Notes under the pieces: model-generated
What the model saw: only the letters and a program-made list of their open reading frames with translations
Databases searched by the model: none
What the model was told of the DNA's origin: nothing
Assembly (NCBI RefSeq): GCF_002289565.1
Contig: NZ_NTFY01000075.1
Span: 1-64,000, forward strand
Reading direction: 5' to 3'
Length of the DNA stretch: 64,000 bases
Source: Rhodopirellula sp. SM50
Lineage (GTDB): Bacteria > Planctomycetota > Planctomycetia > Pirellulales > Pirellulaceae
Shown: in pieces, positions 1 through 64,000 of the stretch
Numbering within the stretch: position 1 is the first letter of the stretch
Layout of the letters: each line of letters starts with the position of its first letter
Program-made: the position numbers and the translations under genes

Positions 1-254
1 GTGGTCAAAGTCACAGCGGCCGTAAATCGCTCCTCACGAACAACCACAGTCCATTCTAATGGAACTGTATTTTCGTTATACGAGCGGCCGGGCATTTCGG
101 CGGCCGCCCGAGGCCTTACGTCCAGCGCCCGCCTGAGGCCTTACGGCCAGCGACCGCCCGAGGCCTTACGGCCAGCGGCTCACCGTTGACTCCGCGGATC
201 CTGATTGAATCGGCAGGGCGCAAGCCCTCCGGCTCTTCCAAGCGGTTCTCGACC
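1..254. other. Non-coding stretch downstream of the adenylate kinase gene
   Basis: I see no convincing gene here. The open frames are arginine-rich translations of the tandem repeat at 102-176. The interval lies 3' of the minus-strand adenylate kinase gene, which ends at 255. Apart from the repeat, nothing could be identified. Confidence 0.6.
102..176. repeat. Three tandem 25-base units
   Basis: Three adjacent units (102-126, 127-151, 152-176) share the core GAGGCCTTACG and end in CCAGC. Two of the units carry the self-complementary segment GGCC-TTAC-GGCC. Units differ at only a few bases. This is an intergenic repeat of REP-like character immediately 3' of a gene. No function can be assigned. 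Confidence 0.8.
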
Positions 255-887
255 TCAACGCCCCAGCCTCGTCCGAATCTCTTGATGGATCGCATCGGGT
301 TTCGCCGTCCCATCGATGTCCAGCACCAATTCTTTCCGCTCAAACAAACTTAACACCGGTTTGGTTTTCGTGTGGTAATCCCGTAACCGCCCCGCCAACG
401 CCTCCTCGGTGTCATCGGGACGCGCACGCAGCCCGCTGCCGCACACGTCGCAAACATCCTCGATCGCCGGCCGGTGCGAAATCAGGTTATAATCCAGCCC
501 ACAACCGCTGCACAATCGCCGCGACAAGACGCGTTGCCGGACCACGTCGTCGGGGACTTCGATGTGGATCACCGCGTCGATGTCGTACGTCTCCAAAAAG
601 AACAGCGCTTGCGACTCGCTGCGGGGAAATCCATCCAGGATAAAACCGTAGTTCCAATCGTGCTCGTCCAATCGACGATGCACAATCGTCTCCACCACAT
701 CGTCACCGACAAGGTTGCCCGATGAGACGATGCGTTTGACTTGCGCGCCCAGCTTGGTGTGATTCTTGATGTGCCAACGAAAGATGTCGCCGACACTGAT
801 GTGCACCAAGTCAAATGCGTCGACCAGCTTGGCCGCCTGCGTTCCCTTGCCACATCCTTGAACCCCCATGATCACGTACTTGTGCAT
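255..887 (-). CDS. adk: Adenylate kinase family protein
   Basis: Predicted cytosolic nucleoside monophosphate kinase of 210 residues, close to the usual bacterial Adk length of about 215. It should interconvert ATP + AMP and 2 ADP. The P-loop is at residues 8-17 (GVQGCGKGTQ), where most Adks have G-P-x-G-x-G-K-G-T-Q. The AMP-site motif FILDGFPR is at 82-89. A LID domain carries a C-x2-C...C-x2-C zinc set (Cys126, 129, 146, 149), followed by the R-x-DD-x2-E...RL-x-Y signature. The frame stays open 31 codons further upstream, but the ATG at 887 is preferred because the P-loop starts right after it and a GGTGAG stands just upstream. The atypical P-loop leaves open a paralogue with a different nucleotide preference. 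Confidence 0.82.
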   Translation of the reverse strand: MHKYVIMGVQGCGKGTQAAKLVDAFDLVHISVGDIFRWHIKNHTKLGAQVKRIVSSGNLVGDDVVETIVHRRLDEHDWNYGFILDGFPRSESQALFFLETYDIDAVIHIEVPDDVVRQRVLSRRLCSGCGLDYNLISHRPAIEDVCDVCGSGLRARPDDTEEALAGRLRDYHTKTKPVLSLFERKELVLDIDGTAKPDAIHQEIRTRLGR

Positions 888-1158
888 CTCACCCAGTCTC
901 CGGAACGAACGTCGTGTGTCGCGAAACGGCTCGATAACAGATCTCGTTGCAAGGAGTGACGTTCGCGCTGCCACGATCATAGCAATTTAAGTGCCGCTGC
1001 CGGTAAAATGAGCCACAATGGCCCAATCAGCGTGTCCAAGGGGTCGCGGCCGGCGTGCGGGTGCCCGATCATGTAGCACGCGTGCCAGTTCTTGGCGCGT
1101 TTCCCGCCCGCGACGTCCACCGCGTCGATCGCGATTGACTCCTGCCCAAGCATCTCCC

Positions 1159-3537
1159 ATGGCTTTCTCCCGCTTCACCATGACATTCATCGTTCAGCAG
1201 TGGCTTCAGCAGTGGGCTCGCGTCTCCGTGCCAGCGGGCATCTGGTTGGCGACGGCCGGCCTGTCGCTATGTCTCGCCCAGGATTCGGATCCCTCCTCGC
1301 TTCAACGCCAATTCCCCGCTGCGAAGCCGCTGGAAATCGAAGGCGACATCGCTGCGGAAATGGTCGACGGCATTGACCGGTTCTTGCTTGCCAAATTAAA
1401 TCAATCTGCCGCCGCCCGCGAGCGACATTGGCAACGCGATTTCACGTTCCGGGAATTGTACCTCCGCTCGGTCCAGCCCAATCGAGACCGCTTGGCACGC
1501 ATGCTCGGCGCCCACGAAGACCGAGTTGATCCGGTCGTCATTGCACGAAACTTTGTCGTCGGCTCCTCGGTCGACGACTCGCTCTCGGGCTACCGGGTCT
1601 ATTCGGTTCGCTGGCCGGTTTTGGAAGACCCCGACCCCGGTCGGTCGATCGTCTCGGTGTACGGCGAAGGGCTGTTGCTGGAACCGATCGAACCGAGCGC
1701 GGTCGTGGCAAACGTCGTCGCGCTGCCTGATTGTGACCAAACACCCGGGCAAATCAGTGGGATAGCCGACGGGATCGATCCCGAATTGCAATTCGCCAGG
1801 CGCCTGGCCGAGCGAGATTGTCGCGTGTTGGTTCCGATGTTGGTCAGCCGCGAAATCAATTCCCGCGGCGGCCGCGCGAAACTGACCAGCCGTGAATACA
1901 TCTATCGGGCGGCATTCGAATTGGGACGGCATCCGATCGGTTACGAAGTCCAAATGGTGCGTGCGGCGATCGACAGTTTTGATGCGTCGCGTCCGATCGG
2001 AGTGATCGGCGCCGGCGAGGGCGGTCGAGTCGCCCTGGCAACCGCGGCGCTCGACCAACGGGTCGACGCACTCTGCGTCGGCGGCAGCTTTGGTGCAAGC
2101 GAGAGGGTTTGGACCGAGCCGATTGATCGCAATGTCTTCGGTTGGTTGGCTGAATTCGGAAACGCGGAAACCCTGACCCTGGTGGCGCCTCGCAAGGTCT
2201 TGATCAATCACGCACAGACACCCGCACGTTCCTTCGACGGCAGCGGCGGCGGCGCCCCTGGCACGATTCATCCGATCGACGCCACCGAAGGCCGGCAAGA
2301 AGTCGAACGGGCGCGGCAGTTGGTCCGCCCCTTGATCGAAAACGAACATTGGCAGATCGACGAGACGGCGTTCCGCGACGCCCCCTGCGACCAAGCCACC
2401 ACGGACCGCTTCGTCGAAGCATTGATCAATCGTCCGCGTGCGGATCGACAACGACGCGGCGTCGATGCCGTTCGGAAGGTCGATGAGGCGGCAATGCAAA
2501 CGCGGCTGGTGGAACATCTCGATCGCCACAATCAATTGCTGCTGCGTGAATCCCCGTTCGTCCGCCGTGAGTTCATGAAAGATCTCAACACGAATTCAAT
2601 CGAGGACTATGTCCAGTCCTCACAGCGTTATCGGCAGATCTTTCGCGACGATGTCATCGGCCACTTCGACGATTCGTTGTTACCGCCAAACGCCCGCGTG
2701 CGACAAACGTGGCAGCAACCGGGATGGACGGGCTACGAAGTGGTCCTGGATGTCTTTGAGGATGTGATCGCCTACGGGGTGCTGATTGTGCCCGATGACA
2801 TGAAGCCGGGTGAAAAACGTCCGGTCGTGGTCTGCCAACATGGCTTGGAAGGACGCCCCACCGATACATTTCTGGGCGATCACCGAGCCTACCATGACTT
2901 TGCCGCCCAACTGGCGCGGCGCGGGTTCATCACCTTCGCGCCGCAAAACCCGTACCTGTTCAAAGATCGCTTTCGAACGCTGCAACGCAAGGCGAATCCG
3001 CTGGGCAAGACGCTGTTCTCGGTGATCGTTCCCCAGCAACAACAGATCGTCAATTGGCTCAAGTCGCTGCCCCAGGTCGACCCGCAGCGGATCGCGTTCT
3101 ATGGTCTCAGCTACGGCGGAAAATCGGCGATGCGAATCCCCGCCCTCGTGACCGATTACTGTCTCTCGATCTGCTCGGCCGACTTCAATGAATGGGTGCT
3201 CAAGAACGCATCGACGCGGCACCCGTTCAGCTACGTCGGAACCGGCGAGTACGAGATCTTTGAATGGAACCTCGGTGAAACCTTCAACTACTCAGAAATG
3301 GCGGCCCTGATTTGCCCGCGTCCATTCATGGTCGAACGCGGACACTTTGACGGCGTCGCCACCGACCAGTGGGTGGCGCATGAATACGCCAAGGTGCGCA
3401 ATCTCTACGCCGCCCGCCTCAAGATCGGTGAGCGAACCGAAATCGAATGGTTCGACGGCCCCCACACCATCAACGGCCAAGGCACGTTCGAATTTTTGCA
3501 CAAGCATCTGAACTGGCCCAAGCCACCATCCGAGTAG
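1159..3537 (+). CDS. Secreted tandem alpha/beta-hydrolase, acetyl-xylan-esterase-like
   Basis: Exported protein of 792 residues with a hydrophobic signal-like segment at about residues 21-36. The frame extends upstream to 1018, but that part is arginine-rich and unlike a protein. ATG at 1159, or 1180, is the likely start. The C-terminal half is a complete alpha/beta-hydrolase: HG motif near residue 557, nucleophile elbow G-L-S-Y-G-G with Ser651, and a late His769 in G-P-H-T-I. This resembles the acetyl xylan esterase/Abhydrolase_7 group common in planctomycetes. The N-terminal half resembles a second hydrolase lobe, but its elbow reads G-A-G-E-G-G with Glu287 where serine is expected, so it is probably non-catalytic. 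The substrate is unknown; an esterase acting on polysaccharide or small esters is inference. Confidence 0.75.
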   Translation: MAFSRFTMTFIVQQWLQQWARVSVPAGIWLATAGLSLCLAQDSDPSSLQRQFPAAKPLEIEGDIAAEMVDGIDRFLLAKLNQSAAARERHWQRDFTFRELYLRSVQPNRDRLARMLGAHEDRVDPVVIARNFVVGSSVDDSLSGYRVYSVRWPVLEDPDPGRSIVSVYGEGLLLEPIEPSAVVANVVALPDCDQTPGQISGIADGIDPELQFARRLAERDCRVLVPMLVSREINSRGGRAKLTSREYIYRAAFELGRHPIGYEVQMVRAAIDSFDASRPIGVIGAGEGGRVALATAALDQRVDALCVGGSFGASERVWTEPIDRNVFGWLAEFGNAETLTLVAPRKVLINHAQTPARSFDGSGGGAPGTIHPIDATEGRQEVERARQLVRPLIENEHWQIDETAFRDAPCDQATTDRFVEALINRPRADRQRRGVDAVRKVDEAAMQTRLVEHLDRHNQLLLRESPFVRREFMKDLNTNSIEDYVQSSQRYRQIFRDDVIGHFDDSLLPPNARVRQTWQQPGWTGYEVVLDVFEDVIAYGVLIVPDDMKPGEKRPVVVCQHGLEGRPTDTFLGDHRAYHDFAAQLARRGFITFAPQNPYLFKDRFRTLQRKANPLGKTLFSVIVPQQQQIVNWLKSLPQVDPQRIAFYGLSYGGKSAMRIPALVTDYCLSICSADFNEWVLKNASTRHPFSYVGTGEYEIFEWNLGETFNYSEMAALICPRPFMVERGHFDGVATDQWVAHEYAKVRNLYAARLKIGERTEIEWFDGPHTINGQGTFEFLHKHLNWPKPPSE

Positions 3538-3554
3538 GGCATGCTGTGCATGCC
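3534..3554 (+). repeat. GTAG-headed REP palindrome (GCATGC family)
   Basis: GTAG (3534-3537) is followed directly by the arms GGCATGC and GCATGCC around a TGT loop. The TAG of the tetranucleotide is the stop codon of the preceding hydrolase gene. The same stem core recurs at 48657-48677 and, degraded, at 47275-47293, on both sides of the RAYT gene. Confidence 0.75.
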
Positions 3555-3594
3555 ATCTCGCTAGGATCAACGCGGGCTAGAAGCTTCAAGACTT

Positions 3595-3698
3595 GTTCCC
3601 AGGCTCCGCCTGGGAACACACTGTCTTGGAGGCTCTGCCTCCACCGGACCGCCGGCGGAGCCGGCGTTGAATTGCGTTCCCAGGCGGAGCCTGGGAAC
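3595..3698. repeat. Inverted pair of 23-base palindromes
   Basis: Two perfect palindromes with arms GTTCCCAGGC and GCCTGGGAAC lie at 3595-3617 (loop TCC) and 3676-3698 (loop GGA). They are exact reverse complements of each other. A third small hairpin, GGAGGC-TCT-GCCTCC, lies between them at 3628-3642. The pair forms a REPIN-like unit between convergent genes. There is no T-tract, so ordinary intrinsic termination is not supported. Confidence 0.8.
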
Positions 3699-3782
3699 GA
3701 GTCGCGACATGACATTTAGCGTTAGACGGACCACTACTCCACCGAGCATGCTCCGCCTGCCATCCGTCACGCACAGCGCGAA

Positions 3783-4754
3783 CTACTTCGCTGCCATCGC
3801 TTCGCGCAACGCGTCGGCCAACTCGCGCAGCTCCGTCTCGGTAAACGCTTTCTTGCCAGCCAGTCGTGCCGCCCGCTTGGTCCAAACGACGTCGATGCCC
3901 GGCGGCAAATCTTCCAGCGCGAACGCCAATGCTCCCGGCACCCCTAAAAAGTTAAATTCGTCGGCGTCGACATGGATCTGACGCGTTTCGTGTGTGTTCC
4001 AATTCGTCACGCGCATCGGCTGATTGATGATCGCCATCGGATGCTCTTCGTCGCTCGGCGGAACGAGCAACCAGGTCACCAAGGCGCCTTCGCCGGTGGC
4101 TGGATCCAGGTACACCAAATGGCGTGTCAGGTACTTGCGGTGTTGTCCATTGCGCAGCATCACCGATGGCGCATCGAACATCGCCAGCGCCGGGCTCTGG
4201 GCGATCAACGACACGTCGGCGAGTTGTCGCTCGTTGGTCTTCAGCACTTGTCGAGCGATAAAACCGAGCGGCACGTCCAAGTCCGACGCGGTGTCCGAGG
4301 AGATGATGATTCGGCCGGCGGGACCTTCGACACTGTAGCCCACACCGATTTGCTTCAGTTCGTACGGACCTTGTGGCGTCGATTTCTCGACCCGCGCCAT
4401 GATCGTCAGCGCGCACTTGGTTGCCGCGTCACGGATCGATCCGCTCAGTGAAGCGATGTCGCCGCTGTTGATCTTCGGAGATGCGACCAAAATCTGCCGA
4501 TTCCATAACACCTGCTCGGATTCATCCGTCACCCGCGTGCCGGGATCGATCACCGCGATCGGGGTCGGCTGAAACAGCGCGTCGTTCGCCGCCGCGGGAC
4601 GATGAACCGAAATCAGATGCGATGCGAACCACACCCCGATCAAGGTCCATGCCAAACGCTGCGCCGGAGACACGGGGCGCGGGGGCATTCGCCGCCGCGG
4701 CGCTGGGCCGTACTGCATCGATTCAACATCCGTTAGAGTGTGAGTTTGTTTCAT
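3783..4754 (-). CDS. Membrane-anchored or exported protein of unknown function
   Basis: 323 residues from the ATG at 4754, which has GGAAGTG a short distance upstream; an internal ATG at 4718 is an alternative. One hydrophobic segment at about residues 36-50 follows an arginine/proline-rich stretch and looks like a signal anchor ending near an A-A-A-N-D site. The rest is a soluble, beta-rich-looking domain without cysteine clusters or catalytic motifs I recognise. It includes a segment rich in ordinary enzyme-free features such as T-W-L-L-V-P-P and a helical, lysine/glutamate-rich tail. The gene diverges from the ABC ATPase gene with only 21 bases between the chosen starts, so the two probably share regulatory DNA. 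The function is not recognised. Confidence 0.7.
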   Translation of the reverse strand: MKQTHTLTDVESMQYGPAPRRRMPPRPVSPAQRLAWTLIGVWFASHLISVHRPAAANDALFQPTPIAVIDPGTRVTDESEQVLWNRQILVASPKINSGDIASLSGSIRDAATKCALTIMARVEKSTPQGPYELKQIGVGYSVEGPAGRIIISSDTASDLDVPLGFIARQVLKTNERQLADVSLIAQSPALAMFDAPSVMLRNGQHRKYLTRHLVYLDPATGEGALVTWLLVPPSDEEHPMAIINQPMRVTNWNTHETRQIHVDADEFNFLGVPGALAFALEDLPPGIDVVWTKRAARLAGKKAFTETELRELADALREAMAAK

Positions 4755-4775
4755 GACCACGTCGATCACTTCCAG

Positions 4776-5534
4776 ATGTCCCAGCACCGTTCCGAATCTC
4801 CATCCGCCCGCGCGGATGAAATTCCCTCTCCACAGTCGGATCCATCGGCTCACCGATCAAGCGTTCCCGCTCCCGTCCTGGTCGAGGGGCGGCAGGTTTG
4901 TCGCCATTATGACGAAGGAAAAGTCGATGCGCTCGCCGATGCGTCTTTTTCCATCGGCAGGGGACACTATGTCGCCATCGTCGGCAAGAGCGGAAGCGGA
5001 AAAACGACCTTGCTCAACATGGTCGGTGGCCTCGATCGTCCCACCTCCGGTGAAATCTATTACGACGGACAACGTCTCGACGCCCACAGCGACCTCGATC
5101 GCCATCGTTCACGCAACGTCGGTTTTGTGTTCCAAAGCTATTATTTGTTGCCCAATCTGACGGCTGCGGAGAACATTCAAATCCCGATGTTCGAATCCGA
5201 CAACGATCCAGCCGAACGCGCCGAACGGGCCAAACAATTACTCGATCAAGTCGGCTTATCGGGCCGCGAAAACCATTTGCCCTCCGAACTCTCCGGCGGC
5301 GAATCGCAGCGGGTGGCCATTGCCCGGGCGCTCGCCAATGCGCCCCAGTTGATTCTGGCCGACGAACCGACCGGCGCCCTCGATAGCGAAACGGGCGACT
5401 CGATTTTACGGCTTCTCGAAGAACTCAATCGCAACGAATCGATCACCTTGATCGTCGTCACGCACGACGAAGCCGTCGCCTCCCGCGCCGATCACCAACT
5501 GCGTCTAGCCGACGGACGCATCGTCGCCCCGTAG
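4776..5534 (+). CDS. ABC transporter ATP-binding protein, LolD/MacB type
   Basis: Cytoplasmic ATPase subunit of 252 residues that should power a membrane exporter or lipoprotein-release or peptide-efflux permease. Visible motifs are Walker A GKSGSGKT (70-77), a Q-loop in V-F-Q-S-Y-Y, the signature L-S-G-G-E-S-Q near residue 168, Walker B L-I-L-A-D-E-P followed by the T-G-A-L-D loop, and the switch histidine in V-V-T-H-D-E. The Q-loop region and T-G-A-L-D are typical of the LolD/MacB/FtsE branch. An in-frame GTG at 4740 would overlap the divergent gene, so the ATG at 4776 is preferred. No permease gene is adjacent on either side, so the partner must be encoded elsewhere. Confidence 0.88.
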
Positions 5535-5969
5535 AGAACCGACGCTGCAAAAGTCTTAGCGTCTTGCCCTACGGGTCCGTCGTGCGATCAATGTCATGTG
5601 CCGCTGATCCGTCTGATTGGCTCGCGGACTCAAGCCGGTGGGTTGCGATGCGACGCTGGAAGCGCCAGCCCGAGGACACCCCCCAGTGCCCCTTTTAAAT
5701 GAACCCACGGATGGCAGAGCGTACCCACGGATGAAAAGCAGCCAGGGATCCGTGGGTACGCTCTGCCATCCGTGGGTGTTCTCCGTTGCGGTGATAGCGG
5801 AGATCGTTTGTTTGATCAGATCGATCGAGGGAAGCCGTTTGCAGACGGTGCATGCCCCACGCATGACATCTACCAATAGACGCTGCGCTACGATGAAATC
5901 CGTCACTTATACAATTGACGTCTCCCGCAGCGACCTGGGATGCGTCTGAAGGCTGAACACCTACACTCC
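5535..5969. other. Intergenic region between convergent genes
   Basis: No gene is supported. It holds a GCAA...TTGC segment followed by CCTAC (5547-5572), reminiscent of a GTAG-headed REP read on the minus strand, and the large palindrome at 5703-5777. Both flanking genes (ABC ATPase and SNF2 helicase) end here. Confidence 0.6.
5703..5777. repeat. Perfect 30-base inverted repeat with internal direct repeats
   Basis: The left arm 5703-5732 and right arm 5748-5777 are exact reverse complements across a 15-base loop. Each arm contains the 10-mer ACCCACGGAT (or its complement) at both of its ends. The stem lies between two convergent genes. It has no clear T-tract. It may act as a bidirectional transcript-end structure or be a MITE/REP-type element. 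Confidence 0.85.
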
Positions 5970-7726
<1,757 letters not shown>

Positions 7727-7727
<1 letters not shown>

Positions 7728-8413
7728 CAGGCCGCTTCCGAGCCTTGGCGGGACAATTGCGAGTGGGCCTCTTTGACCGCTTCGCGAATCCGTTCGAAGG
7801 GTTCGACCGCGTCGGGCAGGTCGTTGTAGAAACCCGCGATGGCATCCAGTTCGGCGTGGCGTTCCATCGGAACCAGAAACGTCGATCCGGCCAACCGGAC
7901 CGCTTCGGAGCCTACGAAATCGGTTGCCGCGACCGGCTCACCGTCCACCGCCGTGGCTTCCAGAACGAGGGCGACCGGTGATTTTGTGAACGATTCCAGC
8001 TTCAACCCTTCCGGCAGATCGCAACAGATCAACGACAGCGGCGTTCGGCACTTGGAAATCAACAGCTTTCCGATCACCTGGGCGACCAGATGGGAACGCA
8101 AGGTGGGGCCGAACAAGATTTCGTGGGCGCGTGTGGGGCGGACCGGCAGGGTGCATTGGAACTCCAGCGGTCGGCCGGCGCGGTCCAAGACCAGCAGTCC
8201 GCCGGTCCAGCCGGTCCGCGGGTCATCCACGACGGTAAAATAACCGATCGTCGCGTCATTCTTCTTAGGCAAGTTGTCAGGCATTCGATCCGAAACCGCG
8301 AACAGAAACTGGGAGGTCGGCGGTGTTTCGATCGCGAGAAGGCTCGCGGCCGAATCAGTGGTCACCGCACCGGTAGACTTCGGCTTTCTGCTTGCGTTGA
8401 CTTTAACGGTCAC
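7727..8413 (-). CDS. Unknown protein coupled to the SNF2 helicase
   Basis: 228 residues from a GTG start at 8413, with no better ATG before the conserved-looking region. It is soluble, without signal peptide or membrane segment. The middle contains a beta-rich stretch (around G-G-L-L-V-L-D-R-A-G-R-P-L) and two cysteines in L-I-C-C-D-L. The C-terminus is helical and charged. No known catalytic motif was recognised. The 4-base ATGA overlap with the helicase gene indicates cotranslation and suggests the product partners with, or supplies a substrate-recognition function for, the helicase. That role is inference. Confidence 0.7.
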
Positions 8414-8626
8414 GACGCCGCGGCAGCGACTTGTTGGAAATGAAGAAAACCCGCTTCTGACGATTTTTCCTGGCGTGCGGGGGGAATTTTTCCGGGCGGT
8501 TTCCGATTAATCGACAAGCCCATTTTTGTCGGGTTATACTCGGGGCTTCATCGAGACACGCCGGCGGAAAGATTTTTTGGCTCCGCTAGCAAAAGCAATG
8601 TCGCAGCTCCCCAGGATTTATTTCAC

Positions 8627-9085
8627 ATGTCGTCATACGAGCACGAACCGCTTTCGCCCGTTTTCCGCATCGACGTCACCGCCGAGTCAGATAGCGAGCC
8701 TCGAAAATCCAAGGATCAGGTCGTGGTCGACTTATTGCGTCATTTGGTTGCCGGTCAGCAGCAACAGAACCAATTGCTGGAGCGATTGATTCAGCAGAAC
8801 AACGCGATGAACGAGCAGCGTGCCAGTGAGCTGCAGCAGTGGAAGGAAGCCAACCCGCGGCTGGCACGATCGTGTCGAGCGGCGGCGGAGACGCTCAGCC
8901 GGGTGCAGACGCAATTTTTGGACAATTTGACCGAAGAGATTTGCGACAGCGAAGAGGGATTGGAAGAGAGCGAATTCATTCTCAACGAGTTTGTGGACCG
9001 CTTCGGCCCCCGCTTGGCCCATCTCAACGGCGTCCTGCAAGTCCTCGCGCAACTGGGCAACGGCGAACCCGCCCAAGTCAGCTAA
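8627..9085 (+). CDS. Small helical protein of unknown function
   Basis: 152 residues, acidic, with no signal peptide. Residues about 30-75 form a Gln/Asn-rich amphipathic helix likely to be a coiled coil (Q-Q-Q-Q-N-Q-L-L-E-R-L-I-Q-Q-N-N). The remainder is predicted helical, with D-S-E-E-G-L-E-E-S-E in the middle. Codon use matches the neighbours. The gene diverges from the helicase pair across about 210 bases. The composition and size suggest an oligomerising adaptor, but no family was recognised. Confidence 0.65.
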   Translation: MSSYEHEPLSPVFRIDVTAESDSEPRKSKDQVVVDLLRHLVAGQQQQNQLLERLIQQNNAMNEQRASELQQWKEANPRLARSCRAAAETLSRVQTQFLDNLTEEICDSEEGLEESEFILNEFVDRFGPRLAHLNGVLQVLAQLGNGEPAQVS

Positions 9086-9116
9086 GCGGAGTAGGCACCT
9101 CGCTTTCCGCTGCGAA

Positions 9117-9240
9117 GTGGGGCAAGCATCCTGCCTGCCAGCTCACAAAGTCGGGCAAGCATCCTGCTTGCCTGTCAAAAAGTGGGGTAAGCATCTTGCT
9201 TGCCTCTCAAAAAGTGGGGTAAGCATCTTGCTTGCCTCTC
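9117..9240. repeat. Four tandem 32-base REP-like units
   Basis: Units start at 9117, 9150, 9182 and 9214 (33, 32, 32 and 27 bases). Each begins GTGG or GTCG and contains a stem of the GGCAAGCA / TGCTTGCC type with a TCC or TCT loop. In units 3 and 4 one arm base has changed (GGTAAGCA). All copies have the same orientation. The array is 3' of the small helical protein gene and is not a CRISPR, as there are no unique spacers. Confidence 0.85.
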
Positions 9241-9470
9241 CTGTTCGCAAGCGAACACCTTACCCCAACCCCACCCCTCGTCCCCCACCTCCCGCCCTCG
9301 AACCAACAATTCGGGCCTGAAACACGCCCACTGCGGGTGTCAGGCCGAGGCGCGACGAACGTCCCATCGGCGGAGAAAGTCGATGGAAAGGAGTCTGGTG
9401 AAAAAAAGCGTCCCGAGTGAACCTTTCGCCGGAGCGAGAACTCCGTTATCTTGCCGCCACAATCGCCGAT

Positions 9471-9544
9471 CGGGGCGTAGCTCAGCCTGGTAGAGCGTCT
9501 GGTTTGGGACCAGAAGGTCGCACGTTCGAATCGTGTCGCCCCGA
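9471..9544 (+). tRNA. tRNA-Pro (anticodon UGG)
   Basis: 74-base cloverleaf. Acceptor arms are CGGGGCG (9471-9477) and CGCCCCG (9537-9543) with discriminator A at 9544. The D-stem is GCTC/GAGC, the anticodon stem TCTGG/CCAGA with loop TTTGGGA and anticodon TGG at 9505-9507, and the T-arm is GCACG-TTCGAAT-CGTGT. CCA is not encoded. It decodes CCA and other CCN proline codons. Confidence 0.95.
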
Positions 9545-9750
9545 CTGTTGTGATGTCTCATGTTTTCTTCTGGCCGCGGCTGCTCTTTTAGCCAGGTCAT
9601 GGGTGTCAATCTTGCGGCGTTTCCGCCGTGTTCCAGAGCCGTGCAGATGGTTTTGGCTTTCACTGGAGACCAAACGCACACCCAACTGGCGAAATCTCTG
9701 CCAAAGTAGTGCCGGCACCATGCGAGCTGGCGACACGCGGAGGGGGATAA

Positions 9751-10008
9751 TGTCGTGAGCGGCAAGTGGCCTACGCCTTCAAGTCAGTGCTGCGACCGGT
9801 TCGGCGTCTCGATGGCCGGCATCCCGTCGCCCGATTCGGACCGCTCGCTCTCCAAATGATTCGTGACGAGTGGAACCGCGCAGGAGACTTGCTGACTGGG
9901 AGGAACTGCTTAAGAACAGCGGGCCACCAGCTGAGACGCAGGTAAAATCGGCGCTGACCACCCTCTCTCCGATCCTGAACCGGTTAAGTTGATGCCGGAG
10001 GCGTGTGA
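9751..10008 (+). pseudogene. Decayed tyrosine-recombinase (integrase) relic
   Basis: No intact frame exists, but one frame from 9751 reads through about 65 codons to a stop near 9945. It contains L-R-P-V-R-R-L followed by F-G-P-L-A-L-Q-M-I-R-D-E-W. This matches, from memory, the core-binding region of planctomycete tyrosine integrases, which typically read L-R-P-L...F-G-P-L-A-L-K. After a deletion and frame change, 9923-9990 encodes P-A-E-T-Q-V-K-S-A-L-T-T-L-S-P, resembling the start of the integrase catalytic domain. No catalytic R/H/R/Y set remains. It lies about 200 bases after tRNA-Pro, the usual place for an integrase of a tRNA-targeted element. Confidence 0.55.
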
Positions 10009-10056
10009 GCGGATCAAGAACACTTCAATACAACGCTTGGGATGATGGAACCACAC

Positions 10057-10536
10057 ATGAAGCATCAGGCCACCGTGCGAAAGCCCGGCGAAGGTCGACG
10101 GATCGGGATTGTCGGTGATGTGTACCGCTTCCTCGCGACCGGGAAAGAGACCGATGGGAAGTACACGACGTTCGAAGCCATCGTCCCTCCGGGCAGCGGT
10201 CCTCCACCGCATCTTCACAGTCGCGAAGAGGAGTCGTTCCTTGTCCTGGAAGGCGAGATGACCTTCCAACTCGGCGACGAGCGATTCGTTGCCGGTGAAG
10301 GCACGTTTTTGAACATGCCCGTCGGCAGCCTGCATTGCTTTAAGAACGAAAGCGACAAGACGGCTCGCCTGTTGATCTCACTCGCTCCGGCCGGGCTGGA
10401 GGAGATGTTCTTCGAGGTTGGGCAGCCACTTTCTGACGAAGCGCAGTCAGCCCCGCCGCCAAACGAAATCGAAATCAAGAAGCTGCTTGAAGTGGCCCCA
10501 CGCTACGGCGTCGAGATCAAAGTTCCACACGAGTGA
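10057..10536 (+). CDS. Cupin-domain protein
   Basis: 159-residue single-domain cupin, cytosolic. Cupin motif 1 is G-(X)5-H-x-H-(X)3-E-(X)6-G with probable metal ligands His52, His54 and Glu58. Motif 2 is G-(X)5-P-x-G-(X)2-H-(X)3-N with His93. The layout resembles quercetin-dioxygenase-like small cupins, but the substrate cannot be read from the sequence. An ATG at 10042 is also in frame; 10057 is chosen because the conserved-looking part starts there. It sits beyond the integrase relic and may be cargo of the former element. No obvious operon partner is present. Confidence 0.85.
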   Translation: MKHQATVRKPGEGRRIGIVGDVYRFLATGKETDGKYTTFEAIVPPGSGPPPHLHSREEESFLVLEGEMTFQLGDERFVAGEGTFLNMPVGSLHCFKNESDKTARLLISLAPAGLEEMFFEVGQPLSDEAQSAPPPNEIEIKKLLEVAPRYGVEIKVPHE

Positions 10537-10709
10537 TCCCCATGGTGCACGAGCAGCCCAACCTGTCCGATAAAACCTGCATCGTCGGTGAACGTCCCTT
10601 CAAGTGGCGAATGACGTGATGTCTTGGTTCAACGGAAAATAGTCATTTGACTCAATCGCACGAATCACGGGTTCAGAATCAATCGTTGTCCCCAAGAGGA
10701 ATTCAAACG

Positions 10710-11501
10710 ATGTCTCGGATTTTTTTGGTAGCTGGAATCTGCTTTCTACTCGCGACGCCATGCTCCGCCAACAACAGTTTTTTTATCCCCGGTGACGCCT
10801 TCTTCTACTTCGAGATCGACCAATCCGAATGGAAGGCCCTCAAGAGTGGAGAACTCACGATTGTCGACTACGATCGACCCGAGGAGATGTCATTGACATT
10901 CTGTGGATATGCAGGATACGAGAAACTCGATTTGTCCAACCTTTCCGATCCGTTTCGCGGTCAGCTGATCAAGTCAATCGCGTCAATGAAGGAGAAGTAT
11001 CCGACCAAAATGGTCGAGATCGATCACGGGGAGTCCACCTTGTTCGGTGCGCCATCAGGAATTGAGAAAAAAGAAACGAACAAGCTTCGCGTCTTTGTGT
11101 ACAACCGTTCGTTCGATTTTTCGCAGTTTCGGATTGGGCTCAAGTACAACGAATCGTGGGCGGACACCGGTGTTCGCCTTGGCTTCAAGAGGGACCATTT
11201 TCGCTACGACTTTTTTGTTCCAACGCCTCAGGGGATTGTCGAATCATGGCGTATGGGATCGGCTGTGAGTCCGCTGAAAGTGCAATTCCCAGATTCCGAT
11301 CGAGGCTATGTCACGACTCCGATGAGAATCGATCCGTCAGCGGTGACTTTCCTGATTTGCCCGCCGGTCTCGTTAACATCGCTTTGTTTTCCGCCTCGCG
11401 ATTCGAAGTTGGAGTGTATCGCTGTTTCAGAAGATCGGCAAATGACGGTGGTCAATGATACGAGCAAGGCACGGAAGTCCATCTGGTTGGAATCTAAGTG
11501 A
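10710..11501 (+). CDS. Secreted protein of unknown function
   Basis: 263 residues. The ATG at 10710 is preceded by AGAGGA about 10 bases upstream. A Sec signal peptide (S-R-I-F-L-V-A-G-I-C-F-L-L-A) ends at about residue 21 (P-C-S-A|N). The mature part is aromatic-rich and beta-looking, with scattered cysteines and repeated F-x-F/Y-x-F elements. No family was recognised. Its base composition is less GC-rich than that of the operon that follows, consistent with acquired DNA next to the tRNA/integrase relic. That link is inference. Confidence 0.75.
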   Translation: MSRIFLVAGICFLLATPCSANNSFFIPGDAFFYFEIDQSEWKALKSGELTIVDYDRPEEMSLTFCGYAGYEKLDLSNLSDPFRGQLIKSIASMKEKYPTKMVEIDHGESTLFGAPSGIEKKETNKLRVFVYNRSFDFSQFRIGLKYNESWADTGVRLGFKRDHFRYDFFVPTPQGIVESWRMGSAVSPLKVQFPDSDRGYVTTPMRIDPSAVTFLICPPVSLTSLCFPPRDSKLECIAVSEDRQMTVVNDTSKARKSIWLESK

Positions 11502-11508
11502 CGCTCCA

Positions 11509-11537
11509 GCTCCGGGGGCATTGCAATGCACCGGAGC
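11509..11537 (+). terminator. Stem-loop after the secreted-protein gene
   Basis: GCTCCGG and CCGGAGC arms enclose the self-complementary GCATTGCAATGC, 7 bases after the stop codon. There is no T-tract, so this may be a 3'-end stabilising hairpin rather than a classical terminator. Confidence 0.4.
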
Positions 11538-11760
11538 GGGCATTGCTGGAAAGAATCGATGCCAAGGCATTTTCGCGCCGGCCGCTGCACGCTCGAGAGG
11601 CAAGACAGTTTTATTTAATTTTGTGGACGGGCGCCCTGGATTTCTTTAATCTTAGACTTTCCAGGAATGGCTCGGTACGCAGAAAGCGTCAAACTTCTCG
11701 CTCCGCCTTGTCAAATGATGGTTCTTGTCAACACGTTCGTAGATTCAAGCGAGGGCGGGA

Positions 11761-12756
11761 TTGAATAGTCAACTCGAGACTGCAGATGCAAGTCAGGCGG
11801 CGGAATCATTTCTGGAACAAGTCCAAAAGGTTCGACAACAGTTGAAGCAAACGATCGTGGGCCAGGACGCCGTCCTCGATCAGCTGTTGATCTGCGCCTT
11901 GACCGGTTCACACGCGCTGTTGGTCGGCGCTCCGGGGCTGGCCAAAACGCTGATGGTCAAGACCTTGGCGACCGCGTTTCATTGGCGATATTCGCGGATT
12001 CAATTTACGCCTGACTTAATGCCCAGCGACATCACCGGTTACGAACTGCTCGGACGTGATGCATCGACCGGCGTCACCGACATGCAATTCAGACGGGGAC
12101 CGGTTTTTGCCAATTTGGTCCTGGCAGACGAGATCAACCGGGCCGCGCCGAAGACTCAGTCGGCACTGCTGGAAGCGATGGCCGAACGCCACGTGACGGT
12201 GGGCGGTGAAACACATCCGCTGGAAGAGCCATTCTTGGTGATCGCGACTCAGAACCCGATCGAACAGGAAGGCACGTATCCGTTGCCGGAGGCCCAGTTG
12301 GATCGGTTCATGATGGAGATTCATATCGGCTACCCGTCGAAGGCACAGGAGAAAGAGATCGTTTTAAAGACGACGGCGGACCCGGTCGAGATCCCGGAAA
12401 GTCGCTTGCCCCGCGATGCCTTTTTGGAGCTCCGCCGAACCATTCGCGCGGTGCCAGTGCCCGACGTCGTCGTTGATCAAGCGGTCGAGATCGCCATTCG
12501 TTCGCGTCCCGATTCAGAATCGGCGCCCGAGACGGTGGCAAACTACGTGGCATTCGGTGCCGGTCCGCGGGGCAGTCAAAACCTGGTGCTCGCAGCGAAA
12601 GCACGGGCGTTATTGGAAGGACGAACGGCGCCGATTCCCGCGGACATTCATGCCGTTGCACTGCCGATCTTGCGACACCGAATCATCTTGAACCACCGCG
12701 CGATCGGCGACAATTTTGGGATCGAATCACTCGTTGATTCCATCTTGACGACCTGA
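11761..12756 (+). CDS. MoxR-family AAA+ ATPase
   Basis: 331-residue cytosolic AAA+ chaperone-like ATPase of the MoxR family. These work with VWA-domain proteins to assemble or activate complexes. Walker A is GAPGLAKT (56-63), Walker B L-V-L-A-D-E (119-124), sensor-1 A-T-Q-N-P (162-166), and an arginine-finger region D-R-F near 181-183. A TTG start at 11761 with a purine-rich GAGGGCGGGA directly upstream fits; no ATG lies before the first helix. It heads the cluster MoxR-DUF58-BatA-VWA, the standard planctomycete and Bacteroidetes order, and is separated from the next gene by 30 bases. Confidence 0.93.
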   Translation: MNSQLETADASQAAESFLEQVQKVRQQLKQTIVGQDAVLDQLLICALTGSHALLVGAPGLAKTLMVKTLATAFHWRYSRIQFTPDLMPSDITGYELLGRDASTGVTDMQFRRGPVFANLVLADEINRAAPKTQSALLEAMAERHVTVGGETHPLEEPFLVIATQNPIEQEGTYPLPEAQLDRFMMEIHIGYPSKAQEKEIVLKTTADPVEIPESRLPRDAFLELRRTIRAVPVPDVVVDQAVEIAIRSRPDSESAPETVANYVAFGAGPRGSQNLVLAAKARALLEGRTAPIPADIHAVALPILRHRIILNHRAIGDNFGIESLVDSILTT

Positions 12757-12786
12757 CCCCTTTTCCGCGTAGCCCTGGATCATCGC

Positions 12787-13728
12787 TTGTCCAACTTGTC
12801 GTCCTCCCACACACAGCCCTACGTCAGTCGATTCTTTGACGCATCCGCGCTGGCCGGATTCGAACAGATGCGTTTCTCGCCGCGCCGCGCGGTCGATGGT
12901 AGTTTTAGCGGGCGTCACATCTCTCGCCGTCGCGGCGGATCGGGCGAGTTCGTCGACTATCGCGAATACTCGCCCGGTGACGACGTCCGCCGCATCGACT
13001 GGAAAGCGATGGGGCGAATGGGACGCGCGTACCTGAAGATCTTTCAAGACGACACCGATTTGAATTGCACGCTCGTTCTCGATGGCAGCGGGTCGATGGC
13101 TCAAGGCGGCGTCACGCGCGGCAGTCGTCAAGACTTGCGGGGCAGCAAATTCGACTGGATGCAACACTTCGCCACGGCATTGTCGCACCTGATCGTGTTC
13201 GGTCGCGACGCGGCTGGCCTGGCAGTCATCGGTCAAGGGCTCGATGACTACCTGGCGCCAAGCTCCTCGCTGCAATCACGTCAGTTGATGCACCACACGA
13301 TCGAACAGCTCACGCCCACCGGTGCGACCGGACTGGGCCAAGGACTGGAGGAGTTGTTGAATCGAGCGACGCGGCGTGGCGTGCTGGTGGTGCTCAGTGA
13401 CTTCCTGGTCGATTCGATGGACGAGGTTGTCGCCCGACTGCGGAATTTTCGCGCCCGCGGGTGGGAGGTGATCACGCTGCATCTGATCCACCCCGACGAG
13501 CAAAACCTGCCTGACGGCAATGCGTTTCGGTTCGCGGGTCTGGAAGGGGACGGCGTGGTGAACTGTCAATTGAGCGAAGTGCGTCGCGCGTATCAACAAC
13601 GATTCGAAGCCTTGACGACTTCGACGCGGAAAGTGCTTTCCGGCATCGGGTGCGACTACTATCGCGTCTCGACGAGCGAGAGCTATCTGGAGGTGTTGCG
13701 GTCCTTCCTGGTGGTTCGCGGAGCATAG
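12787..13728 (+). CDS. DUF58 domain protein with VWA-type fold
   Basis: 313 residues. The DUF58 signature is visible as G-E-F-V-D-Y-R-E-Y-S-P-G-D-D (53-66) followed by R-R-I-D-W-K-A. A metal-ion-dependent adhesion site of type D-x-S-x-S is at residues 99-103 (D-G-S-G-S), with the VWA-like core after it. A TTG start at 12787 is used. It is the usual partner of the MoxR ATPase encoded 30 bases upstream and probably a cytoplasmic or membrane-peripheral client of it. The BatA-like gene follows within 20 bases, so the genes are likely cotranscribed. Confidence 0.9.
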   Translation: MSNLSSSHTQPYVSRFFDASALAGFEQMRFSPRRAVDGSFSGRHISRRRGGSGEFVDYREYSPGDDVRRIDWKAMGRMGRAYLKIFQDDTDLNCTLVLDGSGSMAQGGVTRGSRQDLRGSKFDWMQHFATALSHLIVFGRDAAGLAVIGQGLDDYLAPSSSLQSRQLMHHTIEQLTPTGATGLGQGLEELLNRATRRGVLVVLSDFLVDSMDEVVARLRNFRARGWEVITLHLIHPDEQNLPDGNAFRFAGLEGDGVVNCQLSEVRRAYQQRFEALTTSTRKVLSGIGCDYYRVSTSESYLEVLRSFLVVRGA

Positions 13729-13745
13729 GGGAGGACGTCTCGGCG

Positions 13746-15866
13746 ATGGCATTCTTGAATCCATGGGCGATTGCGATCGGTGTCCTGGTTGTCGCTGCGC
13801 CGTTGGCCGTCCACTTCTTGACGCGACCACGGCCGGTCGAGTTTCCGCTCTCGACGATTCAGCTGTTGCAAGAAGTGATTCAGCAACGCCGCGCGCGGAG
13901 TCGACTTCGCGATTGGTTGATTCTGCTGCTCCGCATCGCTGCGATCTGTTTGTTGGTGGCGACGTTTTCGCGACCCTATTTCGACGACGGCCCGGCGGTC
14001 GCACGCACGGCCGAAGGCGACAGCGCACGCGTGATCGTGTTGGACGTGAGTCAAAGCATGGCGGCCGGCAGCGGCGGCGCCCAACGGATCGCGCAAGGTC
14101 GAGCCGCCGCGATCGAATTCCTCGACGGCACACGAGGTGTTCAAGCGGGCGTGATCTTCATGGGAGCGAAGCCACGGACGGTTTTCGATCAGATCTCTCC
14201 CAACCTGCCGTCGCTGCGGAGCGCGGTGGAGGAAGTGACGGTGCGTCCGGAACAGGCCAACGTTCACGCGGCGCTCGAGCGGGCCGCGGGCATGTTGTCT
14301 GAAGCGAATCGCGAAAAACGCGAGTTGGTGATCATCAGCGATTTTCAACGCGGCTCTTGGGGCACGGCCCGCCTGGACGGTCTACCCGAAGGCACCGACG
14401 TGCAATTTCACGCCGTCGCTTCGTCGGTCACCCACAACGTCGCCATCACCCAAGTCCGATTCGCCGAGCAACCGATCATCGGACAACCGGCGCAAATCGA
14501 AATCGACGTGGCGAACTTCAGCGACAACGACAACGACGTCTCCTGCCAAGTCGCGATCGATCGCTTGCAGCATCGGTTGGACGCCAAGGTGCCCGCACGC
14601 GGTTCGCGCACGCTGACCCATTCATTGACCTTCGACCGAGCGGGCTGGAAACATGGTTTCGTGACGCTGACGGCGAACCTGGACGCTCTCAGCGAAGACG
14701 ACGCACGTCCGCTAACGGTCGAAGTTCGCGACACACCCAACGTGGTGCTCCTGTCGCGGCAATCGGAGTCGGCGGCACCGTCGAGCAGTTGGTTTTTGGA
14801 GCAAGCGTTGAGCATCACGCTCGCTCGATCCGATGGACAATCTCCGCTCCGGCGAATCCATCCGATGCGGATGCGGCCAAGCAAATGGCCTGCGGCCGAC
14901 CTGTTCGTGATCGATCATCCGGGCGCGCTCGACGACGAAGCGGTTTCGTTTCTCGCGGCAAACATTCGTCGGGGGCGAGGACTGTTGTACGTGACCAGTG
15001 AACTCGCCGATGCGATGAATTTGCAACGGTTGAGCGAGGCCTTCGGTTCCGGGTTTCAGCCACCTGTGCAACTGCTGTCCGGCTCGGCGGCGCGATCGCG
15101 AAAAGACCTCTTCATCAGTCGCGTCTCCGGACGTCAGGAGCCGTTTCGGGTGTTGGGTAGCACGGTCGAAGCGGCGCTGCGCCCGGTTCGCCTCGGCGGT
15201 GGATTGCCGACTCAAGCGATGGATGAAGGGTTGCGTGACCAGGTGCTCGCTGAACTGAGCGATTCCTCTGCGCTGCTCTATGTGACCAGCGCAGACGCGG
15301 GCAAGGTCGGCGTTTTGAACGCGGACTTGGGTGAATCGAATTGGCCGGTTCAAGCGACCTTTGTGCCGATCCTTGGTGAGCTGGTCCAAGGGTTGTTGCG
15401 AGGTGGCTTGGACACCGGCGCCGTCGCTTGCGGCGATCCGTTGGTGCGACTGCTACCTGCCGAAGTTCAGAGCGTCGAGGCGTCGACGTTCCGCCCGGGA
15501 ACCGACGCCACACCGGTGCCAGATGAGTACGGACGGTTGCAGACCACCGGATCGGCCGATGGTCAGTCGCCCCAGGGCGGCTTTGTTTGGGCCTGGGAAG
15601 ACCCGGCCGGACCGGGCGTCTATGAAGTCCGACAGCAAAACCAGACCGTGATGGCAGTCGCGACGGCGGCGCCCGGTTTGGAGTCCGACTTGCAGACACT
15701 CGACGAAACGGTGCTCAAAGATCGCGTCGGTGAAGGACGCCGAGTCGGTTACAGCACACCGTCGTCGGAGGACAACGAAGACGATCATTGGTGGACGTGG
15801 CTGATCGTGGTCTGTTTGCTGGGTTTGATCAGTGAAATCGCCATGCTTCGAGGGTTTCGAGTTTGA
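13746..15866 (+). CDS. BatA-like membrane protein with VWA domain
   Basis: 706 residues. The N-terminal BatA-type region has two membrane segments (about 6-26 and 56-73) around P-L-A-V-H-F-L-T-R-P-R-P. A VWA domain follows with MIDAS D-V-S-Q-S (100-104). The C-terminal third resembles a glutamine-amidotransferase-like fold and ends in a membrane helix (W-W-T-W-L-I-V-V-C-L-L-G-L) near the terminus. The ATG at 13746 is preceded by GGGGAGGA. The frame upstream to 13650 overlaps the DUF58 gene and is rejected. It is predicted to be an inner-membrane partner of the MoxR ATPase. Confidence 0.88.
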   Translation: MAFLNPWAIAIGVLVVAAPLAVHFLTRPRPVEFPLSTIQLLQEVIQQRRARSRLRDWLILLLRIAAICLLVATFSRPYFDDGPAVARTAEGDSARVIVLDVSQSMAAGSGGAQRIAQGRAAAIEFLDGTRGVQAGVIFMGAKPRTVFDQISPNLPSLRSAVEEVTVRPEQANVHAALERAAGMLSEANREKRELVIISDFQRGSWGTARLDGLPEGTDVQFHAVASSVTHNVAITQVRFAEQPIIGQPAQIEIDVANFSDNDNDVSCQVAIDRLQHRLDAKVPARGSRTLTHSLTFDRAGWKHGFVTLTANLDALSEDDARPLTVEVRDTPNVVLLSRQSESAAPSSSWFLEQALSITLARSDGQSPLRRIHPMRMRPSKWPAADLFVIDHPGALDDEAVSFLAANIRRGRGLLYVTSELADAMNLQRLSEAFGSGFQPPVQLLSGSAARSRKDLFISRVSGRQEPFRVLGSTVEAALRPVRLGGGLPTQAMDEGLRDQVLAELSDSSALLYVTSADAGKVGVLNADLGESNWPVQATFVPILGELVQGLLRGGLDTGAVACGDPLVRLLPAEVQSVEASTFRPGTDATPVPDEYGRLQTTGSADGQSPQGGFVWAWEDPAGPGVYEVRQQNQTVMAVATAAPGLESDLQTLDETVLKDRVGEGRRVGYSTPSSEDNEDDHWWTWLIVVCLLGLISEIAMLRGFRV

Positions 15867-15869
15867 TGA

Positions 15870-18203
15870 ATGATCTCATTGAGGAATCTCTTCGTGTGGA
15901 CGTTTGAACCTCGAATTCCGATGGGACTGTGGTGGGCGCTCGCCGCGTTGTCGGCCGCCGTGATCGTCCTGTACCTGCTGCGACGCGATTGGTCGGTGGG
16001 GCGTGTGCGGCGTTGGATCATCACGCTGATGATGCTGTTGGGTTTGGTCGGCCCGCTCGCGGTGACGCTCAATCCGGTTCACATCCAACCCATTCCGCGG
16101 CCTTCGGGAAAACCACGTTTGACCGTGCTGCTGGACGGCACAGCCAGCATGACCGTGGAAGACGCCGACGGCGACCGGGGGCAATCTCGCTGGGCCCGCG
16201 GCTTGGAACTCGCCCGCCGGGTCGCCCCCCAACGCGACGAGATCGAGGTGATCAAGCAGGTCTTTTACTCCGACGAAGTCCGCACGTTGCCGGCGGCCGG
16301 TGACGAGTCGAACGCAGGCGACACGGTTTCACACGGTCATCGCACTGATCTGGCATCCGCATTGGGTTCGGTCGTGCGCAACGGTTCGCCGCTCGGCCAC
16401 GCGATCGTCTTGCTAAGCGATGGGGCGCACAACGCCGGCACGACCCAAAGTGTGTTGTCGCGCGCCGCGGAAGCCAACTCGCTTGCCACGCCCGTTTATA
16501 CCGTCACGCTGGGCAGCGAAGTGGGACTGAAGAACCTTTCCGTGGCGTCGCGGTCCCCCCGCATGATTGCGTTTCCCAACCAGGACTTGATCTTGCGGGC
16601 TCGGCTGGGACATGCCGGATTGGCGGGACAATCGACGCGCGTTCGGCTGCTCGCCGATTCAGATGTCATCGATCAACAGACGGTCCAACTCGGCGGCGAC
16701 CCGAATCAATCGATCCGTTTTACGATCCCGGGAGGGCCGCGAGAATCATTGCAGCGATTCCGCATCGTCGCCTCCGGGGTACCGGGCGAGGCGACGACGT
16801 CAGACAACGAAACGACGATCTTCGTCCAGCGATTGGATGCTCCGATCAGCGTCTTGTTGCTCGAAGGGAAACCGTATTGGGATAGCAAATTTTTGTCTCG
16901 CAATCTGAGCGGCGACCCGATGGTTCGGTTGACTTCGATCGTCCGACTGGGCAACGAACGATTCTTGCAGCGTCGGATCACACCGACGTTCGAGGCCTCC
17001 GATTCAAATGCCCGCGACGATGCGCCTGATGGCGAAACGACCACTCCGAATTGGCAGATTCAAACCGAGTTGGCGTCACCGCTGGAGACGATGGAGTTGC
17101 TCGACGACTATCGAATTGTTTTGTTGGGCCGCGACGCCGACCGTTTTTTGACGCCGCAAGGCATTGAAAACTTGAGGCAATGGATTGCCAGGTCGGGAGG
17201 TTGTTTGGTTTGTGCCCGCGGCGCGCCGAGCAATGAAATCGCCACCCGGCTCGCGGAAATTCTTCCGGTTCGTTGGGAGGGGCAATCCGAAACGCGGTTT
17301 CGCACGCGTGTCACGCAGCACGGACTCGATACCGCCCTGTTTGACCCGCTGCTTTCCAAAGGTCGTGACACGTTGGCGAGTCTGCCGTCGTTGTCGTCGT
17401 CGGCGATTCCCCGGTCGCGCCGCGGTCTGCCCCAGGTGTTGATTCAAAGCGTCGCCGACGGCAGCGGCAACACGGTTCCCGTGGTTACCTACCAGCACTA
17501 CGGCAGCGGCCAAACCATCGTGGTGGAAGGTGCGGGCATGTGGCGTTGGGCGTTCTTGCCGCCCGATCACGCCGACAAAGATGACGTTTACTGGTCACTG
17601 TGGCAGTCCTTGATCGCCTGGGTGATTTCTTCCCAGGACTTTCTGCCCGGACAACCGGTGGCGATTCGCCCGGACCGCGCAACCTTCCTCGCCGGCAATC
17701 GGGTGACCGCCTCGCTGCTGGTTCGCGAACCGAGTCAATTCGCAGCGAGCGAAAATGATTTGGGACTGAGTGTGCTGCTCGAATCGGCCGACAGTGAATT
17801 GCCGCGGCGTTTTCATCCGGCGGCATCGGGGCTTCAAGAGGATTTTTTTCGAGTCGATTTTGGGAATCTCTCCGTCGGAATTCACTCGGCGCGCGTGGTC
17901 GTCGGCGACAGTGAACGGGTGGTCGCCCAAACGTCGATCGAAGTTCGCGACCCTTGGTTTGAGCGACTGGAGGTCGATGCCCGCCCGGATTTGATGCGTG
18001 GAATTGCCCGGCAGAGCGGCGGCGAAGTCATCGATCCTGATAAGATCGAGAGTGTGGTGGAGCGGTACGAGCAACGGCTTCGTTCCAATCAATCCGATCG
18101 AGTGCGTCGGACGACGTTGTGGGATCATCCGCTTGCCTTGATCAGCATTCTCGGGGCGTGGGTTGCGACTTGGATCGTTCGCAGACGATCCGGACTGATT
18201 TGA
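15870..18203 (+). CDS. VWA-like membrane protein, glutamine-amidotransferase-like C-terminal part
   Basis: 777 residues starting 3 bases after the previous stop. Two N-terminal membrane helices lie at about 19-37 and 49-68. A VWA-like domain begins near residue 84, but the first MIDAS serine is replaced by threonine (D-G-T-A-S, 89-93), so metal binding may be weakened or retained by Thr. A later region around 400-590 looks like a class I glutamine-amidotransferase-like fold without an obvious Cys nucleophile. A single C-terminal helix (S-I-L-G-A-W-V-A-T-W-I-V) is followed by R-R-R-S-G. It is probably a second membrane component beside the BatA-like protein. Confidence 0.82.
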   Translation: MISLRNLFVWTFEPRIPMGLWWALAALSAAVIVLYLLRRDWSVGRVRRWIITLMMLLGLVGPLAVTLNPVHIQPIPRPSGKPRLTVLLDGTASMTVEDADGDRGQSRWARGLELARRVAPQRDEIEVIKQVFYSDEVRTLPAAGDESNAGDTVSHGHRTDLASALGSVVRNGSPLGHAIVLLSDGAHNAGTTQSVLSRAAEANSLATPVYTVTLGSEVGLKNLSVASRSPRMIAFPNQDLILRARLGHAGLAGQSTRVRLLADSDVIDQQTVQLGGDPNQSIRFTIPGGPRESLQRFRIVASGVPGEATTSDNETTIFVQRLDAPISVLLLEGKPYWDSKFLSRNLSGDPMVRLTSIVRLGNERFLQRRITPTFEASDSNARDDAPDGETTTPNWQIQTELASPLETMELLDDYRIVLLGRDADRFLTPQGIENLRQWIARSGGCLVCARGAPSNEIATRLAEILPVRWEGQSETRFRTRVTQHGLDTALFDPLLSKGRDTLASLPSLSSSAIPRSRRGLPQVLIQSVADGSGNTVPVVTYQHYGSGQTIVVEGAGMWRWAFLPPDHADKDDVYWSLWQSLIAWVISSQDFLPGQPVAIRPDRATFLAGNRVTASLLVREPSQFAASENDLGLSVLLESADSELPRRFHPAASGLQEDFFRVDFGNLSVGIHSARVVVGDSERVVAQTSIEVRDPWFERLEVDARPDLMRGIARQSGGEVIDPDKIESVVERYEQRLRSNQSDRVRRTTLWDHPLALISILGAWVATWIVRRRSGLI

Positions 18204-18272
18204 TGGGGCAGGACTTTTGACCGACAACGGGCTTTTGACTGAAACAGGGACTTCAACCAACAAGCGAACAAC

Positions 18273-21173
18273 ATGTCCTCGATAGAAACGCCTAATCCCT
18301 CGGCAGGTCGAACGAGTTTCTCGTCGGTACTGCGTCCGTTTCGCCGGCGTTGGCTGCTGCTCGCGTCGACGCGGATGCTGCTGTGGTCGCTGGCGGCGGT
18401 TGTTGTGATTTGGTTGACGGCGATGTGGATCGACCTCGTTTGGGCATTACCGGACGAAGTGCGTTGGTGGGTTTCTCGGATCGCACCGCCAGCAGCATTG
18501 ACGATCGCTGCGGCGCTGGTGATGACTCGTTTAGTCTGTCATAACGACGAAACGATTGCCGAACAAATTGACCAGGCGAAGGGCACCGGCGGGGAGATCC
18601 GCGCGGGCTTGCAACTGGAATCGCGGCCACAGCCTCGGCAAAACGCGCTGACGCTGGGACTGGCCTCCATCGCCATCGATCGGTCTCGACAATTGGCGGG
18701 CTCGATCTCGGCGGGCGACGTGTTTCGTTCTGAAACGCTCCGGCGTCCTTCGATCGTCTTGTCGTCCATCTTGGGAGCCGTCTTCTTGGTGGCGATGATC
18801 GTTCCCGGGATTGCGAAGAACCAAGTGCAACGTCTGCTTTCACCCACGTCCGATGTGCCGCCCTACACCGGAGTGCTGATTGAACTGCAGCTGGAACAAG
18901 ATTCGGTTCTGTACGGGGATGACGTGTTGATTCGCGTCACCAGTTCGGGCGCCCGAGTGGAACGCATGCAATTGGTCACGCGAACGCGCCCGGGCGACGA
19001 AAACGTGTTACCGATGTTGCCGGCCGCCGACGCGAGCGATGACGGTTCCGAGTCGCAATGGCAGGCCATGCTGAGCAATGTGACTGAGCCGCTGACGGTG
19101 TACGCGAGAACCGGCCGTTCCCGGTCTCAGTATCACGAACTGTCCGTGACGATGACGCCCCAGTTGCTGCCGCCGACGGTACGGATCACACCGCCCGCCT
19201 ACACGCGTGATGCGACCTATGAAGGTCCGATTCCCGAACACGGCATCCAGGGCTTGGCCGGAACCGAAGTGGCGTGGCGATTGAGCAGCAACCGTCCCCT
19301 GGCAACGGGGACGGTCGCGCTAAAGTATCGCGACGGAACAACCGAATCGCTCCGGTTGCAGCCCGAGTCAGATGTCGCCCGAACGTTTATCAACGGTCAA
19401 CCCGATGCCGTGTCGTCGACCGTGTACGGTTCCATGCCGTTGGTCCGGCCCGGCCAGTTCACGCTGTCGGTGACGGATGTCGACGGGATCACGTCGCGTG
19501 AGACGATCAGCGGCAACATCACGCTGCATCAGGATCAACGCCCGGTCGTTCGTATCACGTCGCCGCGTCCGGTCTCATTGGCGATTCCCGATATCCGCAT
19601 TCCGGTCACGATTGAAGGCGCCGACGACTACGGAATCTCGCGCATGTCTCTGTATCGTTCGTTGAACGGATCGCCGGCGAGCAAAATGGACTTGGAAATC
19701 GACGGAACCCGACAACAACTGGTGCGTTGGAATCTGCCCCTGGGGCGATACGGTTTGACGCCCGGAGACGAAATACAGTTGTTCGCGCGGATCGAGGACA
19801 ACGACCCCGCAGGCGCCAAGGGTGCCGAATCGCCCGTGACGATCGTGCGAATCATCTCGCGGCAGGAATTTGACCAGTTGAATCTCCGTCGCAAAGGCAT
19901 CGAAAGTTTGCAGGCCAAGTACGCCGCGTCGCAGCGGCATTTGGAACAGCTTGCCGAAGCGTTGCGGGCGGTCGACGAAGCCGCCAAAGCGGCCGCCGAA
20001 TCCGGGACACCCGCAGCCCAACAAGCGTTGCACGAAAAACTGGCCGCCGCAGAACAAGCCGCTCAAGCCGCAGCCGAGGCGATGGAAAAATTCAGTCAAG
20101 AAGCGATGCCGATCGACGTCGATCGCGAGTTGACCAAGCGACTTGCCGAACAAGCCAAACAGATTCAAAAACTGTCCGAGCAGTTATCGAGTCTCAAGGC
20201 GGATGATCCAAATTCGCAACAACCCTTGAGCGCGAAACAACAGGAAAACTTGCGCAAGATGGCCGATCAGGTGGCATCAGAACGCAACGAACTTCAACAA
20301 AATGCGTTGCAACCACTGGAGCAACTGCAACAGGTCATGCCGTTGATCGTGGATCAACGACGGTTCGAACAAATTGTCCGTCAACAACGAGACCTGGAAC
20401 GTCGGTTGAACTCATTGAACACCGCGGAGGAGCCGGACTCGCGTCGGATCGCTGAAATGGAATCTCAACAACAGCAATTGCGGCAAGCGCTCGATCAATT
20501 GCTGGACGACATCGAGACGCACGCCCAGACGCTGCCCGATCAGCCGGATCTGGAAAAACTGCGTCAGACCGCGCAGGAATTCGTCGAAGCCGTTCGGGAA
20601 AGTGACGCAGAAGCGAAAATGATGTCCGCTCAATCGGGCCTGTTGAACAACGAGTTTGATGCGGCGCACGACGATGCGAATACGGCCGCCGACATTCTGG
20701 AAAGCTTTCTAGGGCAATGCCAGGGCATGGGCGACAAGGCCTGCGAGAACTGCAAAATGTCGTTCAACCCCGGTTCGGGCGGCGCGAACCTCGGCAATTC
20801 GATCGAGCAGATCCTGGAAATGATGGGCATGAAGCCGGGCGCGAGCGGCATGCGTCCCGGTGGTCAACCCGGAATGGGATTCGGATGGGGAGCCGGCGGA
20901 GGTTATTCCCAACGCCATCCCGGTCCCAACAACGTCGGCATGTACGGCGCGATGCCGTCACCGGTTCAAAGCAACAGCCAGGGACGCGGCGACCGGACAT
21001 CCAACGGAGTCGCTTCGGTTCGCACGGGATCACCGGGCGACGGACAGCCCGATGCGGTCGACGCCGCTCCGACCGACGCCGGTGGTGGTCAAGCCCAACA
21101 AGCAGTCCCGGGAAAGTACCGCGACAAAGTTTCCGAATATTTTCGTCAACTCGCCGAGCAATTGGGAGAGTGA
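18273..21173 (+). CDS. Large membrane protein with coiled coil, DUF4175-like
   Basis: 966 residues. Three hydrophobic segments occur near the N-terminus (about 29-58, 66-87 and 150-169). An extended beta-rich region with repeated P-P-T-V-R-I-T-P-P-like motifs reaches about residue 530. A long Glu/Gln/Ala-rich coiled coil follows at about 532-815, and then a short cysteine-containing patch and a Gly/Met/Pro-rich low-complexity tail. This arrangement matches the DUF4175-type protein commonly encoded after BatA-like genes in planctomycetes and other phyla. The coiled coil suggests an envelope-spanning or oligomeric scaffold role. It is 3 bases upstream of the next gene, supporting cotranscription. 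Confidence 0.75.
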   Translation: MSSIETPNPSAGRTSFSSVLRPFRRRWLLLASTRMLLWSLAAVVVIWLTAMWIDLVWALPDEVRWWVSRIAPPAALTIAAALVMTRLVCHNDETIAEQIDQAKGTGGEIRAGLQLESRPQPRQNALTLGLASIAIDRSRQLAGSISAGDVFRSETLRRPSIVLSSILGAVFLVAMIVPGIAKNQVQRLLSPTSDVPPYTGVLIELQLEQDSVLYGDDVLIRVTSSGARVERMQLVTRTRPGDENVLPMLPAADASDDGSESQWQAMLSNVTEPLTVYARTGRSRSQYHELSVTMTPQLLPPTVRITPPAYTRDATYEGPIPEHGIQGLAGTEVAWRLSSNRPLATGTVALKYRDGTTESLRLQPESDVARTFINGQPDAVSSTVYGSMPLVRPGQFTLSVTDVDGITSRETISGNITLHQDQRPVVRITSPRPVSLAIPDIRIPVTIEGADDYGISRMSLYRSLNGSPASKMDLEIDGTRQQLVRWNLPLGRYGLTPGDEIQLFARIEDNDPAGAKGAESPVTIVRIISRQEFDQLNLRRKGIESLQAKYAASQRHLEQLAEALRAVDEAAKAAAESGTPAAQQALHEKLAAAEQAAQAAAEAMEKFSQEAMPIDVDRELTKRLAEQAKQIQKLSEQLSSLKADDPNSQQPLSAKQQENLRKMADQVASERNELQQNALQPLEQLQQVMPLIVDQRRFEQIVRQQRDLERRLNSLNTAEEPDSRRIAEMESQQQQLRQALDQLLDDIETHAQTLPDQPDLEKLRQTAQEFVEAVRESDAEAKMMSAQSGLLNNEFDAAHDDANTAADILESFLGQCQGMGDKACENCKMSFNPGSGGANLGNSIEQILEMMGMKPGASGMRPGGQPGMGFGWGAGGGYSQRHPGPNNVGMYGAMPSPVQSNSQGRGDRTSNGVASVRTGSPGDGQPDAVDAAPTDAGGGQAQQAVPGKYRDKVSEYFRQLAEQLGE

Positions 21174-21176
21174 ACC

Positions 21177-21923
21177 ATGTGCTTTCAACGATCGAAATTC
21201 AGCCGGCTGCTTCTCATCGTCTGCGGACTCTCCTTGGCGTGCCTCGTCGCGTCCGTGCGAGCCGAGGAGCCGGAGACTCCGGACGCAGCGAAGGGAGACA
21301 CCAATGTGGTGGCCGATCCGGAGTCGCAGGGAGGCGAATCGGAAAGCATTGTCCAAGTGGCGAATTTGATCTATGCCGGTACGAAGACGAGCGAATGCTT
21401 CGCCGATGACTTTCTACGCAAGGCGGAAGTCGACTCCTCGATCAGCACGACGCGCAGACTGCACTCGGTCAAGTTGGCTTCCGACGAAATCTACAACTTT
21501 CCGATGCTGATCATGACCGGAGAAGGCGAATTCGAATTGCTGCCTGAGGAACGCGACCACTTGCGGCGGTTCGTTCAACGCGGCGGTTTCCTCTTGGCGT
21601 CGGCCGGCTGCTCGTCGCCCGAATGGAACCGTTCCTTCCGCCGCGAAATGGTCAAAGTCTTTTCGGAACACGCGATGGAACCACTGCCGATGGATCACCT
21701 GATTTTTCATACCGCGTACGACATCAGTGAACTCAAAGCCAAACATGGAACGCCTCGACCTATCGAAGGAATCCACTGGGGTTCTCGGCTCGGCGTGCTG
21801 TACTCACAGGACGGATTGAACGACACCTCGAATGCTCAAGGCTGTTGTTGCTGTGGCGGAAACGAAATCACGAACGCGGAACAAGTCAACGTCAACATCG
21901 TCATTTACAGCTTACTGCAATGA
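21177..21923 (+). CDS. Exported DUF4159-domain protein
   Basis: 248 residues with a Sec signal peptide (S-R-L-L-L-I-V-C-G-L-S-L-A) cleaved near A-S-V-R-A-E. The mature part fits the DUF4159 pattern: N-terminal L-I-Y-A-G, F-P-M-L-I-M-T-G in the middle, and the L-R-R-F-V-Q-R-G-G-F-L segment. This family is a class I glutamine-amidotransferase-like fold often found with MoxR/BatA genes. A run of four cysteines (G-C-C-C-C-G-G) near the C-terminus is unusual and could bind a metal. The stop overlaps the next ATG as ATGA. Confidence 0.85.
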   Translation: MCFQRSKFSRLLLIVCGLSLACLVASVRAEEPETPDAAKGDTNVVADPESQGGESESIVQVANLIYAGTKTSECFADDFLRKAEVDSSISTTRRLHSVKLASDEIYNFPMLIMTGEGEFELLPEERDHLRRFVQRGGFLLASAGCSSPEWNRSFRREMVKVFSEHAMEPLPMDHLIFHTAYDISELKAKHGTPRPIEGIHWGSRLGVLYSQDGLNDTSNAQGCCCCGGNEITNAEQVNVNIVIYSLLQ

Positions 21924-23311
21924 GAACGTCGTCGCGTGCGGGAACCACGCTCCTGCGAAACACGATCGCCAAGCAGATTGGCTGGCTGACGTTGCTGCTG
22001 ATGGCCACGGGGTGTCGCGAGCAGGCGCCGGCGACGTTCGGCGTGATTTTCAGCGGCGATACTGCCGGGTGGATCACACCCTGCGGCTGCGCCTCGAATC
22101 AATCCGGCGGGCTGGCCCGACGGGGAACGCTGATCGACCAGAATCGGAACGAATGCCCGACCCTGTTTGTTGACGTGGGAGGTTCTTCCAGTGGCACGTC
22201 GGACTATCACCAAGTCAAACTCGAATCGATTCTTCGTGGCATGGTGCTGATGGATTTGCGCGCCCACAACGTCGGCAAACCCGAAACCGATCTCGGTCCG
22301 GCCGTGCTGCGACGACTCGCCGATGCGACCGACACACCATGGCTCTCGACCAATCTTGTTCCCCGGGCCGGTGATTGGATTCCCGAACGACTGATCGTCG
22401 AGCAAATCGGCGGGTGCAGCGTGGGAATCGCCGGAGTGATGGACCCCGACATGATCGACAGCGATGCCTGGACCGCCCGGGATCCTGTCTCCGCGGTCAT
22501 CGACGCGTTCGACCAGTCGGAAACGGACGTTCGAATCGTGCTGGCCTACATGGACCAACAGAAACTACAGTCGCTCGCCGCGGCGCTGCCCGAAGTCCAC
22601 GGGGTTTTGGGAGGACCGACCGGCCAATCGATGAGCCCGAAGCAGATCGGCGACGTGACGGTGATGTCGGCGACGAACAAGGGAAAGTACGTCGGCAAGT
22701 TGGTCTTCAGGGGCTCAGTCGACTCGTCGAACTACCGCGCCACCGATGCCAACGTGATCGAAGTTTCCAGCGACTTGAAGGAAGACGATCGGCAACTCGA
22801 TAACTTGAAGCTCTACTACGAACGCTTGTCGACGATCGACTTTTCAGCCGATCAAACCGGTTTGGTGTCCGGGCTGGCCAGTGGCCGCGACGGATATGAA
22901 ATCGCCGGCTCGCAGCGTTGCGCCGCTTGCCATGCCGCGGACGATTCATTGTGGCATCGGTCCCGTCACGCTCATGCCTGGGAAGTCCTGGTCAGTAAGG
23001 GCGCGCAGTTCGACCCGTCGTGCCAACAGTGCCATACCACCGGGTATGGGCTCGAAGGCGGGTTCCGAAATGTTGCCGCGTCCGGTCAGCAAGTGCATGT
23101 CGGGTGTGAAAACTGTCACGGTCCGTCACGCCGGCACGTCGACAACCCCAAGATCAAGACGCCATGGGTTGCAGCGAGACAGTGTGTGCGCTGCCATGAT
23201 CGCGAGAACAGCCCGCATTTCCAATACGATGTCTACTGGGCCAAGATTATCCATGGCGTCGATCCGATCCGGTCGGGTGACGACCCCAATTCTTCCGAGG
23301 CCGAATTGTGA
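21920..23311 (+). CDS. Lipoprotein fusing a 5'-nucleotidase-like fold to a four-haem cytochrome c
   Basis: 463 residues. The ATG at 21920 overlaps the previous stop (ATGA); an earlier in-frame start at 21845 would lie inside that gene. The signal ends in L-L-M-A-T-G-C, a probable lipobox. The N-terminal half resembles a metallophosphatase/5'-nucleotidase domain, with G-D-T-A-G and a C-G-C motif in place of part of the usual metal site, so catalysis is doubtful. The C-terminal part carries four C-x2-C-H haem sites at 334, 368, 396 and 422, like cytochrome c554-type multihaem proteins. It is predicted to be periplasmic or outer-envelope and electron-carrying. The partner is unknown. Its downstream stop overlaps the GTG of the next gene. 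Confidence 0.85.
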   Translation: MRTSSRAGTTLLRNTIAKQIGWLTLLLMATGCREQAPATFGVIFSGDTAGWITPCGCASNQSGGLARRGTLIDQNRNECPTLFVDVGGSSSGTSDYHQVKLESILRGMVLMDLRAHNVGKPETDLGPAVLRRLADATDTPWLSTNLVPRAGDWIPERLIVEQIGGCSVGIAGVMDPDMIDSDAWTARDPVSAVIDAFDQSETDVRIVLAYMDQQKLQSLAAALPEVHGVLGGPTGQSMSPKQIGDVTVMSATNKGKYVGKLVFRGSVDSSNYRATDANVIEVSSDLKEDDRQLDNLKLYYERLSTIDFSADQTGLVSGLASGRDGYEIAGSQRCAACHAADDSLWHRSRHAHAWEVLVSKGAQFDPSCQQCHTTGYGLEGGFRNVAASGQQVHVGCENCHGPSRRHVDNPKIKTPWVAARQCVRCHDRENSPHFQYDVYWAKIIHGVDPIRSGDDPNSSEAEL

Positions 23312-26300
23312 GCAAGCGAACGTTGCCCTTGTGGGTCGCCGTTGTTGGCTGCCTCGTCAGTTGTTATCCCGCCAATCCCGCGCGATCGGATGATCCGCCC
23401 GGAAATTCCTCCGCCAAGACCGATCAAGAATCCGTCGATCTAATCGATGGATTTTTCGGTTCCGGCCAAAGCAAATCAAAAACGCCAGGCGAATCAACAA
23501 CGCCAGAATCGAAATCGGAGTTGACGTCAGCCGATGAAGGCTCTGAAGGCGTTTCGACTGGATCGAGCGTTGAATCGGGGCCGGCGGAAAACGCGAAGCC
23601 GAAATCTAAAAAAAGACGTCGAGTGGGAGACCGCATCGAAGCGGTTCACGGGTTCGAATCGGGCCGGCAGCTGGCACTGCTGGAGCAGCGTCCGCTTCTG
23701 GTACTCTTTGGTGCCGAGTGGTGTCAGTGGTGTCGTTTGCTGGAGCAAGAGTTGGCGACCGAGGAAGCCGAGTCCATCCTGAAGGATTGGGTGGTGGCGT
23801 TTGTCGATGTCGATTTGAACGAAGCCGTCGCGGAACGCTTCCAAGTCGGCGCGTTGCCCTCGCTTCGTATTCTTGACGGAGCGGGCGCGGTCATCGCATC
23901 GCAATCCGGCTACCAACCGTTGAACGAACTGGAAGCTTGGCTGGATGAACACCAGCAACAGGCGGACCCTGTTCTGCAGTCGGTGCTTTTTGCTTCCGAC
24001 ACACCCGACTCCGACGAGATCAAACAACTCGCGGAATTGTTGTCCTGGCGATCGGCTTCTGTGCGGACCGCGGCCGCGAAACGGATGGCCGACCATCGGG
24101 GTGTGACCGCGGCGGCTGTGGTCGACAAACTGCGTGTCGGCAACCTTTCCGCTCAGTTAACGGCGCTGGAAATCCTAGCCACGTGGCATGCTCCGACGGC
24201 CGGGATCGATCCCTGGGTACCGGATTCGATCAACGCCGAAACCACCACCCCGTTGGTCGAGTGGCTCAGAGCGTTGCCCGCGGCGAATGATCCGGCGGGA
24301 TCGGATTCGGACACGTCCCAGGCAGACCGGCAACAGGTCGGCGAGCTGCTGCGTGAACTGATCACCGCGCCCAGCTTGCGTCACGGCGAGCTGATCCAGC
24401 GTGCGGTCGCAGTCGGGCAGCCGGCGGCCACTGAATCCAAGCGAATCGAGTCGACCGTGGAATCGTTGACCGACCGCCAGCGACAATTGCTGCGGCAAGT
24501 GCGTTACAGCGTCTTCGCCGGCCGGACGACGCGACTGGCAAACGCCGGGTTGATCGAATCGCTCGCCAAACTGGACGGCCCCACGCATTATGCAGCGGCG
24601 GAAAAACTGCTCGCCGGCGTGAGTTCGCAAGATGAGCCGCTGATCGATGAACTGTCCACCGATCGCGATCCCTTGGTCCGAGAATTGACTGTTGCTGCCC
24701 TGCACCGAATCGGGGCACTGACCAGCGGTGAACGGATTCGAAAGTTGTTGTCTGATGAGAGTCCCAGTGTTCGTACCGCCGTGCTGAAACAACTCTCCGA
24801 AGATCCTGACGATGAAATCACCAAACGCCTCGTCGAATACCTGCGAACCGAATCGGACGAGGATCTGCTGCTCTATGCGACCAAGATTCTCGGCAAGTTG
24901 TCGACCAACGTGGAAGCGAGTGATGCGTTGGCGGATTTGATCGACGACGAACGTTGGCGAGTCCGAGCCGCCGCATTGGATGCGGTCAGCGAGTTCGTCA
25001 GCAAAAATCGTTACTCGTTCAGTTTCGAGGGCAGCGGTTCGGTCGTCAGCGAACCGATCGCGGATGCCGTCATGAAGCACACCAGTGATCCCGACCCGTT
25101 CGTCGCCAAGAAGGCTCAGTTCTTGGTACCGAAGGTGGTCAGCAAACGCACTGCAGGGGCCGTCGCGCAGTTCCTGCTCTCGGACATGGATCGCAGTCGC
25201 CAGATCATTGCGTCGGTGGAAGAACACGAACGCGGGGAATTGATGGTTCCCCTGATTGATTTGAGTAAAAAATGGCTCGACGGCGACGACCCAAAGAATC
25301 ATGCCAACGCGGCGCTACTGATGGCGGAGATTTCGCCGACCTCGCTCCGCTATCGCTTGGACGATCTCTTGCAATCGGAGAACCGCGATGTCCGGGTGGC
25401 GGCGATGCGGGCCTTCATTCCCTGTGTGGAAGAGTTCCGGGAAAAAAGCGTTGCAGACGAGTTGGAGCGGTGGCGGCTCGCGTTCTCGACGACCGAAGGG
25501 CGGGCGATCGCAGCGATCCAATTGATGCGACCCATCCCCGAGCGTTTCAGTAAAACGAGCGAGGCAACCACCGCTTTAGACAACGAAACGGTTGCGGAAA
25601 AGCTGAAAGCGTCCGGACAAGACACGACGTCGGACCAAGAATCAACGTCGGACCAAGAATCAACTCCGGAAACGGATCAACTCGACCAGATCGGCGGATT
25701 CTTTGGAGCAAGCGGATCGAACCAGGATGCAGAGCCGGAATCCGACATGGAAACGTCAGCGGAGGATTCGTCCCCGCTGGATTTGGCGGCGTCGCTGTTT
25801 GGCAACGCACCGGCGAATCCTGCCGGGCAATCCGAAGCAAACGACGGCGAAGACTCCGAGGGGCTGTCACACGTGGACCCCAGTCGACTCGGAAGTGCAG
25901 CTTACTGGTTGACTCGGTGGCAGCAGCACGACGAGAGTCTTGCGCGGCCTACCTGGATCCGTAACTGCGAACCGATCCTGCGTCAGATTGCCGACGCCGG
26001 CGCGACCGAGGAAGGCGGCGGGCAAGGCACGGAGCAAGGCAGCGAAACCGAACGTCGCTGGGCCTACGCGGCGTTGGCGACGTGTGGGGATGTCGGCCGC
26101 GCCGACGCGATCCTGCAAGCGGCGCAGCAGGCCTCCGACACCGATCCGGGGATTGATTTGGTCGTCGCCTGGTTGCCGCCGGAAGCTCGCTTGAAATGGC
26201 TGCGTGATCATCTGGACGACCTGACGTCGCAAGAGCGGGAATCTTCGTTGGCAGCGAACTGGGACGCCGCCACGTTGATCGAGTCGACAGACATCGCAAA

Positions 26301-27213
26301 CGCGTTGAATGAATTTCTTGGTCGGCCCGAGGACCTGTCGAACGAAGCGTTGACCCGATCGGTCCACTTGCTGCAACGTGCCCTCACCGGCGGGCTAGGC
26401 GATCATGATTCGACGTTCGTCGACGAAGACGCCTTGGCGACGGATGATTCCGGCCTGTTAGCCAAACCTATCGTCAGTGGCATTCACCCCCGCCAAGCCG
26501 AGGTCACGCAATGGCTGATCGACCGATACACGTCGGCACAATCGCCTCGGCATCGCGCCGTGCTTTTGGCGGTACTCGCCAGAGTCAGTCGCCGTCATGC
26601 GACCGCCGAGGCGCTCGCTTTGGTCGAACAGTCTCCCGAAGACGCGGTTCTGCGCCGCACCGCAACCGCGTTGGCGTTGGGTGACCTGTCGTCGCTCTCT
26701 GTCGATCGTGCCGTCGTCTTATTGGAACATTCGAACCAAGCGATGGTCGACGCGGCGTTAGAGCGACTGAGTTCCAACAACTCGTTTGAAGGGATATTGG
26801 AAGAGCACATCGGCGTTCCCGTGGTCTATCGCAGCGCGGGGTTGTACCCGCTGCAGATGACGAAACAGTCGCTGTCGGAAGACACCTTGAACCGACTGAG
26901 CGAGAGTGAGAACAAGACCTCGGCCGCGATCGCCGACACGCTGCTCGTTTCACTGGGAAAAGAAATACCGCTCGATCCGCTACTCGATCGACTCGGCGGA
27001 GTCGAACGTCCGCTGACGTTACTGACGATCGCGTTGGCAAAAGCGGAACGGACGGACGATGACGCGATCGAGATCTATCGTCGCTGCGCGGAAGTGGTCG
27101 AGTGGCAGGACGAGGAGGCTGTTCGGTCCGCGCTCGAGCCACTCCGCGACGACCGCGTCAAAAAAATCATCAAGACCCATCTTCAAGAATACGATGGCAT
27201 GTTTTCCTTTTAA
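23308..27213 (+). CDS. Exported thioredoxin-like protein with HEAT repeats
   Basis: 1301 residues from a GTG start at 23308 that overlaps the previous stop (GTGA). An N-terminal signal segment (P-L-W-V-A-V-V-G-C-L-V-S-C) is followed by a low-complexity Ser/Glu/Lys linker to about residue 105. A thioredoxin-fold domain has the active-site pair in W-C-Q-W-C (Cys139 and Cys142), with C-x-x-C spacing. From about residue 230 there are many HEAT-type helical repeats, interrupted near 755-860 by an acidic low-complexity stretch with repeated Asp/Gln/Glu/Ser/Thr. It is probably periplasmic; reduction of cytochrome maturation or envelope disulfides is inference from the cytochrome neighbour. Confidence 0.82.
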   Translation: MSKRTLPLWVAVVGCLVSCYPANPARSDDPPGNSSAKTDQESVDLIDGFFGSGQSKSKTPGESTTPESKSELTSADEGSEGVSTGSSVESGPAENAKPKSKKRRRVGDRIEAVHGFESGRQLALLEQRPLLVLFGAEWCQWCRLLEQELATEEAESILKDWVVAFVDVDLNEAVAERFQVGALPSLRILDGAGAVIASQSGYQPLNELEAWLDEHQQQADPVLQSVLFASDTPDSDEIKQLAELLSWRSASVRTAAAKRMADHRGVTAAAVVDKLRVGNLSAQLTALEILATWHAPTAGIDPWVPDSINAETTTPLVEWLRALPAANDPAGSDSDTSQADRQQVGELLRELITAPSLRHGELIQRAVAVGQPAATESKRIESTVESLTDRQRQLLRQVRYSVFAGRTTRLANAGLIESLAKLDGPTHYAAAEKLLAGVSSQDEPLIDELSTDRDPLVRELTVAALHRIGALTSGERIRKLLSDESPSVRTAVLKQLSEDPDDEITKRLVEYLRTESDEDLLLYATKILGKLSTNVEASDALADLIDDERWRVRAAALDAVSEFVSKNRYSFSFEGSGSVVSEPIADAVMKHTSDPDPFVAKKAQFLVPKVVSKRTAGAVAQFLLSDMDRSRQIIASVEEHERGELMVPLIDLSKKWLDGDDPKNHANAALLMAEISPTSLRYRLDDLLQSENRDVRVAAMRAFIPCVEEFREKSVADELERWRLAFSTTEGRAIAAIQLMRPIPERFSKTSEATTALDNETVAEKLKASGQDTTSDQESTSDQESTPETDQLDQIGGFFGASGSNQDAEPESDMETSAEDSSPLDLAASLFGNAPANPAGQSEANDGEDSEGLSHVDPSRLGSAAYWLTRWQQHDESLARPTWIRNCEPILRQIADAGATEEGGGQGTEQGSETERRWAYAALATCGDVGRADAILQAAQQASDTDPGIDLVVAWLPPEARLKWLRDHLDDLTSQERESSLAANWDAATLIESTDIANALNEFLGRPEDLSNEALTRSVHLLQRALTGGLGDHDSTFVDEDALATDDSGLLAKPIVSGIHPRQAEVTQWLIDRYTSAQSPRHRAVLLAVLARVSRRHATAEALALVEQSPEDAVLRRTATALALGDLSSLSVDRAVVLLEHSNQAMVDAALERLSSNNSFEGILEEHIGVPVVYRSAGLYPLQMTKQSLSEDTLNRLSESENKTSAAIADTLLVSLGKEIPLDPLLDRLGGVERPLTLLTIALAKAERTDDDAIEIYRRCAEVVEWQDEEAVRSALEPLRDDRVKKIIKTHLQEYDGMFSF

Positions 27214-27248
27214 CCCGTCCTCACACTATCGCACTTTGGGAGTAGATC

Positions 27249-28229
27249 ATGAAATGGGACGCGACGCGAATGGCACCGAACCGGCCTTTACGAACCACAC
27301 ACCTGGCCTGGATTGTCTTGGCAATCGGCTTGCTGACTCCGGCAATGACCGTTGCCCAATCTTCGTCCATGCCCGAAGGCATCGTCGCGCGTGGGACGGC
27401 CGTCGTCGCGGTCGAGCCGTCCGCGCTCCGGTTGAGGATGTCGATTCAAGCGCAGGGAAAAGACGCCAAATCGGCCGTGCGTTCGTTGGCGGCGCACAAG
27501 GAACGTGTTCGCAAAGAATTGGGCGAGATGAACGCGGATACCGATTCGATTCAATTCACCTCGACGCAACTCTCCTCCGGTGGGAGCGACAACTCCGAGC
27601 AACGTCAGTACATGCAGATGATGCAAATGATGCAGCGGCAAATGGGACAAGCCGCTCCCGACATGGATTCTGTTCCGACCGTTTACACCGCAACCACGTC
27701 ACTGAAAGTCGATTGGCCGCTGCCGACCAAAGATGCCGACGCACTCTCACTGCTGCCGCAAGGGCTGAGAGACCAAATCAGCCAGCGCGATTTCAAAGGA
27801 GAGAAGAATAAGCCGGAAATCGATGAGGAGTCGCTTGAAAAGATGAAAGAAATGCAGGCGATGATGGACGAGAACTATGGCTACTCGATCGACGGCAGCA
27901 ATAGTGGCGAACCCAACATTTTGTTTGTCGGCAAAATCAGTGACGAGCAACGGCGCGAGGCGATGAAGTCGGCGATCGAGAAGGCAAAGAAGTCGGCCGC
28001 CCTGTCCGCCGAAGCACTCGACGTCAAATTGGGAAAATTAAAAACGCTGTGGCCCACGGAAAATGGGAGCTCGTCCGGTGCCTCCTCGTATTCGGCGTAC
28101 ATGGCGTCCGAAATGTACTGGTCGGACGATGGAGAAGACGATGGGGAGGCAGGAGAGGATGTCACCGCAAACGCGATCGACGGCCTCCGATTCCAAGTCA
28201 GCGTCTTCGCGGTCTACGACTTCGAATGA
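27249..28229 (+). CDS. Exported SIMPL-domain (DUF541) protein
   Basis: 326 residues with a signal peptide (W-I-V-L-A-I-G-L-L-T-P-A-M-T-V-A-Q). The mature start E-G-I-V-A-R-G-T-A-V-V-A-V-E-P matches the opening of SIMPL/DUF541 domains. A Met/Gln-rich segment around residues 117-140 and an acidic insertion near 285-300 interrupt the domain. The family is periplasmic and of unclear role; some members bind oxidised or aldehyde stress products. It is separated from the thioredoxin/HEAT gene by 35 bases and is probably the last gene of the cluster. Confidence 0.82.
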   Translation: MKWDATRMAPNRPLRTTHLAWIVLAIGLLTPAMTVAQSSSMPEGIVARGTAVVAVEPSALRLRMSIQAQGKDAKSAVRSLAAHKERVRKELGEMNADTDSIQFTSTQLSSGGSDNSEQRQYMQMMQMMQRQMGQAAPDMDSVPTVYTATTSLKVDWPLPTKDADALSLLPQGLRDQISQRDFKGEKNKPEIDEESLEKMKEMQAMMDENYGYSIDGSNSGEPNILFVGKISDEQRREAMKSAIEKAKKSAALSAEALDVKLGKLKTLWPTENGSSSGASSYSAYMASEMYWSDDGEDDGEAGEDVTANAIDGLRFQVSVFAVYDFE

Positions 28230-28847
28230 ACGCTCAAGCGTGTGAGGGTAATTCGCGGGTGAATGATCGACCGGTCGAGTCACCCGGTGCGCCCTTGGTT
28301 TTTAGCCTGATCCGCAGAATCTGTGGGTGCACGGCAGTTTTTAACTAGCTGAGAACCAGCGTTTCACGATGTTTTTGGCGACAACACCAATGTTGAAAGT
28401 GGCGATCACTACGTTCCAGCGCAACCAGGACCATCGGCTGCCTATGATCCCGAAGCGCCGATTCCGACTCAGGTCGAGCAGTCACTGGCCAGTTCGCTCA
28501 GACATCTCGGCACGGACCGCCGCAATCGTCTTGAAGACGTCCCGAACCGCCCATGCAATTTCCGCCGGATCGAGTTTACCCCGCCCCCGACACCCGGGGG
28601 CGATGCTTCGATGTAGATGACCGACGCGCCGCAGGGGACTTCATTCGGCGCCGCGGTCGATGCAACCGACGTGCGCTAGCGGCTGAATGGTCAATTCCAC
28701 TAGGGGCAAGTTCCTCGCCCTTCGTGTCTGGCTTGATCTCGGCGATGCGAGTCCCTCTGTCGAGCTTTGGCGACGGCAGTGGGCAGGTTGAACGCAATTA
28801 TAACGAAGCCGTTTGCCTGACTACGGGCGGCTTCAAGAGGCGTTCGG
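28230..28847. other. Intergenic region with a possible gene remnant
   Basis: No intact gene is supported. It contains the in-frame remnant at 28353-28616. The remainder has no clear promoter or structural element that I could identify. Confidence 0.55.
28353..28616 (+). pseudogene. Possible 3' gene remnant without a start codon
   Basis: A stop at 28350-28352 is followed by 87 open codons to TAG at 28614-28616. No ATG, GTG or TTG occurs early in the frame. The translation looks coding-like rather than a shadow, with acidic and proline-rich segments such as A-Y-D-P-E-A-P-I-P-T and a tail E-F-T-P-P-P-T-P-G-G-D-A-S-M. Adjacent frames are arginine-rich. It could be the 3' end of a lost secreted-protein gene. 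The family is unknown. Confidence 0.35.
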
Positions 28848-29657
28848 CTAGTGATACTCTTCGAAGTCGACCAGGCTGATGTTGTCGGAAAGGAAATGAC
28901 TATCGCCAAAAACTTTGTCGACGCCCTTTTCACCAAAAACATTCAGTTCTTCCACTTCCAATGAATTGCCTGGGTCACCGATCAACTGGTCATCGCCACT
29001 GCCTAGCCAAACCGCAAAAGACTTATCATTGGTCACCGCGAGTGAACCTTGGAATCGGACGGTATCGTTTCCGCGTCCTGTATCTATGCGAATGTGGCGA
29101 AGTGCGATCAACGATGACCCTGCCGCATCAGCCTGAAAGAGCACCTCGTCATCACCGTTGCCAGTATCAATATCCAGAGCTTGGAGCAATGCGGAATCAG
29201 CAAGCTCAAAGACAACACGGTCATCGCCGACTCCGGTCTCGATTCTCAAGGTGCCCAACGCACCTGCAGCACCAATCGTTACCTCATCGTCGCCGTTGCC
29301 CGTGTGGATTTCTGTCCCGTGACTTGCGGATTGATTATTCGACAGCTCGTAAATCAACACGTCGTCACCATTGCCCAGCTCCACCAGCGAATGAACGATG
29401 TAGCCGGATTCTGACTGAATAGTGACGACGGGCAGACCGTTGACTGTAGTGCCATTTAGACCTTCGATCGTTGCGCCGCCGGTGCCGTCTTCGACCACCC
29501 GAATCTCGTTTGCTTGCTGATCTCCTTCGACCACCAGGTTGTCCAAGAACGGAAACCGGCCAGCTGCGAAAAATGCGGACACATCTCCGGCCATCAGTCG
29601 GCGTGGTTCGAGTCGTTGTACCGACAGCTTGGTGCGTGTTGAAATGTTGTACGACAT
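28848..29657 (-). CDS. Secreted repeat protein with LEPR-type N-terminus
   Basis: 269 residues. The ATG at 29657 has AGGAG upstream; a longer frame to 29729 lacks such a site. Residues about 15-25 read Q-R-L-E-P-R-R-L-M-A-G-D, the LEPR-XLL-type motif of planctomycete surface proteins. The body carries repeated G-N-G-D-D / G-x-G-D-D-x-V-x-F turns (at least six), similar to calcium-binding beta-roll (RTX-like) repeats. It is predicted to be extracellular and calcium-stabilised. No catalytic domain is seen. The nearest neighbours on the same strand are the signalling module genes. Confidence 0.78.
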   Translation of the reverse strand: MSYNISTRTKLSVQRLEPRRLMAGDVSAFFAAGRFPFLDNLVVEGDQQANEIRVVEDGTGGATIEGLNGTTVNGLPVVTIQSESGYIVHSLVELGNGDDVLIYELSNNQSASHGTEIHTGNGDDEVTIGAAGALGTLRIETGVGDDRVVFELADSALLQALDIDTGNGDDEVLFQADAAGSSLIALRHIRIDTGRGNDTVRFQGSLAVTNDKSFAVWLGSGDDQLIGDPGNSLEVEELNVFGEKGVDKVFGDSHFLSDNISLVDFEEYH

Positions 29658-29796
29658 GGTAAAACTCCTAAGAAGTGAAAGGGCAAATACAGTGATTGTG
29701 GGTTCTTTGAAACGATGCCGCGGTGGCACTCAAGGCGGGGAACGCGATCGACTGAGTAACACAGATGCACACTCCACCAATCGGATTTTCTGATTT

Positions 29797-30945
29797 TCAG
29801 TTGGGAATCATGATGAAGCCTCGATTGGCGACGTCGTGTTGTCCTTGTCCTCCGATCACTCCGGAGTTGTTGATCGTGTCGGCCCTTTCAAGACGACTCC
29901 ATCCGCTGTCGGAAGCGATCTGGTTTGTCAGATCAACGCGCTCGCCGCCTATCCATAGATAGGCGTACCATCGAGGTGCCTGTCGGCTCTTGCGTACATC
30001 GAGATCCCCAACGACTTGGCCGACGTCATTGACATCGAGTGCGTAACCGTCCTGGGTGTTCCTGGGTGTGGAGAGCGTTTGCAGAGGTTGTCCTGAAACG
30101 GCCAAAAAGGGACGCTCGTTCCGCCTGCCGCACACATCGCCTAGTGAATTGATCCCAGTCCCCTCCGACGTCGGGGAAGCGAGACTCAACGGAGCGCCAA
30201 TGGTCAATTCGTCGAACTGGTTGACGCTAATGGTCCAAGTGACAGCCTCACGTTGGCCCCAGGATTTGCCAGTGACCAGTGCAACTCCTGAGATCGACTC
30301 CGAAAGGCAGCCTGATCCAGCGAATGAGTTCGCGTGGCCGGGAAGTGGCGGCAGCGCCACCGGCCCCTGAACCGAAGTCACTCCATCGCCGTCAATGGTC
30401 ACTCGCCACACCGCTGCCGTCGTGATCGTGCCCAGGACCTGTCCGTTGGAATCGCGAAACACTTCTTCCGATGCACCAATGACCAATCCGTCGTTGTTGA
30501 GGTCAAGTGCCCATGCACGCACGTCGGACAATGAATCTGTGGGCGGGAGCGGGAGAAGCAGATCCGGAATTGCCTGAGCGTTCTGCCAGAACGACCCCAT
30601 GGTTCCGACGGATCCAGCGATCTGATTGAAGTCGTTAATGCTCTCAGCGCTGCCCGCGAGCGTCGTATAGACACCGGTTGTGTAATCGAAATGAATTCCT
30701 TGAACGATGCCGCTGGAATCCTCGGCCCAGCCAACGGCTTGCGTCATCTCGTTCAGGTCCGCAACTCCGCTGGCGACCGAGTTCATTGCTGGGGGCGTAA
30801 ATGGAATGATGGAATACGACGCTGTGTCGCCGCCTCCATTTCCGCCTCCAGGCTTATCGGGTTTCTTCGCTGAGACGACTGAAGAACAGAGAAGGCATGC
30901 TGTGACGAATGTCGTTGCGATCGTTGTGTGTGCTGAGATTCTCAT
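29797..30945 (-). CDS. Secreted HAF-repeat-like protein, module 1
   Basis: 382 residues. The ATG at 30945 is preceded by AGGAGAAG. A signal peptide (T-A-C-L-L-C-S-S-V-V-S-A) is followed by a Lys/Pro/Gly linker. The mature protein has spaced segments of type I-N-x-x-G/N-x-I/V-x-G (for example I-N-D-F-N-Q-I-A-G and V-N-D-V-G-Q-V-V-G), typical of HAF-type extracellular repeats, and ends G-F-I-M-I-P-N. It is the third gene of a minus-strand module (ECF sigma, kinase, this gene) and shares layout with the HAF-like protein of the divergent module. It may be the sensed or regulated extracellular partner. Function is inference. Confidence 0.8.
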   Translation of the reverse strand: MRISAHTTIATTFVTACLLCSSVVSAKKPDKPGGGNGGGDTASYSIIPFTPPAMNSVASGVADLNEMTQAVGWAEDSSGIVQGIHFDYTTGVYTTLAGSAESINDFNQIAGSVGTMGSFWQNAQAIPDLLLPLPPTDSLSDVRAWALDLNNDGLVIGASEEVFRDSNGQVLGTITTAAVWRVTIDGDGVTSVQGPVALPPLPGHANSFAGSGCLSESISGVALVTGKSWGQREAVTWTISVNQFDELTIGAPLSLASPTSEGTGINSLGDVCGRRNERPFLAVSGQPLQTLSTPRNTQDGYALDVNDVGQVVGDLDVRKSRQAPRWYAYLWIGGERVDLTNQIASDSGWSRLERADTINNSGVIGGQGQHDVANRGFIMIPN

Positions 30946-30976
30946 GAGAACTTCTCCTGTCTCGTTTGCGTGTTAA

Positions 30977-31031
30977 GCCAGGACTTGTCCTGGCGGGAGT
31001 CATACAATTGCCAGGACGAGTCCTGGCCTAC
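30977..31031. repeat. Inverted pair of REP palindromes (GCCAGGAC family)
   Basis: Stems with arms GCCAGGAC/GTCCTGGC lie at 30977-30994 (loop TT) and 31010-31027 (loop GA), 15 bases apart and in opposite orientation. The second is followed by CTAC, that is GTAG on the other strand. It lies upstream of the HAF-like gene start at 30945. The same family recurs at 37830-37885. Confidence 0.85.
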
Positions 31032-31401
31032 CTTGTCGTCTCTCTCGGCACAGAGCGGATTACCGCTGTGAATTCCCAGATGTGATGGGAATCGGCGATT
31101 TCTCGCATTCACTCCCGTAGCCGGACTCGCCAGAGTTCGGTCGTCCCGGAAAGACAACACCGCCGCTTCTCGGCATCGCCCCCTCGATCCGGTTGCGGGT
31201 CACTTGAACCGCCTGCTCCTACCAATCAATGCGCCGTGACGCAGCGGAGCTGTCGAAGATTGTCGAAAAGATTCTGAAAAGTCGCGGGGGCACCAGACGT
31301 CAGGCAAGTGCCATCAAACCCGAAGTCTGGCGACTCCAGCTACGAAGTACCAGACTCGCCGGACATTGCGGCTTGGTGACGGTGGATCCAGTTCCTGGGA
31401 A
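31032..31401. other. Non-coding region between the kinase and HAF-like genes
   Basis: No gene is supported. It contains the GTAG-headed palindromes at 31117-31140 and 31321-31345 and otherwise nothing I recognise. Confidence 0.6.
31117..31345. repeat. Inverted pair of GTAG-headed palindromes with compensatory changes
   Basis: GTAG at 31117-31120 precedes the arms CCGGACTC/GAGTTCGG. On the other strand, GTAG at the 31345 end precedes CTGGAGTC with a partner GACTTCGG. Two stem positions changed together (C to G in one arm, G to C in the other), which supports a conserved stem. The copies face opposite ways about 180 bases apart. Confidence 0.65.
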
Positions 31402-34400
31402 TCACACTGGCTTTGGGTCCGATACCGCTCCATCGATGCGCTGTTCCGCCTCACGCAACAGCAATTGAAAGGTCATGCGAGCAATCGGTTGCAACTCGGA
31501 TCGCATGTCCAGCGGGTCCTCCTTCGACCACTGCTGAGATTTTTGCAACCATTCTTTCGCTTGATCGGGCTGGCCGGCGGCGGAGTGCGCGATCGCCAGG
31601 GCAGGTAGGTTGCAGGGGGCTCCGTCCCACGTTGACTTCAGCGAGCTACTAAAACACTCGATCGCTTCACCCGATTGACCGTCTCGTAGGAGACAGAGGC
31701 CCAAAAAATGTTGCGCCCATGAAGTCAACTTTGCGTCAGGATCGGGGCGGGCCATCGCCACGATCTGCTTCGTGTCGAGTACAGGATCGCGTGACAAGGC
31801 GGCAGCACGAGCCACTTTCAGCAATTCGCGCGGGTCCGTCGAATCGGCAAACTTCGCTGCTGCCTCGTGGCAAATCCGTTCGTATTCGACGCGGCGGTCG
31901 TGCAACAGATACCAAGCGGCTTGGTAGAGGTAGCCCAAACCGCCCACACCCGCTTCCACTTCCGCGACGAGCGCCATGATCGTCTCTTCAGAGGCATTTC
32001 GTGAATGTTCGAGATCGAGGAGTCTCAACCATACCGCTCTGTCCGTCGGTCTGATTTCGACGACGCGTCGATAGTCTTCGATCGCCTGGTCGTAGTTCTT
32101 CAGTTGTAGATGAGCCTCCGCACGAAAGTAGTTTGCCCAATGATCAGGTGCGCCGAGTCGTATGGCTTCGTCCAGGCCGACAATTGCTTTTTCGTAGTCG
32201 CCCAAGAAAAAGTACGCCTTGGCGCGATTTTGGTGAACCCACGCGACTGTCGGGGCCAACCGAATTGCTTCGTTGTAGTCAGCAATCGCTCGGTCGTACT
32301 GCTTTAGACGTAGATGAGTGTTCGCGCGAGCGTTCAACAAATGATGGATGTTGGGTGCGAGCCGAATTGCTACTTCAAAATCGGCCATGGCGGTTTCGTG
32401 TTTCCCCAAGGCTCTATAGGCCTCTCCTCGCCGTTTGAAGAGCATGGAGTCTTGCGGATTGAGCCGGATCGCCACGTCATAGTCGCTGATCGCCTTTTCG
32501 AACTGCCCCATCTCGAAATGGGCTTCCCCTCTTCTTCGCAAAAACTCGGCCAATTCCGGGAGGCGAATTGTGCTGCGGATTCCACGCCGGACCGCTTCCA
32601 GAAGATCGCGTTCGGCTTCACGATCACGACCTGCAGTGAGATGCCGTCGTGCCCGTACAAGCAAAGGCGTTCCGTCATTCTCGGAAAATTCGACGGCTCG
32701 ATTGATGGCTTGCTCCGCGGCATTGGCGTCTCCCCGGTGTTCCAACACAGCCGCGCGGCCTAGCCAGGCATGCGGATCCGCATCATTCCAGGCAACTTCA
32801 TCGCGGAACAGCGTCGATGCCTCCGCATCCAGCAATTCAAGTGTTCGTTGACGATTCCATACGACCGCAGGCTTGTCTTGTTGATCCACGAACCATTCAC
32901 GGGCCTTCTGATACCAAGACTGTGCCTCTTCCTCGAAGCCCGTACGTTTGCATGTGATGGCCAGCAAGTACCAGGTGTAGGCGGGGGAAGAAAGCATTGC
33001 GTTGGACGGATCATTGAGCAGCCGATCAGCCTCGATCAGTTCTCGATAGGCCTCGCCCAAGTGACCAGCTCGCAGATACGCCGCACCGAGGGCCTTGCGA
33101 TATTGCATTGCCGCTGGCGCTGCGTCCGCGGCAAACTTGGCACGCGCGACGATCGATCCCCAGTCTGCCATGTCCGCTCCACCCAGCGAACAGGTCCAAC
33201 TCACAAACTCCTCAATAACCAGCGACGAGGAGGGCGGGACCGTCTGGACCATGTCACGACAGATTTGATCGTACTCATCGCGGTCTCCCTGACTCAGTTT
33301 CAACAGGGCCAGCTCGTACCAATGCCGATAGTTGCCCGCTTGTAGCTCAATGGCTTTCTCCAGGTCTGAGACTGCGCCGTCGATTTTTCTGCTGCGACGC
33401 CGAACGAGGGCACGGTATCGCCGCGTTTGAGCATTATCGGGCGACATGGCGACCGCGCGGTCAGCCAAGCCAAGTGCATAATCATTCAGCGCGCTCGCAT
33501 CAGCGGACTCGACCGCGACGCTCCATGCCAGCGTTGCCAGGCTTGTGGTGTCATGGGGCATGATGCGTTGCAATGTTTCCGCATCCTGCGGGATCGATTC
33601 GTATCGCTCAAGTCTCTTCTTGAGTGCGATTCGTCGCCTGTAGAGTTCTGGGTCTTGCGCGTCGATTTCAAGCAGCCGATTGAGTACTTCAAGAGCGGCT
33701 GCGAGGTTTCCGCTGTTGAATTCGACCTCGAATCGATGTCGGAACCACGCGTTGCGTTCCTCAGCTGAAACGCGAAACTGACCAGGATACTTAGCGGACA
33801 ATTCCTTCCATGATTCTTCAATTATTGCCGCATCGACGACCACTTCGTTGTCCCGCCCATCGAGTGTTATGCCAGCACAGATGCCCGACAATCGACGAAG
33901 TTCTTCCACCGATCGGGACTCGCGCGGCACGTCGAAAACACGCACATGCCCGTCGCGACTGGCCGTTGCAATTTGCATCGCGTCGTCCGAAACCGCGATT
34001 CTAAAGATGCCATCGGCATGCGGATACGGCGGGCTAATGGGCTCTCCGGTTTGAATGTCCCAGAGCCGCAGGTACTGTTCGGCTTGTCCGTTGGCATTGT
34101 TTGTCGCAGTACCAGTGGCCAGCCACCGCTGGTGCGGGTCCACCGCCAATGCTCTCACCGGGCGTCCGAGACGGATTTCGGGCGCTACTTGCCTCCCGTT
34201 TCGAACGTCCCAGAATCGCAGTGTGCCGTCACGGCTAGTGGAGAGGACGTGACTTTCGCCAGCCAATAGACGCGTATCCTCGACGTAGCCTGGGTGCGCC
34301 ACCCGGGGCGTTAGCGCCTTGCCTGTTTCGAAATCGAAAACCTGAGCGAATCCCGGTCTGTCGGCACGCCCGCCGCCAACAACAATTCGTTTGTTGTCGG

Positions 34401-37400
34401 CACTGACACAAACCGCCCGTATGGTTTCCTCGAAGGGGATCGTGCGAACGAGGTTCATCTCGGGCAGGGATCGGATTTCGACGCGGCAGCCTCGGTAATC
34501 CCAGTAGACGCGACCAAAACCACCCACCCAGAACTTGCCGTCGGTCGTGACAACTGCCTGATTCATCGGTGCGTCAAAGGACAACATCTCAGAAAGCGAC
34601 TCTCCCGTGGTCGCATCGATGGCCAGCAACTTGGAATGCTTTACGTTCGGTCCGGGGTAGTTGGCGTGTGCGACGAACCATTTGCCCGCGGGATCCATGA
34701 CTGCCCCCGTCCGAGTTTCATGATACGGCCGGCCAGCTTCATCGATTGAGCGGTACGGTTCGTTTTCCAGGCTTCCGGGTGAAATGTGGAAATCATCTCG
34801 CTGAAAAACGACGCCCCCGTCGGACATTCTTAAACGCGCCAAGCGACCGTTGTAGCTGGCAGTCACTATGGACTTAGAATCTTGATGGAGCATTGCGAAT
34901 ACTGTATTCGAAGGCCGCGTGATTGGCTGGCCGACAATTGACTTGCTTTTCAAATCGTACGTCAGCAGGCGACGCCCCGGCTGCGCAACGAACAGCGAGT
35001 CCTGCGAATTCACGCCCTTTACAAAATCGCATTCGGTGGCGAACCAGTTGCCTACCTTCCTGACCAGCGAGGGTGCTGGTCTTGCCGCAGCCAGGTCCCA
35101 AACTCTCCTAACTCCATCTGCACTGGACGTTAGCAATCGCTGTCCATCGGGAGTAAAGCGTGCGGCATGCACAGAATCGGGATGCCGAATTCTTGGCAGA
35201 GTGCGCTGGCCTGTCTCCACACTCCAGACAGAGATCTCGCCATCCTGCGAGGCGGTCACCACTCGGCTGTCGTCGCTCGAAAATTCCGCTACCCGAATCG
35301 GCGCGTCGTGTCGGAGCCAATCAGTCACGGGTTCTCCAGACGCTATATCCCAGATTCTTGCTGCGTGATCACGGCCGCAGCTCAGCAGCAGCTTCCCATT
35401 CGTGCTTAACCGTACTGTTTGAACTGCATCCGCATGCGCAAGACGGGGATAGAGTTGTTTGCCGGTCTCTAGACTGACCACGGCAACGAAGACATCATTG
35501 GGAACTGCAATCATGTTGGCACCTGCAGCCAATGAATAGCCCTGATCCCCTGTGAGACTCGAGATTGGGATGTGCATTGCTTTGCCAGGGCTGTTCAGGT
35601 CCCAAACCGTCAATGAATCGGGAACGCTCGGCTGGTCCTCGGCGGCGATCAAGTACCGTCCGCTCGTATTGAACGTTGCCTCAACAATCTCCCCCGTGCA
35701 ATCATTCAGGACGGGCGTGACGGCCTCTCCACTGTCCGTATTCCAGACTCGAACGCGCCGGTTGCCGTATACCACAAACACTCGGTCTCCCTGCGGGCCG
35801 AATCCGGCGAAGACTGGGCGACCCAAATCTTCCTCCAACTTGACCTTGACGGCGCCCGAGTCGGTGTCGGCAACAACGACCGCACCTGCCTTCGTGCAGA
35901 TCACGATCTGCGTTCCATCCGAATTCAGCGTCGCAAAACGTCCGACGTCAAGTGAGAAATCCGACTTACTTCCATCGAGTGACCAAATACTCGGGGGGCC
36001 GCGTTTACCGCGAAGCAAGACCCGGTTTCCATCGGCAAAGAATTCAATGCGCTCGACGACTCGATCCGATTTCCAGTTGCTTGCCAGTTTCGGACAACGC
36101 TCGATGGTCGCAGCGATCCGCATGCGATGAATGAACTCGCGATTTGGGTCATCACGATCGATCTCAAGTGCTTTCAGGAACCAAGGCAAGGCCGTGGTGT
36201 GATCTCCTTTGCCGACGTATTCCGTTCCCTGTCGAACGTATTGCCTGACGAGAGCCTGGCGGTGCTGGTTCGCAGCGGATTCCGCATCTGTTCGGGCGTC
36301 GATCGCTGCGCCCCGAGCCGTTTCGGCATCGGATCTCGCGGCTTGTTCAGCGATCAGCCGGCGGCCAGCAATCGCTTCCGCATGCACGGCCCGATCGCGC
36401 TGACGACTCGCCCGCAGCGCCTGCCAACCGGACGTCAATAATCCGATCAATAACGTCCCGACTAACAAACCCGCGGTCAGTGCGACCCGGCGATGTCGCC
36501 TCGTGAACTTGCGAAACCGATAGGCTGCGGACGGCGGACAAGCAAGCACCGGCTCGTCATTCAAGTAACGCTGAACATCATTTGCCAATCCGTTGGCTGT
36601 GTCGTAGCGCCGCGATCGATCCTTCTCCAGCGTCTTCATCACGATCCAGTCCAGTTCACCGCTGAGCTGCCGTGTCAATTCGGCAGGCGTGATGTGGCGG
36701 TTGGCGGCAATAGAGGGCAGAGTATCCACAGTGCTCAACCGTTGACTCGGCTTGGGCGGCTCTTCCTCGCGGATGATTCGCAGCAATTCATCGAAAGCCG
36801 CGCTGCGCATTCGCTGACGGTCGAATGGCGTGTTGCCCGAGAGTAGCTCGTACAGCAAGACGCCCAGCGAGTAGATATCGCTGCGGGTGTCGATGTCCAT
36901 CTGGTTCAGCTTCGCCTGCTCGGGGCTCATGTAGTCCGGCGTGCCCACCACCTGACCGAACTCGGTGAACATCGTTTTGGTCGTTAGCCGCTTCTCCATC
37001 GCCTTCGCTAGACCAAAGTCAATGATCTTGGGTACGGGTTTGTCGTCATACTCAGCGACCAACACGTTGGATGGTTTGATGTCGCGATGAATGATTCCCT
37101 TTTGATGCGCGTGCTGAACGGCGTGACAAACCGGAAGGAATAGCTCCAGTCGCTGGCGTGGTGTCAGGTGATGCTCGTCGCAATACTGCGTGATCGGGAC
37201 TCCGCGTACCAATTCCATCACAAAATAGGGACGTCCGGAGTTGGTCGTCCCGACATCCAGCACTTTGGCGATGCCCGGATGATCCATCATCGCCAGCGCC
37301 TGCCGCTCGGCCTCGAAGCGAGCAATCACCGCTTTGGTGTCCATTCCCGGCTTGATGATTTTCAGAGCCACGCGCCGCTCGACTGGCTCGATCTGCTCGG

Positions 37401-37746
37401 CCATGTAGACCGATCCCATGCCCCCTTCGCCGATCTGTTGCAGCAGTTTGAATGGGCCGATCAGGCTACCCGCTTGCTCCGGCATCGAATGCGCGATCGT
37501 GGGATTGGTCCCGGCGAGATCCTTGGGCGGCGAGTCGAGGAAGCTGCCCGAATGTTCATGGGCCTCAATGAGTGCTTCTACCCGCCGGCGAAGGTCACTG
37601 TCCCCGCCACATGCTCGCTCCAAAAATTCCGCCCTCTCCGGCTCAGGCTTCTGCACGGCCTCGCCAAAAATTGTCTGAACTTGTTGTGGATCGCCGGGCA
37701 TGGTTGGTGCTACTTCAATTGAGCTAGCGTTGGGCCTAGCCTCCAT
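31402..37746 (-). CDS. Membrane Ser/Thr protein kinase with WD40 and TPR repeats, module 1
   Basis: 2114 residues from the ATG at 37746; a TTG 21 bases upstream is the alternative. A short N-terminal region (E-F-L-E-R-A-C-G-G-D) is shared with the kinase of module 2. The PKN2-type kinase domain spans about 98-395: glycine loop G-E-G-G-M-G, Lys129 in V-A-L-K, H-R-D with Asp222, D-F-G with Asp243, and G-T-P-D-Y-M-S-P-E. A single membrane helix follows at about 422-440. The C-terminal part holds WD40-like blades (about 550-1270) and then a long TPR array (about 1340-2080), on the far side of the membrane if the topology is kinase-in. It follows the ECF sigma gene and precedes the HAF-like gene. 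Confidence 0.9.
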   Translation of the reverse strand: MEARPNASSIEVAPTMPGDPQQVQTIFGEAVQKPEPERAEFLERACGGDSDLRRRVEALIEAHEHSGSFLDSPPKDLAGTNPTIAHSMPEQAGSLIGPFKLLQQIGEGGMGSVYMAEQIEPVERRVALKIIKPGMDTKAVIARFEAERQALAMMDHPGIAKVLDVGTTNSGRPYFVMELVRGVPITQYCDEHHLTPRQRLELFLPVCHAVQHAHQKGIIHRDIKPSNVLVAEYDDKPVPKIIDFGLAKAMEKRLTTKTMFTEFGQVVGTPDYMSPEQAKLNQMDIDTRSDIYSLGVLLYELLSGNTPFDRQRMRSAAFDELLRIIREEEPPKPSQRLSTVDTLPSIAANRHITPAELTRQLSGELDWIVMKTLEKDRSRRYDTANGLANDVQRYLNDEPVLACPPSAAYRFRKFTRRHRRVALTAGLLVGTLLIGLLTSGWQALRASRQRDRAVHAEAIAGRRLIAEQAARSDAETARGAAIDARTDAESAANQHRQALVRQYVRQGTEYVGKGDHTTALPWFLKALEIDRDDPNREFIHRMRIAATIERCPKLASNWKSDRVVERIEFFADGNRVLLRGKRGPPSIWSLDGSKSDFSLDVGRFATLNSDGTQIVICTKAGAVVVADTDSGAVKVKLEEDLGRPVFAGFGPQGDRVFVVYGNRRVRVWNTDSGEAVTPVLNDCTGEIVEATFNTSGRYLIAAEDQPSVPDSLTVWDLNSPGKAMHIPISSLTGDQGYSLAAGANMIAVPNDVFVAVVSLETGKQLYPRLAHADAVQTVRLSTNGKLLLSCGRDHAARIWDIASGEPVTDWLRHDAPIRVAEFSSDDSRVVTASQDGEISVWSVETGQRTLPRIRHPDSVHAARFTPDGQRLLTSSADGVRRVWDLAAARPAPSLVRKVGNWFATECDFVKGVNSQDSLFVAQPGRRLLTYDLKSKSIVGQPITRPSNTVFAMLHQDSKSIVTASYNGRLARLRMSDGGVVFQRDDFHISPGSLENEPYRSIDEAGRPYHETRTGAVMDPAGKWFVAHANYPGPNVKHSKLLAIDATTGESLSEMLSFDAPMNQAVVTTDGKFWVGGFGRVYWDYRGCRVEIRSLPEMNLVRTIPFEETIRAVCVSADNKRIVVGGGRADRPGFAQVFDFETGKALTPRVAHPGYVEDTRLLAGESHVLSTSRDGTLRFWDVRNGRQVAPEIRLGRPVRALAVDPHQRWLATGTATNNANGQAEQYLRLWDIQTGEPISPPYPHADGIFRIAVSDDAMQIATASRDGHVRVFDVPRESRSVEELRRLSGICAGITLDGRDNEVVVDAAIIEESWKELSAKYPGQFRVSAEERNAWFRHRFEVEFNSGNLAAALEVLNRLLEIDAQDPELYRRRIALKKRLERYESIPQDAETLQRIMPHDTTSLATLAWSVAVESADASALNDYALGLADRAVAMSPDNAQTRRYRALVRRRSRKIDGAVSDLEKAIELQAGNYRHWYELALLKLSQGDRDEYDQICRDMVQTVPPSSSLVIEEFVSWTCSLGGADMADWGSIVARAKFAADAAPAAMQYRKALGAAYLRAGHLGEAYRELIEADRLLNDPSNAMLSSPAYTWYLLAITCKRTGFEEEAQSWYQKAREWFVDQQDKPAVVWNRQRTLELLDAEASTLFRDEVAWNDADPHAWLGRAAVLEHRGDANAAEQAINRAVEFSENDGTPLLVRARRHLTAGRDREAERDLLEAVRRGIRSTIRLPELAEFLRRRGEAHFEMGQFEKAISDYDVAIRLNPQDSMLFKRRGEAYRALGKHETAMADFEVAIRLAPNIHHLLNARANTHLRLKQYDRAIADYNEAIRLAPTVAWVHQNRAKAYFFLGDYEKAIVGLDEAIRLGAPDHWANYFRAEAHLQLKNYDQAIEDYRRVVEIRPTDRAVWLRLLDLEHSRNASEETIMALVAEVEAGVGGLGYLYQAAWYLLHDRRVEYERICHEAAAKFADSTDPRELLKVARAAALSRDPVLDTKQIVAMARPDPDAKLTSWAQHFLGLCLLRDGQSGEAIECFSSSLKSTWDGAPCNLPALAIAHSAAGQPDQAKEWLQKSQQWSKEDPLDMRSELQPIARMTFQLLLREAEQRIDGAVSDPKPV

Positions 37747-37829
37747 TTTGAGGCTTCTATCAACCAATGCGACGTATCGCAGGCAAACTGTCGAAAAAAA
37801 TGAAACGAATTCGCAATTGGCGAGAATCC

Positions 37830-37885
37830 GTAGGCCAGGACTCGTCCTGGCGGGATCTTGGTTGCCAGGACGAGTCCTGGCCTAC
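37830..37885. repeat. Inverted REP pair (REPIN-like) at the sigma gene stop
   Basis: GTAG at 37830-37833 precedes a GCCAGGAC/GTCCTGGC stem (37834-37851). A second stem at 37864-37881 is in opposite orientation and is followed by CTAC (37882-37885). The flanking 21-base halves are perfect reverse complements. Read on the minus strand, the GTAG at 37885-37882 supplies the TAG stop of the ECF sigma gene. Confidence 0.9.
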
Positions 37886-38430
37886 TGGAGAAGTCTTTCG
37901 CGTAGCCAAGCGCGGGCATAGGTCCATTTCTTGCGTGCCTCGTACACGGTCACCCCCGTGAACTCGGCGATTTGCTCGTGTCCTAGCCCTGCGAAGTACC
38001 GCAACTCGACGACCTTGGCCGCCAGTTCGTCTTCGGCCGCCAGTTCGGTGAGGGAATCGTCCAATGCCACCATGTCGTCTTCCGGTCGATCGGCAACGAT
38101 GTCCGGCAGCGGAACTCGCTGCAACTGACCGCCGTGCTTGATGCGCTGCTTGCGCCGGTACTGTTCCACCAGCAGACGCCGCATCGCCTCGGCAGCCGCG
38201 GCGAAGAAGTGCCCACGCGAGTCCCAGCGTTGGATGCGCTGGACGTCAACCAACCGCACGTACGCTTCATGGACAAGAGCGGTCGCCTGCAGAGTTTGCC
38301 CAGGTTGTTCATGAACCAGTTTCGCGGCTGCCAGCCGACGCAGCTCGTCATAGACCAGCGGCAACAACTGCTCAGCTGCCTCCGGGTCACCACGTTCGAT
38401 TTGATTCAGAATCTGCGTAACTTCAGCCAT
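37882..38430 (-). CDS. ECF-type sigma factor, module 1
   Basis: 182 residues from the ATG at 38430; the upstream frame to 38493 lacks a good ribosome site. Sigma-2 shows L-P-L-V-Y-D-E-L-R-R-L and the planctomycete hallmark T-L-Q-A-T-A-L-V-H-E-A-Y-V-R, with W-D-S-R-G-H-F-F-A-A-A after it. Sigma-4 shows L-R-Y-F-A-G-L, H-E-Q-I-A-E-F-T-G-V-T helix-turn-helix and a final arginine-rich helix. This matches the Sigma70_ECF (PF07638-type) group that planctomycete genomics links to Ser/Thr kinase genes. No anti-sigma gene is adjacent, so control is probably by the kinase. That is inference. Confidence 0.9.
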   Translation of the reverse strand: MAEVTQILNQIERGDPEAAEQLLPLVYDELRRLAAAKLVHEQPGQTLQATALVHEAYVRLVDVQRIQRWDSRGHFFAAAAEAMRRLLVEQYRRKQRIKHGGQLQRVPLPDIVADRPEDDMVALDDSLTELAAEDELAAKVVELRYFAGLGHEQIAEFTGVTVYEARKKWTYARAWLRERLLQ

Positions 38431-38972
38431 ACATTCCAAGATAGCAGCGGAGGTTGCGACCTGCGAACAATACGCTATCGGTCTATCCATCAATGCGACG
38501 CTTCCTCCCGAAGCTGCCGATACACTTCAGAGAACATCGAAAAGAAAACCGTCAATAACGAGGCTGATCCGCGCGGGTATCCGGTCCAAGCCTTGAGACT
38601 GCTTCGAACGCTAACGGCATGCATCTCCCCCATACGCCAGGCCGCTCGGACACTCTCAACCTGCCGAGGTTGGACCAGCCGCACGCAGGAAAAAGATTCG
38701 CTCGGACGCTTCGGTCCCGACACCGATGCAGATTAGCGGCTTCGGCGCAGTTTCGCCACGATTTGGACCGGGATTTCGAGAAGAGTGCAGCGAAGGAATT
38801 TCGCTACGCCGCTGAGGCCGATGCACCTGCCCGCACGAAGAAATTGCAGTTCGAGCCGGAGGTGAATCCCACCGCTGCAGTTTGCATACGACCAAAAAAG
38901 CGACCGCCAGGATGTGTTTCGCACGGTTCTCTCTTTTTGCCGAGGTGGTAACTCTCTGGTATTTTGATGTCC
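38431..38972. other. Divergent control region between the two sigma genes
   Basis: About 540 bases separate the divergent ECF sigma genes. Both promoters should lie here, but no clear -35/-10 pair could be named. It contains the dispersed repeat at 38668-38882. Confidence 0.5.
38668..38882 (+). repeat. Dispersed 215-base repeat, copy 1
   Basis: It matches 44455-44668 over about 215 bases with the same spacing of conserved blocks. The strongest block begins at 38712 (GACACCGATGCAGATTAGCG). Translations of both strands stay partly similar between copies, so neither strand is clearly coding. By eye the identity is high but incomplete. Confidence 0.7.
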
Positions 38973-39545
38973 ATGTCCGACGTCACCAGCATTCTGTCGA
39001 AAATCGAATCCGGCGATCAGCAGGCCTCCAAAGAGCTGCTGCCACTGGTCTACGACGAACTGCGGAAATTGGCAGCGCTTCGAATGGCCAAGGAGCGAGC
39101 CGATCACACGCTTCAGGCAACCGCTCTCGTGCACGAAGCGTACGTGCGGCTTGTTGATGTCGCCACAGTAATGAAATGGGACTCTCGCGGGCACTTCTTT
39201 GCCGCCGCCTCCGAGGCGATGCGCCGCATCCTCATCGAGGCCGCGCGAGCTCGCAAGGCTAGAAAGCGTTCAAAGCCGGACCAGGATTCACTGACCGCAG
39301 TCCTTCCCAATTGCTCTGTGTCCGACGAGCAGTTGATTGAAATCCATGACGCACTCGACCAACTTACAGAAGTGAGCCCGCAAGCCGCAGAGTTGATAAA
39401 GCTGCGGTTTTTCGGTGGTTTCTCGATGCAAGAGATTGCGGAAGTGCAAGGTATCTCGGTCCGTAAAGCGCACTATCTGTGGGATTTCGGGCGTTGTTGG
39501 CTGAAGTCGGAGATGAGCGGTTCAGATGTATCGGAAGGATTTTGA
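38973..39545 (+). CDS. ECF-type sigma factor, module 2
   Basis: 190 residues. TTG at 38964 and ATG at 38967 are also possible, but the ATG at 38973 aligns its M-S-D-V-T with the M-A-E-V-T start of the module 1 sigma factor. Sigma-2 carries L-P-L-V-Y-D-E-L-R-K-L and T-L-Q-A-T-A-L-V-H-E-A-Y-V-R, with W-D-S-R-G-H-F-F-A-A-A. Sigma-4 carries L-R-F-F-G-G-F-S-M-Q-E-I-A-E-V as helix-turn-helix. It belongs to the same planctomycete ECF group as the divergent paralogue; similarity is strong throughout. It probably drives the plus-strand module that follows. Confidence 0.9.
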   Translation: MSDVTSILSKIESGDQQASKELLPLVYDELRKLAALRMAKERADHTLQATALVHEAYVRLVDVATVMKWDSRGHFFAAASEAMRRILIEAARARKARKRSKPDQDSLTAVLPNCSVSDEQLIEIHDALDQLTEVSPQAAELIKLRFFGGFSMQEIAEVQGISVRKAHYLWDFGRCWLKSEMSGSDVSEGF

Positions 39546-39682
39546 GAAAAAATTTCAAAATCCGGCGGCACTGTTTGCAGAGCCACCGAAGTAAAGACGC
39601 ATTGTATTTCGATAGTCGAGTCGCTGCGCATGCGGATCGGTGACGGCTGACCAATTTCGAATTGCTTACGAGAGGCGAACAG

Positions 39683-41032
39683 ATGAAACAACTGCAAACA
39701 TTCCAAGCGTCCATTGTTGCGCTGACGTTGCTGACAATGATTGTGACCGCTCAAAACTGCTACGCTCAGGGCAAAGGAAAAGGCGGCAATAAGGGAGGCG
39801 GTAGCGATGACGGGGGTGGCGAAACGACACTAAGCTTGCCCCCGATCGCGTACGAGGTTGATCGAGTTGAGATCTACGGTTGCAGCAACCACTACGATAC
39901 CAGTGATGACCACGTATCGGTGATCAGTTTCATGACAGAATACGCAAACGAGACCATCCTGACTTCCTGTAACAAAGCAGCAGCGATTGCCTACATGGAT
40001 GGTTCTGTGGAGTTTCTCGACAATTTGATTGATCCCGACTTGCCCTACGATCTGGCTGCGGCGATCGGCATCAATAACGCGGGACAAATCTATTGCGTCG
40101 GATACGACGGCGTTGCCAGTGAGAGGCGAGGTTTTCTGCTAATACCAAACCCCGATGCCGAAGCCGACGGATTCGCATATCTTGTCGAACCATTTCCAGT
40201 CCCGAATCTTGGTGAAGGGTGGACGTATCAGGTCCTGTTTTCCTACCCGAACTCTCTTAACGAGGCCGGTGACGTGCTCTACAAGATACTGGCTACGTCA
40301 CAAGACGGAACTATCCGTACCCTGCAATCGATACGCTATTCCGATGGCACTATCGAGAAGTTGCCCGATTCCCCGAATGAAAATGGATACACGGAATACG
40401 TCACGGAGTTGAACAGCGCACGAACGCTATCGGTCGAGCGTAGCGAGTTCGACGGAACGACGAACACGTTTTCAGATTACTTGCTATTCGACAGTGGTAG
40501 CTCTCGCCTCGGCATTATTCGTGATGGTGAAAGCTTCATCGACGATCTCGCCGATAACGGATTCATCTGCGCTCAATTCGCGGTGGCAGCAGGAGAGGAA
40601 AAAGTAAAGGGCAAGTGGCGAACGATCTGGGAAAATCGTGCGTACTTCGCCGACCCGTTGGGCAACGAAGGTTACACGACGCTGCGATCCGGCATGGACC
40701 GGCGAGCATCCATAAACGAGCAGCTGATTATGGGAATACCCCCTATCGCGGGCGGGGGCGAGGTGAACACGTGGCTGGTTTATCCGGGATACGATCCCGC
40801 ATTTCTAACCGAACTGCTGTTGGATGAGGCAGAACTCGCGGAATTCGATGCTCTCTTTCATTGGGACAACCCTGCAGAGCCATTCAGCGTGATGAGCACG
40901 CCCAGGAACAGTGACGGGACCGTCGACGATCTAGGGGCCCCATCACTCTTTGGAGATCTCGAGTACGTGACGTACCCAAATGGATTGAGGGGACACGCAG
41001 GCTTCTACGCAATTCGACCTGTGACGCCGTGA
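39683..41032 (+). CDS. Secreted HAF-repeat-like protein, module 2
   Basis: 449 residues. A signal peptide (L-T-L-L-T-M-I-V-T-A-Q-N-C-Y-A) is followed by a Gly/Lys/Asp-rich linker. The body has segments such as I-G-I-N-N-A-G-Q-I and G-F-L-L-I-P-N that resemble HAF-type repeats, and long beta-looking stretches. It sits between the ECF sigma gene and the kinase of module 2, while the module 1 counterpart is last. The similar signal-plus-Gly-rich-linker architecture is shared. Extracellular, function unknown. Confidence 0.72.
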   Translation: MKQLQTFQASIVALTLLTMIVTAQNCYAQGKGKGGNKGGGSDDGGGETTLSLPPIAYEVDRVEIYGCSNHYDTSDDHVSVISFMTEYANETILTSCNKAAAIAYMDGSVEFLDNLIDPDLPYDLAAAIGINNAGQIYCVGYDGVASERRGFLLIPNPDAEADGFAYLVEPFPVPNLGEGWTYQVLFSYPNSLNEAGDVLYKILATSQDGTIRTLQSIRYSDGTIEKLPDSPNENGYTEYVTELNSARTLSVERSEFDGTTNTFSDYLLFDSGSSRLGIIRDGESFIDDLADNGFICAQFAVAAGEEKVKGKWRTIWENRAYFADPLGNEGYTTLRSGMDRRASINEQLIMGIPPIAGGGEVNTWLVYPGYDPAFLTELLLDEAELAEFDALFHWDNPAEPFSVMSTPRNSDGTVDDLGAPSLFGDLEYVTYPNGLRGHAGFYAIRPVTP

Positions 41033-41253
41033 ATTTAGATTGGTGACGCGAAATTAAGCCGAATCGATACCAATGCAAAGAGTGTGCGTCACGAAAGTCA
41101 CCAAGCGTGCGTTCGTCATGATAGCGGCGATTGGGACCCGTCTGTGTGGGATATCCTAGTCGCGCAACTCGGTACGAACGATTTCGTGACATTGAGAGGC
41201 TGCAGGCTTGATCGATTGGACCACCCGTGAAGTTTTTCCGAGGACTAACAGCC

Positions 41254-44200
41254 ATGCGAGAATGCGAACTCTTCGTGCAAGCTTGCGAACTGGAAGACAG
41301 AGCCGCGAGAAAGGAATTTCTGGATCGCGCTTGTTGCGGAGATCTCGAGTTGCGACACCGTGTCATCCGTCTCATCGAATCGCGCGATCGTCTCGGTGAC
41401 TTCATGGAGCCAACGCACGCTTTCGACGCTCCTGTCAAGTCCTCAGACAGAAGCGGGGAGAAGATCGACTCCTATGTGCTTCGCGAGCTGATCGGCGAAG
41501 GGGGATTTGGAGTGGTCTACGTGGCCGAACAACTCCACCCTATTTGCCGCCGAGTCGCGATCAAATTGATCAAGCCAGGGATGGACTCGCGGCAGATCAT
41601 CGCCCGCTTCGAAGCCGAACGGCAAGCGTTGGCGATGATGGATCATCCGAATATTGCTCGAGTGCTGGACGCGGGTTCGACCGCAGTAGGTCACCCCTAT
41701 TTTGTGATGGAGCTCGTCAACGGCATGCCCATTACTGAGTATTGCCGTAAACAAAAGCTTCTGCTGAATGCTCGCCTGCAATTAATGAGGTCGGTCTGCG
41801 ACGCAGTCGAACATGCCCACAAAAAAGGAATTATTCATCGCGATCTCAAGCCTTCCAATGTCATGGTCACGATGCATAACGGCAGTCCTGTGGTGAAAGT
41901 GATCGACTTTGGCGTTGCCAAAGCGATGCACCAGCGTCTGACCGAGAGCACCGTTTACACGGCGATGGGCCAATTGCTGGGGACTCCCATGTACATGAGT
42001 CCTGAACAGGCGGAGATGACCAGTTTGGATGTGGATACACGGAGCGACGTTTATTCACTGGGTGTGTTGTTGTACGAGTTAGTCACTGGGATGCCACCCT
42101 TTGATCGCAAAGCATTCCACATGGCTGGCTTCGAGGCAAAGCTGCAGATGATTCGCGAGACAGAACCGCCTCGCCCCAGTCTTCGGGTCAGTACTGCGGC
42201 GAAGGATCAAAGGGTGATTGAGGATCCTCGCGTAGTCGACTCGGGCCGCCTGAGCGCATCACTACGAGGGGACCTGGACTGGATCGTGATGAAGGCGCTC
42301 GAAAAACAACGCGAGCGGCGATATCAGTCCGCCCGGGAACTCGCGTCCGATTTGGATAACCATCTTTCCGATCGACCAGTTGTTGCGAGTCCTCCTTCGA
42401 AACTCTACAGGGCTCGAAAATATCTCAGGCGTAATGCTGCGATCACAACGATTGTCTCTTCGTTTGCGTTTCTCCTCGTGATCGGAGCTATCCTTCTCGC
42501 GATCTTTGCCGTGAATCAACATCGGCTTGCGAGTGAGCGAGCTGCCTTTTTAGAGGATAAGGAACAGCAACGCCTTGAGGCGGAACGAATCGCCCAGGAG
42601 CAGTCTCTGGCCCGTGCCGAGGCAGATCGTCGATTGGCAGTGGCGTTGCTGGAACAAGCCCGTTCAGAGCGGATGGGTCGCAAGCTCGGATACCGGAGCC
42701 GAACAAACAATCTGCTGCGAGAGGCGCAGCAACTCGGTGTCGACGAAAAACAGCTCCGAATGGAAGTTCTTGCAGGGATCGGGGATCCATTCGGAATGCC
42801 TGTCAAGGAAATTGACTGCGATGTTTCCCAGCCTGCTTTGCTGCCATCTCACTTTGCGTCCGTCGTTTACCCTGAGTCGACAAATCAACGGATTTTGCCT
42901 CCACAGGCATGCCTATCCGCCAATCGCGAGCTCCTTGCCATCCGAACCGAGTCTCGACTTGAAATTGCAGTCCATCAAATTGACAAACCTCCTCAAGTCA
43001 TAGACTCACATTGCGGCCCGGTACTCGGTCTTTCGTTGAGCCATTCGCAGGACAAACTGATAGCCGCCGGCGAGGAGGGATTTGCCATCTGGCAGCTGCC
43101 AGACTTAACTGTCCTTCACAAAGTTTCCACCAACACACTTGTAGACGTCGCAGCACATCCCACGATGCCGCTGGCGGCGTTCTTGGATAATCAACAAAAG
43201 CTACTTCTTTGGTCCCTCGACGAGAACCGCATCGTCGCTAAATCGGATCGCATGACTTGTAGACGGATTGAGTTTACTAGTGACGGCGAATACTTATTGT
43301 TATTGAATCGGCGGGCGGCGAGACAAGGAAAGGTAAAAGCTATCCGGGTCTGTACCACCACCGAAGGTTCACGTCGATGGGTGCATAACGGAGGTGTTAC
43401 CGGTGTGGCCGTCGATCACACGACGAACTGGTTAGCTACTTGCGGCAAAGACGAATCGATTCACATCTGGGAGTTTCCCACTCTTCGTCAGAAAAGATCC
43501 CTTATCGGGCATTTCGAAAATGTGGAAGAAATTGCTTTTAGCAAAAACGGAAAGTGGCTGGCATCGGCGGATTGGGACGGGAACATTTGCTTTTGGGACT
43601 ACCGAAACGGGAGAGAGCTCGCGAGAACAAAGGTGGATGGTATTGAAATCTATGGACTGGGGATTTCGGCAAATTCCCGTTTCGTTGCCGTCGGTGGGTA
43701 CAAAGGAATTGCGGTCTTCGAGGTTTGCACTGATACAGAACACTTCGGCGTCCGAAAAGTTGCCAATCATCGTGCCGATGCCCTGATGGCAACCTCCCTG
43801 GTATTTCATCCCACGAACAATGCCGTCATCTTCAATTCGCACTCAACATTTCTCCAGCTCGATTTGACGACCGGTGAGGTGTCTCGACTTTGCGAGACGC
43901 TCTGCCCATTCAGTTTTGCTCGCTCCGACCTGCGGTTTCTGAGCAATGGCAAGTGGTTGACCGGTGTGTCTCAGAATCGCGCGCCGATCGTATTTAATTG
44001 GAAAACCGACGAAATCGTTGCGGAGTCTTTGAACGGCAAAGGGACGGATGCTTTTAATGCACACTGGACGCCAGATGGTGCAGTTGCCGTCTCAAAGCCA
44101 GACGTCAATACACTTGTGGTCCACGACATGAAACGTCAACAAGTGCTTTATCGGCTCCCCAGCGACAAATTTGATCTCTGGGCATCCACGATTTCCGCGT

Positions 44201-44355
44201 GTGGTCGCTGGATCATCTCAGGAAACAGCAAAGGGGAACTGATCGTATGGGACCGCATCGCCATTGAAAAAACGCTTGCATCGTTTGGGCTTCCGGCTGC
44301 CGCGAGGACTTCATTTTCGGTCACAAGTCTTGGTGCAACGGAAGAAATTAAGTAG
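41254..44355 (+). CDS. Membrane Ser/Thr protein kinase with WD40-like domain, module 2
   Basis: 1033 residues. The ATG at 41254 has GAGGA 9 bases upstream; the GTG at 41227 is weaker. The N-terminal E-F-L-D-R-A-C-C-G-D resembles the module 1 kinase. The kinase domain spans about 73-372: G-E-G-G-F-G loop, Lys104, H-R-D with Asp197, D-F-G with Asp218, and G-T-P-M-Y-M-S-P-E. A membrane helix lies at about 396-419, then a Glu/Arg-rich coiled coil to about 480. WD40-like blades occupy most of 550-1020, with K-D-E-S-I-H-I-W and W-D-G-N-I-C-F-W as examples. There is no TPR array. It probably signals to or receives control from the upstream sigma factor. Confidence 0.9.
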   Translation: MRECELFVQACELEDRAARKEFLDRACCGDLELRHRVIRLIESRDRLGDFMEPTHAFDAPVKSSDRSGEKIDSYVLRELIGEGGFGVVYVAEQLHPICRRVAIKLIKPGMDSRQIIARFEAERQALAMMDHPNIARVLDAGSTAVGHPYFVMELVNGMPITEYCRKQKLLLNARLQLMRSVCDAVEHAHKKGIIHRDLKPSNVMVTMHNGSPVVKVIDFGVAKAMHQRLTESTVYTAMGQLLGTPMYMSPEQAEMTSLDVDTRSDVYSLGVLLYELVTGMPPFDRKAFHMAGFEAKLQMIRETEPPRPSLRVSTAAKDQRVIEDPRVVDSGRLSASLRGDLDWIVMKALEKQRERRYQSARELASDLDNHLSDRPVVASPPSKLYRARKYLRRNAAITTIVSSFAFLLVIGAILLAIFAVNQHRLASERAAFLEDKEQQRLEAERIAQEQSLARAEADRRLAVALLEQARSERMGRKLGYRSRTNNLLREAQQLGVDEKQLRMEVLAGIGDPFGMPVKEIDCDVSQPALLPSHFASVVYPESTNQRILPPQACLSANRELLAIRTESRLEIAVHQIDKPPQVIDSHCGPVLGLSLSHSQDKLIAAGEEGFAIWQLPDLTVLHKVSTNTLVDVAAHPTMPLAAFLDNQQKLLLWSLDENRIVAKSDRMTCRRIEFTSDGEYLLLLNRRAARQGKVKAIRVCTTTEGSRRWVHNGGVTGVAVDHTTNWLATCGKDESIHIWEFPTLRQKRSLIGHFENVEEIAFSKNGKWLASADWDGNICFWDYRNGRELARTKVDGIEIYGLGISANSRFVAVGGYKGIAVFEVCTDTEHFGVRKVANHRADALMATSLVFHPTNNAVIFNSHSTFLQLDLTTGEVSRLCETLCPFSFARSDLRFLSNGKWLTGVSQNRAPIVFNWKTDEIVAESLNGKGTDAFNAHWTPDGAVAVSKPDVNTLVVHDMKRQQVLYRLPSDKFDLWASTISACGRWIISGNSKGELIVWDRIAIEKTLASFGLPAAARTSFSVTSLGATEEIK

Positions 44356-44403
44356 TGCACAATGACGAATTGTCCTGGGGCGTGAATCTTGGTCAGTTCA
44401 ACC

Positions 44404-44428
44404 TGCGTCGGTCAGGTCGACCGACGCA
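44404..44428 (+). terminator. Ten-base-pair hairpin after the module 2 kinase
   Basis: TGCGTCGGTC (44404-44413) pairs with GACCGACGCA (44419-44428) across a 5-base loop, about 48 bases after the kinase stop. There is no T-tract. It may be a transcript-end stem or another repeat element. Confidence 0.45.
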
Positions 44429-44454
44429 AGGTAGCCATCCGGCTTCGTGTCTTC

Positions 44455-44668
44455 GGTTGGACCATCTTACGCATGTTCACCAGTTTTCTCAGCCGCATCG
44501 GTGCCGACACCGATGCAGATTAGCGGCTTCGGCGCAGTTTTCTCAGATTCTTGTCTCGGATTACGAGAAGAGTACAGCGAACCGATTTTTCTACGACGCT
44601 GAGGTCGATGCAACCTACTGCACGAAACAATCCCCGTTCGTGCTGGAGGTGAATCTGACCGCGGTGAG
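44455..44668 (+). repeat. Dispersed 215-base repeat, copy 2
   Basis: Counterpart of 38668-38882 in the same orientation. It lies between the module 2 kinase and the beta-barrel gene, so the two copies bracket module 2. Confidence 0.7.
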
Positions 44669-44766
44669 TTCGTGAGACTAATCTCGCGTGGATTTGGGGA
44701 GGCGTATTTGCCTTTGAGGGGTGGGGAACGTATGGGAGAGTAACAGGCCTTATCGACAGCCAAGCT

Positions 44767-46395
44767 CTATCGAAGGGTTCGGCTGTATTGGATGCGGAAA
44801 GCTCCGTCGAATTGGCGGTCGTTATTGGTGAGTGGGACTGCGTAGCCGGCGGTGAGCTGGGACTGCTGGTTCAGCTCGAACGTGGTGCCGACGACGGCGC
44901 TGGTGATGCTCGTGCTGCCGCTGAAATTACCCACTTGCAGGTTTCCGGAAGAGACAACGCCGGGGTTGTTGAGCGAACTTGTTTGATGGAGCTCGAAAGT
45001 CGGGATGATGGCGGTCAAGCACTTGGCGTTGTCGTTGCGGTAGGCGAAACAACCGATCGCGATGTCAAAGAAGAAGTAGTCGGTGTCGGAAAACGATCCT
45101 GCCCGCTGAAGTCCGTTGCCGTCGGGGTTCAAGTAAACCGTGTTGTTGTCGGTGGCAAAGCTGAATTGGGTAAATCCTTGGGCGAACCAGCGATCACCGG
45201 GCATGTAGAGCCCGCCGAGGAAAGGTTGGATCTGGACGGAGTCGTTTTCTACTCGAAGCAGCGAATTGCCGTTGCTGAGATTCATCGTGACGTCGTCCGT
45301 CGTGGGCATCGCCAAGCCGAGTCCACCAGAGAATGCGTAGTTGTCGCCGCTAAGCAAGAGTGCTTTCAAATACAGAGTTAGATTTCCGAATTCTGCGTCG
45401 GAGCTGTTAGAGATGCTCGTCCCATTGGCCGTCGAATGAGTTGCCGCATCGGTTGCGAACGGCAAACGCATCTCCACCGAGAGCAGACCGTTCATGAATG
45501 TCCTTTCAAAACCTGGTGTGAACCGACTCAGCCCGTCGCCTTGGCTGCCATAGGAAACTTCGTCGAAGTAGCTATATCGAAAGTAGACTCGGTCTTGAGG
45601 AAGCACGGAGCCGCCTTCAGCAATCTTCAAGGCACCGACTCCACCATTGGCCGCGTCTGCAATCGACGTGTCGAGGTTGATGACATAGTCGTAGAAGTAA
45701 TAGGCGTCCAAGTCCTCGCCGCCGTTTAACGTGTCGACTCCGCCCTGCAGCATCGCTCCGGAGGACGCACTGTTATAGACGGTCGTTCCGGTGATGTTAT
45801 TTCGGCTCTGGAAAACCCCATCGACCGCTGCCGCGTAGGTACCCGACGGAGTTTGCAGCAAAATGATGTCGTATCCCTGAGGCGTAGACGCGAGCTGGGC
45901 TTGGATCTGAGAAATCGTGTTTGTAGTAGTAAGTACGGCGTTGTCGGCGATTGTTCCTGCGAGCGTGCCCCCGGGAAGCGTGCCGCCGGCGCGAAGAATC
46001 GCTTGAGCTTGCTGAACAGAAATTAGCGAAGTGTCAAAAATCCCCACCGGTCCAGGCTCGGAGATCGAAAGCACGCTGTTGCCGGGTGGCAAGACCGCTG
46101 GCGCGTCCAAGTCGTCCGCGAACACGAATAGTCGGTCCATCGTCGAACCGCCGCGAGCCCCGACATTGGCCCCACCGAAGAAGTCCCCGATCATTGCAGG
46201 GATGCGTGACTGGAGTGGCCGACAGCGTTTCGGACGCGTCCCAAGGATTGCATCACACGGAGTCTCGGGAAACTCATCGCAATACGATGCGTCCGATTCA
46301 ACAATCGTCAAGTTCTCATCCGCGTTCACGAGACCGGCCGAGAAGACGATGGCTGCCGCGAAAAACAAAAAGAAACAAAGTCGTGAAACAACCAC
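44767..46395 (-). CDS. Putative outer-membrane beta-barrel protein
   Basis: 542 residues from a GTG at 46395, chosen because GGAG lies 6 bases upstream and a clean signal peptide follows (R-L-C-F-F-L-F-F-A-A-A-I-V-F-S-A). ATGs at 46443 and 46455 are in frame but lack a good site. The mature protein has few cysteines. From about residue 240 there are alternating aromatic strands (for example Y-Y-F-Y-D-Y, Q-F-S-F-A-T, F-F-F-D-I-A-I-G) typical of a beta-barrel. It ends in a strand F-R-I-Q-Y-S-R-T rather than in a terminal Phe. Its transport role is unknown. It is transcribed on its own as far as can be seen. Confidence 0.68.
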   Translation of the reverse strand: MVVSRLCFFLFFAAAIVFSAGLVNADENLTIVESDASYCDEFPETPCDAILGTRPKRCRPLQSRIPAMIGDFFGGANVGARGGSTMDRLFVFADDLDAPAVLPPGNSVLSISEPGPVGIFDTSLISVQQAQAILRAGGTLPGGTLAGTIADNAVLTTTNTISQIQAQLASTPQGYDIILLQTPSGTYAAAVDGVFQSRNNITGTTVYNSASSGAMLQGGVDTLNGGEDLDAYYFYDYVINLDTSIADAANGGVGALKIAEGGSVLPQDRVYFRYSYFDEVSYGSQGDGLSRFTPGFERTFMNGLLSVEMRLPFATDAATHSTANGTSISNSSDAEFGNLTLYLKALLLSGDNYAFSGGLGLAMPTTDDVTMNLSNGNSLLRVENDSVQIQPFLGGLYMPGDRWFAQGFTQFSFATDNNTVYLNPDGNGLQRAGSFSDTDYFFFDIAIGCFAYRNDNAKCLTAIIPTFELHQTSSLNNPGVVSSGNLQVGNFSGSTSITSAVVGTTFELNQQSQLTAGYAVPLTNNDRQFDGAFRIQYSRTLR

Positions 46396-46931
46396 GGGAA
46401 ACTCCGGTACGTCAGCCTGGAAAACCACTCCGTAGACTAGCATCGGCCGACGCATCAAATGGATTGTATCGGTGCTACCGGCAAACCAGAAAGAACAACC
46501 CAGAGCATCCCGAAGACCGCTACAACCCGCAAAGTTTATCGGATGGATGCGGAATGACCTTGCACAGGTCGTTGGGCACTCCGGCGGCGAGCAGAGGAGC
46601 ACGAAAACGATTCATTGGTTCAGCAGGTTTCTGTTTTATGCCGCTTTTGCTCTGACAACGGCGTTTTAACTCGTCCCAGAAAGACAGGGTTTTGGGCAGC
46701 CCAGCCTGACTCCATCAGTCTCTGTTGACCCCATCAACTTCTTCCCAACATTGAACACGGCAATGGGGCAGGGCTCGCCAAAAGCCCGCGACACCCTGTT
46801 GATTCAAGTCAGTCCTCTCGAGAAGTAATACATGCGACGCCCAATAGGTCAAAGGCGGTAGCAGTCGTTTTTGAGGTTCGACACCCACGGAACCCTCCGC
46901 GTGATTTGAGACCACGAAGTGGTCAAAGATG

Positions 46932-46961
46932 GTAGCCCCGGATCGCGCAGCGCATCCGGGG
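46932..46961 (+). repeat. GTAG-headed palindrome (CCCCGGAT family)
   Basis: GTAG (46932-46935) directly precedes CCCCGGAT (46936-46943) and ATCCGGGG (46954-46961), with a GCGC-rich 10-base loop. It lies about 410 bases 3' of the RAYT gene. Confidence 0.75.
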
Positions 46962-47274
46962 AGATTGGTCCGATACCAACACACCGACCCAGAATGGGTC
47001 GCAGAACCTCGGCCTGGATCTGCGACGCTCTGCGGCGGCGAGAATTCCGCACCCATTTACCTGGCGTGCGCTGCGCAGGTCCCAGGGGTAACATTTATGA
47101 TACCGTCGGCATCAGTCATCAATTGACGTCCTCGTGACCGCATGGAGGATTTGAGATTCAGTCGCCGAGCAATCGATTCGAACAGCTCCAGTAAGTCACG
47201 CTGTGCGTGACACCCGCGAGACGCGCCCATTTGGACGCGACCAAGGACCAGGTTTCGGGTACCGCAACCGAAGT

Positions 47275-47293
47275 CATGCATAGCAAGACCTAC
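47275..47293 (-). repeat. Degraded REP copy 3' of the RAYT gene
   Basis: Read on the minus strand it begins GTAGGTC and keeps a TGC-rich core matching the stem at 48657-48677 with two mismatches. It lies about 80 bases past the transposase stop. Confidence 0.5.
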
Positions 47294-47370
47294 TCGGCTG
47301 TTGGGAACAACGCCGAACGGTTGCACCTGCCAGACAAAGCCCTACGCGTGCCCGGACTCCACCAGCCGAT

Positions 47371-48531
47371 TCACCCCAAACAGCCCGCCGCAATCGCTTG
47401 ACCGCGGTGATACGACTTGCCTTGGGCGTCGGCATCCTCCTTCATCGATTCGCTGCGGCCGACACAGGTTGCGTTGCCAAAATATTTTTCCCAGTGCCAA
47501 ACCAACTCCGCAAACATCGCGGCATCCACCCCGATCGACGTCAGCTTCTTCACCATCGCCTCGGGAACCTTGGCGGTCATAGTGTTCTGCCCTTGCCTGG
47601 CGACCCACTTGAGAAGCTGCCAATAATCGTCCCACTTCATCTGCAAGAAACCACGATCGCTCGAACGCACACCCTCGGTGTTAACTTCCGCATCACTCGA
47701 CAGCTTGCTGGGCTTCATCCGCAGCGGAGCAAGCCAAGCGTCGCGGCGGACCTTGCGTCCCGTCGGGTTTCGTCGCTTTCGTTCGCGTTTTTCCTTTAGT
47801 TCATCGACCGGTGTGGTTCGGATCTCCTTTGCGGATTCTTCGCGAGGAACAGGCTTCAAATCAAAGGCAGCAGAAGCGATCACCTGGCCTTTCTCCGCCT
47901 TTCGGCGATCGTAGGCAGAAGTGTGGCGTGCCTTTTCCGGAGACTCGACCATCGCGGCACGCACCGGGTTCAAGTCCACGTACATCGCGCATGCCAGCAA
48001 TCCCGCTTCGTCGACGATTCGCATCGCCTTGAAACGTCCTTCCCAGAATCGGCCGGTGCAATTGTCTTGTTTGTTCGCCATCCGGGCGATGGGCTCGGCA
48101 AGGGACCGCATGAACCACGAAAGATCGGATAGACGCGAGCGTAAATCGGCAATCCGATCGCCATCTTTCGCCAGTGTTTGTACTTCGTGATCCGTTGGCT
48201 CGGCGAGGTGTTCCTCCATGCGTTTACCGGGAAAAACACGCAACCAGCGGATCGCGACTTCCTGGTCCGTCCACTCGGCGACGACATCCGGTCGATTTCG
48301 CAAAATCAGATGAAGATGATTGCTCATGATGGAGTAGGACAGCACATCGATGGCAAACACCGAAGCCAAGGCCTCCATCCGTCTACGAATCCATTCCTTC
48401 CGAAAGGAATAGTCCACGCCGGTCTGCTGATCCAAGCCCGCGAGAAACGCACGCCTTACGCAGCGCTGCACACAGTGACAAATACAGACTTCGTCCGGCG
48501 AAAACTGCTCGCCCCGTTTCAGCCTCGGCAT
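47371..48531 (-). CDS. RAYT-type Y1 transposase (REP-associated tyrosine transposase)
   Basis: 386 residues from the ATG at 48531, with GGGAGG 7 bases upstream; a GTG one codon earlier is possible. The HUH motif H-L-H is at 72-74 within S-N-H-L-H-L-I-L, and a probable catalytic Tyr184 lies in M-Y-V-D-L-N-P-V-R-A. The G-R-F-W-E-G-R-F element (160-167) is also typical. These features match TnpA_REP/IS200-like proteins that process REP sequences. The length is well above the usual 150-250 residues because of a basic C-terminal extension. It is flanked by copies of one REP family. No inverted transposon ends suggest a self-moving insertion sequence, so a domesticated RAYT is likely. Confidence 0.85.
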   Translation of the reverse strand: MPRLKRGEQFSPDEVCICHCVQRCVRRAFLAGLDQQTGVDYSFRKEWIRRRMEALASVFAIDVLSYSIMSNHLHLILRNRPDVVAEWTDQEVAIRWLRVFPGKRMEEHLAEPTDHEVQTLAKDGDRIADLRSRLSDLSWFMRSLAEPIARMANKQDNCTGRFWEGRFKAMRIVDEAGLLACAMYVDLNPVRAAMVESPEKARHTSAYDRRKAEKGQVIASAAFDLKPVPREESAKEIRTTPVDELKEKRERKRRNPTGRKVRRDAWLAPLRMKPSKLSSDAEVNTEGVRSSDRGFLQMKWDDYWQLLKWVARQGQNTMTAKVPEAMVKKLTSIGVDAAMFAELVWHWEKYFGNATCVGRSESMKEDADAQGKSYHRGQAIAAGCLG

Positions 48532-48586
48532 CACAAACCTCCCAAAAACTAAGTTAAGCAGAATCTACCACAACGCCAATCTTATG

Positions 48587-48605
48587 GAAGGTGGGTGGCA
48601 CCTTC
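48587..48605 (+). repeat. Small hairpin upstream of the RAYT gene
   Basis: GAAGGTG (48587-48593) pairs with CACCTTC (48599-48605) across 5 bases, 56 bases 5' of the RAYT start. The GTAG header is absent here. Confidence 0.6.
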
Positions 48606-48656
48606 TATATGTCGAACGGTTCGAATGATCGATCGGAAGCGAAGCTTTCGTTGGAT

Positions 48657-48677
48657 GTCATGCACAGCATGACCTAC
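48657..48677 (-). repeat. GTAG-headed REP palindrome (GCATGC family)
   Basis: GTCATGC (48657-48663) and GCATGAC (48667-48673) with an ACA loop, followed by CTAC, which is GTAG on the minus strand. It lies 15 bases past the stop of the giant gene and 5' of the RAYT gene. It shares its core with the copy at 3534-3554. Confidence 0.8.
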
Positions 48678-48691
48678 TTAACTATTTTCGC

Positions 48692-51600
48692 TTAGCAGTG
48701 CCAATAGCCATCGTATCCATCCTGCGAAGACGGGTTAGCATCGGTCGGATCAAGGAAGCGAAGGACTCGCAAACCATCCTCCACCGGCTGAAACGCAGTC
48801 GCAGTGACGCCAAAATAGAATCCAGTCCATGTATTGTTCACGTCTGCGGGATTCAACTCTAGCCATATAGAGTTGAGGTATCCAAAACCTAGAACTGGAC
48901 CACCGGCCCATCCTGCTGAATACCCAGCCACAAAATGCCTCAACATATCTTCTTGGCGACAGGAAAGCCCGTGTACCCGTGCCGCCTGGTGGGCTTCAGC
49001 TTGAATACGAGAGTGCACTTCGTCGTAAAGCTCGTAACTTATCCCGAAGCCGAGAACACCTCCTACCGCCAAAGCACCTGAGATTTTCCCCACTTCAATC
49101 GCAAAACTCGCAATTGAAGTCCCAGTAGGATCAGAGAAATTCACTGGACTGTTCGCGAACGAACGATAGAGATTCACGTCTTGTCCAAGGAATCCGATGC
49201 GGTCTCTTTGCATGAACCTACCGGACTTGGGGTCGTATGCCCTGGACCGAAAATCATAAAGCTCTGTCGTGCTGGAAGCATCCCTACCTTGGAACAAATG
49301 CGTGCTTTCAAGTTCACCACTATCGTTTTCCTTCTTTGGAATCCCATAACTTGAATAGTGTAGTTGATAGAGCGAAGCGTGGTCTTTATCGACTTTTTGA
49401 CGCACTGTATTCGTGCGATCTGCAAGATACCAACGAGGTATTCCCAGCGTCACTACAGATACGATTCGGTCAGATCCACTGCTCAGCAAGTATCTAGATT
49501 TCGTGTGTGTCGGTGCCGCCTCGTCCGACCACACATCGCTTCGATTGTAGTGCCTGTACGATACTTCTATTGATCCGAGTTCTATCTCTTTGGACTCTAT
49601 GCGTCTTCCCAGGCTATCAATAGAGTATTCCAAAGTCTTGTCTGGCGGCACTTGGAATGTGCTCCCCGGATCTTCTTGATTGCTTCGCCACTCGCGCACA
49701 AGCACCAGTTGGTTTCGATGGTCGTAGGTGAATTGTTGTACGTGCGTGTAATCGATTTTCGACCGTTTCACCTGATTACCTTCGCCGTCGTATTCATACC
49801 AATATTCACCGTCGCTTTCGATTTGGTTTGCCGAACCGGTGACGTAGGTCTTTACTTCGCTTCCGAGCTGAGATCTCTTTCTATTGCCGTTGGCGTCGTA
49901 AGTGAAATGCTCATTGTCTTGGCCTGAGAATATTGCGTCCGTGAGTTGGCCGCTGAGATCGTAGGTGTAATCGACGGTTTGGGCGTATTGGGTGTCTTGG
50001 TGGGTTCGGGTTTCGTGGATGAGCAGACCGCTGAAGTCGTAGTCGTAGTCGTATCCGGCGATCAACTCATCGAGGGCGTTGACGTGGGTTAGAGAGTCAC
50101 TTTGGCCGATAGCGTCAAAGGTTCGTTCGGTGCGGCCGACGAGACTGCTCGTGTCCAGTCCGTTGTAACGGCGCATTTCAGCTTCTCGGCCGGCGGCGTT
50201 GTAGAAGAAATCCACGCGGGTATCGTCGACGTCGGGGTCTTCACCGGTGGGAACGTCGGCGTCGTACCATTTACGCACCGTAAGTCGGTTGCGGGCGTCG
50301 TACTCGGAGTCGTACGTGACTCCGGAGTCATCCTGAGTCAGGATGGTGTTGCCTTGGGCGTCGTAACCGTAGGTGAGAATCACGCGTGGGACGTCGCGAT
50401 CGCCGAGCGGGTTGTTGTCGACCGAAGTCAGGCGATTGAGCTCGTCGTAGGTGTGTCGGTAGCGACTGTTCGCATTGCTTGCCGTGAGCATGTTGCCGAC
50501 GGCGTCGTAGCTGAACTGAATGGTTTCGACCGATTCGTTGGTGTCGGCGGAGAACCAAGTTTCCGTCAGCAGGCGTCCTGAGTCGTCGTACTCGAACTCT
50601 CGGCGACGACCATTGCGGTCGATCATTTCGATCTGATTGCCTTCGGCGTCGTAGGCAAAGGCGCGGACGTGGTCGGCTCCTTGATCGACTGACAAGTCGG
50701 CTCCACTGGGGGTGTCCAGCAACGCGACGGCTTGATCGATGGTGAGGTTCTCGTTGTAGAACGGATCGCGTTCCTCGGCGACTCGGTTCAGTTCGTCGTA
50801 GACCCAGGTCGTGATGTTTCCGACGGGGTCTTGAAGCAGCGTTCGGTTGCCGGCGGCGTCGTAACGGAATTCGACCACTCCACCCAAGGCGTCGATTTGT
50901 CGGACCAGTCGGTCATTCTCGTCGTATTCGTATTCGGTGATCCGGCTCAGTCGTTCGTCGACGGGTGTGGCCGGTGTTTCATTGGGCGAGGCGGGATTGA
51001 CGATGATTTCCCAATCGAGTAGATGGCCATCGTAGACGTTGCGTACGATCGTTTGTGGATGGTCGGGATCTCCGGCAATGCCACTGCGTTCTTCGGTGAC
51101 GCGACCGACGTCGTCGTAGTCGGTTTCTCGGATCTCGACCATTGTCCCATCGGCTTCGAAAGTCGATTCCCGAGTGACTTGGCCGAATTGGTTGTAGGCA
51201 TACGTTTGATACGTTCCGTCAGCGTAGGTTGCCTTGGATGGCGAGCCACAGGGGCAGGCATCGATGTAGTCAAAGGTCGTCGTGTTGCCGTTGAAATCGG
51301 TCGCGGTCCGGCGTCGGCCTTGCGAGTCGTACGTGAACGACGATGAGTCGCCGAGAGCATTGGTGATTTGAATCAAATTACCCTTGCGATCATATTCGAG
51401 TTCCGTGACTGCCCCGAGCGCATTGGTGATCGACGTCACACGGCTACGACTGTCATAGGTGAATTCAGTCACGTTCGGCGGTTCGATGGGCTCGCCATCA
51501 CTTCCCCGTTCGATGATCTTTAACAGGTTGCCGCGAGAATCGAACTCCTGCTCGGTAATGAAGCCTCGTCGGTCGATGATTCGCGTTTCGGCATCGGGGT

Positions 51601-54600
51601 TGCGCGGGTCGTTGTACTCGCGGACCGTGACATTTCCCAGCGGATCGATTTCGGTCAGCACGTTTCCGCGGTCGTCGTAGATGATGGTCGTCGCGTTTCC
51701 GTTGCCGTCGCGGACGATTCCGGTGTTGGTGGCGGTGTCAAAGTCCCGCTGGTCGACTCGGATGCCGGCTGCGTCGATGACGCCCTTAAAATCGTATTGC
51801 CTGGTTTCAGGATTCTGTTCGTAGACAGCTTTCAAAACTCGCTTTCCGAGCGAATCGTAGGCTTCGTCCAAGAAGTGCTTGGGGTCCTCTCGATAGGTGT
51901 AATGGGTTTCCAGTCCGATTTGATTGGTGGCCGTGACGAGATCTCCAGCCAAATCGTAGGTGTAATCGATTGAGTTGCCGGCTGGGTCTATGACCTGGGT
52001 GATGCGGTCGCGATGATCACGGATGAAGTCGATCGACTGCCCGTTGGAATGCTGGATTCCGTCCTCGCTGAAGGTGACGACGTTGCCGTTGAGGTCCGTG
52101 ATCGTCTGCAAGCCTTCGACTTGGTCGTAGCGATATTTCAAACCGTCCTTGGTTGTCAGCGTGTACTTCGAAGGATTGATTCCGGCAGCTAGGGCGCCGA
52201 CCAGTCCACCACGCCCGACTTTGGTTTCGTCAATCGTCAGCGTGTCGTAGACTCCTGGATCGGGTTCGAAATAGGGTCGGTAGATCGCGCCGAAGACGCT
52301 GACCGTCTTGAGTTCTTCGCGATAGGTGAATCCGACCCGTTGTCCGTCCGGATTGGTCAGGTAGACCTTGGATCGGTCGGGGATCAGTTTACCGTCGCCG
52401 CCATTGAGGGCTCCGCCGGCTGCGATCGCAGCGACTTCGAAGATTCGTGGGTCTTGCGTGCCGAGTTGCCAACCATAGCCGAAGTCACTTTCGTCGGGGG
52501 CATTCAGCGTGTCGTAGCTGCGGGTGACTTGAATCGGAATACCGGCCAGCGGGATGCTGAGATCGGTCAACGAAAGTTGGAAATTCCCGACCAACACGTT
52601 GCCTTCGACATTGACCATCGTAGCGTCCAAGAACCCACGCCCGTTGAAGTCGAATCCGACCAGCGCGATCGTGTAGGCATCGTTGGCCAGTCCCGCGGTA
52701 TCAAACACGGCCAATTCGCCGTCGATGACTTCTTCGGTCGATTGGGCGATCACGACCCAATCAGGATCTTTCAAATCAATGTTCGTCAGTGATACCCGAT
52801 CGGTGCGCGAATACATGACGCGGTAGTACCACAGGTTGTTCTCTGCATCATCGACGGTGCCTATGATCGAAACTTGATTGGTGACCGATTCGCCGGCGTC
52901 CGGGCTAGAGATGCCAACCAGCGGACCGTTGCGATCGCCGGAGACGGGACCCGGATTCGGAGGAAGCGTGGGATTGTTGGGGTCGGGCTGGTTGGCAACC
53001 GCCGGATCAATCACGGTGATGGTTGATTCGCTCGTCCCTAAAAGGCCATTGACATCCGTCGCCACGGCGCGAAGTGAAATCGTACCCAGCTGGTCTGCCG
53101 ACAAGGTGACTGAACCACGCCCGTCGATCGCTACCGCCTGGTCGTCAACGAACAGGGTGACATTTGCGACACCGACGTTGTCGGTCGCTGAAACAACGAC
53201 GCGATAGGTCGAGCCGACATCGATTTGCCCGTCGCCAATGAAGCTGGTCGTTCCGACGTAGACGTCCATCCCAACACTGGGTGGCTGGACGTCGGCGCCG
53301 ACCACGATGTCCCACTGTTGAGTAGCTGATTGGCCTCGGTCATCGGAGACACTGACACTCACGGCCTGTGGCTCGACATCGTTGACACTGGTTTGCCAGA
53401 GGATGCGGCCGAATTGATCAATGGTCATGCCCTCGGGGCCATCAACCACCGCGTATGTCAATGGATCGCCGTCCAGATCCGTCGCACGCACGGTGTAACG
53501 GTAGGTGGCACCGCGAGTGGCGGTTTCGACGGGATTTGACGTGATCTCTGGCGGACGGTTGACCGTGACACTAATTGAAAAGCCTTGGGTGGACGTTGCG
53601 CCAAATTCGTCCGTCACCGCGACAATTACCGGATGATCGCCAGCGTCGCCCGCGGATGGAGTCCAGGTGATCAACCCGTTGGCGTCGACATCCATTCCGT
53701 CAGGGACCGTACCGCTGAGTGAATACGTCATCGTGTCGCCGTCAGGATCAATCGCTGTGACCGCATATTGATACACCGCGTCGGCTTCTGCGTTGAACCG
53801 GGGAGACGAGGTAATCACGGGAGCTCGATTCACACCTCCCGCCGTCGGATCGTCCGCATCGTTGACCACAACCGTGTAGGACTGAGTTGACGTATTGATG
53901 CCGTCACCCACTGCGACCACGATGTCATGCGAATCAACCTGCTGAATGGTCGGAGCCCAACGGATCACACCCGATTCCGGATCAATCGACATTCCATCCG
54001 GTGCGGAAGCGAGGCTCCATGAGAGTGGATCATTTTCCAGGTCGTTGGCCCGCACGGCGTACAAATAGGTGCGGTCTGTGACGGCCAGTGTCGGTGGAAC
54101 GGATACGATCGTTGGTGTCAGGTTGTTGCAGCCGACGTGTATTTCATACCGCTGAGTGAACTCGCCCAGAAATGGGTCTGTCGAGGTGACGGCAACGATG
54201 TGTGTGCCGAGTTGCTGGTCATCGGGTATCCACCGAATCGATCCGCTCATCGCATCGATCGACATCCCACGCGGAGCGACCGTGAGACTCCAAATGAGTT
54301 CGTCGCCGTCTGGATCAGTTGCGATGGGGTCGTAGGCATACAACTGGTTCACAACGGATTGCGTCGGCGGTACAGAAGTGATCGCTGGGATCGAGTTTTG
54401 TTGAACCGAAACAATGACCAAATCAAACGCTTGTGTCGTCTGGCCGCCGCGTCCGTCATCGACCAGAACTTCAACGGGAACGGATCCGGGTGTGCTGACG
54501 GGAGAATCCCAGGTCAGCAGTCCGGTCGAATCGACGTTCATTCCGGCGGGACTTTGTAGCAACGAATACGAAAGCGCATCACCATTTGCGTCGGTCGCGT

Positions 54601-57600
54601 CAACCAAGTAAGTCCATTCGCGTCCGGTGATCGCCGTGGGACGCGGTGTAGAATGAATTTGTGGCGCCGTGTTAGTGGCCGATGCCCCCAGGATGTCCAA
54701 TGTGAACGTTTGATGGGATTCACTACCCCGACCATCCTCAGCGACAATCGTCACCGACGGATCGGTGCCGAAAGCTGATTCGGGAACGGTCCAATTCACC
54801 GTCGAGTACGTTTCCACCAGTACGCCCAGCGAGTTGCGAAGCTCCGTCGATTCGATTGACATGTCGATGGGGGCATCATCCAGCCGGAAACCGATCATGT
54901 CCCCGTCAGCGTCCTGTGCCCGCAGTCGATATTGCCATGTTTGTCCGACCGTCGCCGAAGCCACGGGTGAAGAAACAATCAGTGGTGGATTATTGGCGGC
55001 GGCAACCACAAGTTCAAAGGCGAGTGAATCCGTTGCGCCGGCTTGATCGGTGACTTGAACGAGTACCTGGTGGGCACCCACGTCGGAGTGTTGCGGGATC
55101 CAGGTGATGCGTCCGGAATCCGCGCCGATCCGCATACGGTCTGGTGATTGCAGAAGCTCGTATGTGAGCAGATCATTCTCGGGGTCAGTTCCCACGACGG
55201 CGTAGTCGTACACCTCTCCAGCGATCGTGGTCGTGGGGGGCAGGTCAGAAAGCGAGGGCCTTTGATTGATTCGTTCAGCGACGTCGATAAAGAACAACTG
55301 TGCAGTACGGCCGCCCGCCGAGTCAGAAACGACCAATTGGACCGAGTGTCGTCCACTGTCAGCCGCATTGGGTGTCCATGTGAGCTTGCCCGTATCCTGT
55401 TCGACGGTCATCGCCTCGGGGCTGACTCGCAGATCAAAGGTGAGCGAGTCGCCATTGGGGTCGGTTGCGACGGGAGCGTAGGAATAGAGTTGCCCCTCCG
55501 CGGCGGAAACGACGGGACTGGATTCAAAGATCGGCGCCTCGTTTGCGCCGGACAAGTCGAGTCCGGGATGGTAGAAGTTGTTGGTTTCACTGCATTCGCT
55601 AATGATTCCCTTGCCAGTGCCATCGTCGTCAACGGAGATCCAGAGATCGTTTAGCGAGGAACTCGGTACGATGAACTCAACGTCTACGAAATCCGCTGGT
55701 TGCAAGTCCCCGTCCGTGAACACGGTGCTCAGGGACGTACCACCGGCTTGGGGATCGCCGTCGTACAAGGAGATCGGGAGCCCGGATTGGGCAAACTGCG
55801 CGCCACCATTTCCCACACGCGCGGTGACTCTGAGATTTTCGCTGTCTTCTTGGAAGCGGACGTAGGATGCAGTTAAATCCGGTGCGACCCGCGCGCTCGT
55901 TTCGCCTAGGAACTCATTCTGTCGGTAGGAATTATTCAGCTGCCAACTGTTCTCTTCGACGACTGGAATCGTTCCATCGTCATTGATATTGGTGACGTGG
56001 TAGCCGTGCTGGTTCCAAATCTCACGAGTCCCGACCCAACTATCCGAAGCGCTGCCATAGACGTAGATGCCTCGTTGGGGCCCCTTGTTGCAATTGTTGT
56101 TGGCCACCGCCACGATCTCGGCATTGCCGTCGCTATCGACGTCAGCGATCACAGGATATTCGGTCCAAGTGCATGAACTAAGCGATGTCGACCACAGGCG
56201 AGCTCCGTCAGCGCCTGCGAAGACGTGCAGCTTCGTTTCGTCGCTGTAGACGACTTCGGCACTGCCGTCGCCATCAAAGTCGAAGACGGACGAACCCGTT
56301 GTATTCGATGACGTGTCCTGGATAGTTTTTGACCACAATTGCGATCCATCGGTATCGAAGACCGTGTAGCGGGTGGCTCCCGCAACACCGATTTCTGGGA
56401 GTCCATCCCCATCGAAATCGGCAACTGTTGGAGGGCCGCCCTTGCCGCGACCTGGGATCTCGGATTCCCAGATGAGTGTGCCGTCATGCTCAAACAATCG
56501 GACTTTTCCGTCGTACGTCGATGAGGCTGTCTTCCGGCTTACCAGTACGATTTCGGCAAACGGATCATCGTCGAAGTCTCCGATCGCATTGAATCCAGTT
56601 GGCCCAGCAGCCTCCCAAAGCAAATTGCCTTCCCAGTCGTAGACCGCCGAACCGGATACCACTTCGGGTAGACCGCTCGCATCAATATTGGCCACATGAG
56701 CACTGCCCCGGGAACCTTCACCGGTCCAGCGGATTGTCCCATCGCTATTCAAGACCTGGCGTCCAACGACAATCTCCGGGCTTCCGTCGGCGTCTAAATC
56801 TGCGAGAGCAATACTGCCATAGCTGAAAGATTGAATCGTTGGGCTACGCCATTTGAAGGTGCCGTCGTGTTCGAACGCAATCACCGCAGTTCTCGACTCG
56901 GCCCCAGCCAGAATCTCAGGCAATCCATCGCCGTCGATATCGCCCACAGCAACTGAAACCGACGCGTCAATCCGGTGTGCGGAGTCGGTCACTGTAAACA
57001 ACTCGGCACCACCGTCACCACTGATCGCTCGCAAAACGCCGGTCGGAACTGAAGTTCCGTTCGTAACCGTTGAAGTGCCAAAGATGATTTCAGCGATACC
57101 GTCGCCGGTCAGATCCATGACGGCGGGAGTCATCATTACGTTGCGGCTGTTTGGCTCAACACTCGTTGAAGTCCAGTCCCATTCCCATGCCGGATCGAAT
57201 AGACCAACCTCAGGGATGAACTCACATTCCTTCCGAGCAAGATTGTTAAGCTCGTCGATTTCGGTGACCACGTCCCCACTGTCGATGAATGCCCAGACGA
57301 CGTTTTCACTAAATAGAACTTCGCCCGACAGTTCCGAGGTGATGATTCTTGTGCTGTTACCCGCGATCGGTTCGGTCACCCACTCTGTACCAAGAATCGT
57401 GTCGGCATCAGGGCTGAAGGCTTCGTTCCCATCGGTGTCTTCGAAAAACGTCACTTCGTAGGGCTGGAAGATGTCATCGGCGCCGCGATTGACGACGGTC
57501 GCGGAAATGGTCCCCGACACAGTCAGCAGTTGCCCGTCGTAACTGAGACCCGAGGTGTCGATATCCCGGACCGCTAGATCGTAGGTTTCAACGACTGAGT

Positions 57601-60600
57601 CATTTGCATTCGGGTCGTGGACACAAACGACAAAGTCCTGAATCGCGATCCCGCCATTCCCATCAGAAACTTCCAGTGAGACGTCGTGGTTTCCGACTTG
57701 CTCTGCTGTGGGAGCCCACAACAACTGCCCCGTCTTTGGATTGACCACCATTCCATCGGGGTTCGAAATCAGTCGGAAGGAGAGTTCGTCACCGTCTGCG
57801 TCGAAAGCGGTCGATCCGTAGTCGTACGTGGGCGTCGCCAGGGATTCAGCGGTATAGCCACGGTAGCGGACGTTCGCCTGAGAATAGTTGTAGAAACCGA
57901 ATTGGCCGCTCGTGTAGGTGTCGTCGGCGATCGTGAACGAATCGAGCAGTGTCGGGCCATCCATCACGGTGATCGTAAAGAATCCGTCCTGGAAATCGAG
58001 TTCGAATTCGTAGCCTGTTTTGTCCGCCCACCCGATGTTGTTTCGGTACAGTTCGGTGATGCCGTCGAAGCTGCCGGTTCGAGTAAGTCCGGCGTAATCG
58101 AAGGGGCCGTCACTTTCAATCACTTTGACGGTCATGCCGCGATCGCCGAAATCTGTTTGCGTGCTCTGTTTCCAGCTGAAGAGGTAGAAATGGTTTAAGT
58201 CCTGATAGCCAAATACAAAACCGATAAAGTCGTTATCCGAATCCTGCTGCACTTTGATGGATCCGCTGACTTTTTGGTTAGCGAAAATCGTGTCGTTCAG
58301 TAGCAATGCCGACGGTTCCGCATTGAGATTTTGTCTGGCTTCCAAACCGTCGCTGGTGAAAGTCCAATTTGGAGCGCCCTGGGTGCCGCGAGGAAACCGA
58401 ACGACTGTCGTGGTCTGTGAATTGAGAACGAATTGATTTTGTGAATTCTGCAAATCCTCCGCGACGCTCGTACCCGTCACCGGGTAGCTCGTGAACACTG
58501 GCGGCCGATTCGGCGGCGCCTCGTTGACCTGGATTGTGAACCGCTGGACTGCCGATCCGCCTCGCCCGTCGGTCACCAAGACGCTGACATCGTGCAGCCC
58601 AACGTCTTCAGCGGTCGGAGACCACGTGATGACTCCATCGGCGTCGGGGCCAACCATGGCATCTGGCTTGATCTCCAACGAGTACGTCAGTGAGTCTCCA
58701 TCGCGATCGATCGCATCAACGTCGTAGGTGTATTGGCGATCGAAGGGTGCGTCAATCTTCGGGACTGTGGTGATCTCGGGGGCTTGGTTGAGTTTGCCGA
58801 GAAAGACGAGTTCGTAATCAAACTGGTTTCTCTGCGGATTGGAGAATGCGATCGTCGGAGAATCAGTCGACTCACCGGGCGAGAGCGTGCCATCGGCGAC
58901 TTGCGTGCTGAAGTCGAAGTACGGTGTGCCGTCGGGGAGTTGACCGTCGGCGTCGACGACTCGTACGCTTGAGTCACTGACGTTCTGCACTCCGACCAGC
59001 AAGGGAACATCGCTTTCGAAAATCCCGTCGTTACGGGTCGCCAAATCGACCAACAATCGGTGTTGATCTTCATTGAACGATGTACGCCCATAAACGCCCG
59101 AGAAACTTCCGGTGATGTCAGCGAATTGGCGAAAGTCGATCTGGCCAGGCTGCAGCTGAGTTCCTGTGGTAGAGACCGTGGTTGAGGCCGTGTTACCGGA
59201 TTCATCTTCCGCGGTGATTTCGAATTTGTTGACACCGGGCTGTAGTTCGACCGATGTGAAAAACCGTCCCGCCGGATCCAGGACATCCACGGGAGTTCCG
59301 TTGATAGTCACCAAAACGATCGCGTTGTCAGACAACGCATCCTCCGCCGTTCCATCGATAACAATCTGTGAGCCGGCTAAGACCGACTCTGGTGCCGACG
59401 CGGAGATCAATATCCCATTTTGTGGAGTGGGGGCTACGATACGGAAATTATCCATTCCGGCAATCTCGGCAGGAACGTTGTCATAGTCCGTGTCGATCGT
59501 GACCCGCAATTCAGTCACGTCACTGAGGACTGCCAAAAATTCAGATTCGGTCGCTGGCAGTCCCGTGTTTTCGCTGATCCAATTCTCTGCTGAAAGATCA
59601 AGGGACCGATTCGTCCACGTGTCTAGCTCCGACAAGTTTGAGGGAACGCTGGCATAGACTGATCCTGTGTTTCCATTTCCAACAAAGGTGACTCGACCTT
59701 GCCCGGTGACCTCTTCGGGAGGGTGAATTGCGGTAAATGCAATATGGTCGAATGACACCATTCCGTGATTGAAGCTCGTCAAATCACCAAGGAATTTTTC
59801 CGGTGCGATCACATAACTGTTTCGAGGTCCATCAGTGCCACGTAGATACCCGCCCGGAACACCGCCGTTAGGCTTCTGCTGAAGGTCATCGACGGCGAGC
59901 CCCACTTCCCAACCCTCGAGGTCATCATCAAACGTCGACTCGATGACAACCGGCTCGGATGTCACGGTTGTACTTGCCGGGGACGCGTCGAATGACGTCA
60001 TGCTGGCGGCTTCCATTAGCGCCAAGTCGCTGTCTTGCGAAGAAACCGACGCTACACTTGCCGTCGGGGTGGAAGCAGCGACAAAGCCATCGGTGGAAAT
60101 GGAGTCAATCGAGAATCCCGGAATGTAGTAATCCGTGATCGTTACTTCGGTGGTCGTGTCGTCGTCGTTGTTTGCCAATCGAAACACAAGGGTCGCCGTT
60201 TCACCCGCCAAGACGCCAGTCAAATCGACGGTGACTTGATTGCCGCTGCCCGTGACATCGTCAACCGTGACGACTCTGCTCGTGGCAATCGGCAAGTTTT
60301 CGGTCAGGTTGAAAAAGGCGTCGTGATCGTCGGAGTAGGAATCGACCAACGGGTTGCCGTCCTGATCCAATAGAGCAACCTCGAACGCGTCGTTGATGAA
60401 ATCCAGGTCGGTGGTGTCGAAATTGAGATCGCTGTACGTGAAGCTCAATTCGGTCGCGTCGTCAGGCACGATGAACGTGGTTTCCAGTGTGACCAAAAAC
60501 GAGTCACCTTCGGTCAGGACCGCTGCGCAGCCGTCGTCGGTGACGCCGCCTGGGGTTTCGTTTCCGCCGGACTCACTGGCTGTCCAGCCGGCCAGATCGT

Positions 60601-63481
60601 CGCTGAAGGGACAGCTGCCGACCGTGACGGTGAAGCTTTCCGTGTCCGACATCATGGGCACGCCGTCGTCGGTTGCGATCACCGTAATCGGGAACGTTCC
60701 ATCGCTATCGGATTGCGCTGGCGTCCACGTGAATTGGCCGGTCGAACTATTGATCATTGCCCCCGCCGGCGCTCCAGCGTCCAACGAATAGGTGATGTTG
60801 TTGGCGGGTTGATCTGGGTCAACCGCTGACGCAGTGAACGAAACCGTTTCGCCGAATTCGATGCTCGCGTTTGCGATGGGATCCAACACCGGCGGTTTGT
60901 TCACCTCTCTCGCCGAGAGCATGATGATTTCTTGGTCACTGAGTTCGGGATTACCGTTGTCGGTGACAATGACCGTGACCATGTAGTTCATTGGCGCCTC
61001 GGTCTCCGTCGGCGTCCAGTTGAAGACTCCGCTGGTCGGATCGATGGATGCGCCGACGGGAGCCCCTGTGATGCTGAATCGCAGATCGTTGACTGGCGTA
61101 TCCGGGTCGGTTGCGCTGGCGGTGAATGTCAACGCGCTGCCCTCGTCGACACTTTTGTCGCCGATCGGATTCAACACCGGAGACTGGTTCTCTTCGCCGA
61201 CGACGATGTCGAACGTGACGTCGTCGCTCAGTGTGGGTGTGCCATCGTCGGTTACCGTCACCGTCACGGAATACGTCCCGGGGCCATCGGCCTCCGTCGG
61301 CGTCCAGGAGAACACTCCAGATTCGGAATCAACTTGGGCGCCCGCCGGCCCATCAGTGAGGGCAAAAACCAGTTGATTGGCGGGATCGTCGTCGTCGGAT
61401 GCGCCGATCGTCAGCGACAATAAATCTTCCTCAGTGACGTTCTGCTCCAGCACCTGGGCGATCACTGGGGCCTGATTCACTTCGGCGACGGTGACAGTGA
61501 AGGATTTTGAGTCCGTTGCTCCATCCAAGTCTTCCACGGCGACAACGAAACTGAAGGATCCGGGGCCCTGTTGTTCAGTCGGAGTCCATGTGAGTCTGCC
61601 TGCCGAGGAGTCGAGGCCGGCATTGGCGGGGCCTGACTGCAGCGAATAGATGAGCTGATCATTTGGCAAATCGACATCGCTGGCAGCCAGGTCGATTGTC
61701 AGCATTGCCAATTCGCTGACCTGTGCATCGGCCACTTCGTTGAGCGTGGGCGCCGAGTTAACGACCGATACGGTGAACGACCTCATGGCGGTTCGGCTCG
61801 GGACGCCGTTGTCTTCCACCACGACAGTAACGTTGTGATTCTGTCGGCTGTCGGTGGCGCCGGGCGTCCAGGTGAATTCGCCCGTCTGTGCATCGATCGA
61901 TGCACCCGCTGGTGCGCCCGCCGCCAATCGAAAGGTAAGTGAATTGGCAGGAAGGTCGGGGTCCGTCGCCGAGGCTGTGAACTGAACCGTTTCACCCACA
62001 CGCACCGAAACATCGTCGATCGATCCAAGTATCGGCGACAAGTTTTCCTCTGTGACCACCACAGTGAAAGATTGCTCGTCGAACAAGTCACTGTCGGAAA
62101 CCCGTACCGTAAAGACATGATCGCCCGGACCATCCGCTTCGGTTGGCGTCCAACGGAATGCGCCCGTGACCGGATCCACGGACGCCTCCGCCGGACCAGC
62201 GACGACGGAGTACGACAGTGTGTTGGCGGGGACGTCCAAGTCCGTCGCGGCTAGTGCAATGGCAAGCTCCGATAGTTCAACGATCTGCAGATTGATGATC
62301 GGCGAAAGCGTCGGTCGCTGATTGACTTCGGCGACTGAAACGTCGAACGATTCGACATCGAAGTTTTGGTCGTTGTCGGTGACCCGTATCGTGACCGAAT
62401 ACGTCCCAGGGCCAGCCGATTCACTGGGCGTCCACATGATCTGCCCAGAGCTTGGATCAATCACCAGGCCAACAGGGCCGGAGTCGATCGAGTACGTGAG
62501 AGAGTCGTTTGGTAAATCTGAATCGGAGGCGACGACTGAATACTGAAACAGTACGTTTTCGTCCGTATGTTGATCTACGATGGACTCGAGGACGGGCGAT
62601 CCGCCTGTCGAGTAGGGATCACCAAAGTCGACATCGATCAACACGTCGTCAAAACCGCGATTGCCAACGGACGGTCCGAGAAAACTGCCGGCGAACATCT
62701 CCCAGCCGACTTGAAGGGACTGATCGACGTCCGAGGCATTGGCATCTGATGCGTCTAATGCATTTGTCTTCAAACTAAGATGGTTCTCCGGATGTCCGTT
62801 GTCGTCGGTGGGTTGCAGCACGTACAAACCGACGTAGCTTCCGGCGGGAAGCGTCCGCATCCACTCGGTGGGACCGCTACCGAACTTTGAATAGACGACT
62901 TGCCGATGTGAGGATTGAAACACCGCATCGGGATAGTCGGGATGGCTCGGTACCATGCCGTTGACGTCGCCCGCATCCGAGTCGGCAACGAAGTAACCCA
63001 GCTCGTTGAATTGTTCCCCAATGAATTCAAATCGAGTCGTGATGTCGACCCGTTGGCCATCGCTCCCGGGAAGCTCCGCAAGCATCATGCTGGTGAACCC
63101 CGCGGGCGCGATGTCACCCTCACCTTCGGCCGACGAGTAGTCGTAGACCGGACCGTCACCGGATCGTGCAAGCCCATTGATAATGTTCAACGCGTCGATT
63201 GGCGAAATCGTCCCGTCGCCGGAGGTGTCGTAGAACGAGGCGAGGCGATTGCTTCGCGCGCCCAGCGCGATCGGGTCATCACGTCGTGCCAACTCATTGA
63301 TCACGCGCAGTGCATCACTTGGTGTCGCCTGCCCGTCATTGTTGACATCAAGCGGCCGGGACGGGTTTTGCCAGTCGGATGCAAGCAGCAGCCGCTGCTC
63401 CAATTGTTCCATCCGGTGTTGGCGAATCTTTCGGCGTTGGTTTCGGGCGCGACTGGACGTCTTCGTCTTGAAGCGGGGCAT
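48692..63481 (-). CDS. Giant surface protein: LEPR, dockerin, cadherin/Ig-like, FG-GAP and RHS/YD repeats
   Basis: 4929 residues. The N-terminus carries E-Q-L-E-Q-R-L-L-L-A (about 25-34), the LEPR-XLL-type motif. A dockerin type I-like pair of calcium loops follows (about 42-110: D-V-N-N-D-G-Q and D-T-S-G-D-G-T). Putative He_PIG/cadherin-like Ig repeats occur at about 290-960 and 2640-3400. A thrombospondin-C-like domain is at about 1680-1880, CARDB-like domains near 1965-2085 and 2530-2640, and an FG-GAP/VCBS propeller at about 2095-2510. An RHS/YD-repeat barrel runs from about 3715 to 4735, ending with the RHS core (about 4640-4790, P-K-S-G-R-F-M-Q-R-D-R). The last 139 residues are a unique tip. 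It is probably exported and surface-bound; adhesion or contact function is inference. Confidence 0.9.
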   Translation of the reverse strand: MPRFKTKTSSRARNQRRKIRQHRMEQLEQRLLLASDWQNPSRPLDVNNDGQATPSDALRVINELARRDDPIALGARSNRLASFYDTSGDGTISPIDALNIINGLARSGDGPVYDYSSAEGEGDIAPAGFTSMMLAELPGSDGQRVDITTRFEFIGEQFNELGYFVADSDAGDVNGMVPSHPDYPDAVFQSSHRQVVYSKFGSGPTEWMRTLPAGSYVGLYVLQPTDDNGHPENHLSLKTNALDASDANASDVDQSLQVGWEMFAGSFLGPSVGNRGFDDVLIDVDFGDPYSTGGSPVLESIVDQHTDENVLFQYSVVASDSDLPNDSLTYSIDSGPVGLVIDPSSGQIMWTPSESAGPGTYSVTIRVTDNDQNFDVESFDVSVAEVNQRPTLSPIINLQIVELSELAIALAATDLDVPANTLSYSVVAGPAEASVDPVTGAFRWTPTEADGPGDHVFTVRVSDSDLFDEQSFTVVVTEENLSPILGSIDDVSVRVGETVQFTASATDPDLPANSLTFRLAAGAPAGASIDAQTGEFTWTPGATDSRQNHNVTVVVEDNGVPSRTAMRSFTVSVVNSAPTLNEVADAQVSELAMLTIDLAASDVDLPNDQLIYSLQSGPANAGLDSSAGRLTWTPTEQQGPGSFSFVVAVEDLDGATDSKSFTVTVAEVNQAPVIAQVLEQNVTEEDLLSLTIGASDDDDPANQLVFALTDGPAGAQVDSESGVFSWTPTEADGPGTYSVTVTVTDDGTPTLSDDVTFDIVVGEENQSPVLNPIGDKSVDEGSALTFTASATDPDTPVNDLRFSITGAPVGASIDPTSGVFNWTPTETEAPMNYMVTVIVTDNGNPELSDQEIIMLSAREVNKPPVLDPIANASIEFGETVSFTASAVDPDQPANNITYSLDAGAPAGAMINSSTGQFTWTPAQSDSDGTFPITVIATDDGVPMMSDTESFTVTVGSCPFSDDLAGWTASESGGNETPGGVTDDGCAAVLTEGDSFLVTLETTFIVPDDATELSFTYSDLNFDTTDLDFINDAFEVALLDQDGNPLVDSYSDDHDAFFNLTENLPIATSRVVTVDDVTGSGNQVTVDLTGVLAGETATLVFRLANNDDDTTTEVTITDYYIPGFSIDSISTDGFVAASTPTASVASVSSQDSDLALMEAASMTSFDASPASTTVTSEPVVIESTFDDDLEGWEVGLAVDDLQQKPNGGVPGGYLRGTDGPRNSYVIAPEKFLGDLTSFNHGMVSFDHIAFTAIHPPEEVTGQGRVTFVGNGNTGSVYASVPSNLSELDTWTNRSLDLSAENWISENTGLPATESEFLAVLSDVTELRVTIDTDYDNVPAEIAGMDNFRIVAPTPQNGILISASAPESVLAGSQIVIDGTAEDALSDNAIVLVTINGTPVDVLDPAGRFFTSVELQPGVNKFEITAEDESGNTASTTVSTTGTQLQPGQIDFRQFADITGSFSGVYGRTSFNEDQHRLLVDLATRNDGIFESDVPLLVGVQNVSDSSVRVVDADGQLPDGTPYFDFSTQVADGTLSPGESTDSPTIAFSNPQRNQFDYELVFLGKLNQAPEITTVPKIDAPFDRQYTYDVDAIDRDGDSLTYSLEIKPDAMVGPDADGVITWSPTAEDVGLHDVSVLVTDGRGGSAVQRFTIQVNEAPPNRPPVFTSYPVTGTSVAEDLQNSQNQFVLNSQTTTVVRFPRGTQGAPNWTFTSDGLEARQNLNAEPSALLLNDTIFANQKVSGSIKVQQDSDNDFIGFVFGYQDLNHFYLFSWKQSTQTDFGDRGMTVKVIESDGPFDYAGLTRTGSFDGITELYRNNIGWADKTGYEFELDFQDGFFTITVMDGPTLLDSFTIADDTYTSGQFGFYNYSQANVRYRGYTAESLATPTYDYGSTAFDADGDELSFRLISNPDGMVVNPKTGQLLWAPTAEQVGNHDVSLEVSDGNGGIAIQDFVVCVHDPNANDSVVETYDLAVRDIDTSGLSYDGQLLTVSGTISATVVNRGADDIFQPYEVTFFEDTDGNEAFSPDADTILGTEWVTEPIAGNSTRIITSELSGEVLFSENVVWAFIDSGDVVTEIDELNNLARKECEFIPEVGLFDPAWEWDWTSTSVEPNSRNVMMTPAVMDLTGDGIAEIIFGTSTVTNGTSVPTGVLRAISGDGGAELFTVTDSAHRIDASVSVAVGDIDGDGLPEILAGAESRTAVIAFEHDGTFKWRSPTIQSFSYGSIALADLDADGSPEIVVGRQVLNSDGTIRWTGEGSRGSAHVANIDASGLPEVVSGSAVYDWEGNLLWEAAGPTGFNAIGDFDDDPFAEIVLVSRKTASSTYDGKVRLFEHDGTLIWESEIPGRGKGGPPTVADFDGDGLPEIGVAGATRYTVFDTDGSQLWSKTIQDTSSNTTGSSVFDFDGDGSAEVVYSDETKLHVFAGADGARLWSTSLSSCTWTEYPVIADVDSDGNAEIVAVANNNCNKGPQRGIYVYGSASDSWVGTREIWNQHGYHVTNINDDGTIPVVEENSWQLNNSYRQNEFLGETSARVAPDLTASYVRFQEDSENLRVTARVGNGGAQFAQSGLPISLYDGDPQAGGTSLSTVFTDGDLQPADFVDVEFIVPSSSLNDLWISVDDDGTGKGIISECSETNNFYHPGLDLSGANEAPIFESSPVVSAAEGQLYSYAPVATDPNGDSLTFDLRVSPEAMTVEQDTGKLTWTPNAADSGRHSVQLVVSDSAGGRTAQLFFIDVAERINQRPSLSDLPPTTTIAGEVYDYAVVGTDPENDLLTYELLQSPDRMRIGADSGRITWIPQHSDVGAHQVLVQVTDQAGATDSLAFELVVAAANNPPLIVSSPVASATVGQTWQYRLRAQDADGDMIGFRLDDAPIDMSIESTELRNSLGVLVETYSTVNWTVPESAFGTDPSVTIVAEDGRGSESHQTFTLDILGASATNTAPQIHSTPRPTAITGREWTYLVDATDANGDALSYSLLQSPAGMNVDSTGLLTWDSPVSTPGSVPVEVLVDDGRGGQTTQAFDLVIVSVQQNSIPAITSVPPTQSVVNQLYAYDPIATDPDGDELIWSLTVAPRGMSIDAMSGSIRWIPDDQQLGTHIVAVTSTDPFLGEFTQRYEIHVGCNNLTPTIVSVPPTLAVTDRTYLYAVRANDLENDPLSWSLASAPDGMSIDPESGVIRWAPTIQQVDSHDIVVAVGDGINTSTQSYTVVVNDADDPTAGGVNRAPVITSSPRFNAEADAVYQYAVTAIDPDGDTMTYSLSGTVPDGMDVDANGLITWTPSAGDAGDHPVIVAVTDEFGATSTQGFSISVTVNRPPEITSNPVETATRGATYRYTVRATDLDGDPLTYAVVDGPEGMTIDQFGRILWQTSVNDVEPQAVSVSVSDDRGQSATQQWDIVVGADVQPPSVGMDVYVGTTSFIGDGQIDVGSTYRVVVSATDNVGVANVTLFVDDQAVAIDGRGSVTLSADQLGTISLRAVATDVNGLLGTSESTITVIDPAVANQPDPNNPTLPPNPGPVSGDRNGPLVGISSPDAGESVTNQVSIIGTVDDAENNLWYYRVMYSRTDRVSLTNIDLKDPDWVVIAQSTEEVIDGELAVFDTAGLANDAYTIALVGFDFNGRGFLDATMVNVEGNVLVGNFQLSLTDLSIPLAGIPIQVTRSYDTLNAPDESDFGYGWQLGTQDPRIFEVAAIAAGGALNGGDGKLIPDRSKVYLTNPDGQRVGFTYREELKTVSVFGAIYRPYFEPDPGVYDTLTIDETKVGRGGLVGALAAGINPSKYTLTTKDGLKYRYDQVEGLQTITDLNGNVVTFSEDGIQHSNGQSIDFIRDHRDRITQVIDPAGNSIDYTYDLAGDLVTATNQIGLETHYTYREDPKHFLDEAYDSLGKRVLKAVYEQNPETRQYDFKGVIDAAGIRVDQRDFDTATNTGIVRDGNGNATTIIYDDRGNVLTEIDPLGNVTVREYNDPRNPDAETRIIDRRGFITEQEFDSRGNLLKIIERGSDGEPIEPPNVTEFTYDSRSRVTSITNALGAVTELEYDRKGNLIQITNALGDSSSFTYDSQGRRRTATDFNGNTTTFDYIDACPCGSPSKATYADGTYQTYAYNQFGQVTRESTFEADGTMVEIRETDYDDVGRVTEERSGIAGDPDHPQTIVRNVYDGHLLDWEIIVNPASPNETPATPVDERLSRITEYEYDENDRLVRQIDALGGVVEFRYDAAGNRTLLQDPVGNITTWVYDELNRVAEERDPFYNENLTIDQAVALLDTPSGADLSVDQGADHVRAFAYDAEGNQIEMIDRNGRRREFEYDDSGRLLTETWFSADTNESVETIQFSYDAVGNMLTASNANSRYRHTYDELNRLTSVDNNPLGDRDVPRVILTYGYDAQGNTILTQDDSGVTYDSEYDARNRLTVRKWYDADVPTGEDPDVDDTRVDFFYNAAGREAEMRRYNGLDTSSLVGRTERTFDAIGQSDSLTHVNALDELIAGYDYDYDFSGLLIHETRTHQDTQYAQTVDYTYDLSGQLTDAIFSGQDNEHFTYDANGNRKRSQLGSEVKTYVTGSANQIESDGEYWYEYDGEGNQVKRSKIDYTHVQQFTYDHRNQLVLVREWRSNQEDPGSTFQVPPDKTLEYSIDSLGRRIESKEIELGSIEVSYRHYNRSDVWSDEAAPTHTKSRYLLSSGSDRIVSVVTLGIPRWYLADRTNTVRQKVDKDHASLYQLHYSSYGIPKKENDSGELESTHLFQGRDASSTTELYDFRSRAYDPKSGRFMQRDRIGFLGQDVNLYRSFANSPVNFSDPTGTSIASFAIEVGKISGALAVGGVLGFGISYELYDEVHSRIQAEAHQAARVHGLSCRQEDMLRHFVAGYSAGWAGGPVLGFGYLNSIWLELNPADVNNTWTGFYFGVTATAFQPVEDGLRVLRFLDPTDANPSSQDGYDGYWHC

Positions 63482-64000
63482 TTACTCTGGCCGTAGCATG
63501 GGGAGATGTTCCTGAGCTGATATTCTGATTGCCTCCCCCCTCCGGTGCTACACACGAGCGTCACTTTCTTCCTAATCGCGACATTTCAACTCACCGACTA
63601 TTTGGCGAAGTGTATTCGTTTGCGCCGCACCATTGCGATTGCAAGCGCGATCTCGACGCCCGCGACCAATCCCTGGCGTGCCACGTCACACAAGATCGAT
63701 CATGTACCCGGCGTATCTCGGAACGAAACCAGCTTCGGTAATTCGCAAAATGATGGCAGGACGGCGATTCGAGGTTGTGGATCCGGTGATTGAGCTGAGC
63801 AGTTTGCCCGACACGCTGAAATGGTTATCGAACCTGTTCTGGTGAGGTCCGCGAACATGCATTTGGATGATTCACAGAGTCCATACGATGGGCGACGACC
63901 GGTAGAGTAATCGCGTGACAGCGATCACCGTGGGTTCGTGTCGGGGGCAGTCTCGCACGGTGGGCACGCCCACACATTCGCGACGAGACGTTCGCCAGCC
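63482..64000. other. Region upstream of the giant gene
   Basis: No intact gene is supported. The promoter of the giant protein should lie here, but I cannot name it. The only coding-looking piece is the fragment at 63702-63845. Confidence 0.5.
63702..63845 (+). pseudogene. Possible C-terminal gene fragment
   Basis: A 47-codon frame ends at TGA 63843-63845. It reads as a plausible protein end (V-V-D-P-V-I-E-L-S-S-L-P-D-T-L-K-W-L-S-N-L-F-W shortened here to its start and end: V-V-D-P...N-L-F-W). The frame upstream is arginine-rich, so the rest may be lost. The family is not recognised. Confidence 0.2.

What the first reader, a model, noticed from the sequence alone, without database searches (positions are those of the whole stretch)
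3534..48677. Several families of GTAG-headed palindromes, some as inverted pairs, with a RAYT gene in the same window
At least four stem families follow a GTAG tetranucleotide directly: GGCATGC/GCATGCC (3534, 48657), GCCAGGAC/GTCCTGGC (30977-31031, 37830-37885), CCGGACTC/GAGTTCGG (31117) and CCCCGGAT/ATCCGGGG (46932). A fifth with GTGG and GGCAAGCA stems is tandem at 9117-9240. Two families occur as inverted pairs, as in REPINs. In Proteobacteria, REPs carry a GTAG or GGAG header and are mobilised by RAYT transposases. I infer that a comparable REP/RAYT system operates here and that one or more RAYTs serve several stem families. Such systems are best described outside Planctomycetes.
Basis: partly seen in the sequence, partly recalled or inferred. 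Interest (0 to 1): 0.7.

Follow-up and report, generated by a model that had tools for sequence, protein, structure and literature searches.

The report
GTAG hairpin repeats in a planctomycete
Two of the hairpin families pointed out are real, genome-wide mobile repeats of a known bacterial kind, but the transposase gene beside them belongs to another system; the transposase that fits the main family lies elsewhere in the genome.

Summary
Partly right. Two window families are true high-copy REPs in this 9.8-Mb planctomycete (nearest named relatives found: Stieleria sedimenti and strain TBK1r). Family A (GTAG + GKCAYGC-TGT-GCRTGMC; 3534, 48657) has 247 GTAG-headed matches. Family B (GTGG + GGYAAGC...; 9117-9236) has 120. 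Reversed-pattern controls gave 0. Family C (GCCAGGAC) is minor: 12 places at up to 2 mismatches, 7 with GTAG. D has one GTAG copy; E was seen once in a 0.80-Mb sample. Family A's likely partner is a canonical RAYT on another contig, a clear homologue of E. coli TnpA-REP and bracketed by 16 family A copies. In 29 of 30 RAYT loci of the taxonomic family I found GTAG repeats, with lineage-specific stems, so one RAYT serving several families is not supported. B's partner was not found. The window's "RAYT" (47371-48534, -) is a long multicopy Y1 transposase. GGTGCCACCC-type repeats flank 30 of 34 such loci (0 of 27 RAYT loci); the same GTAG 9-mer lies on both sides at 0 of 34 (21 of 27 RAYT loci). 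GTAG REPs in planctomycetes, Rhodopirellula baltica included, were printed in 2013. Verdict: new member of a known kind; the long-Y1 repeat link is the least known part.

The parts
3534..3554 (+). Family A REP, GTAG-GGCATGC-TGT-GCATGCC; the TAG of its header is the stop codon of ORF 1018-3537
   Evidence: genome count
9117..9139 (+). Family B REP copy 1, header GTGG
   Evidence: genome count
9150..9172 (+). Family B REP copy 2, header GTCG
9182..9204 (+). Family B REP copy 3, header GTGG
9214..9236 (+). Family B REP copy 4, header GTGG
30977..30994 (+). Family C hairpin without GTAG header
31010..31031 (-). Family C hairpin with GTAG header, inverted partner of 30977
37830..37851 (+). Family C hairpin with GTAG header
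37864..37885 (-). Family C hairpin with GTAG header, inverted partner of 37830
31117..31140 (+). D: GTAG-headed hairpin, only one GTAG copy genome-wide; probably a relic
31320..31343 (-). Degenerate inverted partner of D (GTAG-CTGGAGTC-GCCA-GACTTCGG)
46932..46961 (+). E: GTAG-headed hairpin, one copy in the 803-kb sample
   Evidence: (not listed there)
47191..47211 (+). Family A copy with header GTAA, downstream of the long-Y1 gene
47273..47293 (-). Family A copy with GTAG and one stem mismatch
47371..48534 (-).
48590..48602 (-). GGTGCCACCCACC repeat upstream of the long-Y1 gene; folds as AAGGTG-CCACC-CACCTT with its neighbours
48657..48677 (-). Family A REP, GTAG-GTCATGC-TGT-GCATGAC

Best explanation
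Families A and B are REPs: short single-strand hairpins with an unpaired 4-base header. A is GTAG-headed and is, most likely, kept and spread by the RAYT on contig C104 (287.8-288.5 kb). By analogy with E. coli and Stenotrophomonas TnpA-REP, the RAYT would bind the folded hairpin when the DNA is single-stranded, read GTAG, cut nearby through its catalytic tyrosine, and join the strand elsewhere, leaving inverted doublets and tandem arrays. B is GTGG-headed with the same architecture; its enzyme was not found. C, D and E are minor or relic hairpins. The window's long Y1 transposase is a separate mobile element that lies among family A copies by chance or because such elements land in REP-rich spacers. 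Shown: copy numbers, header conservation, stem covariation, the REP array around the C104 RAYT, and the matching of RAYT and stem across genomes. Inferred: cutting, strand transfer and the cause of spread.
For: 247 GTAG-headed A matches and 120 B matches, controls 0. Stem pairs change together: A pair 2 is T-A 33, G-C 32, mismatched 1; pair 5 is C-G 35, T-A 29, mismatched 2 (66 contexts). Single-strand folds leave the header unpaired. The C104 RAYT scores 184 bits on NF047646 (cut-off 80), matches TnpA-REP 4er8 at 1.8e-34, keeps HUH and tyrosine and has 6 family A copies on one side and 10 on the other. Of 149 genomes, the 5 with a RAYT at 62% identity or more all hold A (7-247 copies); 5 of the 32 others with a RAYT and 4 of the 112 without hold any. 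GTAG tops 256 headers for 9-mers shared by both flanks of RAYT genes: 24 of 30 loci, mean 6.4, tied only by its overlapping frame TAGG. RAYT identity and stem identity go together (r 0.37, permutation p 0.0004, 23 of 27 loci used).
Against: G138, of the same genus, has 111 GTAG-headed A copies and no RAYT match at 1e-10: loss, divergence or another enzyme. B has no identified RAYT (one search scanned the 26 newly fetched loci and own loci; most matches were not fetched). At one RAYT locus (L135) I found no GTAG repeat. The permutation test does not separate RAYT descent from species descent. No excision or insertion event was observed; the one orthologous site compared is ambiguous, because the relative without a hairpin still reads GTAGGGC.
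Confidence: 0.85

Rival explanations
1. The long Y1 gene in the window is the enzyme of family A, which brackets it in the window.
For: Three family A copies lie within about 200 bp of the gene, one upstream and two downstream.
Against: 0 of 34 long-Y1 loci share a GTAG 9-mer on both flanks, against 21 of 27 RAYT loci. Its 4 relatives in the same genome have no family A hairpin within the fetched flanks (perfect stems or one mismatch, GTAG header). The gene is common where A is absent: 90 of 149 genomes hold it, 14 of 149 hold A.
Confidence: 0.05
2. The palindromes are selected host elements (terminators, mRNA stabilisers, gyrase sites) without a mobile origin.
For: The copies seen in the window lie between genes or at gene ends, and one supplies a stop codon.
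Against: Header conservation, array around a RAYT gene, patchy presence among relatives (14 and 16 of 149 genomes) and stems that differ between RAYT lineages. No run of T was seen after the two window A hairpins at 3534 and 48677. A host use acquired later is not excluded.
Confidence: 0.07
3. Family B is spread by a DDE-type transposase as part of a small inverted-repeat element (MITE) rather than by a RAYT.
For: In G104 and G024 the B doublet sits in a 130-bp element with TGCTGAA...TTCAGCA ends (11 copies aligned of 16 loci fetched). G104 has no match to the C104 RAYT at 1e-10.
Against: 0 of 85 B copies examined in this genome have TGCTGAA or TTCAGCA within 40 bp 5' of them; here B occurs singly and in tandem. 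G104 does hold weaker Y1 relatives.
Confidence: 0.25

Closest known systems
GTAG REP super-family and REPtrons (PMC3733652; passages read)
   Same: GTAG header, 7-bp stems, short loop, tandem and inverted arrays, a tyrosine transposase inside the array; several families in one planctomycete, R. baltica. Its authors also note a family (O. terrae GTAG-20) whose header is mostly GTGG.
   Different: I could not see the figures, so whether stems A or B are among the 24 listed families is unknown.
E. coli TnpA-REP (4er8) and group 2/3 REPtrons (PMC8266576; passages read)
   Same: C104 RAYT is a clear homologue (1.8e-34); DHWH, WQ and YIHWNP motifs.
   Different: Family A hairpins are short, perfect palindromes like those of group 3, without the bulge that E. 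coli REPs need.
TnpA-Y1 subclass 2.3 (PMC6006769; passages and its section 22 read)
   Same: Long protein, HUH of the NHxH type, WE, YVDLNP; several copies per genome.
   Different: The paper finds no REP-like structures at subclass 2.3 genes; here 30 of 34 loci carry GTGCCACCC or GGGTGGCAC. Motif match only; no tree with their sequences was made.
TIRYT / TIRtron (PMC3733652; passages read)
   Same: Tyrosine transposase flanked by inverted repeats unrelated to GTAG REPs, sometimes dispersed.
   Different: The shared motif named there for some is GGGGWSAS; the repeat here is GGTGCCACCCACC, in G105 in direct orientation at both ends.

Membership tests
REP (GTAG super-family) | High copy number above background | tested here: met
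   A: 247, B: 120, controls 0. C: not above control at up to 2 mismatches. D: one GTAG copy
REP (GTAG super-family) | Conserved unpaired GTAG/GTGG header | tested here: met
   A 43 of 52 GTAG (hand count); B 94 of 100 GTGG
REP (GTAG super-family) | Stem kept by compensatory change | tested here: met
REP (GTAG super-family) | Cognate RAYT flanked by the same REP | tested here: met
   Family A only. Family B: not found
REPIN | Inverted doublets, headers outward | tested here: met
   Family A: 20 of 66 contexts within 40 nt, 14 at 4 nt; family C pairs
RAYT (window gene 47371-48534) | Passes the curated REP-transposase model | tested here: not met
   39.7 bits, cut-off 80
RAYT (window gene 47371-48534) | Flanked by GTAG REPs as a class | tested here: not met
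   0 of 34 loci
RAYT (C104 gene) | Passes the curated model, HUH and Tyr kept | tested here: met
   184.4 bits; invariant H60, H62, Y133 in 20 of 20
Y1 HUH transposase (window gene) | HUH pair, catalytic tyrosine, Y1 fold | tested here: met
   H73, H75, Y185 invariant in 23 of 23; best Foldseek hit 4er8, probability 1.00 but E only 0.01, model pLDDT 70; Pfam Y1_Tnp weak, 21 of 23 at E up to 0.1
RAYT / Y1 enzymes | Cleavage and strand transfer | not testable with these tools
   needs protein

The most novel reading that the evidence does not exclude
Stieleria-like planctomycetes run several parallel single-strand hairpin systems that do not share parts. One is new in detail: the long (subclass 2.3-like) Y1 transposases, held to have no associated hairpins, recognise a hairpin of their own, GGTGCCACCCACC with loop CCACC, and insert at copies of it. 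In the same genome the header letter of a REP family may set its cutting site: GTAG for A, GTGG with an enriched CC at +3 for B, as the guide model of PMC8266576 would predict.
Probability: 0.4. Interest if true: 0.55.

Novelty: new member of a known kind. Interest (0 to 1): 0.42.

Why it matters
Planctomycetes are distant from the Proteobacteria in which REPs were studied. The loci here give a set of 30 RAYT genes, most with their repeats, in which the header stays GTAG and the stem changes, so the stem-reading code of the enzyme becomes testable. The separate link between long Y1 transposases and GGTGCCACCCACC gives a first candidate recognition site for a subclass described as having none.

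Tried and rejected
One RAYT for all families: not supported. REP header as a general stop codon: only 3 of 9 sampled A copies have 60 or more open codons before the TAG, against 22% of all GTAG; no case. Finding B's RAYT by flanks in B-rich genomes: none. A strict hairpin finder on bulged RAYT flanks printed nothing; the flanks were then read by eye for 14 loci and tested by shared 9-mers. CT enrichment as a cutting-site signal at family A: weak (8 against 3.0 at +3, not corrected for many positions). Equality of B arms between genera (46 of 46, spacer 29 of 46) was set aside as evidence of selection, because the copies were found with a pattern that demands those arms. Literature: 'repetitive extragenic palindrom' with 'Rhodopirellula' gave 0 papers; strings of the long-Y1 repeat gave 59 papers, 10 listed, none on such elements by title, so absence from print is not shown.

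Full report
What is there. The window is contig C120 of a 9.8-Mb genome in 146 contigs. A gene at 1018-3537 is 88% identical to genes of Stieleria sedimenti and of strain TBK1r, the best named matches (the tool may leave out the genome itself).

Are they more than chance. In 445 kb of own sequence GTAG is the most enriched of 256 tetranucleotides before perfect hairpins (14 against 1.08). CTAG (6 against 0.31), TGTT and CTCG follow. In 803 kb the figure is 11 against 0.67, and 0 in one resampled control. These samples include the window and stretches picked around Y1 genes. Genome-wide counts then separate the families. A: 247 with GTAG, control 0. B: 120, control 0, 94 of 100 listed rows GTGG (first header base could not be C in the pattern). 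C: 5 perfect places, 12 at up to 2 mismatches against 11 for the control, but 7 of those 12 have GTAG, so a small real family is likely. D: one GTAG copy. E: one in 803 kb.

Anatomy. Family A is GTAG, a 7-bp stem and loop TGT (61 of 66 contexts). Its second and fifth stem pairs vary by paired change: T-A 33, G-C 32, T.C 1; C-G 35, T-A 29, C.A 2. Family B is GTGG, an 8-bp stem and loop TCC. Its third pair is a T.G wobble in 126 of 131 contexts (the last two loop letters were fixed by the pattern). A partner form with GTGGCG...GCG occurs (55 contexts). Folded as single-strand DNA, A and B leave the header unpaired. Inverted partners within 40 nt were found for 20 of 66 A contexts, 14 of them at 4 nt.

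The enzyme of family A. NF047646 finds two genes over its cut-off, on C104 and C115. The C104 gene (L096 1384-1959, -) is 191 aa, matches TnpA-REP 4er8 at 1.8e-34 and has 6 and 10 family A copies on its two sides. The C115 gene has other palindromes around it. Homologues of the C104 RAYT occur in 37 of 149 genomes of the taxonomic family, with one match in 26 of the 37. For the 30 loci fetched, perfect GTAG hairpins were seen at 14. GTAG 9-mers shared by both flanks were seen at 24, the highest of 256 headers together with its overlapping frame TAGG (mean 6.4). Adding one-sided or shorter matches leaves only L135 without any. Stems differ by lineage: GTCATGC, GGCCGGT, GGTCCGC, GTTATGCT, GCCAGGT and longer bulged ones such as GCCGGAT... 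RAYT identity and stem identity correlate (r 0.37, p 0.0004; 23 of 27 loci with a recognised gene, 3 loci without one dropped). Species descent is not removed from that test. Genomes with a RAYT of 62% identity or more all hold A (5 of 5); other RAYT genomes 5 of 32; genomes without a match 4 of 112, among them G138 with 111 copies. G138 is the main result against a strict link.

The gene in the window. Gene 47371-48534 (-) is 387 aa with an HUH pair and YVDLNP. It fails NF047646 (39.7 against 80 bits) and has no Pfam hit at 0.001. Its model is of middling confidence (pLDDT 70), and the best Foldseek hits are 4er8 and IS608-type transposases, at E 0.01 and above. It is multicopy: 5 in this genome, found in 90 of 149 genomes. 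G105 has 11 listed copies; the ten compared with the first share 94-99% of DNA over about 1.5 kb or more. That is the mark of a mobile element, not of a single-copy RAYT. In 29 of 34 loci GTGCCACC-type letters stand upstream of the start, the nearest 63-145 bp away. Within 300 bp before or 400 bp after the match, GTGCCACCC or GGGTGGCAC occurs at 30 of 34 long-Y1 loci and 0 of 27 RAYT loci. The reverse holds for GTAG 9-mers on both sides: 0 of 34 and 21 of 27. Perfect GTAG/GTGG hairpins of any stem within 500 bp: 4 of 34 and 13 of 27. In the 803-kb sample GGTGCCACCCACC occurs 13 times (shuffled 13-mers: mean 0.04, maximum 2). Ten lie beside a long-Y1 gene, partly because two such loci were chosen for the sample; three lie near contig starts with no such gene in the stretch. 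In this window the gene has three family A copies close by, so it probably sits in a REP-rich spacer. REPs are known landing sites of insertion sequences (PMC1525189, abstract read).

How it most likely works. From PMC8266576 (passages read): TnpA-REP binds the folded single strand, needs GTAG to differing degrees, cuts at CT and can join strands; in one system changing the header changed the cut site. I infer the same for family A. For B the header GTGG goes with CC at +3 in both forms (20 of 71, expected 5.2; 21 of 55, expected 4.0), but CT at +4 is also enriched in the first form (19, expected 3.2), so the link is only suggestive.

Known or new. GTAG repeat families in R. baltica and tyrosine transposases with flanking repeats there are stated in PMC3733652 (passages read). 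PMC6006769 (passages and section 22) states that subclass 2.3 genes lack REP-like structures. Filing the window gene there rests on motifs and length. The REP/RAYT part is a new member of a known kind.

Noticed in passing
window 3595-3617 and 3676-3698: Hairpins GTTCCCAGGC-TCC/GGA-GCCTGGGAAC, of the kind that flanks the second RAYT of the genome (C115, L097), right behind the family A copy at 3534; 12 strand hits in the 803-kb sample.
   Followed up: partly
window 30977-31031 and 37830-37885; L050 4981-5006 and 7861-7886: Family C pairs stand on both sides of the 2121-aa kinase/WD40/TPR gene 31402-37767; on C113 two GTAG...CTAC copies stand on both sides of a 2.9-kb stretch with a PF04754 gene. 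Unexplained.
   Followed up: no
L364-L378 (G104, G024): Family B doublets inside a 130-bp element with TGCTGAA...TTCAGCA ends in two genera.
   Followed up: partly
L004 500-2050 (C46): An IS200-like TnpA (YIRNQEEHH) surrounded by GTAG-CCTAGGGC-AAC-GCCCTAGG and GGCCAACGGCC palindromes; PMC6006769 lists its likely subclass (1.2) as without such repeats.
   Followed up: no
window 3534; L224, L225, L226: At the orthologous stop codon S. sedimenti and TBK1r each have two perfect family A hairpins, the window one, and Rhodopirellula sp. JC639 none, though it reads GTAGGGC there.
   Followed up: partly
L209-L219 (G105): Long-Y1 copies are bounded at both ends by RTGGGTGCC in the same direction, unlike the inverted arrangement elsewhere.
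   Followed up: partly
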